Below, one piece after another: positions 1-36,932 of a stretch of DNA of 36,932 nt. The notes below the pieces were generated by a model. It made no database searches. It saw nothing but the letters and a program-made list of their open reading frames with translations, and was not told where the DNA came from. This DNA comes from Desulfopila aestuarii DSM 18488 (GTDB lineage Bacteria > Desulfobacterota > Desulfobulbia > Desulfobulbales > Desulfocapsaceae). The first letter of the stretch is position 1, and each line of letters begins with the position of its first letter. The translations under genes were made by a program, and so were the position numbers. The stretch is taken from the NCBI GenBank assembly GCA_945863875.1, contig CAMBBS010000041.1:1-36932 (forward strand), given 5' to 3'.

Positions 1-2
1 TA

Positions 3-125
3 CAGCTTAGCAGCAAGAAACATGTGTTGGAAAAGAAAAAGGGGAAGAGTTATTCGCCAGAGGTGTTTGCAGCTTCGTTAACTTTTGAAGAGAATGAAAT
101 ATTGGCTGCAATGTTAGGCAACTAA
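3..125 (+). mobile_element. 3' end of a probable transposase gene (insertion sequence end)
   Basis: An open frame enters from the left edge and ends at a TAA at 123-125. It gives about 40 residues of a lysine-rich C-terminal tail ending in AAMLGN. Immediately beyond it, at about 126-150, the VanZ-like gene on the other strand loses its family sequence. The simplest reading is that this is the last part of a transposase gene and that the insertion sequence ends near 126-150, probably with a terminal repeat around the bases TTAGCTTGACGGCTATG. The tail is too short for me to name the family, and the other end of the element lies outside the window. The mobile-element call rests mainly on the interruption of the neighbouring gene. 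Confidence 0.4.
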
Positions 126-150
126 ATGCCTTAGCTTGACGGCTATGGGC

Positions 151-471
151 CAGCACCCCCATATTGTTGGCGAGCATGTCTTCCGCATTGAAACTCCTGC
201 CGTTGATATATTGCTGCAGATATTCCAGAGAGATGCCCAGGATCGGTATCAAGGCGGTACAGAAAAAGACCACTCTTCGACTGGGGAATTTGGCCAGGGG
301 AATGGCAATGAGCAGCACAAATGCGAGGAAATGGGCTATCTTGTCCATCTGCGCCGCCCCCCCCGGCGGGTGGCCGCCCATCGGCACCAGGGTCGCCACG
401 ACGACAACTATTCCGCAACCGCCCCAGCAACTCAGCCAGATATCCTTCGTCAGCAGATTCCGCAGATTCAT
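151..471 (-). pseudogene. VanZ-like membrane protein, 3' end lost to an insertion
   Basis: The frame begins at an ATG at 471 that overlaps the stop of the upstream polymerase-like gene (ATGA), so it was the last gene of that transcription unit. About 105 residues are VanZ-like: an N-terminal membrane segment, a DKIAHF motif followed by another membrane segment, then ExxQ, the R-S-F-N-A-E-D run and NNMGVLA, which precede the last membrane helix in this family. From about position 150 the family sequence stops and the frame runs into unrelated sequence down to position 7. The final helix, roughly 20 residues, is therefore missing or replaced. VanZ-like proteins are common at the ends of EPS clusters, but their role there is not firmly known. 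The truncated protein may still insert in the membrane; I treat it as a disrupted gene. Confidence 0.7.
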
Positions 472-1949
472 TTTTTTCCCCTTGGTGCGGTGAGAAACCT
501 TGTGGCCAGTGGCCGGGAGGTTGCGTTGATCCAGCGCATGTCTTCCGTGGCGGCTGCCCCGCCCCTTTCCAGAACCATCCCGGCAACGGCAGCGTCGCCG
601 GACACTCCCTTTGCCAGCAGACCGCATATTCCGCCGTTGAACAGCATGAAAATTGGATTGACCATGCCGTTCAGCAGGTTGTCGATCATGTACAGGGCCA
701 AAAGAACAGACATGGCCGAGACGGCCCCATACTCCGCCGTACGCCACTGGCCCGGGGCAGTGCGATAGAGCAGCAGATACACCGGCAGCGAGATGACCAG
801 CGTCAGCAGGACAAGGCCATAAATGCCCTTGGTCCCGAGGGTGATAATCCACAGGCCGTCGGTTACGCTAAGATCCCGGCCGTCCTGGTCAAAGACCCGC
901 GACCGGTTCCACCCGCCCCAGCCAAAAAACGTGCCGGCCAGGGCTTTTTTGACCAGCATGGTTTCATTGTCGAAACGGAACTGTAAGGACTGGGCCCGCT
1001 CGGCACTGAATTTGTCGGCGATCGCGGCGGACAGATTCTCGCCGGTCCACCATCCGGTCCCGCGGCTGACCATGTAGGCAGGGGGGACAGCGAGGAGCAG
1101 CCAAACGAGCAGGACGGATTTGCTCTTCGTCGAGATAAACAGGACGCCGAGGCCGGTAATGAAGAGAAACATGGCCCCAGAGGACCTCATCAGCAAAGTT
1201 GTGGCCAGGAGGCCGGCCAGCAGCAGCCGGAAAGGGATCTTTCGCACATATCCGCCCCAGGGAAGGCCGCCGATACACTCCGGCAGGATTTTCGCGCGGT
1301 TCATCCAGACGCCGAGTATCGACCCGGAAACCATCCACATCGCCACCATCAAACCGTGCTCCATATACACCATCGGTCTAAAGCCACCATCGCGCATCGA
1401 CTGCAGGATTGAATGCTGGTGGAAGCCGTAGGTCCATCGATGCAGCTGCGGACTCATCATCATCTCGACCAGACAGAAGGGGATGTAGAGCAGGCCACCG
1501 AGAAACACCACCGTCCCCAGGGTGTTGAGCCCGTGCAGATCACTGAAATAGATCCTTGCGACAAAGTACGGCAATCCCCAGGTGAAGGACTGGTACATCG
1601 ATTCTGAAATCCCGTCATAGGCGCCGAGCCCGTTAACGACCGACGAAAGAAAAGGACAGGTGCACCAGAGCAGCATGGGCACGTCCACGCCCATAAACCG
1701 GAAGCTGCGCAGCCTCTGCCGATCAGACCTCCAGGCAGCCAGCAGAATGGCGGTACACGTGACGGTGACTTTGGTGAAATCCGGCAAGCCCTTTAAAGGA
1801 ATCGACGCCACCGGCAGAAACATCCAGGCCAGGACAAAGGCAATAGCCGCCGCTTTGCCGGGTTGCACTTTGCCAAACAACCAGCTGATTAAAGGTACCG
1901 AGCCGAGAAGAGCGAGGGGTACCAGTGCATTGCCCTGCACACCGACCAT
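468..1949 (-). CDS. O-antigen polymerase/ligase-like membrane protein (Wzy-type)
   Basis: This is a 493-residue, very hydrophobic protein with about ten or more membrane segments and a large loop in the second half (around the WWTGENLSAAIADKFSAERA region). That layout matches bacterial EPS/O-antigen polymerases and ligases, which join undecaprenyl-linked repeat units on the periplasmic side. Sequence conservation in this superfamily is low, so the call rests on topology, length and position. The open frame extends to 2381, but the extra N-terminus is arginine-rich antisense of the upstream acyltransferase. The ATG at 1949 overlaps that gene's stop (TGATG), which fixes the start. It is followed by the VanZ-like gene with an ATGA overlap. 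Whether it polymerises or ligates cannot be told from the sequence; with Wzx, Wza and Wzc homologues nearby, a Wzy role is most likely. Confidence 0.75.
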   Translation of the reverse strand: MVGVQGNALVPLALLGSVPLISWLFGKVQPGKAAAIAFVLAWMFLPVASIPLKGLPDFTKVTVTCTAILLAAWRSDRQRLRSFRFMGVDVPMLLWCTCPFLSSVVNGLGAYDGISESMYQSFTWGLPYFVARIYFSDLHGLNTLGTVVFLGGLLYIPFCLVEMMMSPQLHRWTYGFHQHSILQSMRDGGFRPMVYMEHGLMVAMWMVSGSILGVWMNRAKILPECIGGLPWGGYVRKIPFRLLLAGLLATTLLMRSSGAMFLFITGLGVLFISTKSKSVLLVWLLLAVPPAYMVSRGTGWWTGENLSAAIADKFSAERAQSLQFRFDNETMLVKKALAGTFFGWGGWNRSRVFDQDGRDLSVTDGLWIITLGTKGIYGLVLLTLVISLPVYLLLYRTAPGQWRTAEYGAVSAMSVLLALYMIDNLLNGMVNPIFMLFNGGICGLLAKGVSGDAAVAGMVLERGGAAATEDMRWINATSRPLATRFLTAPRGKK

Positions 1950-2458
1950 CAGTCCCCTCCCTGGAGTATCCTGGCGGGGATGCCTACCGCCGTCGCGCCG
2001 CCTGGCACATCCTGAACAACGACCGCATTGGCGCCGATCCTGGCATGATCGCCGATATGGATGCCGCCGAGGATCTTGGCCCCGGCCCCGATATCGACGT
2101 GTCCGGCGATGGTCGGCAGCCCGGGGACAGTGCCCACGCCGATGGTCACCTGTTGCAAAATGAGGCAGTTGACCCCTACCCTCGCTCCGGGATGGATGAC
2201 GATACCGTTGGGATGGGTAAGGATCAGCCCACCACCCAGCTGGCAGTTGAGAGGAATATCCGCCCCGCAGACCGCACTCCAGAAGCGATGGTGCAGCACC
2301 AGCCAGGGCAGGAGAAGACGTGGGCCATGCCCTGCCTTTATCCGCTGGTAGCGGCGCATGACGGCGAGCAGGCTCTTCCACGGTTCATACCTGTTTTTGA
2401 TCCTTTGCTCTCTCTGCCAGTCCGGTTCCGTGGCTGAAATATCTGTTTGTCGTCTCAT
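1949..2458 (-). CDS. Serine acetyltransferase-like hexapeptide acyltransferase (EPS O-acetylation)
   Basis: A 169-residue protein whose C-terminal two thirds form a left-handed beta-helix of hexapeptide repeats (for example VTIGVG, VDIGAGAKILG, IHIGDHARIGANAVV), ending in the CysE/NodL-type VGIPARI motif. The N-terminal about 60 residues are helical. Family members transfer an acetyl group from acetyl-CoA; short CysE-like members in EPS clusters most often modify sugars rather than serine. The active-site His candidates are in LILTHPNGIVIHPG, residues about 80-90. It is the first gene of a short unit with the polymerase-like and VanZ-like genes. A weak -24/-12 motif lies about 60 bases upstream. 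The sugar substrate is unknown. A second, similar acyltransferase lies at 14,294-14,812. Confidence 0.8.
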   Translation of the reverse strand: MRRQTDISATEPDWQREQRIKNRYEPWKSLLAVMRRYQRIKAGHGPRLLLPWLVLHHRFWSAVCGADIPLNCQLGGGLILTHPNGIVIHPGARVGVNCLILQQVTIGVGTVPGLPTIAGHVDIGAGAKILGGIHIGDHARIGANAVVVQDVPGGATAVGIPARILQGGD

Positions 2459-2796
2459 GGCACAAAAAATTACTCAAAAAAAAATGATCCTTCCATCGAC
2501 CCCGGGTTTCACTTGCACATAATGTGCCTGAACGGGCTGCACATGTCAAGATACCGATATCATAATAAAATACAGCAAAAAACAGCGCCTCGGGGAGATG
2601 GCGGTATCGCAAAAGAAAAGGAATCCCCCGCCGGCCACCTGTTAATCTGAGAGGGGGGGCAGGCGGCTACACCGCCGCACTAGCCGGCAAGGCCGCAGAG
2701 TGCTCGCAGCCCGGCCTCTTCTGCCCCTGGCGCCGCAACATGGTTTCGGCGGTTCTTTTTTTCCCTTTTCCGCCGTCGGAGGACACGCCGGTTGCC
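2459..2796. other. Intergenic gap upstream of the acyltransferase-polymerase unit
   Basis: No credible gene is present. The half nearest the acyltransferase is AT-rich and holds a sigma-54-like element at 2514-2529. A possible sigma-70 -35 (TTGACA on the minus strand at 2544-2549) lacks a well-spaced -10. The half nearest the glycosidase-like gene is GC-rich and contains a short hairpin, GGCGG-CTACA-CCGCC at 2662-2676. It also holds a longer-looped repeat formed by CGGCGG and CCGCCG near 2750-2780, with an A-rich (minus strand) loop. These could help end transcription after the glycosidase-like gene, but no uridine tract follows them. Confidence 0.5.
2514..2529 (-). promoter_or_regulatory. 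Possible sigma-54 (-24/-12) promoter, weaker match
   Basis: The minus strand reads AGGCACATTATGTGCA. The GG and GC elements are separated by exactly 10 bases, as sigma-54 promoters require. It differs from TGGCACG-N4-TTGCW at three positions. The predicted transcription start is about 45 bases before the ATG at 2458. Its core is also a perfect 13-base palindrome (2515-2527), so a repressor site is an alternative reading. Confidence 0.4.
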
Positions 2797-4491
2797 CTAG
2801 CGGTCCAACGCCTCCTTCTTCGTGTTGACATCGAGCAGGACCTGATACTTGGGGGCCGTCGCCAACAGACCCGCTGCCCCCAACTGTGCCGGCGACTCCA
2901 GATGGCCCCAGGAACCGAAACGCGAGCGCCGTGCCCCGAGATAACTGTAGGCCATGAAGAGGTTACAGTTGATCTCCGGCTCCCCGTGCCGGGCGAAATT
3001 GCGCAGGTAGAGCCGGTACATCCGCGGGTGCACCTGGGCATCCCAAACCGCCTGGTTATAGGGCCAGTCCTGTTGCTGCCAGGGCTGCATATGCTGCCCG
3101 CCCTCGTAGACTAAATAAGCAATGCCGTAGCGGCGGGCATACAAGGCGGTCTCCGCCGTCCACTTGCCGCCCTCTTGCCCGTAGCGGAGGTCCGCGGCAT
3201 CGATAATCATCTCCGGGCTAACCTTCTCCGGTCCCATCCGCAGCCAGCGTTCATGATCTGCCCGGCCAAAGCCGAAATAGCCCGCCGCCGCCAGCGCATC
3301 GCAACCGCTGCCGTCCTCGGCAAACAGAGCGTTGAGGATTCTGCCGGTATTTTCCCTCCCGGCCTGCTGCACCGCGGCCACCCGCACCAGCCGGCTTTTC
3401 CCGCCGCCAAACTCTTCCTCGAAGATGCGAAAGGTCCTGGCCATGAGAAAGGCCGACTTCTCCGGCAGGTCGGCTGGCCGGACGTTGATTGCGGCCAGTC
3501 CCTGCCGCACCGTCGGCTCCACTGTCCGGGTCTCTTCCCGAAACCCTTCTGGCCAGTGCGGCGACACCCCGTTGTGGAGAAGCCAATGGGCCTGGTCGAA
3601 CATCGGGTTCCACGTTTCGTTGGAGTATTCAATATAACATTTCAGCCTCCGGTCGAGACGGTCGCGAATGAGCCTGGCCATCTGCCGCATGTAGTCGTCG
3701 CTGGCCATATGGGGCACGGTAAACCAGCCATCCGCGCCCAGTGCATTGGCGAGGTCGATCGCATATTCCAGGCTGATTCCCTGGGCCAGCCCCTGGCTGT
3801 AACAGTCCGGCCGGCTCCGGTCAGACCAGTGGCGCTGCACAGAGTTGTTGGTTGCCGTCCATTCCATGAAGCGCAGACAGTGAAATGAGCGCAGACCCTC
3901 AAGGTACGGCCCATAAAAGAGCGGCATCTCCTCCTCGCGGCCCTCAAAGCTTGCCGGCACAATGCGCATGTTGCGAAGCGGATTGGCCGGATCGGAACGG
4001 CTTATCTGCAGATAGCTATGTCCCCCCCTGCCATTACAATGTATGGAGGTCCGGCCGTTGCGTCTTTGGCTGTCGATATTATGCCATGTGTATTCCCCCT
4101 CGCCGTCGTGCAGCAGGACGTATTCGCCGGTGAGGGTATTGTTGATGAGAATCCGCACCCCCTGGGGGACCGCATCGACCAGAACCGGCAGGGCGAGCGG
4201 ATAGCCCTGTCCATCGCGGGGTATCCGCTCGAGCAACCCGGTGTCCCAGGAGGAATCCTTGCCGGAGAGATCAAAGGTTATCATTTTACCGGCGGTTTTC
4301 ATCAGGTCATTGAAGGGCACCGCCGTCGTCCAGTAGTTGGTGGCGTCAAGATTCATGCCGACAGGCAATTTGACCGCTCTTTCGTCGGTCTTGACAACGT
4401 CCTGCCGGCTGCCGGCAAGGCCGGCAAAGGCCCCCAGCCCGAGGACAAGAAAAACGGCGAAGGTACGAAGATATCCGGAGCGAGGCTTCAT
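2797..4491 (-). CDS. Secreted glycoside hydrolase-like protein of the EPS cluster
   Basis: A 564-residue protein with an N-terminal hydrophobic segment (residues about 9-28), consistent with a signal peptide or membrane anchor. The centre resembles clan GH-A TIM-barrel glycosidases: Y-I-E-Y-S-N-E-T-W-N places a candidate acid/base Glu at residue 292, and L-V-Y-E-G-G a candidate nucleophile Glu at 463. The region before it (L-A-N-A-L-G-A-D-G-W-F-T-V-P) resembles barrel strands in proteins often annotated as putative cellulose-binding or glycosidase-like. EPS clusters often encode a periplasmic hydrolase that trims or releases chains, so a role in processing this polysaccharide is likely but inferred. 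The ATG at 4491 overlaps the upstream GT4 stop by four bases (ATGA); the open frame's longer N-terminus lacks support. No CAZy family can be given from memory with confidence. Confidence 0.6.
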   Translation of the reverse strand: MKPRSGYLRTFAVFLVLGLGAFAGLAGSRQDVVKTDERAVKLPVGMNLDATNYWTTAVPFNDLMKTAGKMITFDLSGKDSSWDTGLLERIPRDGQGYPLALPVLVDAVPQGVRILINNTLTGEYVLLHDGEGEYTWHNIDSQRRNGRTSIHCNGRGGHSYLQISRSDPANPLRNMRIVPASFEGREEEMPLFYGPYLEGLRSFHCLRFMEWTATNNSVQRHWSDRSRPDCYSQGLAQGISLEYAIDLANALGADGWFTVPHMASDDYMRQMARLIRDRLDRRLKCYIEYSNETWNPMFDQAHWLLHNGVSPHWPEGFREETRTVEPTVRQGLAAINVRPADLPEKSAFLMARTFRIFEEEFGGGKSRLVRVAAVQQAGRENTGRILNALFAEDGSGCDALAAAGYFGFGRADHERWLRMGPEKVSPEMIIDAADLRYGQEGGKWTAETALYARRYGIAYLVYEGGQHMQPWQQQDWPYNQAVWDAQVHPRMYRLYLRNFARHGEPEINCNLFMAYSYLGARRSRFGSWGHLESPAQLGAAGLLATAPKYQVLLDVNTKKEALDR

Positions 4492-5711
4492 CGGCCGCCC
4501 CCCCCGGTCATCGGCCGGCAATATGCTGCGACAATGGTTTTCAACTGCATGCGCCAGCTGTTGGCAGGATCGTAGAACTGCTGCTGCAGGCCCTGGCAGG
4601 CAGCCTGCCGGCCCTGGTAGAAATCGATATCCTCGACCAGCCTTTCAACCGCCCGGCAATAATCCTGCCGGTCATCGGCTGCAACCTCAACCAGCGCCGG
4701 CCGGACATCGTCCACCGCCGGACAGACTGCCGAAGTGATCACCGGCCGGCGGCAAAGAACGGCCTCGGCCACTACTTTGTTAAAACCTTCCTCGAAGGCT
4801 TTGGTCGTCGGCACAATAAAGGCATGGGACTGTTCGATCAGGCGCATCATTTTTTCTCGGTGACAGTAGCCATGGATGAGGAATCTTTCCTCCAGCCCCA
4901 GCCGTTGTACCGCAAGGCGCAACCGTTCCTCACAGGTGCCATCACCCGCCAGATGCCAGATGACCCGGCCCCGCACTTCAGGCTTCAGGCGCCGGCAGAT
5001 TTCCAGCAGATCAAAAACGCCCTTGTTTTCCTCCAGCCGCCCGGCAAAAAGAATATGGAAATTCTTTTCCCCCCGCTGGGGGGGGGGTATCCCTGCAAAG
5101 GTGTCCCGACGATAGAAGGGGCGAAAACGATAAACCGGCCGCAGACTATCGCCGCCAAGCAGCTGCAGCTGGCGCCGGACATCCTCGGAGATGATGAGCA
5201 TGGCCAGGGCGCGCCGGGCAAAGAGCGGTCGGCTGAGGGCGTTGAGGATTTTCTGCCGCAGGCCGAGCTTGCCATATTTGGGCCAAAGCGTGCAGTGGAT
5301 GGTTGGCACCAGGGCCATGGTCGCGGGAGAAAACCAGGGCAAAGTAAAGAGATGGCCGGTGCTCTCCGCGGCAATAACCAGCGCCGCGCCCTCGCGCACC
5401 GCCGTGTGCATCAGGCCCCGAACATAGCGGAGCTGTTGCAGGTGATACCGCACCCCGGTCCGGGGTCGCCCCTTCGGGCGGTTTTCTATATGGAACTGGT
5501 CGCTGCGCACCAGGTCCACCCGGGGGTTCGAAGAGACAACCACACCTTTCGCGCCGAGTTCCCGGCACACGTCAAGAAACTGACCGCTGTAGGTGACCGC
5601 AACCTGATGCGCGTCGTCCTGACCAGCCTGCCAACCCTGAAAGGTTTTCACCACATCCCCCGGACCGGCGGCGTAAAAAAGACATGGGGGGCCGGTTTTT
5701 TTTCCAGACAT
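4488..5711 (-). CDS. Glycosyltransferase, GT4-like (GT-B fold)
   Basis: A 407-residue protein with a GT-B layout: a variable N-terminal acceptor domain, then the nucleotide-sugar domain starting at F-A-G-R-L-E-E-N-K-G-V (residues about 222-232). The E-x7-E signature appears as EEGFNKVVAEA at about 307-317, typical of retaining GT4 enzymes. It would add one sugar to the lipid-linked repeat unit at the cytoplasmic face of the inner membrane; donor and acceptor are unknown. The open frame runs upstream to 5900, but the ATG at 5711 is preceded by GGAGG about nine bases away, so I start there. It is separated by 35 bases from the preceding GT4 gene and overlaps the following glycosidase-like gene by four bases. 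Confidence 0.85.
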   Translation of the reverse strand: MSGKKTGPPCLFYAAGPGDVVKTFQGWQAGQDDAHQVAVTYSGQFLDVCRELGAKGVVVSSNPRVDLVRSDQFHIENRPKGRPRTGVRYHLQQLRYVRGLMHTAVREGAALVIAAESTGHLFTLPWFSPATMALVPTIHCTLWPKYGKLGLRQKILNALSRPLFARRALAMLIISEDVRRQLQLLGGDSLRPVYRFRPFYRRDTFAGIPPPQRGEKNFHILFAGRLEENKGVFDLLEICRRLKPEVRGRVIWHLAGDGTCEERLRLAVQRLGLEERFLIHGYCHREKMMRLIEQSHAFIVPTTKAFEEGFNKVVAEAVLCRRPVITSAVCPAVDDVRPALVEVAADDRQDYCRAVERLVEDIDFYQGRQAACQGLQQQFYDPANSWRMQLKTIVAAYCRPMTGGGGR

Positions 5712-5746
5712 CGTTTCTTTTCCTCCAGGGTGCAAGACGGACCACC

Positions 5747-6880
5747 TCACCACAGCCCGGGAAACTTTCGCTGCAACAACTCGGCTCTTCCCGCGGCAAC
5801 CTTTTCCCAGGTGAAGTTCCAGGCCTGAAGGTGGGCCGCACGGGCCAGTTCCGCACTGCGCGGCCGATTGTCGACCACCGCCCGCAAGGCGGTGGCCCAT
5901 TCGTCGACATCGTGCCCGAGCACCAGGCCATTTCTGCGGTGTTCGACTATTGCTCCGGCCCCCATAACCGAGACGAGGGGCAGCAGGCCATGGGCCATCG
6001 CCTCATAGGTCACCAGCGGCCCGCCCTCTTCCAGGCTGGGGAAGACAAAGCAGTCCGCTTTGTTGTAATAGCTGCCGAGATCCTCGGTAAAAGACACATG
6101 GGTAATATCCGGCCGATCGAAATAATGGCCGAAATTGTTCCTGATAGTGGCATCCATGGTCCCGCAAAAGACCAGTTTGCCCTTGATGGCGGCCCTGTCC
6201 CAGGCCGCAAGCAGAAGAGGTACTCCCTTGCGAACACAGAGGGTGCCGACGAAGAGAAAGACAGGCTGAACATTGTTGCGTGGCGCAGGATCGAGAGCGG
6301 AAAAACGGTCAGGAGACCAGCCATAGCTGGAGGCTAATAATTTTTCTTCGTCCACGCCATTGTCCAGCATCGACGAATACACCTGGGGATGAGGACAAAA
6401 AACCGCATCCGCCATGTCGAGCTTTTCTTTTTCCTCGCCGATGCGCGCCTCGGTTATGGTGTGGTCCGGCCGAAGGCGGAGGTCGTGGTAGGCGGTGTCA
6501 AGGATTGTTTTGGCGGTTGCCTGGTGGCAGTTGATCCGTTCAAGGACAATCCTTTTACCCTGCCGCTTGAATTTGCTGAACACGTCGAGGGAGAGCCCGG
6601 CCCAGAGATACACAAAAGGATTGGACTCTTCCTTCTTCAGGGCCAGTTTTTCCACAAGCCTTTGCGGCGCCCTGGCCTTACCGAAGCGGTAGACAAGTTT
6701 TTTCCTGAGTGTCCCCATAGCCGGCCTTACCCACCAGCCGTCGAGACCTTTGTCACAACTCGGTCCGTAAAGGGGGCTCACCAGCCCTGCCGTATTCCAG
6801 TGACTGCACAGCGCATACGGCACGCTCGCATTGCCGGTTCCATTGATATGGTACCCAAAGACCACGGGAAGATGATTCAT
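5747..6880 (-). CDS. Glycosyltransferase, GT4-like (GT-B fold)
   Basis: A 377-residue GT-B protein. The C-terminal domain begins with F-L-F-V-G-T-L-C-V-R-K-G-V (residues about 208-220). It carries EEGGPLVTYEAMAHG (284-298), the E-x7-E donor-binding signature of GT4. The N-terminal half is not similar to the neighbouring GT4, so the two probably use different acceptors. The ATG at 6880 follows a GAGGAGG ribosome binding site; earlier in-frame codons have none. The 121-base gap before it is the largest inside this part of the cluster and holds a weak -24/-12 motif, so an internal promoter is possible. The predicted role is assembly of the EPS repeat unit. Confidence 0.85.
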   Translation of the reverse strand: MNHLPVVFGYHINGTGNASVPYALCSHWNTAGLVSPLYGPSCDKGLDGWWVRPAMGTLRKKLVYRFGKARAPQRLVEKLALKKEESNPFVYLWAGLSLDVFSKFKRQGKRIVLERINCHQATAKTILDTAYHDLRLRPDHTITEARIGEEKEKLDMADAVFCPHPQVYSSMLDNGVDEEKLLASSYGWSPDRFSALDPAPRNNVQPVFLFVGTLCVRKGVPLLLAAWDRAAIKGKLVFCGTMDATIRNNFGHYFDRPDITHVSFTEDLGSYYNKADCFVFPSLEEGGPLVTYEAMAHGLLPLVSVMGAGAIVEHRRNGLVLGHDVDEWATALRAVVDNRPRSAELARAAHLQAWNFTWEKVAAGRAELLQRKFPGLW

Positions 6881-6936
6881 CGATTTCCTCCTCTCCATAA
6901 AAAAGCCCACCCCTCTGGCCATCTGCCCGGCCACTC

Positions 6937-6952
6937 TGCACCAATCCGGCCA
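6937..6952 (-). promoter_or_regulatory. Possible internal sigma-54 (-24/-12) promoter, weak match
   Basis: The minus strand reads TGGCCGGATTGGTGCA, with GG and GC ten bases apart and three mismatches to TGGCACG-N4-TTGCW. It lies in the only long gap between the flippase and the first GT4 gene, with a predicted start about 45 bases before the ATG at 6880. Such motifs can occur by chance in GC-rich DNA. I give it weight mainly because better matches lie in the equivalent gaps at 12,049 and 20,547. Confidence 0.25.
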
Positions 6953-7001
6953 TCAATCCAGGGTGACAAAACGACACCTGCCGAACTCTTGGTCAAGAAC
7001 C

Positions 7002-8579
7002 TCATTTCGCCCCTCCTGCTGATGCGTCGGCCACCTTTGCGCCCATCACCCCCAGCACTTTTTGCCGCACCCATGCTTTTTCGCCCGCCCGCACCCCGCC
7101 GGTAACCAGCAGAAGCACCAGCGACACGGCCACCTGCACCAGGCCGGCTCCGGCAAGGATACCGGCCAGCCAAAAGCGACCGTAACTCGCGGCCGAAAGG
7201 AGCCACGTCAGCGCCAGAAAAAGCATAGCTCCGGAAAACACGCACACCAGGACCGGATGCAGAATCTGCCGGAGATATTCCCGTGGCGAGATACGGAAAA
7301 ATTGATTGGTCAAGACAATGAAATAACAAGAAGCAATGGCCGTGCTGCCGGCCACGCCCAGTGCCGCGCCAACCAGGCCAAGGCTATAGGCCAGGGGTGG
7401 CGTCATGACCAGACAGAGCACCACATTGACCACCGAGTAGCGGATCTCCCAGCCGAGCCGGGCGAATCCCCTGGCCGCCGCGCTGCTGGTGCCGGTAAGC
7501 AGATGAATAAGCTTCCCGGCGGAAACAACATACATCACCGCCACCGCTTCCTGGTATCCGTCTCCGAGCCAGACCTGGATAGCCCAGGGCGCAACCGCCA
7601 TGAGATAGGTGAAGAGGATTGCGGTCAACATGCCCATGTAGCGCGACGAGTCTACAAACAACCCCCGGGCCTGGGCCATGTCGCCCTGGCCCTGGAGCTG
7701 TGACATCAGCGGCATCACCACGCCGCTGATGTCTGAGGGAATTCTCGCCCCGGTAAAGGGCATTTTCCTGCCGATCTCGTATATACCCGTGGCCGCCAGG
7801 CCGAGCATTCTCGTGATGATCAGCCGGTCAAAAGTCGACATGAAGATGTTTATTATTGCGAGAAGCTGCATCTTCCCCCCGTAAGAAAGGAGCAGGGTCA
7901 AAGAGGGCCGGTCACAGTATCGCAGCCGTATGGCCAGCCCCGGCACCAGCCTGTAGGCAAAAACCATGTTGATGACAATGGCCAGGAGATAACGAACGAG
8001 AAATGCCGCCATCATCCCGAAGACGCCGAAGCCGGCCAGCAGAAACACCACAATGAGGAGCAGTTCAAGAAAGGAGGTGAGCAGGCGGACCTTGGCGGTC
8101 AACACCATGTGCTGCATGCCGTCGAGAGCCCTGCCAAAACAGTTGAAGGAAATATCCAGCATGAAAACCAGCCCGGTCCCCATGAACAGCAGGCCCGCCA
8201 TCCCCCGCAATTCCGGCTCAATGTTCAGGACGTCGAGAAGCAGCCCCATGCCCAGCCACATGCCGGTCATCAGCACGAGGGAAGCGATGCAGGTAAGAAG
8301 CAATCCGGTGCTGAGAAGCCTGTTGGCCCGTTCCACTTCCTGCCGGGCATGGAATTCGGCGACATACTTGATATAGGTTGACTCCAGGCCGGTTGAGGTC
8401 AGGGCAAGAAAACTGATGACGACAAAACAGAGACTCCATAATCCGTATTCCGCCAGAGTGAGATAATGGAGAATAAAGGGGGTAAGGAGGAATCGGCTGC
8501 CGAGATACCACCCACTGGCAAGCATCGAGTAATACGAATTCCTTGTCGCCTTCCCCGCCACAGTTTCGGCCTTTTTCAT
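7002..8579 (-). CDS. wzx: Polysaccharide flippase (Wzx/MOP superfamily)
   Basis: A 525-residue protein with about 12-14 membrane segments. The N-terminus, SRFLLTPFILHYLTLAEYGLWSL, is typical of the polysaccharide-specific transporters of the multidrug/oligosaccharidyl-lipid/polysaccharide superfamily. Members flip undecaprenyl-diphosphate-linked repeat units from the cytoplasmic to the periplasmic leaflet for polymerisation. Its start overlaps the stop of the Wzc-like gene by four bases (ATGA), so it belongs with wza and wzc in one unit. The functional name is from family and context; substrate specificity cannot be read from the sequence. Confidence 0.88.
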   Translation of the reverse strand: MKKAETVAGKATRNSYYSMLASGWYLGSRFLLTPFILHYLTLAEYGLWSLCFVVISFLALTSTGLESTYIKYVAEFHARQEVERANRLLSTGLLLTCIASLVLMTGMWLGMGLLLDVLNIEPELRGMAGLLFMGTGLVFMLDISFNCFGRALDGMQHMVLTAKVRLLTSFLELLLIVVFLLAGFGVFGMMAAFLVRYLLAIVINMVFAYRLVPGLAIRLRYCDRPSLTLLLSYGGKMQLLAIINIFMSTFDRLIITRMLGLAATGIYEIGRKMPFTGARIPSDISGVVMPLMSQLQGQGDMAQARGLFVDSSRYMGMLTAILFTYLMAVAPWAIQVWLGDGYQEAVAVMYVVSAGKLIHLLTGTSSAAARGFARLGWEIRYSVVNVVLCLVMTPPLAYSLGLVGAALGVAGSTAIASCYFIVLTNQFFRISPREYLRQILHPVLVCVFSGAMLFLALTWLLSAASYGRFWLAGILAGAGLVQVAVSLVLLLVTGGVRAGEKAWVRQKVLGVMGAKVADASAGGAK

Positions 8580-10771
8580 TGTTCCGCGGTTCCCTTTTTA
8601 CTGAATTTTGCCGCGAGAGCACAGGCCATGCCAGAACAGGCGCCTGACACTGCATCGAGGCAGACGTCAAACCAGAGTTTCTTTTTTTCCCCTCCCCAAT
8701 TCAGGACGGGGGCCAGGGCAGGCACCCCGAGGCGAAGAAAGAGCTCGGCAGTCCGCCGAAGATCCCGGTACAAGGCGGAATCCCCCTGACTGACGAGCAC
8801 CACCACATCGGCCCTGACGGCGAGATATTCGGTGAAATCAGCGGCCATTACCGGGCAGGAGTCGATACAGATCAGGTCATACTGCGACTTCACCTCGTGC
8901 AGGAAGTCACTGAGTTTTCTGGCCATCACCCGGTCAGGGCTCAGGGTGTGGGAAAAGATGATGTCGATGTCACGCCGTGGGTCATGGTAGAGACAGTCCG
9001 CCCATGCCTTCGTGCCTGCCAGCAAGTCTTCAATTCCGGGGTGGGAAAAAGGGACGTTCATTTTCTCAAACAGGTCTTCCCGCCGCAGGTTGCCGTCGAG
9101 GACCAGCACCCGTCCAACATGGTAGGTAAGGGCGTGGGCGGTATTGAGCAGTATTTCCGTGGTCCCGGATTTCTCGTCCACCGCGGTGAACAGAAAAATC
9201 CGTCCCCCATGGTCTTCATATTCCCGGTACAATCGAATAGCCAGGCTGCGTATCGCTTTGGCGGCGGTGGCGTCCCGCCGGTCGCTGAGAAGATGGAGGA
9301 AACAGCTCCCTTTCGGCCCTCGGGAAATCGGCCATGACGGGGGGTGGCCGAGGGCGCCGGTGATGTCTTTCGGGCTGCGCAGGCGATTGTCGAAAAACTC
9401 CAGCAGCAGAAACACTCCGCCGACGCCGCCGAAAGAGGCGGCTACACACAACATCAGCAGCTTTTTGATGTTTGAGCCGGCCGGGCTTTCCGGCACCATG
9501 GCCCGGGACTCGACGGTCACCCGCAGCGGGGATCGGGATTCGGCCTCGAGCTCCTGGATGCGGTTGTTGATACGAAAGAGCAGATCCCTGGCATGGCTGA
9601 GTTTCGTTTCCAGGGACTTGCTGTGCAGCAAAGCGGATGAATTCTTCCCTGAATTCGACTTTGCCGCATCCAGGGCGGTGGCTATGGCCTGTTCATTCTT
9701 CTCGGCCTCGTGAAAACTATTTTCTTTTTTGATCAGTTCCCGGTTGAGTTCAAGATCTCGTTTGCCGTAGGCGATCGCCTGGACCGTGTCCCTGGTTTCC
9801 CGGCGCTGTTTTTTCTCATACTCACGCATCGCCTCCATCCGTCCTTCGACCCTCTTCCTGTCTTCATTACCTTTGGTGACTCCGTCGATAGTCGCGCGCA
9901 TAACCTGAAGCTGCTGGTACGTCCAGGAACTGGTGAAATCTATGGCCCGATTATCCATGACCGCTTCCTCGATGAGCGGATTGAGGGAAAGTTTGGCTAA
10001 TTGTTCGGTCTTTTTTTTCTCAAAATTAAAGGCATGTTCCGCTTCGACCCGCCGACTGAAGGCGTGGACATAGGCCTCCTGCAGGTTGACGGCCAGTTTC
10101 TGCCAGAGATTGAACTCTTCGGAAAAGGAGCTGGAAAGCACCGAGGTGGCGGATGTCTGCAGCTCCTCCTCCTTTATCTGAATGGTTTTGACCAATTTTT
10201 CTTTTTCTTCGGTCAGGTACCGCAGTCTCCGTTCGTTTTTATTTTCCAGCTCCTCTTCCATTTTCTTCAGGTAGGCATCGATGATGGCGTTGAGCATCGG
10301 CGCCAGTCCCTCCCGGTTCGGTCCCTGGACGGACAACTCGACGAGATGGGTGGCCGCCACCGGGGTAACGGTCACCATTCCCTGGAGCAGGGCGACACAA
10401 TCCTTCGCCGGCAAATTTTCAGGGAAAATACCCTTCTTGTCTGTCTCGGCCATGCCCTCAATAGACATTGAAAGAATGGTAAATTCCTTTATCCGCCGGG
10501 CCTGGGTGCGCACATAGTCGTGATAGAAAGCGGTGATTGAAAGATCCTCGGATTTGGTGATAAGAGAGGCAACCACCGGGTCGATCTTGAGGCTGGCATG
10601 GACCTCATAATTCGGTCGGGCCATTTTCAGCACCACTGGAACGAGCATGGCAAGAATGAACAGCCCGGCGATGAAGATCATCAGCCCATACCGAGAAACA
10701 AAGCCGAAAATATCGAAAGGTTTCTTTGACCTGCCGGTGAGTTCCAGGCTGTGGTCGACTTGTCTACCCAT
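8576..10771 (-). CDS. Chain-length determinant with Wzc-like tyrosine-kinase domain (probably degenerate)
   Basis: A 731-residue inner-membrane protein. It has a first transmembrane segment at about 28-50, a Wzz-type periplasmic domain with long charged coiled coils (about 170-410), the proline motif VPESPAGSN and a second transmembrane segment at about 436-460, then a BY-kinase-like domain. Walker A' (VLVLDGNLRR, 555-564) and Walker B (YDLICIDSCP, 631-640) are recognisable. The Walker A region reads TAVDEKSGTTEI (529-540) and lacks the usual PxGEGKS glycine pattern. There is also no tyrosine cluster at the C-terminus. It probably sets chain length and gates export together with the Wza-like protein; kinase activity is doubtful. 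The open frame can start at a TTG at 10795, but I chose the ATG at 10771, which has AAGGAG upstream. Confidence 0.85.
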   Translation of the reverse strand: MGRQVDHSLELTGRSKKPFDIFGFVSRYGLMIFIAGLFILAMLVPVVLKMARPNYEVHASLKIDPVVASLITKSEDLSITAFYHDYVRTQARRIKEFTILSMSIEGMAETDKKGIFPENLPAKDCVALLQGMVTVTPVAATHLVELSVQGPNREGLAPMLNAIIDAYLKKMEEELENKNERRLRYLTEEKEKLVKTIQIKEEELQTSATSVLSSSFSEEFNLWQKLAVNLQEAYVHAFSRRVEAEHAFNFEKKKTEQLAKLSLNPLIEEAVMDNRAIDFTSSWTYQQLQVMRATIDGVTKGNEDRKRVEGRMEAMREYEKKQRRETRDTVQAIAYGKRDLELNRELIKKENSFHEAEKNEQAIATALDAAKSNSGKNSSALLHSKSLETKLSHARDLLFRINNRIQELEAESRSPLRVTVESRAMVPESPAGSNIKKLLMLCVAASFGGVGGVFLLLEFFDNRLRSPKDITGALGHPPSWPISRGPKGSCFLHLLSDRRDATAAKAIRSLAIRLYREYEDHGGRIFLFTAVDEKSGTTEILLNTAHALTYHVGRVLVLDGNLRREDLFEKMNVPFSHPGIEDLLAGTKAWADCLYHDPRRDIDIIFSHTLSPDRVMARKLSDFLHEVKSQYDLICIDSCPVMAADFTEYLAVRADVVVLVSQGDSALYRDLRRTAELFLRLGVPALAPVLNWGGEKKKLWFDVCLDAVSGACSGMACALAAKFSKKGTAEQ

Positions 10772-10805
10772 GGTCGTACATTCTCCTTCAACCAAAGCGT
10801 GCCGG

Positions 10806-11897
10806 CTACTCCTGCAGCTGGAAGACCCTGTTTGTCAGGCCAAGGTTATCCAAAATGCTCGTCGACATACTCAGGACCGAGAGCGAGGGCAGGAGTTGCT
10901 CCATGGCATAATTGAATTTTCTTGCCCCGGTAGGCCCGACGTAGACTATGTCATCCTGGGTCAGTATATAATTCTTTTTGAAGTCCCCGGTTTCCAGCAT
11001 GGTTTTGAAATCAATCTGCCGAATGTCCCCCATGGCGCCGTTTTGACGGAGAATATACACCTTGTTCAGGTCTGCATCTCTGGTATAGCCTCCGGCACGC
11101 ATCACCGCATCGACCAGGCTTAAGCCGCGTTTGAGCATGACCGGCCCCGGCTTTTCCACCTCGCCCAGAACCATCACCATCTCATCTTCGGCCTCGGGAA
11201 TGAAGATGACATCGTTATTGAGGATGCGGGCATTGAGGGCCATATTGCCGTGGTCAAGGAGGTCACGCAGGTCAATCCAGATAACCGTGTCACTGCCACG
11301 AATGATCGCACACTTGGTGAGGAAGCTGTCCTTGCCGATGTGCGGCAGGCCACCTGCCAGGGCGAGGGCTTCGAGGAGGGTCCCGTTGCCGGGAAAATTC
11401 ACCACCCCCGGCTGACTCACCCGCCCCAGGACAAAGGCCTTGTTGTTATGGAATTCCCTGACAATAACGGCTATCTCGGGGAATTCGTAGTTGCGGGAGA
11501 GAGTACCGGTGATTTCCGCTGCAACTTCTACGACGGTTTTTCCTTTGACATTTATCACGCCGACTTTGGGTATGGAAATTATACCATCGGGGGCGACTAC
11601 CACATCTTTCCTGGAGATCTCCGGGCGATTCCACACGGCAATTTCCATAACATCGCCTGGTCCAAGCCGATACTCCCCATGGCCGTCACTGGAGAGTTGC
11701 CTGATTATCGCCGCATTGGCAAACTGTTTCACCGCATCCCGCCCCTTGACTTGAAAGGAGGAGGAAGCGCCGCCTGGCCCGCCCCCTTCCGGTGGCGGAG
11801 TACCCTGGGGATTGACCCCCAGGGAGGCACATCCGCTGAGGGCAAGGATTAACACCAGACACAATACATACGCCATCCTGGCGAATACTTTTTTCAT
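10806..11897 (-). CDS. wza: Outer-membrane polysaccharide export lipoprotein (Wza-like)
   Basis: A 363-residue lipoprotein: charged N-terminus, hydrophobic stretch and lipobox L-S-G-C with the lipidated Cys at 23. A poly_export domain follows (E-Y-R-L-G-P-G-D-V-M-E-I, starting near 75). Two SLBB segments are recognisable by VLGRVSQPGVV and VLGEVEKPGPV, each followed by an A-L-A-G-G or A-G-G-Y turn. Such proteins form the octameric outer-membrane channel for EPS and dock on the Wzc-like partner encoded 34 bases downstream. It heads a new transcription unit: the 290 bases before it hold a strong sigma-54 promoter motif and a structured leader. Confidence 0.9.
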   Translation of the reverse strand: MKKVFARMAYVLCLVLILALSGCASLGVNPQGTPPPEGGGPGGASSSFQVKGRDAVKQFANAAIIRQLSSDGHGEYRLGPGDVMEIAVWNRPEISRKDVVVAPDGIISIPKVGVINVKGKTVVEVAAEITGTLSRNYEFPEIAVIVREFHNNKAFVLGRVSQPGVVNFPGNGTLLEALALAGGLPHIGKDSFLTKCAIIRGSDTVIWIDLRDLLDHGNMALNARILNNDVIFIPEAEDEMVMVLGEVEKPGPVMLKRGLSLVDAVMRAGGYTRDADLNKVYILRQNGAMGDIRQIDFKTMLETGDFKKNYILTQDDIVYVGPTGARKFNYAMEQLLPSLSVLSMSTSILDNLGLTNRVFQLQE

Positions 11898-11974
11898 GGC
11901 CTTGCTTTCGTGCCTTGCTCCGGACAGCCTGGCCGCATAACCAGAAAACTGAAGAAGGCTTTCTAATGAATAAC

Positions 11975-12008
11975 AAAAAGTGACCTACAGGGCGCGCATC
12001 CCCCCTGT
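11975..12008 (-). terminator. Possible attenuator hairpin in the wza leader
   Basis: On the minus strand the repeat ACAGGG...CCCTGT (ten-base loop) is followed within ten bases by a run of five T residues at 11,979-11,975. A second pairing, CCTACA with TGTAGG, shares bases with it, so the two structures exclude each other. This could be an intrinsic attenuator, but the T run is short and interrupted. No known riboswitch consensus was recognised. Confidence 0.3.
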
Positions 12009-12048
12009 GGGGTGGTTGTAGGCAAAGGTTGATCTTCCCCGTGGCCTT

Positions 12049-12064
12049 TGCAACAGCCATGCCA
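12049..12064 (-). promoter_or_regulatory. Sigma-54 (-24/-12) promoter of the wza-wzc-wzx unit
   Basis: The minus strand reads TGGCATGGCTGTTGCA. It differs from TGGCACG-N4-TTGCW at only one position, and GG and GC are ten bases apart as required. The predicted start is near 12,039, giving a leader of roughly 140 bases before the wza ATG at 11,897. A sigma-54 activator is encoded at 20,858 next to the same cluster. Confidence 0.7.
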
Positions 12065-12187
12065 GCCCCGGCCAAACACGACATGCAACTGATATATTTA
12101 TATTTTATAGATTTCTTGATACCCTGGACACGGCCTCGGCCTATCAAGCTGAGAGGTTTGCCCCCGGCCGCACTGTTAAAGCGAGGG

Positions 12188-13198
12188 TCATCCGGCGATG
12201 GACGCCTTCAACAAAAACCGGCCGGCAATCACTCGCCCCAGGGTACGGGCGAGCAGGATGGGCAGGAGAAGGCCGGCGAGAAGGCCGGCAACCAGGTGCA
12301 AGACGACCTGATCAAGTGCCAGGAAATGATGCAGGACGATCCGGACGCCGCTGGCGGTGATGACGTGGACACAGTAAATCTCCATACTGTATCGCCCCAG
12401 CCAGGCAACAACAGCCGCCAGACGGCGGGCAAGAAACGGAATGACGGTCACTGTCGTGCTTATTCCGGCGACGGCCAGCGCCAATTGCAGACTAGGGGCA
12501 TCAGCCGCCCCCTCGCCTGCGTAAAACACGCTGTAACAGGCAAGCAGAAAACACACCGGCAGGGCGGCGGCTCTGGCCCGTTCGCAGGATGGTGCCGGCC
12601 AGTGAGAGGCGCAGGACATGGCCAGAACAAAATAGACCAGATAGTGCGCGACAGCCTGTACCTGGAACACTCCAGGCAAGGAAGAACGAAAAAAATACAG
12701 CATAAGCGAGAAAACAACAGTTACAGCCACCTGGTTGGCCTCGGTCATCCCCATACGGCCAAGCAGGGAGAAGACAAGGCTTGTGACAATAAAAATCAAC
12801 AACAGCGCATAGAGAAACCAGAACTGTTCCACCGGCCGCCAGAGAATTGTCCACAGCTCACCCCACCCGGCCTGACTGTTGGTGTATCCACGCAAGGTTA
12901 TCTTACAGCCGAGTTGCAGGACGGACCAGAACAGATAAGGCAAGACGATGCTACCCATCTTGCCCCGCAGCAGACCGATGCCCTGCTTTCTGAAACTTGA
13001 CAGGAAAAACAGGCCGGAGAGAAAAAAGAACAGCGGCATGTGAAAGCTGTAGATGGAGGCATCAACCAGACGGTACAGGCGGCTGTCGGCAACTATCCCT
13101 CCATGCTCCAGTCCCCGCGCCACATGGCCGTAAACCACCAGAACAATACCGATGCCCTTGGCGCTGTCTACCCAGTCAAGCCGCTGTTCGCCGTTCAT
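12188..13198 (-). CDS. Membrane acyltransferase (acyltransferase 3 family), EPS O-acylation
   Basis: A 336-residue protein with about ten membrane segments. It starts with the hallmark of the acyltransferase 3 (OafA/YrhL, fucose 4-O-acetylase-like) family: R-L-D-W-V-D-S-A-K-G-I-G-I-V-L-V-V-Y-G-H, with the likely catalytic His at residue 25. SFHMPLFFFLSGLFF (about 51-65) is also typical. These enzymes move acetyl or other acyl groups onto surface polysaccharides at the membrane. The start at 13,198 lies inside the end of the GT2 gene (23-base overlap), so translation is probably coupled. It is the last gene of the ten-gene unit. The acyl donor and target sugar are not determined by sequence. 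Confidence 0.88.
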   Translation of the reverse strand: MNGEQRLDWVDSAKGIGIVLVVYGHVARGLEHGGIVADSRLYRLVDASIYSFHMPLFFFLSGLFFLSSFRKQGIGLLRGKMGSIVLPYLFWSVLQLGCKITLRGYTNSQAGWGELWTILWRPVEQFWFLYALLLIFIVTSLVFSLLGRMGMTEANQVAVTVVFSLMLYFFRSSLPGVFQVQAVAHYLVYFVLAMSCASHWPAPSCERARAAALPVCFLLACYSVFYAGEGAADAPSLQLALAVAGISTTVTVIPFLARRLAAVVAWLGRYSMEIYCVHVITASGVRIVLHHFLALDQVVLHLVAGLLAGLLLPILLARTLGRVIAGRFLLKASIAG

Positions 13199-14288
13199 CG
13201 CCGTCTCTCCTCCCCGTGGCCAGCCTGCTTTGCCGGTTGCGCAGCGGCCGGTGCAGCAGTTTGCCGAGCGAGAATCGTGCTACGCCGAGGATATCCGGCA
13301 CAACGACCAGGGAACAGTGCCAGGCATAGAGCCGCGCCTGTTCATGGCTTATGCCCTTCTCCTCCTGGAAGGAGCCAACCCGGAACAGGCGGGGAAAGAA
13401 GAGCAGTAAAAAACCGATCGCCAGCACTGTTGGCACGGCGACCGCCACCGCCGGCCACACCGGAACCAGCAGGGTCAGCAGCAGCGCCAGGATTACCGAG
13501 CCGGCAAAACCGCCGCCACGCACCAGTATCCGCCGATATTCCTTTCGCCAGAACGGCGTCGGATCATCACCAAAGCGATCGACGACCGCCGCAAAGGCGT
13601 AGCCTGAACGATATGCCCGCCGCCAATACTGCTTGACGGAGGTCATCGCCAGGTCATGCAGGGTCATATTGACATCAAGCTGGCGGATGCGCCAGCCGGC
13701 CAGCCTGATGCGGCGGCTCAGCTCCGGGTCCTCACCGCCCACCAGTTCCTCATCGTAGCCATCGTTGCCAGCCAGCACTTCCCGCCGTATCATGACGTCG
13801 CCGCCAAAGCTCTCCGCCTCCCCGGGCCGGCCGTTCCATTCCAGGCTGCCGATCCAGTTAAAAACGGAAAGCTCCGGGTGCATTTCCCGGCGATAGCCCA
13901 GGACCGCGGCCACCCCCTCGGCCATGGCCGCCACCCCACAGCGCAGCCAGGCCGGATCAAGAATGGTGTCAGAGTCAAGAAACTGGACCAGGGGGGCGCT
14001 GCCGGCCCGCCACCCGCCGTTGCGGCCGAGGCCCGGGGTGGGATGCTCAGGGCTGAGGGCGATGGCCCTCACCCCCGGAAAGGTCCCGGCAATCTCCAGG
14101 CTCTGGTCGTCCGACCCACCGTCCACATAAAAAACCGTCAGCAACTCCCGGGGGTAATCGGCGGCAAGAATCGACTCCAGGCACGATCCCAGCGTTGCTG
14201 CGGCATTGACGCCGATTACCACACAGTCTATGGCCGGCAGACCGAGGGCACCACCGCCTGTTCCGGTCGACGCGTCGACGTGTTCCAT
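13176..14288 (-). CDS. Glycosyltransferase family 2 with C-terminal membrane segments
   Basis: A 370-residue GT-A enzyme. The GT2 core starts at DCVVIGVNAAATLGSCLESI (21-40), followed by V-D-G-G-S-D (55-60) and the metal-binding DSD in V-Q-F-L-D-S-D-T (101-108). GGEDPELSRRIRLAGW (about 195-210) provides the ED-type catalytic-base motif. After about residue 265 there are two hydrophobic segments and a basic tail, so it is probably membrane-associated. It is predicted to add a sugar to the lipid-linked repeat unit. The open frame can begin at a GTG at 14,297 overlapping the upstream stop. I prefer the ATG at 14,288 because AAGGTG precedes it at a normal distance. Confidence 0.85.
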   Translation of the reverse strand: MEHVDASTGTGGGALGLPAIDCVVIGVNAAATLGSCLESILAADYPRELLTVFYVDGGSDDQSLEIAGTFPGVRAIALSPEHPTPGLGRNGGWRAGSAPLVQFLDSDTILDPAWLRCGVAAMAEGVAAVLGYRREMHPELSVFNWIGSLEWNGRPGEAESFGGDVMIRREVLAGNDGYDEELVGGEDPELSRRIRLAGWRIRQLDVNMTLHDLAMTSVKQYWRRAYRSGYAFAAVVDRFGDDPTPFWRKEYRRILVRGGGFAGSVILALLLTLLVPVWPAVAVAVPTVLAIGFLLLFFPRLFRVGSFQEEKGISHEQARLYAWHCSLVVVPDILGVARFSLGKLLHRPLRNRQSRLATGRRDGDERRTAA

Positions 14289-14293
14289 GGCCT

Positions 14294-14812
14294 TCACCTT
14301 TTCAAGATAATACGCGCCGGGATGCCCACGGCAATGGCATGGTCGGGCACCGAACGGATAACCACGGCATTGGCGCCGATAGTGACATCATTGCCGATCG
14401 TGATGGGCCCCAGCACCTTCGCGCCGGCACCGATAGTGACATTATCACCGATCTGCGGCGCGGCCTTCTCTTCGATATTTTTCAGGCCGACGGTGACGCC
14501 GTTGCGCAGGATGCAGTTATCACCAAAACGGGCATAGCCACTGACGATGATCTCGCCGAAATGATCGATGCGGAAATTGCTGCCCACCTGCACCTCACAG
14601 GGCAGTTCAATCCCGGTCAGGACCTGGATGGCCTTAAAGAGGATTTTATACACCAGGGACAACGGCTTGCGCAAAATTGCCGATTTGATCCGATAGCGCC
14701 AGCGGCCGAAACGATAGACGAGCATCACCCAGAACCCCTGACAGGACCAGTCGCCCGCGTAGGTGGCGAGATCCGCCCGGATATTGCTAAATAATTGCAT
14801 CTTGTTTACCAC
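14294..14812 (-). CDS. Serine acetyltransferase-like hexapeptide acyltransferase
   Basis: A 172-residue protein. Its N-terminus, F-S-N-I-R-A-D-L-A-T-Y, and the following helix match the CysE-like acyltransferases of EPS clusters. The beta-helix follows (F-R-I-D-H-F-G-E-I-I-V-S-G at about 80-92, then VTIGAGAKVLGPITIG) and ends with VGIPARI. The His in the RIDHFGE motif is the likely active-site residue. It probably O-acetylates a sugar of the repeat unit, since CysE itself would be expected near cysteine genes. The GTG at 14,812 overlaps the upstream GT2 stop by seven bases; the ATG at 14,800 is an alternative start and neither has a clear ribosome binding site. It shares its architecture with the acyltransferase at 1949-2458, but the N-terminal domains differ. 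Confidence 0.8.
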   Translation of the reverse strand: MVNKMQLFSNIRADLATYAGDWSCQGFWVMLVYRFGRWRYRIKSAILRKPLSLVYKILFKAIQVLTGIELPCEVQVGSNFRIDHFGEIIVSGYARFGDNCILRNGVTVGLKNIEEKAAPQIGDNVTIGAGAKVLGPITIGNDVTIGANAVVIRSVPDHAIAVGIPARIILKR

Positions 14813-15780
14813 GGCACGGGAGGTGCCTCGCTGCCGAAGCGGGTTATCCGCAGTGACCGGTGAATTTCCTGCAGGACGGCGGCCGACGTCCGCCGCTTAG
14901 CGGCGCCTTCCGCCCTGCCCGGCAGCAGATTGACGAGAAAGCGCAGGAGGTGCCAGCCATATTCCACTCCGGCATTGGCAAGTACCGCCGCCAGCCCGCT
15001 GTTTTTCCGGAAGTACAGCCATTCACTGCGCATTCTGAATTGCAGCAGCTGATTGGCACCGCGGTCGAACTGCTGATCCTTGCGCGTTTTGCTGCTTGCC
15101 CCACCCACGTGCACCACCTCGGCATCCGGAATAAAGTAAACCTGCCAGCCGTGCCTTTTTGCCGCGAGGCAGGCATCGGTTTCTTCGTAGTAGATGTAGA
15201 AACGTTCGTCGAACAGGCCACGCTCTTCGAGCAGTTGACGCCGATACAAGGTAAAGGTGCCGGGCACCCAGTCAACCTCCATCGGTACGTTATGGCCAAA
15301 CCCGCCGAACTCGTGCCGGGCGAAAAGCGGGGAACCCGGATAGCGGCTGCGCAATCCGGAAATGGTGAAAAACTTTCCGACAACCCCGGGAAACCGCCGG
15401 GCGGATGGGTCGAGGCTGCCGTCCGGCTTGACCAGGCGGCCGCCGCAGAGTCCGCACTGTGGATGACAATCCATAAAGGCGACCGCATTGTCTATTGCGG
15501 TCGGTTGGACAAAGGCATCCGGATTGAGCAGAAGGATATAATCGCCACTGGCGTGGCTCCAGGCCTGATTGTTCGCCGCGGCAAAACCAACGTTGGTCGG
15601 GTTGGCCATCAAGATCACCTGAGGATACTCGGTACGGACCATCCCGGCCGAGTTGTCGGCGGAATTATTGTCGACGACAAAGACCTCAAGTTCCTGCCGG
15701 CACCCGGCGGCAAACAGCCTGTCGAGACATTGCCGGAGCATGTCTCTGGTGTTATAACTGACGATGATGGCCGACAGCAT
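14806..15780 (-). CDS. Glycosyltransferase family 2, rhamnosyltransferase-like (WbbL type)
   Basis: A 324-residue GT2 protein starting LSAIIVSYNTRDMLRQCLD. VVDNNSADNS (35-44), NVGFAAANNQA (63-73) and LLLNPDA (83-89) are the signature of WbbL/RfbF-like enzymes that commonly transfer rhamnose. D-W-V-P-G-T-F-T-L-Y-R-R and the EETDACLAAKRHGW segment supply the acceptor and catalytic-base region. Family membership is clear; the donor sugar (dTDP-rhamnose or another) is only suggested, and no dTDP-rhamnose biosynthesis genes are in this window. It starts three bases after the stop of the RsbW-like gene, so a regulatory protein and a glycosyltransferase are translated back to back. Confidence 0.85.
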   Translation of the reverse strand: MLSAIIVSYNTRDMLRQCLDRLFAAGCRQELEVFVVDNNSADNSAGMVRTEYPQVILMANPTNVGFAAANNQAWSHASGDYILLLNPDAFVQPTAIDNAVAFMDCHPQCGLCGGRLVKPDGSLDPSARRFPGVVGKFFTISGLRSRYPGSPLFARHEFGGFGHNVPMEVDWVPGTFTLYRRQLLEERGLFDERFYIYYEETDACLAAKRHGWQVYFIPDAEVVHVGGASSKTRKDQQFDRGANQLLQFRMRSEWLYFRKNSGLAAVLANAGVEYGWHLLRFLVNLLPGRAEGAAKRRTSAAVLQEIHRSLRITRFGSEAPPVPW

Positions 15781-15783
15781 ATG

Positions 15784-16224
15784 CTACTCCCCCGTGCCGA
15801 AGCGTTTTTTAAGTTTCAGAATATTCCAGCCATCCTTTCGCTGGTAGCTTACCTCGTCCATTGTTTCTTTCATCAGGTAGATTCCATAGCCACTCTCGGG
15901 CGTCTCGGCAAAGTCCGGCGGCATGACCGTGGCAAAATCAAAGGCCGCGTTCTGATCTTTGATCATGACCACCAGGTAATCTTCCTCAAGAGCAAAACAG
16001 ACCTGTAACCTGTGGGCCTCGGCCTTGCCGGCGGGAGAGTATTTGACCGCGTTGGTGCAGGCCTCACCGGCCGCCAGTTCCACCGAATCAAGAAAAACGT
16101 TTTCCTCACCCGGCACCTTGCCGGTAACGATCTGGTAGTAGGCCGCGGCGATGTTTCTCACCGCGATCACCCCCAGTTGCACCTTTTCGAGGGATGCCGG
16201 AGTTGTCAGTTCTATCATATGCAT
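15784..16224 (-). CDS. RsbW/SpoIIAB-like serine kinase (anti-sigma/partner-switch kinase)
   Basis: A 146-residue GHKL ATPase of the HATPase_c_2 type. The N-box is SVELAAGEACTNAVKYS, with E54 and N58 as the expected ATP/Mg ligands. The G1 region is KDQNAAFDF (89-97), slightly degenerate compared with the usual D-x-G-x-G-F-D. The G2-like segment is ESGYGIYLMKETMDEVSY (110-127). In Firmicutes these kinases phosphorylate a STAS antagonist and bind a sigma factor; in many Gram-negatives they control enzymes or diguanylate cyclases instead. Two STAS partners are encoded just upstream (16,215-16,583 and 18,028-18,399). No PP2C phosphatase or sigma factor is in the window. The ATG at 16,224 or the ATG at 16,218 (overlapping the STAS stop as ATGA) may be used. 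Confidence 0.8.
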   Translation of the reverse strand: MHMIELTTPASLEKVQLGVIAVRNIAAAYYQIVTGKVPGEENVFLDSVELAAGEACTNAVKYSPAGKAEAHRLQVCFALEEDYLVVMIKDQNAAFDFATVMPPDFAETPESGYGIYLMKETMDEVSYQRKDGWNILKLKKRFGTGE

Positions 16225-16583
16225 AGAGGCACCCCCTGCACCGCTTCTGCCTGGTAACTGGCGACAGCGGACTCGCTGGAATCATAGATATCAAAGATAC
16301 GGTACACTCTGGTCAACTCGAACACCTTGCGGACTTTATCGCTGAGTGATGCTATTCTGATATCTCCCTGTATTTCCCGCACCCGCCGCAAAGACGTCAC
16401 CAAACTGCCCAGCCCACCGCTGTCAATGTAACTGACCCGGGACAGGTCGATGACGTAACAGGCTACGCCCTGGGCGGTCAGGGTTCTCATCTTTTCCTTG
16501 AAGTCATCGGCCGCGCCGGCGTCAAAACGGCCCTGCAAAGAGAGAAGCATACTGTTGGTTTTACGCAGCGAAGTGATTTCCAT
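16215..16583 (-). CDS. STAS-domain anti-anti-sigma-like protein (SpoIIAA type)
   Basis: A 122-residue single STAS domain. VIDLSRVSYIDSGGLGSLV (44-62) contains the conserved D54-S55 pair; S55 aligns with the Ser phosphorylated in SpoIIAA/RsbV. The tail LTRVYRIFDIYDSSESAVASY is also typical. When dephosphorylated, such proteins bind the RsbW-like kinase and release its other partner. The stop overlaps the start region of the kinase gene, which argues that the two are made in a fixed ratio and are partners. Thirteen bases separate it from the preceding nucleotidyltransferase-like gene. Confidence 0.87.
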   Translation of the reverse strand: MEITSLRKTNSMLLSLQGRFDAGAADDFKEKMRTLTAQGVACYVIDLSRVSYIDSGGLGSLVTSLRRVREIQGDIRIASLSDKVRKVFELTRVYRIFDIYDSSESAVASYQAEAVQGVPLCI

Positions 16584-16596
16584 TGTCTATCTCCGA

Positions 16597-18015
16597 TTAA
16601 AGCGGCAGGCTTTGCGCTGGTTTATCTGTTGCATGGGCTGAGGTATTAGACCAGACGATCTTTTGCAGTATCCGCATGTCATGTCCCAGACCCCGGTTTG
16701 CGGCGTGATAGCGCTCAGCTATCTCTTCTTCCATTGAGCCCGGAAGCACATCCTCACTGTCCGAATACGCAAATGCCCCCGGCAGATACTCTGGGAAACC
16801 ACGCAGCAGCTCCCGATTAGCCCGGTGGTCGGCAAGGAGCCGATTGCCCACCAGGAGCAACTTTCCACGGATAACCGCGGCGAGCAGAGGAAATGTAGCC
16901 AGGCCCAGGGCGGAAAAGAGTTTTCCGGCTAGGCTGTGCCGATTGTTGCGGACCACGGGCAAGGCCAGGCAATCGCCTCTTTCGGTCAGCAGAAAGTTCC
17001 TGTATTCAAGGTGCCAGTCATGCTGGATTTTTTGCAGGCCGGCAAGGAGGTAATAGGGCACAACCCATACTGCCGCAAGGAGCATAGCCAGGAGGGTGCC
17101 GACCACGCGGCCGCCGTATCCCGGTGTTTGCGGGGTGATCGGCGAGAGAAGACAGCCGTCCTCAATGTCGAGAATAGCCCCGTCCCGTGGTGAGATAACA
17201 CGATCCCCGCTGATAATTCGCTCCGACAGAAACAGTTCCCGCCCCAGATAGCTTCCTTGCTGGACAATGCTCCGCTTTACCTGGGTACCGCTGTCGATAA
17301 TCACCCTGGAACCAATGACCACACCGGGGCCGATCTGTGCATTGCCAAGCAACCGTACATTGTCGCCGATGATTACCGGCGGGACGATCGCCACACCTCT
17401 GCTTATTTCGACGTTCTGCCCAAGAAGAATGCCGCGATCCGTGCCATAACCAGGCAGAACATAATGCGCCTGCTCAGCCTCGAGCACCTGCAGGCTTATC
17501 TGAAAAAGATCGTCGAGGCAGGTCAGAGGAGAAAGAGCAAAATCCTGGGCCAAAGAACCGTCGGAGATGCTCTTCATGCAGCGGATATCTTCGGTGACAA
17601 GAACTGTTCCCGAGGCACAACTGCTCAACAGGCCAGTATCGACGCCGGCCAAAGGATCACACCCCTTGGCTTTGTCATAGTGGATAAACAGGAAACCATC
17701 GATGAGCAGCAAAGGAACTGCATGACAAAACGTACTGTTTTTCAAAAGAAGAGAGTCAATCGATTCGTCTGCCTTCATCAGAGAGTAACTGATGTCAAGC
17801 CCCCACCGTTCACCACCCGCGAAATAGGTCTCAATATCCGGACCGGACTCATCCACCACTATCCGCACCTCGGTGCACCCGCAGAGCATGGCGAAATCCA
17901 GTTTGAATTCCAGTAAGGGCTTATTGCAGATGGTCACCATGGCAGGATGGTGGCCAGGGTAAAATTCCCGAAGCCAGCCACAGTCACGTTCCCGGAATAT
18001 GATAAGTGCCTTCAT
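16597..18015 (-). CDS. Degenerate nucleotidyltransferase + beta-helix + sugar-transferase-like membrane protein
   Basis: A 472-residue protein with three parts. Residues 1-190 follow a sugar nucleotidyltransferase (M-K-A-L-I-I..., N-K-P-L-L-E-F-K-L, then TEVRIVVDES), but the GGxGTR loop and the PKxM lysine that bind the nucleotide are absent. Residues about 195-270 are hexapeptide beta-helix repeats (GDNVRLLGNAQIGPGVVIG). A membrane segment follows at about 302-325. The rest resembles the cytoplasmic part of undecaprenyl-phosphate sugar transferases, with LLLVGNRLL (386-394) where these enzymes have SLVGPRP, and a C-terminal DMRILQKIVWS. The KFRSM and DELPQ motifs are missing, so catalysis is unlikely. 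It sits between two STAS genes and could be a regulatory or scaffolding subunit of the priming enzyme; that is inference. Confidence 0.6.
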   Translation of the reverse strand: MKALIIFRERDCGWLREFYPGHHPAMVTICNKPLLEFKLDFAMLCGCTEVRIVVDESGPDIETYFAGGERWGLDISYSLMKADESIDSLLLKNSTFCHAVPLLLIDGFLFIHYDKAKGCDPLAGVDTGLLSSCASGTVLVTEDIRCMKSISDGSLAQDFALSPLTCLDDLFQISLQVLEAEQAHYVLPGYGTDRGILLGQNVEISRGVAIVPPVIIGDNVRLLGNAQIGPGVVIGSRVIIDSGTQVKRSIVQQGSYLGRELFLSERIISGDRVISPRDGAILDIEDGCLLSPITPQTPGYGGRVVGTLLAMLLAAVWVVPYYLLAGLQKIQHDWHLEYRNFLLTERGDCLALPVVRNNRHSLAGKLFSALGLATFPLLAAVIRGKLLLVGNRLLADHRANRELLRGFPEYLPGAFAYSDSEDVLPGSMEEEIAERYHAANRGLGHDMRILQKIVWSNTSAHATDKPAQSLPL

Positions 18016-18027
18016 GGGGTGATTTCC

Positions 18028-18399
18028 TCAGGTATGGATGGTACTGGCTGCATCTGCCGGATGTTCAAGAAAGGAAGCCAGCGCCTCCTCCACCGTCGCA
18101 AATATCTGAAACACCTTGTCAACCCGGGTAAGCTCCAGGAGCATTCCCACCCTCGGCGTCAGTGCCGCCAGACGAATATCGCCGCCTTCCCCGAGAACCT
18201 TGCGCAGACAGGAGACGAAGACGCCGAGGCCGCTTGAATCCATGTAGGCAAGAGCGCTACAGTCAAACACCAGGCATGGCCCATCATCGACAATCCGAGC
18301 CGCTATTTCCTTGCGGAATGCGGCAGAGGTGGAACTGTCCAGCCGGCCTGACAAGGCAACAAGCTGTGTCTTGCCACTCATCCGATAGGTATTCTTCAT
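18028..18399 (-). CDS. STAS-domain anti-anti-sigma-like protein (SpoIIAA type)
   Basis: A 123-residue STAS domain with LVFDCSALAYMDSSGLGVFV, whose D54-S55 pair and GLG turn match the phosphorylation site of SpoIIAA. It is clearly related to the other STAS protein of this unit, but the two differ through most of their length. They may have separate partners or compete for the same RsbW-like kinase. It starts two bases after the stop of the priming sugar transferase. The ATG at 18,399 has GGGG about ten bases upstream; the open frame's TTG at 18,405 is less likely. Confidence 0.87.
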   Translation of the reverse strand: MKNTYRMSGKTQLVALSGRLDSSTSAAFRKEIAARIVDDGPCLVFDCSALAYMDSSGLGVFVSCLRKVLGEGGDIRLAALTPRVGMLLELTRVDKVFQIFATVEEALASFLEHPADAASTIHT

Positions 18400-18401
18400 T
18401 A

Positions 18402-19115
18402 TCAATATGCCCCTTTTCCCGCCAGGACGGCAGGGATAGTACGTAATAATATATGGATGTCTTTTCTCAAACTGGTGCTTTTGATGTATTCAAGGTCAAG
18501 ATGCACCTGGCCTGTAAACGGGATATCACTTCGGCCACTCACCTGCCAGATACAGGTAATACCGGGCAGTGCATGGAGCCGCTTTCGCTGTTCCAGGGTA
18601 TACAGGGCAACTTCACCGGGCAGGGCCGGCCGTGGGCCGACCAGGCTCATGTCACCACGCAACACATTGAAAAGCTGCGGTAACTCGTCAATACTGAATT
18701 TCCTGATGACCTTGCCCGTTTTGGTCACCCGTGGATCGTCTTTCATTTTAAAAATGACACCGTCTTTCGACTCGTTTTTTGCGCCAAGCTCGACCTTCAT
18801 CGTATCTGCTCCGACCACCATGGAACGAAATTTGAAAAACCGGAAATGACGGCCATCTTTTCCGACCCTGATCTGCGAATAGAATACCGGTCCAGGATTC
18901 TCCAGGTAAATAAGGAGGGCGGTAACGGTAAATATCGGCAAAGATAGGACCAGGGCAGTGGCCGTCACCAGGTAATCAAAAAGCCGTTTTACCCGCTTGG
19001 TCCAGATTATCGTTTGTTGCCAGACGAGGATTTTGGCGCGGTATTGCCGTGGTGATAATGACCGTGACAACGCATCGAGCATTTTATAGCGTTGTTCCGT
19101 GTGTTGTGCGTTCAT
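18402..19115 (-). CDS. Undecaprenyl-phosphate sugar-1-phosphate transferase (priming enzyme)
   Basis: A 237-residue short-form bacterial sugar transferase (PglC/WcaJ catalytic-domain type). One hydrophobic segment lies at about 45-72, probably a re-entrant membrane helix. It is followed by NPGPVFYSQIRVGKDG, KFRSM (95-99), S-I-D-E-L-P-Q-L-F-N-V-L-R-G-D-M-S-L-V-G-P-R-P (141-163, with the catalytic D143-E144 pair) and LPGITCIWQVSGRSD. It transfers a sugar-1-phosphate from a UDP-sugar to undecaprenyl phosphate and starts the repeat unit. All catalytic motifs are present, unlike the two degenerate relatives in this cluster. The ATG at 19,115 has a GGAG site about eight bases upstream; the gene begins 15 bases after the WecG-like gene. 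Confidence 0.92.
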   Translation of the reverse strand: MNAQHTEQRYKMLDALSRSLSPRQYRAKILVWQQTIIWTKRVKRLFDYLVTATALVLSLPIFTVTALLIYLENPGPVFYSQIRVGKDGRHFRFFKFRSMVVGADTMKVELGAKNESKDGVIFKMKDDPRVTKTGKVIRKFSIDELPQLFNVLRGDMSLVGPRPALPGEVALYTLEQRKRLHALPGITCIWQVSGRSDIPFTGQVHLDLEYIKSTSLRKDIHILLRTIPAVLAGKGAY

Positions 19116-19130
19116 AGCCTTACTCCGTCA

Positions 19131-20474
19131 TCAATTTCTTCGAGAACCAATTTTCCACCGCAGTACCCGAAAGAGAAACAGCGGGTTGCCGATCACGTAG
19201 CGCTTCCACATACGGCCGGGTTCCTGGAGTATGCGGTACAGCCATTCCAGGCCCATTTCCCGCAGCCACCGCGGCGCCCGCCGGGTATTGCCCGAATAGA
19301 AATCGAAGAGGCCGCCAACACCAAGAACCGCCCCGGCCTGCAGTCTGCCCCTGTTGGCGGCAATCCATTTTTCTTGCAAGGGTGCACCAAAGGCGACCAG
19401 GACAATATCCGCCCCGGATGCATTGATCACCTCAAGCACTGCTGAATTTTCTTTTTCATGGTGGAAAAAACCATGATGGGTGCCGGCGACCGTCACGGTA
19501 TATTTCTCGGTAATATTGTCAGCCATGACCTCCGCCACCCCGGGGCGCCCCCCGAGCAGAAAAAGTTTATATCCCTTGGCCGCGGCCATGGCACAGAGAT
19601 AGGGGAGCATGTCGGTGCCGTTGACGTTTTCTTTTAAGGGGCTGCCCATCAACTTGCAGGCCAGGGTCAGGCCGATACCGTCGGGAAAAACGTTCTCCGC
19701 CTTGGCCAAAATCTCCTGATAATCTCCGTCGGCAAAGGTTTTATTGAGGCAGTCCGGATTGACAAAATAGCAAGCCTCACTTCCGTGCCCGGTTGCCACC
19801 ATCTTGTCGATGAGTGCGACGGCCTCGACCATGGTCAGATTGGCAAATTTGATGCCAAAGAGATCTATGGTTCCCTGGATGGGGCGGGTACGGCTCGCAA
19901 AAAACCAGGCGGGCAAGGCGCGCAGCAGGAGAAAAAGATCGGCGGCCGGTTTTTTCGTAAAGCGATATTCCCATTCGGTGGCCAAACGCCCCTCATGGCC
20001 GATATTGCTGCTGCGGCGAATATACCACAGCGAGATAATTCCAGGCCTGGAACCTAAAAGATAGCCACTTTCCGGGCCAAATCGGTGCGTCGCCACCTCC
20101 TCCATGCTCGCTCCGACAAGACCTATTTTTCCGCTAACCACAGGGTAAAGCAGGGCAAGATTGGCGACGGCAGGCCAGGCAACGGCGAAGGTCGAGACGG
20201 CCAGCGGCTTTCCCCTGCGGCCAACGATGATTTTTCGCTGAAAAACATCTTTGCCGGTAAGTCCCTGCCGGAGCATCAGCAGACCGTGCAGCGGCAAGGT
20301 CAGACCGCAGCCCAGGACGAGGCTGATCAGCAGTTCAACAAGGCGGTAGAGCAATCCAGTGCAGCGCAGGCCCACCCTGAACACGGTTCTCATCCGCAGG
20401 AAACGATACGACAGCCGCAATCGCTGTTCCAGTTTATCGAGGTTGTCAGCTATGACGACCGGTGCTTCCTTCAT
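19131..20474 (-). CDS. Sugar-transferase-like domain fused to WecG/TagA/CpsF glycosyltransferase (GT26)
   Basis: A 447-residue fusion. Residues 1-195 resemble a sugar transferase (membrane segment about 42-68, K-I-G-L-V-G-A-S near 117, then SRPGIISLW and a distal R-A-L-P-A-W-F). The K-F-R-S-M and D-E-L-P-Q motifs are lost. Residues about 200-447 are a full WecG-type domain: YFVNPDC, FPDGIGLTLACKLMG (D265), ENVNGTDMLPYL, VAFGAPLQEKW, and GLEWLYRILQEPGRMWKRY near the C-terminus. GT26 enzymes add the second sugar to a lipid-diphosphate sugar. It is the first gene of the ten-gene unit, 15 bases before the complete priming enzyme, so the two probably act in sequence. The ATG at 20,474 has AAGG upstream; the frame extends to 20,567 without better support. 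Confidence 0.87.
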   Translation of the reverse strand: MKEAPVVIADNLDKLEQRLRLSYRFLRMRTVFRVGLRCTGLLYRLVELLISLVLGCGLTLPLHGLLMLRQGLTGKDVFQRKIIVGRRGKPLAVSTFAVAWPAVANLALLYPVVSGKIGLVGASMEEVATHRFGPESGYLLGSRPGIISLWYIRRSSNIGHEGRLATEWEYRFTKKPAADLFLLLRALPAWFFASRTRPIQGTIDLFGIKFANLTMVEAVALIDKMVATGHGSEACYFVNPDCLNKTFADGDYQEILAKAENVFPDGIGLTLACKLMGSPLKENVNGTDMLPYLCAMAAAKGYKLFLLGGRPGVAEVMADNITEKYTVTVAGTHHGFFHHEKENSAVLEVINASGADIVLVAFGAPLQEKWIAANRGRLQAGAVLGVGGLFDFYSGNTRRAPRWLREMGLEWLYRILQEPGRMWKRYVIGNPLFLFRVLRWKIGSRRN

Positions 20475-20546
20475 GAAGTGCCTTGCCCCTGGGAGAAGTT
20501 GCCTGCTTACCCGGACTTTTCGCCCAGGGTATTTCCATCCGTCCCA

Positions 20547-20562
20547 AGCAAGAGGTATGCCA
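20547..20562 (-). promoter_or_regulatory. Sigma-54 (-24/-12) promoter of the ten-gene EPS unit
   Basis: The minus strand reads TGGCATACCTCTTGCT, preceded by T as in the extended consensus. It matches TGGCACG-N4-TTGCW at all but two positions and has the required ten bases between GG and GC. The predicted start is near 20,536, about 60 bases before the first gene of the unit. Confidence 0.7.
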
Positions 20563-20780
20563 AACAATCTTCAACGAGACAACAGGCTGATATAAATTGT
20601 GTTTTTTTCCACGACCCTCCATCCCTGCCTTGCAACGGCCTCTTATAATGAAAGAAAACGAAAAACCGATCTCTAAATTTGAGAGCAGATGCACCTTTTT
20701 CCTGGAAATATTGATAACCTTAACCTATACTCGCAGCAATCAACACATCGCCTCCTGGGAGCATTGCCCCGGGAACAATT

Positions 20781-20810
20781 TTGACGCCATTTTTCTCGCG
20801 AGCTTATAAC
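20781..20810 (+). promoter_or_regulatory. Sigma-70-type promoter of the NtrC-family regulator
   Basis: TTGACG (20,781-20,786) and TATAAC (20,805-20,810) are separated by 18 bases. They lie about 48 bases before the ATG at 20,858, facing the regulator gene. Confidence 0.55.
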
Positions 20811-20857
20811 AGCATGGAGAAATCACAATATTATGGCTGACATCAGGTGAGATAACC

Positions 20858-22204
20858 ATGCAAGATGCAACAAGCTTCACACTTCTCGTCGTCGATGATG
20901 AGCAATCCGTGCTGCAGTCCCTGAAACGCTTTTTCGCAAAATCGGGGTTTCAGGTGCTGCTCGCCAATAATGGTCAGAAAGGCCTTGAACTCCTCTCTCT
21001 TCACCATATCGATCTCCTGCTGCTTGATCTGGTAATGCCGGGCATGGACGGCCTGACCGTTCTTCGAGAAGCAAAAAAAATGTCCCCCGCCTTGAAGGTC
21101 ATTATCCAGACCGGCCACGGGGGGATAAACGAAGCGGTGGAGGCAGTCAAAAACGGCGCCTCCGATTTTCTCGTCAAGGGAGATTCCCCGGAAATTTTAC
21201 GCACCAGGGTTGGTCTGATCCATGAACAGTGGCAACTGCGCATGGACAACAAGGTGCTGCGTGGGGAGAGCAATATCTTTGATTTTGACAAACTGACAGG
21301 CGCCTCTTCGGCGATGACCAAGCTCAAGGAAATGATTGTCAGGGTTGCTCCGACGGAAACAACGGTGCTTATCCAGGGGGAAAGCGGCACCGGCAAGGAA
21401 CTCGTCGCCCAGGCCCTCCACCACCACAGCCAACGGCGAAATCGTCCCTATATCGTCGTGGATTGCGCAACAATCAGCGAGACCGTGATCGAATCAGAGC
21501 TTTTCGGACATGAAAAGGGGGCCTTCACCGGGGCTGACACATCCACCGGGGGACTGGTCCGTGCCGCCGACACAGGCACCCTGTTCTTTGATGAAATTGG
21601 CGAACTCTCCCCGGGTGTTCAGGCGAAACTCCTGCGAATTATTCAGGAACGAACCGTCCGACCGGTGGGTTCAACCAAAAACCATCAGGTCGACATCCGT
21701 ATCATTGCCGCAACAAACAGGAATCTCCTCGAAGAAGCCGCCGAAAAAAGATTCCGCCAGGATCTCTACTACCGGTTGAGCACGGTAACACTCACTGTCC
21801 CGCCCCTGCGGGAACGTGAAGGGGATATAGCCCAACTCACCACCAAAATCCTCGACTATTACCATAAGGCTGAAGCCCCCGTGCCGTCCGTCACCGACAG
21901 GACCCAGCAGCTCCTTGACCGCTACGATTGGCCAGGGAATGTTCGGGAACTGGAGAACGTCCTGCGGGGTGCCCTGGTATTTGCCGACGAGGGCAAGATT
22001 ACCCCCCGAGACCTTCCCCCCGCCGTTGGTGTCCAGGGGAGCTCCGAAGAGGCCAAGGTCAAAAATGGCAGCCTGGCAGCCTATGAACTTGCGGCAATAA
22101 AAAATGCCCTCGCCGAAGCCGGCAACAATCGCAGTCAGGCAGCTAAAATTCTCGACATTGCCGAGGCAACACTGTATCGGAAAATAAAAAATTACCGCTT
22201 GTAG
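20858..22204 (+). CDS. NtrC-family sigma-54-dependent response regulator
   Basis: A 448-residue protein. It has a receiver domain (VVDDE at 11-15; phosphoacceptor D57 in [13 protein letters not shown]; Lys at 107 in LVKGD, where Gly replaces the usual Pro after this Lys). An AAA+ domain follows, with Walker A GESGTGKE (174-181), GAFTGA (221-226, the loop that touches sigma-54) and Walker [10 protein letters not shown] (243-251). A Fis-type helix-turn-helix is near the end ([22 protein letters not shown]). Such proteins hydrolyse ATP to open sigma-54 promoters after phosphorylation. It is divergent from the EPS cluster, whose promoters carry -24/-12 motifs, so it is the obvious candidate activator; PrsR-type regulators of other EPS loci are a known parallel. 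Its likely kinase is the convergent PAS kinase. Confidence 0.93.
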
Positions 22205-22252
22205 CCTGGCCAACCGACTGCGGAGCCCATGGCTTCCTCTCACCCACCCCTG

Positions 22253-22272
22253 GTGCCAGACCGGCCTGGCAC
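22253..22272. terminator. Hairpin between convergent genes
   Basis: GTGCCAG and CTGGCAC form a perfect seven-base stem with a six-base loop, about 50 bases past the regulator stop and 60 bases past the kinase stop. No T run follows on either strand. It may be a weak or factor-assisted terminator. Confidence 0.3.
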
Positions 22273-22333
22273 TGGCTGGTCTGATCGCTGTCCCCTCACT
22301 GGTGTTGCGTTTCATGCAAACATTTACCCAATG

Positions 22334-25057
22334 TCAGCCTTCCAGGGCCTCGCGCAGCTTTCCCCCCAGGTCTTTCATTGAGAACGGTTTCTGGATGAAG
22401 TGCACGCCTTCGTTCAGCACGCCGTGGTGGGCGATGATGTTGGCGGTGTAGCCGGACATGAACAGGCGCTTGAGGTCCGGGTTGCGGCAGAGCAGGGTTG
22501 CGGCTAACTCCCGGCCATTCATCTCGGGCATCACCACGTCGGTCATCAACAGGTCGATCCGTCCCGGATATCCATGGGCCAGGCGGATGGCCTCGCCGGG
22601 GGTGGCGGCGGCGACTACGGTATAGCCGAGCCTGTTCAACATCATGGTGGTCATTTTCAAAATAGCTGACTCGTCTTCCACCAGGAGGATGGTCTCGTTT
22701 CCGTGTTCGGCCGGCAGGTCCGGCGCCTTTTCCGCCACCCCGGCTGATTTTACCGCATATGCTGGTAAGTAGACTTTAAAGGTCGTTCCCTGGCCCGGCT
22801 CGCTATAGACGTTGATGAAACCGTTGTTCTGCTTGACCATGCCGAAAACCGACGCCAGCCCCAGTCCGGTGCCCTTGCCCTGTTCCTTGGTGGTGAAAAA
22901 AGGTTCGAAGATGAGGTTCAGCGTAGCCTGGTCCATGCCGCAGCCGTCGTCGCTGACCGCCAGCAGGGTGTACTCGCCGGGTAAATACCCGTGGTGTGCG
23001 GCGCAGTAGCCTTCGTCAAACCTCACCGAGGCCGTTTCGATGGTGATTTTGCCTACCCCGGTGATTGCGTCCCGGGCGTTGACACAGAGGTTGGCAAGAA
23101 GCTGGTCGATCTGCGCCGGGTCGACCTTCACCGGCTGGAGGTTTCGGCCGGGTTGCCAGAGCAGGTCGATATCCTCGCCGATCAGTCGGCGCAGCATCTT
23201 GAGCACCCCCACCACCGTCTCGTTCAGATCGATGACCTTGGGGGCGACGGTCTGCTTGCGGGCAAAGGCCAGCAATTGCCGGGTGAGGGCGGCCGACCGT
23301 TCGGCGGCCTGGTGAACTGCCTGCAGGCTGGCATACAGGGGCGACGCAGGATCCACATCTTCAAGGGCCATTTCGGTATGGCCGAAGATTACCCCGAGCA
23401 TGTTGTTGAAGTCGTGGGCAACGCCGCCGGCCAGGCGGCCGACCGATTCCATCTTCTGGGCCTGCTGCAGTTGCGCTTCGAGCCGCTCTTTTTCCGCTTC
23501 CGCCTGTTTGCGGGCAGTTATGTCCCGGACAAAGACCAGGGCGCCATTTTTCTCTTGATAGACTATCGGCTGGCCGGTGGTTTCCACCCAGACTTCGCTG
23601 CCATCCAGCCGCAAATATTTTTGTTCGAAACTGTCGCTGACTGGCTGCCGTGCATCGTTTAAGCTGCGGATACGCTCGTGCACCTTGTCGTGGAAATCGG
23701 GGTGGAATCTGTCAAAAACCGGCTGGCCGAGCAGCTCGGCTTTGTTTTTTGCCCCAAATAGCTGCATGGCCCGGGTATTCAGGTAGGCAAACTTTTTCTC
23801 GGTCTGCACGAAAACGGCATCGGGCGCACCCTCGATAATCGCCCGAAACCAGTCTTGACTTTCTCGAAGCGCCTGCTCGATCCGCTTGCGCTCGGTGATG
23901 TCGTTGTAGGTGATTACCACACCGTAATTCTCCAGGGGGAGCGGTGCGGCGGTCACGTTGATCCAGGTTATTTTCTCTCCCGGTTTGACCAGGCCCATTT
24001 CGGTATTTTCTACCAGGCGGTTTTCCTGCAAGGCCCGGACGCTGGCCCATTCCTCTGCCGGCATGAATGTTCCGTCAGAACGAATAATCTGCCACTGTTC
24101 CCCATCAATGCGCCGTGTCTCATGTTCGTCTTTGGCTATGTTCAGCAGTTCGGCGGCACGGGCGTTGCTTTCGACAATGTTGCCTGATGGGTCGGATACG
24201 GTGATCCCCAGTGGAAAGGTGTTGAAGAGGAGGCGATACTTCTCCTCGCTCTCGCGCAGGGCCTCCTCCGCCACTTTTCGCTTCGTGATATCGCGGCAAA
24301 AGCAGACCATCTGTCCTCCGTCCTGGTCAAGCCAGGTAACCGAGAGTTCAACCGGATAGGTGCTTCCGTCCTTGCGGCGGTGGAGTGTCTCAAAAAATTC
24401 CGTGCCACCGGCTTTGATGCGGTTGATCCGGGCGGCCGTTTCATCAGGGGATGCAGACGCATCGAGGTCGCCGATGGCCAGTCCCAGAAGTTCTTCACGG
24501 CAATAGCCGGACATGGCGCAGTAGGTTTGATTGACCTCCTGCAGGAAGCCTTTGGCGTTGATGACCCAGAAACCTTCCCCGAAGGTATCGAGGATCTTTT
24601 GCAGATAGCGCTCCCGGGACTCGATGAAGCCTGTGGCACTTTTTCGCTCGGTAATATCCGTGCTGAACCCTTGATAGTGCAACAATTTGCCCTGTTGATC
24701 ATAGATGGCCCGGGCATCAAGTGAGACCCAGAACACCGAACCATCCCGGCGAAGATGTTGATATTCGTGGTGTAGCAGCTCGCCCTGCTCGCGCAATTGT
24801 CGTTGAAAAATTTCCCTGTCCGCTGGATGGGCGTATATTTGGCTGCTGATATCGGTGATCGAGGCGATCAACTCTGCCGGGGAAGAGTAGCCGTAGATCC
24901 GGGCCATCGCCGGGTTGGCGAAGGTAAAGCGCCCATCGGGGGTCGAGGTGAAAATACCGACCGGACAGTGCCAGACAACGTCACTGGAGGTTTCCGGCTT
25001 GAGGCGGGCAAGGTCTGGCGGCGTTTGGTCGAGAGAGTTGATGTTGGCGGGGTGCAT
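22334..25057 (-). CDS. Soluble hybrid histidine kinase with four PAS domains and a C-terminal receiver
   Basis: A 907-residue protein with no membrane segment. Four PAS/PAC units (about 25-140, 147-262, 270-392, 398-515) each end in a D-I-T-x-R-K-type motif. Then come a short coiled coil, HisKA with H548 in GGVAHDFNN, the ATPase (N-box L-A-N-L-C-V-N-A-R-D-A, V-S-D-D-G-C-G-M, G-K-G-T-G-L-G-L-A), and a receiver with D840 in LLMTDVVMPEMNG and Lys in FIQKPF. It senses a cytoplasmic signal, which cannot be named from the sequence. It is convergent with the NtrC-type regulator and probably its partner, although its own receiver implies that a phosphorelay or competition step is possible. A GGAGG site precedes the ATG at 25,057. 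Confidence 0.92.
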   Translation of the reverse strand: MHPANINSLDQTPPDLARLKPETSSDVVWHCPVGIFTSTPDGRFTFANPAMARIYGYSSPAELIASITDISSQIYAHPADREIFQRQLREQGELLHHEYQHLRRDGSVFWVSLDARAIYDQQGKLLHYQGFSTDITERKSATGFIESRERYLQKILDTFGEGFWVINAKGFLQEVNQTYCAMSGYCREELLGLAIGDLDASASPDETAARINRIKAGGTEFFETLHRRKDGSTYPVELSVTWLDQDGGQMVCFCRDITKRKVAEEALRESEEKYRLLFNTFPLGITVSDPSGNIVESNARAAELLNIAKDEHETRRIDGEQWQIIRSDGTFMPAEEWASVRALQENRLVENTEMGLVKPGEKITWINVTAAPLPLENYGVVITYNDITERKRIEQALRESQDWFRAIIEGAPDAVFVQTEKKFAYLNTRAMQLFGAKNKAELLGQPVFDRFHPDFHDKVHERIRSLNDARQPVSDSFEQKYLRLDGSEVWVETTGQPIVYQEKNGALVFVRDITARKQAEAEKERLEAQLQQAQKMESVGRLAGGVAHDFNNMLGVIFGHTEMALEDVDPASPLYASLQAVHQAAERSAALTRQLLAFARKQTVAPKVIDLNETVVGVLKMLRRLIGEDIDLLWQPGRNLQPVKVDPAQIDQLLANLCVNARDAITGVGKITIETASVRFDEGYCAAHHGYLPGEYTLLAVSDDGCGMDQATLNLIFEPFFTTKEQGKGTGLGLASVFGMVKQNNGFINVYSEPGQGTTFKVYLPAYAVKSAGVAEKAPDLPAEHGNETILLVEDESAILKMTTMMLNRLGYTVVAAATPGEAIRLAHGYPGRIDLLMTDVVMPEMNGRELAATLLCRNPDLKRLFMSGYTANIIAHHGVLNEGVHFIQKPFSMKDLGGKLREALEG

Positions 25058-25454
25058 GAAAGCCTCCTGGGGTTCGCTAAGGCATTAGGGCGATTCACCG
25101 TTATCTGCGGCGAAACATGGAGTTACGCTGCACGCAAATATTCTCGTCAAAGAAAGGGGAACAAATAAACTACCATGGCCGATAAAGCACCGTCAACGTA
25201 TTCTCAGTCGGCACTGCTGGTGTTTTGTGCCTCTGGCGGAGCGGCAGCCGCCGGTCACCCCGGCAACAATCCATGTCGACTTCGACCGCCGCGTCCGTCA
25301 TTCAAGATCAGCTGACGATGGCCGTGGTTTCCAGGCAGGTCTGCTGATACACCTTTTCTGCTGGGTGCATGGCTGAACAGAAACTTCCTGCAACGATGGC
25401 CCGCTGTTACAGCGGCGAGCGATGGTCACATTCTCCGTGATGCCCTGCCGGTTT
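25058..25454. other. Intergenic gap with no clear gene
   Basis: A possible sigma-70 promoter for the kinase lies on the minus strand (TTGACG at 25,145-25,150, GTAACT at 25,121-25,126, 18-base spacer), a mediocre match. A plus-strand reading frame of 46 codons starts at the ATG at 25,175 and ends at 25,315; it has no recognisable family or good ribosome binding site and I do not call it. The rest shows nothing. Confidence 0.4.
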
Positions 25455-25925
25455 TTATGCTTTTGCAGGTGCTTTCTTGCCGCATAGATGCAGGATTTCG
25501 ATTTTTATCAATTTCGTTGCCGTATCCATTTTCTTGATATAGTTTTTCCCTTCTTCCAGAAAAGCGGGGGAATATTTTTCCAATAACCACACCAATGCCT
25601 CAGACCGTTCATGCCCCAGCGATTCCGATGCCTTTCCCATAACGACTACGCTGATATAATTGGTCGAAAATTTAGCGGGCAACACCTCTGTATCCCCTAC
25701 GACACAAAACGAGACCTTGGGATTGCTTGCCAAATTGTTGAGTTTGTGTCCAGTCAGGGCACAGTGAAAGAAAATACTGTTATTCCTGTAAACGTAGTTC
25801 AGCGGAACACCGTACGGCTGACCATCCGTTCCGACTGTTGACAAAATGCCATACTCTGCCACGGTGAGTATCTCCCTGGCCTCCTCAATGGCGATCTGTT
25901 TGTCTTTTCGCCTCAATTCATTCAT
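25455..25925 (-). CDS. Pyridoxamine 5'-phosphate oxidase-like flavin protein (NimA-like)
   Basis: A 156-residue split-barrel protein. It matches the small FMN-binding pyridoxamine-phosphate-oxidase-like family related to NimA/5-nitroimidazole reductases. The pattern is A-E-Y-G-I-L-S-T-V-G-T-D-G-Q-P-Y-G-V-P-L-N-Y-V (23-45), then I-F-F-H-C-A-L-T-G-H-K-L-N-N-L (51-65), NPKVSFCVVG, and late VVVMGKA. The HCA...GHKL stretch contributes to flavin binding in relatives. Members reduce nitro compounds or other small substrates; the substrate here is unknown. The ATG at 25,925 has a GAGGAG ribosome binding site. It is a single gene with no operon partners and unrelated to the EPS cluster. Confidence 0.85.
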   Translation of the reverse strand: MNELRRKDKQIAIEEAREILTVAEYGILSTVGTDGQPYGVPLNYVYRNNSIFFHCALTGHKLNNLASNPKVSFCVVGDTEVLPAKFSTNYISVVVMGKASESLGHERSEALVWLLEKYSPAFLEEGKNYIKKMDTATKLIKIEILHLCGKKAPAKA

Positions 25926-26343
25926 GATGTTCTCCTCATTCTATGCACAGGTGCCTGCTCCAGCGGCCTCGAGCCGTCTACAGCGGTTAAAAAATATTTT
26001 TATACATGTACCATGAAAATGGAGCTATGAGCAGGTAAAACAAAAAATCATACCCGGTGACGAGCCCGAAGAACACACGTCTCGCCCCAACCAGAAATTT
26101 GCCCATCGATTGCTGCATTGACCGCAAGAGTGTCGAAAGTGCCTACGATCAGATGTGCGTCGAAGGGGTATATATACCGGAACCTTGTCCAAAGCGTTCT
26201 ACGCGCGCATATGACGGTTGGCATTCATTGTGCGGTTCACGGCAAACAGCGCAGATATTTTTTTTCAGATCAGAATCTCCTGTAATTTTCTTCCTCGAGG
26301 GTAAAATCTTTTCCTGGCTATTTTTTGCATTCTTCCTCTCTTT
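25926..26343. other. AT-rich intergenic gap
   Basis: No supportable gene. The stretch near 25,980-26,010 is very AT-rich and may hold the promoter of the flavin-protein gene. A plus-strand open frame (26,057-26,440) starts at GTG and has no ribosome binding site, no family resemblance and an unusual composition; it overlaps the end of the transposase relic on the other strand, so I leave it out. Confidence 0.4.
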
Positions 26344-27047
26344 TTATACCAGGGCAGCATCGATTGGGGAAAACCTTTCCGCCAGGCCCGGACATCCCTT
26401 GAGAATAATCTCCAGGTACGCACAATTATTCAGGTTCTGAACAAGGGGGGCTCTGCAAGAGCTGATTTCAGCATCTTGTTCAAAGACGCCATCCCACTCT
26501 TTTTCCGCCTCGCCGTTTTACTCCACGAAAAATCGTTCCAGTATGTTGTTCGTCCTTTGTGGCTGCAGAGACAGGACTCCTTCCGGGGCCACCATTGGCA
26601 ACGAATCTGCGAAAAGCTTCGCCCAGTATCTGTCGAGCTGTGTAATCATTTCTCCATACGCTACGCAGTTTATCGCTGACCAGCCATTTTCTCCATGCAG
26701 TTACATTTCCTTCAATGCTTTTCATGTCTGCGCTATCACCATTGCCGTTGATCCCATGCTTGTCTTCTGGGAGGGCGATACGCATGGCCAGGCGCAGCTT
26801 ATCAAACACTTCTGCCTTCTCATTGGGGCTATCACCTTCACAGGTACCATCTGCGTGGAGAAGATAGCCGCCCCTTCAGACCATGAGATCTCTGCGGGAC
26901 ATCTGACTTTCTCGGTGTACGAGAGCAAGACAAAAGATGAACGTTCGGCCCAGATAACTTAACAAAGACGTTCTCTCTGGCCAACTTGGCCATAATCTCC
27001 TGATTATTGAGGCAATGAACGAAAAGCGCCGGCGCTAACGTTGGCAG
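26344..27047 (-). pseudogene. Decayed transposase-like gene with internal deletion
   Basis: The relic is read on the minus strand in three frames. First piece (27,047 to about 26,955): a frame with L-F-V-H-C-L-N-N-Q-E-I-M-A-K-L-A-R-E-N. Second piece (about 26,950 to 26,610): FCLALVHRESQMSRRDLMV, an in-frame TGA, then RGGYLLHADGTCEGDSP, then with no normal spacer K-A-E-V-F-D-K-L-R-L-A-M-R-I-A-L-P. Third piece (about 26,610 to 26,344): SLQPQRTNNILERFF, an in-frame TAA, then PLVQNLNNCAYLEIILKGC and LAERFSPID. The HxDGTCEGDSP and QPQRTNN(I/L)ERFF motifs match a transposase-like family I recognise but cannot name. The stops, frameshifts and missing catalytic middle make it inactive. It explains the otherwise puzzling small frames in this area. 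Confidence 0.55.
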
Positions 27048-27962
27048 TCAACTGATTGATGAATTTTTAGCAGTTTCAGTGCGGTGAACCCAGGTATTGC
27101 GGGAAGTGTATACTATTTGCCGTTCTGATTGTACCTCGTGTGTGACTTCCATGATTTCAATTTAGTTTGTGCCGTTCTTAATATGCAATACCCGTTTGCT
27201 CTGCTTAGAAGAATGGCGAATAACTGCAGGAGACAAAGGAGGACAGGTTACGGTAGCAGTCACCAGACCAGAGCCTGAGCCGCCACGAGCGAGATACCAT
27301 TGATCACAGGTGCTATCTCGCTGACACTATCTGCTTTAAATTAAATAAACAGCCTTTCGCCGTCTCTCACAGTTTCTGATCCATTCTCACGGTGGGAGGC
27401 CGGTCGAGTTGTGAAAATTGTCCAGCCTTTTTCAGTAACGCCATAAGGGTCTCAACCCGTTACAATCCGGCCTTCCCAGCATTAGGTAAACTTTCACAGG
27501 AGTTGCAGAGATGATCGTTGCGGCGGGTCGCAATCCCTCGCAGCATAGGGGATTCGTCGGCGGGACCCTGTAAGATCCCACTCTCGTCAACGTACGGGCC
27601 AAAGACCGGTAGAAACTTTCGCTCTGCTCACTCTATGATTACGGAAATGTCGAAGAATATGGGGCCATGCACGTTGACTTTTGGTGGATATTGTGAAAGC
27701 ATTGAAAATGTAATTGATTATATTGCATGTTTTTAGCGATATGCCGGCTCAGGCGAATTGATGCAGCAATCATGAAAAATTAAAGTTACTGGCCGGCAGG
27801 ATTGCTCTGCACCTGCATGACGTAGTCTGAATGAGCCACCTGAGTGAGCGTGATGAACCAATTTTTCCTCCGGCAATTCCCAGGCCTTTTTCCAGGAGGG
27901 AGCGAGAAATTCCAGAGAAAAAAATGCGCTGCCGTCGATCAGCCGGAAGAGGGAGGTGGTTC
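27048..27962. other. Gene-poor stretch upstream of the sensor operon
   Basis: No intact gene is supportable. On the minus strand, 27,367-27,627 reads as coding-like sequence (K-F-L-P-V-F-G-P-Y-V-D-E-S-G-I-L-Q, later A-L-L-K-K-A-G-Q-F), broken by a TAA at 27,460-27,462. It may be another relic, but I cannot assign a family. A 72-residue plus-strand frame (27,518-27,736) overlaps it and is not convincing. From about 27,700 to 27,800 the sequence is AT-rich and probably carries the promoter of the operon that starts at 27,963. Confidence 0.35.
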
Positions 27963-28736
27963 ATGATGACCAAGCTTTTGCGTGGAGGTTTGCAGGGATT
28001 CCTCTTCATTGCCGCTGTTTTTGTATTCCTTTTCCTTGGCCGCCCCGTTCAGGCCCAGCAACCGCTGATTATCGGCACATCGTATAAGCTCTTGCTGTCC
28101 ACCCCCGAGCAGAACGGTTTGCTTGACAGCATTGCAAAAGAGGCGTTTTCCCGTATCGGCATACAGATTGAGTTACCTTTCCTGCCCGCGGAAAGATCGC
28201 TCATCGCGGCTAGTACCGGGTTGCATGATGGTGAACTCAATCGTGTTGCCGGACTTGAAAAGCTTTACCCGAACCTGATCAGGATTGATGAGAGCATGAT
28301 GCACTTCAGGTTCGTCGCTTTCACCAGAACCTGCAGGATACCAACCCCGGACTGGCAGTCTCTGGCGCCGTATCGGATCGGCATAATCAAGGGCTGGAAA
28401 ATATTGGAGGAAAATGCAGGAAAATTCGAGTTTGTTACGTATGTCAACAGCGCCCAGCAATTGTTTACCCTTCTTGCTCTCGACCGCATTGACATAGCCC
28501 TCTATGGAGATTTGTTAGGGCAGGCTCAGCTCCAGGCCATGGGCATTGACAACTATACGATACTTGCACCACCGCTTGCCGTTCATAAGATGTATATGTA
28601 TCTGCATAAAAAGCATCAGCGTCTTGTGCCTCAGGTGAGGGAAGCTCTTCATGCCATGAAGGCGGATGGCACCTACGGCCGTTTGTATCTGGAAGTTCAG
28701 AAATCCTTGCTAACCGAGAGAACCAAGACGCCATGA
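27963..28736 (+). CDS. Periplasmic solute-binding protein, SBP_bac_3-like, likely sensor partner
   Basis: A 257-residue protein. It has a signal peptide (basic M-M-T-K-L-L-R-G-G, hydrophobic core, probable cleavage after P-V-Q-A at about 31). The rest resembles the small extracellular solute-binding proteins of polar amino-acid type: N-terminal PLIIGTSYKLLLSTPEQNG, F-L-P-A-E-R-S near 73, a middle R-I-G-I-I-K-G-W-K and V-N-S-A-Q-Q-L-F-T-L-L-A-L-D-R-I-D. No ABC permease or ATPase is nearby. Its stop overlaps the start of a membrane hybrid kinase (ATGA), so it probably delivers a ligand signal to that kinase, by analogy with TorT-TorS. The ATG at 27,963 is chosen because GGGAGG lies six to seven bases upstream; the frame extends to 27,831 without support. 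Confidence 0.75.
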   Translation: MMTKLLRGGLQGFLFIAAVFVFLFLGRPVQAQQPLIIGTSYKLLLSTPEQNGLLDSIAKEAFSRIGIQIELPFLPAERSLIAASTGLHDGELNRVAGLEKLYPNLIRIDESMMHFRFVAFTRTCRIPTPDWQSLAPYRIGIIKGWKILEENAGKFEFVTYVNSAQQLFTLLALDRIDIALYGDLLGQAQLQAMGIDNYTILAPPLAVHKMYMYLHKKHQRLVPQVREALHAMKADGTYGRLYLEVQKSLLTERTKTP

Positions 28737-31378
28737 TGAAACGCATCGACATATTCAAATATCCGCTGGCCGGGAAATTTGCCGTGGCGGTGTTCTGTTA
28801 CAGTCTCGTCGCCGCGGGCACCACCTTTGGTTTTTTACTGCTGTTGAATTTTTCCCACAGCCGCAAGGAGCTGCAGAATACCCTCGATCAGGTGCATAAG
28901 GGGACGGAAAATATTGTCGCCACCAGTCTCTGGCTGACCAATGATGATATGCTGGAGGTGACTGTGAACGGGCTGGTTGCAATGCCTTTTATAGAGAAGG
29001 TAACCGTGACGAAAGAAGAGGGGACCGTTTTCGAGAAAGGGGTGATTACCTCGAAACGGACCATTCAACATTCCCATGAGCTTGTTTTTACGTACCGCGG
29101 CCAGCGGGTTCATGTCGGAGATATCACGATAACAGCCGGTCTGGATCTGCCGGTGCAAAAAGGTATCGATGATGCCATAACCCTTGGACTGCCCCTGCTC
29201 GTCCTGGCCCTTCTGGGCGGCACTTTTTCTTTTCTTTTCTTCTATCTGCTCATTGGCCGCCACCTGCATAACATTGCCGCCTACTCGGAATCGATCAATC
29301 TCGATTCGCTTGCCGTTCCCCTGGTGTTGCGCCTGAAATCTCAAGAGAAAAATCCTGATGAACTTGGTCGTATCGTTTCCGCTCTCAACACCATGCGCAC
29401 ATCTTTATTACATTCGCTTGCGGAGCTGAAGGAGCACACGGCCAAATATGAGGCGATCGTCAGCGGGAGCAGTGATGCGATAGTGTGCATTGATGACCGC
29501 TACAGGCTGATTTATGCCAATCCCTCAGCCTGTCGTGTTCTGCTGCGAAAACCAGTCGACACGCCAATGAACATGCCTTGCCGGGAGCTTGGTCTTCCCG
29601 GTCACCTTCATGCTTCCCTGGAAGCTGCTGTTGCCGTGGTCATAGAGAAAGGACAGGCGCAGGAACTGTCTTTTGAGCTGGATACAAAGAAAGGAAAGCA
29701 GTCATTTGAAATGCGCCTTACCTCCAACGAGAAACAGGACGGCAGTGTCGTCAGTGTCATCGGCGTAGCTCGGGACATAACACGGCGGAAAACCGCAGAA
29801 TTCATGCTGCGCGAAGCATTTCAGCATTTGCCGATGCTGATGACGATCAGTGACATTCAGACGGGTGCATATATTGAGGTGAATGACCGCTTTGTGCAGA
29901 TGACCGGATACGCCCGTGAGCAGGCTATTGGCACCACGTCGGTGGATTTGGGTTTTATCGCTGCAGCCGACCGAAAGAGACTGAAAGATGTTATTCTCGA
30001 GCAGGGCTATATCGAGGAGACGGAACTGGAACTGATCCGTGCCGACGGCAGTTGCATGACCTGCATGTACACTGGTGAAATCATTGCCGTTGATGAAACA
30101 AGGGCACTACTTTCCATGGCTCAGGATATTACGGAACATAAATTGTCGCTGGCCAACAGGGAAAATCTGGAACGGCAACTGCGACAGGCCATGAAGATGG
30201 AGGCGATAGGCACTCTAGCCGGCGGCATTGCCCACGATTTCAACAATATCCTCAGTGTGATCATTGGTTTTACCGAGATGGCACAGGAAGATGCACAGCT
30301 GGGTTCATCCCAGGCTGATGGTTTCGGCAAAGTGCTTACCGCCTGCAATCGTGCGAAAGACCTCGTGCGACAGATTCTTAATTTTAGCAGGCAAACGGCA
30401 ATTGAACGGTATCCGCTACAACTTCAACCGCTCATCAAGGAGATGTTGAACATGCTGCGGGCTGCATTACCAGCCACTATCGTGATTCACGATGAGATTG
30501 ACGACCGCTGTGGACCCGTTCTCGCCGACCCTACCCAGATTCATCAGATTTTATTGAACCTGTGCACCAATGCAGGGCATGCTATGGAGGATTCTGGCGG
30601 CATATTAACTATTTCGCTCAAGAGGGTGACAATCGCCGACAACAATCCCCAGGGTCTCGCATGTGGCAACTATGCCGAGGTGATTATTTCTGATACGGGA
30701 CACGGTATTGCCCCGGATCTGATCGATAAGATATTCGCCCCATATTTCTCCACGAAGCCACCTGGAAAAGGTACGGGCATGGGCCTGGCAATCGTCTATG
30801 GAATTCTCAAAGATTATGGGGGCACCGTCACTGTCGACAGCGAAATGGGCAAGGGCACGACCTTCCATGTCTATTTTGCGATTACCAGACATGCTGATAT
30901 CCTGGCGGTGCATGACGATCAAAGCATCCCTTCTGGAGATGAGCGGATACTGTTTGTCGATGATGAAGAAATTGTGGCAGAGATGGGAACGCACATGCTC
31001 AGACGTCTGGGTTACTCCGTGACCGCATTTACAGACAGCACTAAGGCATTTTCAGCATTCAGGGAAAACCCGGCTGGTTTTGACATAGTCATTACTGATC
31101 AGACCATGCCCGGCATGACTGGCTCCAAACTCGCCCAGGAAATGCTGCAGATACGTCCTGACCTGCCAATTATTCTCTGTACCGGATTCAGCAGTCAGAT
31201 CGATCAGTACTCGGCACAAGCCATCGGAATCAAGAAATTAGCTTTCAAACCATTTAATAAAATACACCTCGCCAAACTCATTAGAAATGCACTGAAGGAA
31301 TCGCAACCTTGGCCGCAGTCTCGACTTGAGGTTGACAGAGCTGACCGGCACAAGCCAAAAGGAGTAGTTTCGAAATGA
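28733..31378 (+). CDS. Membrane hybrid histidine kinase (two PAS domains, receiver)
   Basis: An 881-residue protein. It has transmembrane segments at about 14-38 and 150-174 enclosing a periplasmic domain of about 110 residues, then a HAMP-like linker (about 175-225). Two PAS domains follow (about 238-350 and 355-466), then HisKA with H501 in GGIAHDFNN and an ATPase (LLNLCTNAGHAM, I-S-D-T-G-H-G-I-A, G-K-G-T-G-M-G-L-A). The receiver has DD in LFVDDEE, D789 in VITDQTMPG and Lys in FKPF. All phosphotransfer residues are present. It overlaps the binding-protein gene before it and the DctP-like gene after it by four bases each, implying coupled translation. No output regulator is encoded in the operon. 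Confidence 0.9.
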   Translation: MMKRIDIFKYPLAGKFAVAVFCYSLVAAGTTFGFLLLLNFSHSRKELQNTLDQVHKGTENIVATSLWLTNDDMLEVTVNGLVAMPFIEKVTVTKEEGTVFEKGVITSKRTIQHSHELVFTYRGQRVHVGDITITAGLDLPVQKGIDDAITLGLPLLVLALLGGTFSFLFFYLLIGRHLHNIAAYSESINLDSLAVPLVLRLKSQEKNPDELGRIVSALNTMRTSLLHSLAELKEHTAKYEAIVSGSSDAIVCIDDRYRLIYANPSACRVLLRKPVDTPMNMPCRELGLPGHLHASLEAAVAVVIEKGQAQELSFELDTKKGKQSFEMRLTSNEKQDGSVVSVIGVARDITRRKTAEFMLREAFQHLPMLMTISDIQTGAYIEVNDRFVQMTGYAREQAIGTTSVDLGFIAAADRKRLKDVILEQGYIEETELELIRADGSCMTCMYTGEIIAVDETRALLSMAQDITEHKLSLANRENLERQLRQAMKMEAIGTLAGGIAHDFNNILSVIIGFTEMAQEDAQLGSSQADGFGKVLTACNRAKDLVRQILNFSRQTAIERYPLQLQPLIKEMLNMLRAALPATIVIHDEIDDRCGPVLADPTQIHQILLNLCTNAGHAMEDSGGILTISLKRVTIADNNPQGLACGNYAEVIISDTGHGIAPDLIDKIFAPYFSTKPPGKGTGMGLAIVYGILKDYGGTVTVDSEMGKGTTFHVYFAITRHADILAVHDDQSIPSGDERILFVDDEEIVAEMGTHMLRRLGYSVTAFTDSTKAFSAFRENPAGFDIVITDQTMPGMTGSKLAQEMLQIRPDLPIILCTGFSSQIDQYSAQAIGIKKLAFKPFNKIHLAKLIRNALKESQPWPQSRLEVDRADRHKPKGVVSK

Positions 31379-32409
31379 CAGCAGACCGCAAACTTCATCT
31401 TTTTCTCGTCGTCCACTTTGCTTTAGTATGTTTTTCAAGTACCTCTGTTATTGGTGCTCCTCGCCCCTTGCCAGTGATGCGCATTTCAGTGGAAAACACC
31501 TTGAGCCATTTGCAGACGCAGGTTGTCAAGAGATTTGCCGGACAATTGTCTGAAAAATTGTCCGGCCAAATAGTCGTTCAATTTTTTCCTGAAGCGCAGC
31601 TGTTCCGTGACAAGGATGTGGTTTCGGCCCTCAGCCACGATAAAGTGGAAATGGCCGTACCCGGTTCCTGGCAGATAGACCGTTTTGAGCCTAATGTCGG
31701 AATCCTTTTATTGCCCGCCTTTTATGGTCAGAGCAGTGACCTGAACCATCGACTGCTGGACGGGCCTTTCGGCAAGGTGCTCAGTGAACGTATTGAGCAG
31801 ACTCTTCAGGTCAAAGTTCTTGGGCGATGGATCGATCTTGGCCATGCTCATTTATATAGTGTCAAACACCCTATAAACACCCCTGAAGATATTGCAGGAA
31901 AACGGATTCGCGTGGCAGGTGGCGTGGCCAATGCCTTGCGGATAGAAGCGTTCGGAGGTTTATCCCGCGTGATAGCATGGCCGGATCTTCCGGCTAAATT
32001 AAGCCAGGGAGTGGTTGATGGCCTACTGACCACCCATGAGACCATCGCCAGCGCGAAACTCTGGGAGGCAGGCATTCGTTTTGCTTTTGAGGACCGGGAA
32101 TATTTCCCACAATATGTCCCCCTGGTCAACTCGCGTTTTTGGAATCGTCTGTCGCCAGCCACTCAAACCATTATCTCCGACACATGGGAGCAGCAGGTCG
32201 ACCGGGCTCGAAACGATGCAGCGGCTTCCCAAATCGCCGCACGTCGGTTACTGCTGGAACATAATATCCAAATTATCACCCCTGCGGACAAAGACTTGAG
32301 GGCATGGCGCGAACGTTTGCTCAAAGGACAGCCATCAATGATCCAAGCGATGCATATCGACCCGGCCTTGATCCCCCTTATCGAAAAAGAAATTTCTCTC
32401 ATTGACTAA
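31375..32409 (+). CDS. TRAP-type (DctP-like) periplasmic solute-binding protein, likely sensor partner
   Basis: A 344-residue protein with a signal peptide (hydrophobic core about 8-26, cleavage near S-V-I-G-A). It shows the DctP pattern: R-I-S-V-E-N-T near the mature N-terminus, VVQFFPEAQLFRDKDVVSAL (68-87), the conserved GKRIRVAGGVANALRIEAFGG (176-196) with the Arg that pairs with carboxylate ligands in this family, then W-P-D-L-P-A-K-L-S-Q-G-V-V-D-G. TRAP binding proteins usually serve DctQ/DctM permeases, but none is encoded here. It is translationally coupled to the upstream kinase and nine bases from the next one. I infer that it presents a carboxylate-like ligand to a kinase rather than to a transporter; the ligand is unknown. 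Confidence 0.82.
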   Translation: MTADRKLHLFLVVHFALVCFSSTSVIGAPRPLPVMRISVENTLSHLQTQVVKRFAGQLSEKLSGQIVVQFFPEAQLFRDKDVVSALSHDKVEMAVPGSWQIDRFEPNVGILLLPAFYGQSSDLNHRLLDGPFGKVLSERIEQTLQVKVLGRWIDLGHAHLYSVKHPINTPEDIAGKRIRVAGGVANALRIEAFGGLSRVIAWPDLPAKLSQGVVDGLLTTHETIASAKLWEAGIRFAFEDREYFPQYVPLVNSRFWNRLSPATQTIISDTWEQQVDRARNDAAASQIAARRLLLEHNIQIITPADKDLRAWRERLLKGQPSMIQAMHIDPALIPLIEKEISLID

Positions 32410-32418
32410 AATTTGACA

Positions 32419-34503
32419 ATGGCTGAATCGACAAAAGCAAAACCAGGTCTACCAACTATGCCTCGCTGGCTAATACTTGTGCTCGCATTTTTAGTATTGT
32501 TGTTATCCGTTGCCTACATCATCGAAACGGCAAATCATGAGCGCAATACCCTTTTTGCTCTCTATCAAGCCAAATCCCAATTTTATGCCGAACTGATAGG
32601 AGAACGGACTTCCAGTATGCTCGAGACCGCTGAGCAGTCGTTACTGGCTATTGAGTTGGAAATACGGATTCACCAAGACACACAGGCAGACTTCACTGCA
32701 GCGGCCACAAACAGGATCCGGCGACATTTCCTATATCTCGAACAAATACATAATGTTATATTTGTTAACGCCGAGGGTGAGCTGCTATTTTCCATACCTT
32801 CTGGTCCCACTCCGCCGGTGGACATTGAAGCTTTACTCACTGTCCATAGAGACCAATGGATAGATCTTCATATAGAAAAATATGCGAATACCATCATGCT
32901 CAGCCGTCGGGTTAATGCGACGAGCGGCACGTTCGGTGGCATCTTGATAGCATTTATTGACCCTTCAATTTTTTTCACCAGGTTCGATGATTACTCTTCC
33001 GCCGACATTGATCAGGTGGGAATATGGGATACTGACGGACAACTGCTTGGTTTATTTCCTCAGTCTGAAACCTTGATTTCAGGAAACCCGCCCGTTCGAA
33101 CTATTACCGACCTCCCACTTTTTAGGGCATTTTCAGAGAAGGAATATTTCGTTGGCGGCTTCAAGACTTATCAAAACAAACAGACCATTGCGGCAATCTA
33201 TCAACTGAGGACCTTTCCATTCTTCATAGGTGTCGCCTTCAACAAAGAACCTCTTGTGAAATCTCTGCATATTGGCCTGGTTAATCAGTTAGTTCTGACA
33301 GTTACCGTCCTCCTCATTATGACCGGGATGGGCCTGGCTATCCATCGTCAATTGAATCGCCGACGCCTGGCGGAGAATGCCCTGCTCAAAAGACAAAGCC
33401 AACACGAAATATATCAGCAGGTGTTTGAAAACAGCTGTGCAGTCAAGTTATTGATTGACCCGAATGCCAATACAATCATTGACGCCAATCCAGCAGCATG
33501 CCACTTTTACGGTTACCCTAGGCAAGAATTCCTGCAAATGCATTTCTCTGATATAACGTCCACCGAGGATAATAGCTCCTGCGAAATCTTGCAGATGCTT
33601 TTTAATCGAGAGGTTCCATACGTTGAATTAACGAACAGGTTGGCTTCAGAGAAACTTCGTCAAGTTGAACTCTACGCGAGCCCATTAAAATATCAGGGCA
33701 GGCAACTCCTGTATGTCATTGTGCAAGATATCACTGAAAGACGCACTATGGAGGCGGCCTTGGTCAAGGCGCGGAAAATGGAAAGTGCTGTCACCCTTGC
33801 AGGAGGCATTACCCATGATTTTAATAACCTGTTGACGGCAGTTATCGGATTCATGGAAATGGCCGGCGATGACATACCAAACGATCTGCCCATGGCAAAA
33901 GACAACTTGCAAAATGCTTTAAAGGCTGCCGGACAGGCTAAAGACTTAACGAATAAGTTTTTCATCATAGCAAACGTTCACCATTGCCACCTCAATGACA
34001 CCGTTATACAGGATGTAATTGAGCAGGCCGTTGACGGATTCTTCGATAAAAATAGCCATTATCGCTGCCACGTTTCGCAAGTTCCACCAATCAATGTGAA
34101 AATTGACCGAGAACTCATGTTGCTCACCCTGGACAATCTCCTGACAAATGCCATCGAGGCTCTGCCAGAAGATGGCCTGGTTGAAATCAATCTTTCCATC
34201 GCGACCGTGAACCGGGACTATTCTGATATATCAGTTGTCAGGCTTGAACCGGGTGACTATGCAAGAATAGAAATACGGGATCGGGGCACTGGTATTGCCA
34301 AGGAACAAATTGAAAACATTTTTGATCCCTATTTTTCCAGTAAGGCCCGAGGAAAAGAGAAAGGGATGGGGCTAGGCCTGACCCTGGCTTATTCAGTTAT
34401 GCAACGCCACGGAGGGGCGATTGACATTCAATCCAAACCGAACGTAGGCACCGTGTGCACCCTCTATCTGCCGTTGGCGGCAGCAGCCACCCCGCCAATG
34501 TGA
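32419..34503 (+). CDS. Membrane histidine kinase with Cache-like periplasmic domain and PAS, receiver lost
   Basis: A 694-residue protein. A transmembrane segment at about 17-35 is followed by a periplasmic region of about 250 residues with a double-Cache-like pattern (I-F-V-N-A-E-G-E-L-L-F, later G-I-W-D-T-D-G-Q). A second transmembrane segment lies at about 288-309. Then come PAS (about 330-440), HisKA with H466 in GGITHDFNN, and an ATPase (L-L-T-N-A-I-E-A-L, I-R-D-R-G-T-G-I-A, M-G-L-G-L-T-L). The kinase core is intact. It ends without the receiver domain found in its two relatives here, and a receiver-like fragment follows in another frame. The frame can start at a TTG at 32,413, but the ATG at 32,419 is preferred; neither has a good ribosome binding site, suggesting coupling to the preceding gene. 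Confidence 0.88.
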   Translation: MAESTKAKPGLPTMPRWLILVLAFLVLLLSVAYIIETANHERNTLFALYQAKSQFYAELIGERTSSMLETAEQSLLAIELEIRIHQDTQADFTAAATNRIRRHFLYLEQIHNVIFVNAEGELLFSIPSGPTPPVDIEALLTVHRDQWIDLHIEKYANTIMLSRRVNATSGTFGGILIAFIDPSIFFTRFDDYSSADIDQVGIWDTDGQLLGLFPQSETLISGNPPVRTITDLPLFRAFSEKEYFVGGFKTYQNKQTIAAIYQLRTFPFFIGVAFNKEPLVKSLHIGLVNQLVLTVTVLLIMTGMGLAIHRQLNRRRLAENALLKRQSQHEIYQQVFENSCAVKLLIDPNANTIIDANPAACHFYGYPRQEFLQMHFSDITSTEDNSSCEILQMLFNREVPYVELTNRLASEKLRQVELYASPLKYQGRQLLYVIVQDITERRTMEAALVKARKMESAVTLAGGITHDFNNLLTAVIGFMEMAGDDIPNDLPMAKDNLQNALKAAGQAKDLTNKFFIIANVHHCHLNDTVIQDVIEQAVDGFFDKNSHYRCHVSQVPPINVKIDRELMLLTLDNLLTNAIEALPEDGLVEINLSIATVNRDYSDISVVRLEPGDYARIEIRDRGTGIAKEQIENIFDPYFSSKARGKEKGMGLGLTLAYSVMQRHGGAIDIQSKPNVGTVCTLYLPLAAAATPPM

Positions 34504-34620
34504 TGCGCCATCAAGGGGTGCTCGATGCAGGTTTCAAGTGTATCCGGAAGCCCTTTCGTTTCGGTAGGATCCCTACCGCGACCGTTTATAATGGGATGTT
34601 TACATTTTTCAAAAATTGAA
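34503..34620 (+). pseudogene. Remnant of a response-regulator receiver domain
   Basis: Starting at the ATG at 34,503, two bases out of frame with the kinase that ends there, the sequence encodes H-Q-G-V-L-D-A-G-F-K-C-I-R-K-P-F. The end of the receiver in the kinase at 22,334-25,057 reads H-H-G-V-L-N-E-G-V-H-F-I-Q-K-P-F at the equivalent place, which is eight or nine identities in 16. The match includes the conserved Lys-Pro of receiver domains. The rest of a receiver, including its phosphoacceptor Asp, is missing. The kinase was therefore probably a hybrid that lost its receiver by deletion and frameshift. Confidence 0.55.
34562..34578. terminator. Hairpin after the sensor operon
   Basis: CGGTAGG and CCTACCG form a perfect seven-base stem around a three-base loop, 60 bases after the kinase stop. 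It lacks a T run. A second, AT-rich inverted repeat (34,603-34,626, CATTTTTCAA with TTGAAAAA-ATG) follows and could serve both convergent genes. Confidence 0.35.
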
Positions 34621-34667
34621 AAAAATGGGGGGGGGGTTACAGAGGAATTTGGCAGCGATTCGCTTAT

Positions 34668-35420
34668 TTATTTCAGCTTTCTCGCCACATACACCCCGTA
34701 GCTGATGTGAGCCCTGTATGTCTCGTAGAGGTCGATTTCCCGTTGTTCCGCAGCCACGACCGCACGTGCTTCCTCACTGTTTTCGTTCCGGTTCAGGAAG
34801 TCTTCAAACCTGGCTTGCATGGGCCGGTAATACTCATCTAGCCAGCACTGCTCTGGTAACACAAAATACCCAACCGGCGAATAACCGTGATTTTCCAGAA
34901 TCCTGATCTTGGCCGAGGCGACATCGATTTCCGGGTATTCGCTATCCCAATGGTTCTGGAGCTCCGCTGGTCGGGAGTCCGTGATCCATGTGATCTCGGA
35001 AGCAACAAGGAGACCGCCCGCCTTCAGGTAGCGTCGCCAGTCCGCCACTCCTTTTTCAAATCCGATGTTATAGATTGCTCCTTCGGACCAGATGATGTCC
35101 AATTCCTCATCGGCGAAAGGCAGGTTGTCCATGGAGCAGGCACGTGTTGAGATCCTGTCTGCCACCCCCATGCTTATAGCCCTGTCCTCGAGCACATCCA
35201 GAAAGTTCTGAAGGAAGTCCACCGCCGTGATTCGGGCATTCAAGAGCCTGGCAAGCAGGAGGGTGGACGCCCCCGTACCACAACCGATATCTGCAATCTT
35301 GAGCGGCGTGGTCCGGTCGACTTTGGCCAGATTAAGCGCCTGCTCCGTCTCGGCATCCCCACCCGGTCCTTGCCGATGGCCCTGTTTGTGTAGGTCGATT
35401 AAGAGTTTGTAATTATCCAT
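34668..35420 (-). CDS. Class I SAM-dependent methyltransferase
   Basis: A 250-residue Rossmann-fold methyltransferase. Motif I is IADIGCGTGASTLLLA (42-57), and the acidic residue after beta-2 is in ITAVDFLQNF (64-73). A-C-S-M-D-N-L-P-F (93-101) and LDIIWSEGAIYNIGF (107-121) form the motif II/III region. The C-terminal part, with Y-F-V-L-P-E-Q-C-W-L-D-E-Y-Y-R-P, resembles small-molecule methyltransferases rather than RNA or DNA enzymes. The substrate is unknown. It is convergent with the sensor operon and divergent from the aldo/keto reductase, so it stands alone. The ATG at 35,420 is preceded by a moderate purine-rich site. Confidence 0.88.
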   Translation of the reverse strand: MDNYKLLIDLHKQGHRQGPGGDAETEQALNLAKVDRTTPLKIADIGCGTGASTLLLARLLNARITAVDFLQNFLDVLEDRAISMGVADRISTRACSMDNLPFADEELDIIWSEGAIYNIGFEKGVADWRRYLKAGGLLVASEITWITDSRPAELQNHWDSEYPEIDVASAKIRILENHGYSPVGYFVLPEQCWLDEYYRPMQARFEDFLNRNENSEEARAVVAAEQREIDLYETYRAHISYGVYVARKLK

Positions 35421-35730
35421 AGCCTGAGCTCTTCCTTGTTTTGGGCGAATAAGGAATTATCCAGAACTGTTTATCTTGCCGGAACAATACACATGTCAAG
35501 CTCTGGCACATGCCAAATCAACTTAGGAGCCGTCACGAAATAACCCGGCCATTTATATCCATTTCGTTACGGATCCTTATGGCGTTCCGAGCATTCTTCC
35601 GGCCATGTTATTTTTTGACAACGCCTTAGATTGAATATCGCTGCCTTACGATTGATAAATCGGCGGTGAAATGATATTCTACCGTCCTTAGAAGAACATA
35701 GCCACTCCAAAGCATCCAAGGAAAAATGTT
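35421..35730. other. Divergent control region, methyltransferase / aldo-keto reductase
   Basis: No gene is present. The reductase-facing half holds a good sigma-70 promoter at 35,652-35,680. An upstream TTGACA (35,615-35,620) lacks a well-spaced -10. I see no clear promoter for the methyltransferase. Confidence 0.45.
35652..35680 (+). promoter_or_regulatory. Sigma-70-type promoter of the aldo/keto reductase
   Basis: TTGATA (35,652-35,657) and TATTCT (35,675-35,680) are separated by 17 bases, about 50 bases before the ATG at 35,731. Confidence 0.5.
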
Positions 35731-36708
35731 ATGAAGATCAGCCAACTGCCCCCAGGACTTTGCACGCCAGCTATAGGTCTTGGCTGCTGGGGAATGTCGA
35801 ACGCCTACGGGCCAGCGGATGAAAAGGAATCCATCGCCACGATAGAGGCGGCTCTGGCCGTCGGTCTCCACCATTTTGATACGGCTGACGTGTATGGCGA
35901 CGGCCACAATGAAATCCTGTTGGGCAGGGCTTTGACTGGTCGTCGGCAGGACGTCTTTATAGCGACCAAGTTTGGTTTTGTCGGGGATGAACATGGGCAG
36001 GTTTGTGTTGATGGCCGCCCGGAACGAGTGAAGGTCGCCTGCGAAGCCAGTTTACGGCGGCTTGGCACCGAGGTGATTGATCTCTACTGCCTGCATCGAC
36101 GTGACAAAAGGGTCGAAATCGAGGACACGGTAGGCGCCATGGCAGATCTTGTCCGTGCTGGGAAGGTCCGGTATCTCGGCCTTTCCGAAGTGTCAGCCGA
36201 AACTCTTCGTCGGGCCTCAGCCGTCCATCCCATAGCGGCCCTCCAGTCAGAATACAGCCTGTTCACCAGAGATACGGAAAGCACAGTGCTTCCCGTCTGC
36301 CGCGAACTTGGCACGGCCCTTGTGGCCTTCTCCCCCCTCGGCCGTGGTTTGCTAACCGGCAAGGTGAAATCTCGTGCAGAGCTCACCGCAGGTGACTATC
36401 GCCGAGAAATGCCACGTTTTGCTGAAGGAAATCTGGCGAAAAACAGCGCCTTGGTTGAAGCCCTGGAAATCATGGCGCTGGCAAAAAACGGAACCGCAGC
36501 CCAAGTCGCGCTTGCCTGGCTACTGGGCCAAGGCAAGGACATCCTGCCTATTCCCGGTATGAAGAGACGGAGCCATCTGCAGGATAACCTCGGTGCGTTG
36601 AGGATTCAACTTAGCCCCGATGAGCTGGCCCAGCTTTCCACCCTGAGCGAGGCTGTCCAGGGGCAAAGACATAATCCCCATAACTTGAAGTTCATTGAGA
36701 ATTCCTGA
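35731..36708 (+). CDS. Aldo/keto reductase (YajO/Tas-like, NADPH-dependent)
   Basis: A 325-residue TIM-barrel oxidoreductase. The catalytic tetrad is visible: Asp and Tyr in [14 protein letters not shown] (48-61), Lys in FIATKFGF (about 73-80) and His in YCLHRRD (about 118-124). The NADP-binding end has [12 protein letters not shown] (about 202-213) and [16 protein letters not shown] (about 271-286), both typical of the AKR family that reduces aldehydes such as methylglyoxal and other carbonyls. The substrate cannot be read from the sequence. An AAGGA site precedes the ATG. The length is usual for the family. It is a single-gene unit. Confidence 0.93.
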
Positions 36709-36776
36709 AAAGAGCGAAGCTAACGCACGCAACCTTTCTTCGTTTATTGTAATTACAGACCTCGAGAATCGAGAAT

Positions 36777-36791
36777 GCAAGGCAGCCTTGC
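36777..36791 (+). terminator. Possible terminator after the aldo/keto reductase
   Basis: GCAAGG and CCTTGC form a six-base stem with a three-base loop, about 70 bases after the stop. It is followed by AGCCCTTTAATT, which has only a short T run. A smaller hairpin, CTCGA-GAA-TCGAG, lies just before it at 36,761-36,773. Confidence 0.35.
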
Positions 36792-36870
36792 AGCCCTTTA
36801 ATTCCGACAATTGGCGGTAAAACTGGACATCTGTCTCGCTTATTTAACAAAAATAAGAATGAGACGTCGA

Positions 36871-36928
36871 TATATCTAAGACAATACCAATAGATATAAA
36901 ATTGATTAATTCGTCAAATTTATATCTA
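36871..36928. repeat. Three spaced TATATCTA/TAGATATA copies at the window end
   Basis: TATATCTA occurs at 36,871-36,878 and 36,921-36,928, and its complement TAGATATA at 36,891-36,898. Start-to-start spacings are 20 and 30 bases, close to two and three helical turns. The last two copies extend into a perfect ten-base inverted repeat (36,891-36,900 with 36,919-36,928). The surrounding sequence is very AT-rich. It could be an operator for a gene beyond the window edge; no gene is visible here. Confidence 0.45.
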
Positions 36929-36932
36929 AAAT

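What the first reader, a model, noticed from the sequence alone, without database searches (positions are those of the whole stretch)
2514..22204. EPS cluster appears to be a sigma-54 regulon with its own NtrC-type activator
Two strong -24/-12 motifs face the EPS genes: TGGCATACCTCTTGCT before the ten-gene unit and TGGCATGGCTGTTGCA before wza. They sit in the two main gaps and share the TGGCAT variant. Weaker versions lie in the other two gaps (6,937 and 2,514). A complete GAFTGA-bearing response regulator is encoded divergently at the head of the cluster. Together this predicts that the EPS is switched on as a block by one phosphorylation signal. EPS control by sigma-54 regulators is known elsewhere (for example PrsK/PrsR with PEP-CTERM systems), but I saw no exosortase or PEP-CTERM gene here.
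Basis: partly seen in the sequence, partly recalled or inferred. Interest (0 to 1): 0.72.

Follow-up and report, generated by a model that had tools for sequence, protein, structure and literature searches.

The report
Sigma-54 switch for an exopolysaccharide cluster
A gene cluster for making a sticky surface sugar appears to carry its own switch: an activator protein plus matching DNA docking sites at set distances before three operons, a layout shared with green sulfur bacteria and resembling a known biofilm switch of a squid symbiont.

Summary
Both strong -24/-12 sites are real: the 4.69-Mb genome holds only 18 exact TGGCAYRN4TTGCW sites (reversed-pattern control 2), two of them here. New evidence ties them to the neighbouring activator. 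Upstream lies a 15-bp palindrome, CTCTCAAnTTGAGAG, at about 91 and/or 123 bp before the -24 box. One copy also sits 124 bp before the "weak" 2,514 site, which is therefore probably a third promoter; the 6,937 site has none and is chance-level. Genome-wide, the half-site at the -123 spacing plus a -24/-12 core occurs twice, both in this cluster. A model trained on five loci finds such promoters in 5 of 6 held-out loci whose activator has the same helix-turn-helix, and in 0 of 19 loci without it. The palindrome nearly equals the Vibrio fischeri SypG enhancer TTCTCANNNTGMDWN, and the first operon carries STAS and RsbW-like genes reminiscent of SypA/SypE. I read it as a Syp-like sigma-54 EPS regulon, a new variant of a known kind. 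DNA binding, expression, kinase and signal are untested; two paralogous regulators share the helix-turn-helix, so a single signal is not established.

The parts
20858..22204 (+). NtrC-type response regulator (448 aa), divergent from the first operon; receiver with D57, T85, K107 (counted by eye), GAFTGA, Fis-type HTH ending [15 protein letters not shown]
   Evidence: Pfam PF00072, PF00158, PF25601, PF02954; translation; HTH comparison
20547..20562 (-). P1 -24/-12 element TGGCATACCTCTTGCT, before the ten-gene unit
20671..20685 (-). P1 upstream palindrome CTCTCAAATTTAGAG, 123 bp before the -24 box
20640..20654 (-). P1 second palindrome CTTTCATTATAAGAG, 92 bp before the -24 box
12049..12064 (-). 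P2 -24/-12 element TGGCATGGCTGTTGCA, before wza
12141..12155 (-). P2 upstream palindrome CTCTCAGCTTGATAG, 91 bp before the -24 box
12173..12187 (-). P2 weak second copy CCCTCGCTTTAACAG at 123 bp (score 5.6, doubtful)
2514..2529 (-). P3 weak -24/-12 element AGGCACATTATGTGCA, before the third operon
2639..2653 (-). P3 upstream palindrome CTCTCAGATTAACAG, 124 bp before the -24 box
12188..20474 (-). First operon, ten genes: WecG-type glycosyltransferase, Bac_transf, STAS, 472-aa hexapeptide protein, STAS, RsbW-like HATPase, GT2, hexapeptide acyltransferase, GT2, acyltransferase
18028..18405 (-). STAS protein 1 (keeps DSSGLG)
   Evidence: Pfam PF01740; alignment
16215..16583 (-). STAS protein 2 (keeps DSGGLG)
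   Evidence: Pfam PF01740; alignment
15784..16224 (-). RsbW-like HATPase_c_2 kinase (NCBIfam RsbW models hit below their cut-offs)
   Evidence: Pfam PF13581; NCBIfam
2797..11897 (-). Second operon: wza, chain-length/tyrosine-kinase-like protein (weak Pfam match below cut-off), flippase, two GT4 glycosyltransferases, 574-aa protein without Pfam match
7..2458 (-). Third operon: hexapeptide acyltransferase 1949-2458, wzy-like polytopic protein 468-1949 (inferred, no Pfam match), VanZ-like ORF at the contig end
22334..25057 (-). PAS hybrid histidine kinase, convergent neighbour of the regulator; possible but untested partner
   Evidence: Pfam

Best explanation
The EPS cluster is a sigma-54 regulon with three promoters (P1, P2, P3) driven by the divergently encoded NtrC-type response regulator. 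When phosphorylated by a kinase not yet known, the regulator binds 15-bp palindromes CTCTCAAnTTGAGAG about 91 and/or 123 bp upstream of the -24 box, contacts sigma-54 RNA polymerase by DNA looping and opens the three operons together. Shown by computation: the sites, their spacing, their rarity in the genome, their recurrence in relatives and their co-occurrence with one HTH type. Inferred: binding by this protein, dependence on phosphorylation, coordinate expression. Also inferred: the STAS and RsbW-like proteins of the first operon add a second, post-translational control on the sugar-transferase complex, as SypE and SypA act below transcription in Vibrio fischeri.
For: Two of 18 exact -24/-12 sites of the genome are here. 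Palindrome found upstream of 15 sites, LLR 131.2 against at most 35.5 in 8 shuffles; 14 sites, 131.9 against at most 38.0 in 30 shuffles. In ten loci with the regulator, 21 of 23 palindrome-promoter pairs fall at 90-92, 110-113 or 121-125 bp; in the four held-out loci with pairs, 11 of 12, the twelfth at 144. Held-out test 5 of 6 loci with the HTH against 0 of 19 without. Half-site plus core at the -123 spacing: 2 places in the genome, both here, control 0. The 16 other exact genome sites have no palindrome above 10.3. rpoN present. Linked regulators share [AS]EATLYR[KR], absent from the 25 other relatives' EBPs compared.
Against: No binding or expression data. Two C50 paralogues and one in G011 share the HTH signature. 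L082 has the HTH but fails the promoter test. P3 has a poor -24/-12 core and no good second palindrome; P2's second copy is weak. The -91 pattern also hits one site on C21, with one hit in its reversed control. A distant homologue without the HTH, L099, has a strong -24/-12 site (18.7). In other orders two of six subfamily loci show the full layout, at other spacings (80/109 and 100/128) and before non-EPS genes. A real-sequence control of homologous upstream regions also reached LLR 105.3, with another motif. The kinase is unidentified, and no receiver-SpoIIE phosphatase lies in the window.
Confidence: 0.83

Rival explanations
1. Sigma-54 does drive the cluster through these palindromes, but one or both C50 paralogues are the main activators or share the sites, so the EPS answers several signals.
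For: C50 regulators are 53% and 50% identical and carry SEATLYR; a palindrome scoring 14.3 lies beside one of them.
Against: Gene adjacency and divergence of the window regulator; in relatives the regulator is next to the module. C50 shows no palindrome paired with a good -24/-12 site (best combined 18.8).
Confidence: 0.2
2. The STAS and RsbW-like genes form a classical anti-sigma/anti-anti-sigma switch that controls an alternative sigma factor, and have nothing to do with the transferases.
For: RsbW and SpoIIAB models hit the HATPase, below cut-off; five SpoIIE phosphatases exist elsewhere in the genome.
Against: The genes sit between transferase genes in Desulfobulbales-type and Chlorobiaceae clusters. 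In L096 and L098 two STAS domains are fused to the WecG glycosyltransferase. SypA, the closest studied case, acts below transcription (PMC12369376 passages).
Confidence: 0.25
3. The -24/-12 matches are fortuitous and the operons use sigma-70-type promoters; the palindromes belong to another regulator.
For: Loose -24/-12 matches are frequent; no transcript data.
Against: Exact-site rarity, set spacing between palindrome and core, held-out recurrence, an adjacent GAFTGA activator.
Confidence: 0.07
4. The likeness to the Vibrio SypG enhancer is convergence: Fis-type HTH activators often read short inverted repeats, and STAS genes joined EPS clusters independently.
For: The LuxO site TTGCAWWWTGCAA has the same layout (PMC10162802 passages); subfamily members in other orders control non-EPS genes. 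SypG sequence was not compared.
Against: Match at the core TCTCANNNTGA together with STAS, RsbW-like and receiver-SpoIIE genes in related loci.
Confidence: 0.5

Closest known systems
Vibrio fischeri syp locus (SypG, SypA, SypE)
   Same: EPS locus under a sigma-54 response regulator reading TTCTCANNNTGMDWN (PMC10162802 passages), nearly the palindrome found here; a STAS protein (SypA) controlled by SypE below transcription (PMC4517449 and PMC12369376 passages)
   Different: Different biosynthetic genes as far as named; here two STAS proteins and a separate RsbW-like kinase; no receiver-SpoIIE protein in the window, though relatives have one in the locus; SypG sequence not compared
PrsK/PrsR control of PEP-CTERM genes
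   Same: NtrC-type regulator, sigma-54 motif with an upstream, sometimes repeated motif, linked to EPS (PMC1569441 passages)
   Different: Upstream motif ends TTTACA and lies on average 62.8 nt before the sigma-54 motif; TIGR02915 score 366.2 below its cut-off 502.6; no exosortase in the genome
EPS/biofilm enhancer-binding proteins of Desulfovibrio vulgaris (DVU0110, DVUA0057)
   Same: Sigma-54 response regulators assigned to EPS and biofilm operons in a sulfate reducer; most regulons hold one to four operons (PMC4641369 passages)
   Different: TCTCA and STAS do not occur in that paper's main text; its motif figures and supplements were not seen, so identity of motifs is untested

Membership tests
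Sigma-54-dependent promoter with enhancer-binding protein | -24(GG)/-12(GC) elements with fixed spacing | tested here: met
   P1 and P2 exact; P3 weak
Sigma-54-dependent promoter with enhancer-binding protein | rpoN in the genome | tested here: met
   PF00309 match over cut-off
Sigma-54-dependent promoter with enhancer-binding protein | Upstream activator sites shared by the promoters | tested here: met
Sigma-54-dependent promoter with enhancer-binding protein | Transcript starts and rpoN dependence | not testable with these tools
   needs RNA and mutants
NtrC-type response regulator | Receiver, AAA+ with GAFTGA, Fis-type HTH | tested here: met
Syp-type EPS control | Enhancer TTCTCANNNTGMDWN | tested here: met
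   Compared by eye: consensus fits except its first base, C for T; single copies differ at further bases, e.g. TTA for TGA in the P1 copy
Syp-type EPS control | STAS protein encoded in the EPS locus | tested here: met
   two STAS genes
Syp-type EPS control | SypE-like kinase/phosphatase with receiver in the locus | tested here: not met
   An RsbW-like kinase is present, but no SpoIIE match lies in the window: the five in the genome are on C59, C4, C4, C50 and C22. Receiver-SpoIIE genes lie in six related loci
Syp-type EPS control | Homology of the regulator to SypG specifically | not tested
   SypG sequence was not fetched
PrsR / PEP-CTERM regulation | TIGR02915 above cut-off | tested here: not met
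   366.2 against 502.6
PrsR / PEP-CTERM regulation | Exosortase (PF09721) in the genome | tested here: not met
   0 matches; genome 98.5% complete, so absence is not absolute

The most novel reading that the evidence does not exclude
The two-tier Syp circuit (a sigma-54 activator reading a TCTCAnnnTGA enhancer plus STAS partner switching) is an old EPS control module shared by Desulfobulbales-type bacteria and Chlorobiaceae, not a Vibrio speciality, and its STAS proteins act directly on the WecG or priming glycosyltransferases, as WecG-STAS-STAS fusions in two related clusters suggest. That would give the STAS regulator SypA, whose mechanism was described as unknown, a concrete target.
Probability: 0.35. 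Interest if true: 0.75.

Novelty: new variant of a known kind. Interest (0 to 1): 0.6.

Why it matters
It turns a motif guess into a testable regulon: one activator, three operons, named binding sites and spacing. If right, it extends to sulfate-reducer relatives and green sulfur bacteria a control logic known from squid-symbiont biofilms. The WecG-STAS fusions offer a direct target for STAS regulators of EPS; SypA's mechanism was called 'as-yet unknown' in 2015 (abstract start of PMC4517449).

Tried and rejected
Rejected as promoters: 6,937 (9.0) and 8,618 (15.2); neither has an upstream palindrome. Rejected: PrsR/PEP-CTERM membership. A loose sigma-54 pattern gave no clear enrichment. The half-site at the -91 spacing found P2 plus one site on C21, with one hit in the reversed control. 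The nearest regulators in 57 genomes were, apart from G011 (56%) and the two C50 paralogues, at 45% identity or less among those listed. C50 and G011:C88 gave no palindrome paired with a good -24/-12 site. Motif widths 14, 16 and 18 gave weaker or shifted motifs; 15 and 17 gave the same palindrome.

Rows to know about in the counts. Of the 19 loci without the HTH, L074 begins 62 bp before the WecG gene and cannot show a promoter, and L094, L096-L099 and L101 are distant homologues; 12 remain as informative. L078 has a truncated regulator without HTH. L095 is nearly a copy of L076, so the independent held-out count is nearer 4 of 5. L099 was in the first motif set (15 regions) and dropped (14 regions). 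Loci fetched by both routes are duplicates (L064/L065 and L073, L066 and L074, L067/L068 and L075, L069 and L087, L070/L071 and L077); each entered once. L213 and L214 come from one genus.

Not run: comparison with the SypG sequence, structure prediction, metagenome searches. Literature searched: (open-licence PMC papers only).
Full report
Check of the observation. Both strong sites are present on the minus strand at 20562-20547 and 12064-12049. A loose scan shows no clear overall enrichment (30 found, mean 21.3 expected, 6 of 100 shuffles reach 30). Exact sites are rare, however: 18 in 4.69 Mb against 2 for the reversed pattern, two of them in this window. Seventeen of the 18 have an ORF of at least 100 aa starting between 120 bp before and 600 bp after the site, one of them NifH-like by eye, a classical sigma-54 target. 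With a matrix of recalled shape the two sites score 17.5, the best in the window; among 200 simulated windows, 63 have a top hit of 15 or more and 42 a second hit of 14 or more. rpoN is present and no exosortase was found.

The cluster. The first operon (20474-12188) holds a WecG-type glycosyltransferase, a Bac_transf sugar transferase, STAS, a 472-aa hexapeptide protein, STAS, an RsbW-like HATPase, GT2, a hexapeptide acyltransferase, GT2 and an acyltransferase. The second runs from wza to a 574-aa protein without Pfam match; the third has a hexapeptide acyltransferase, a wzy-like protein (inferred) and a VanZ-like ORF. The window is the whole of contig C41. Same-family genomes include contigs of the same length as records of Desulfosediminicola flagellatus and Desulforhopalus vacuolatus, so the organism is probably in Desulfocapsaceae (family name recalled).

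The upstream palindrome. Related clusters were fetched with an alignment of the 472-aa protein: 130 relatives, best 80 kept, of which the 22 loci L072-L093 match best, in Desulfobulbales-type and Chlorobiaceae records (L072's title says Rikenella). A palindromic motif search on 220 bp upstream of 15 -24/-12 sites found CTCTCAAnTTGAGAG: LLR 131.2 against at most 35.5 in 8 shuffles. With 14 sites it was 131.9 against at most 38.0 in 30 shuffles. Real-sequence controls: 16 other genome sites 51.3 (own shuffles at most 46.8); 24 upstream regions of homologous genes in loci without the HTH 105.3 (shuffles at most 52.6) with a different motif. Homology can thus raise the LLR, so position and held-out tests weigh more.

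Position. Palindromes lie 123 and 92 bp before P1, 91 bp before P2 (weak copy at 123) and 124 bp before P3. The 6,937 and 8,618 sites have none. In ten loci with the HTH, palindromes of 9 or more and -24/-12 sites of 13 or more within 30-300 bp form 23 pairs: nine at 90-92, three at 110-113, nine at 121-125, one at 144 and one at 240. Five of these loci trained the model on the stretch 40-160 bp upstream, which favours such distances. In the four held-out loci with pairs (L081, L084, L086, L093), 11 of 12 pairs fall in the three classes and one at 144. Copies about 31 bp apart equal three helical turns (recalled).

Specificity. CTCTCA followed at the -123 spacing by GGCAYN6TGC occurs twice in the genome, at P1 and P3, with no hit in the control. 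The -91 spacing finds P2 and one site on C21, with one control hit. The 16 other exact -24/-12 sites have no palindrome above 10.3.

Which activator. Regulators linked to the module share [AS]EATLYR[KR] in the HTH; 25 EBPs taken from other loci of relatives do not, while the two C50 paralogues and the G011 relative do. A palindrome model trained on 8 promoters of five loci was combined with the -24/-12 matrix. Held-out loci with the HTH exceeded the best of 40 simulations of themselves in 5 of 6 cases (L081, L084, L086, L093, L095; not L082), loci without it in 0 of 19. Of the 19, twelve are fully informative; L095 is nearly a copy of L076. A -24/-12 site alone is not exclusive: L099, without the HTH, has one of 18.7, and several others have hits of 13-14.4. 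Among 395 genomes of the phylum, six matches from outside the order score 554-594 bits and the next best 497. Of those six loci, four have palindromes of 12 or more and two also a strong -24/-12 site (L209 at 100/128 bp, L212 at 80/109 bp); the downstream genes that gave Pfam hits are not EPS genes. So the subfamily's site is not EPS-specific and the spacing is not universal.

Second layer (inferred). The STAS proteins keep DSSGLG and DSGGLG. An RsbW-like kinase is present. Receiver-SpoIIE proteins occur in six of the seven related loci whose candidate genes I scanned (L073, L075, L079, L081, L090, L098; not L076). None of the five SpoIIE proteins of this genome is in the window. In L096 and L098 two STAS domains are fused to a WecG glycosyltransferase, which suggests that STAS proteins act on the transferase complex.

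Known systems. The V. fischeri SypG site is TTCTCANNNTGMDWN (quoted in PMC10162802, passages seen; the original paper is not held). SypE controls the STAS protein SypA below transcription (PMC4517449 and PMC12369376, passages). PrsR differs in upstream motif, distance and score (PMC1569441 passages; PMC9850573 passages). D. vulgaris has EPS-linked sigma-54 regulators (PMC4641369 passages). A survey ties sigma-54 to the cell exterior (PMC3162934, search listing only). Ten searches of the open-licence library listed no paper that I recognised as describing this palindrome with this module; closed papers and supplements were not searched.

Conclusion. The regulon reading is right in substance and now rests on shared, positioned binding sites. 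A single signal is not established, since paralogues share the HTH type and a second control layer is likely.

Noticed in passing
L096:8333-9862 and L098:8355-9935: WecG-family glycosyltransferase fused to two STAS domains, in a Calditrichaeota MAG and Desulfobacter vibrioformis; L097's homologue has no STAS.
   Followed up: partly
G000 contig C50 (L032, L179): Two paralogues of the regulator with the same HTH lie in a signalling-rich contig with KaiB/KaiC-like genes (by eye), HD-GYP-like proteins (by eye), a receiver-PAS-SpoIIE protein and glycosyltransferase-like ORFs.
   Followed up: partly
L072 (DZBJ01000059.1): Record titled Rikenella microfusus, yet its 472-aa protein is 54% identical and its regulator 68% identical to those of this Desulfobulbales-type window; the name looks wrong.
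   Followed up: no
window 19131-20567: The WecG ORF called from TTG 20567 includes the P1 promoter; ATG 20474 is the likely start. ORF calls overrun the promoter in several relatives too.
   Followed up: yes
L078:7095-8912: A Chlorobiaceae locus with a truncated regulator ORF and a short WecG-like ORF, and no palindrome of 13 or more, as if the switch had decayed.
   Followed up: no
window 27831-34503: Four genes in a row alternate solute-binding proteins (SBP_bac_3-like below cut-off, DctP) with PAS histidine kinases, apparently a separate sensing unit.
   Followed up: no
L209:11253-11396 and L212:9191-9315: In other orders the same regulator subfamily has tandem palindromes before -24/-12 sites, upstream of genes that are not EPS genes or have no Pfam match.
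   Followed up: partly
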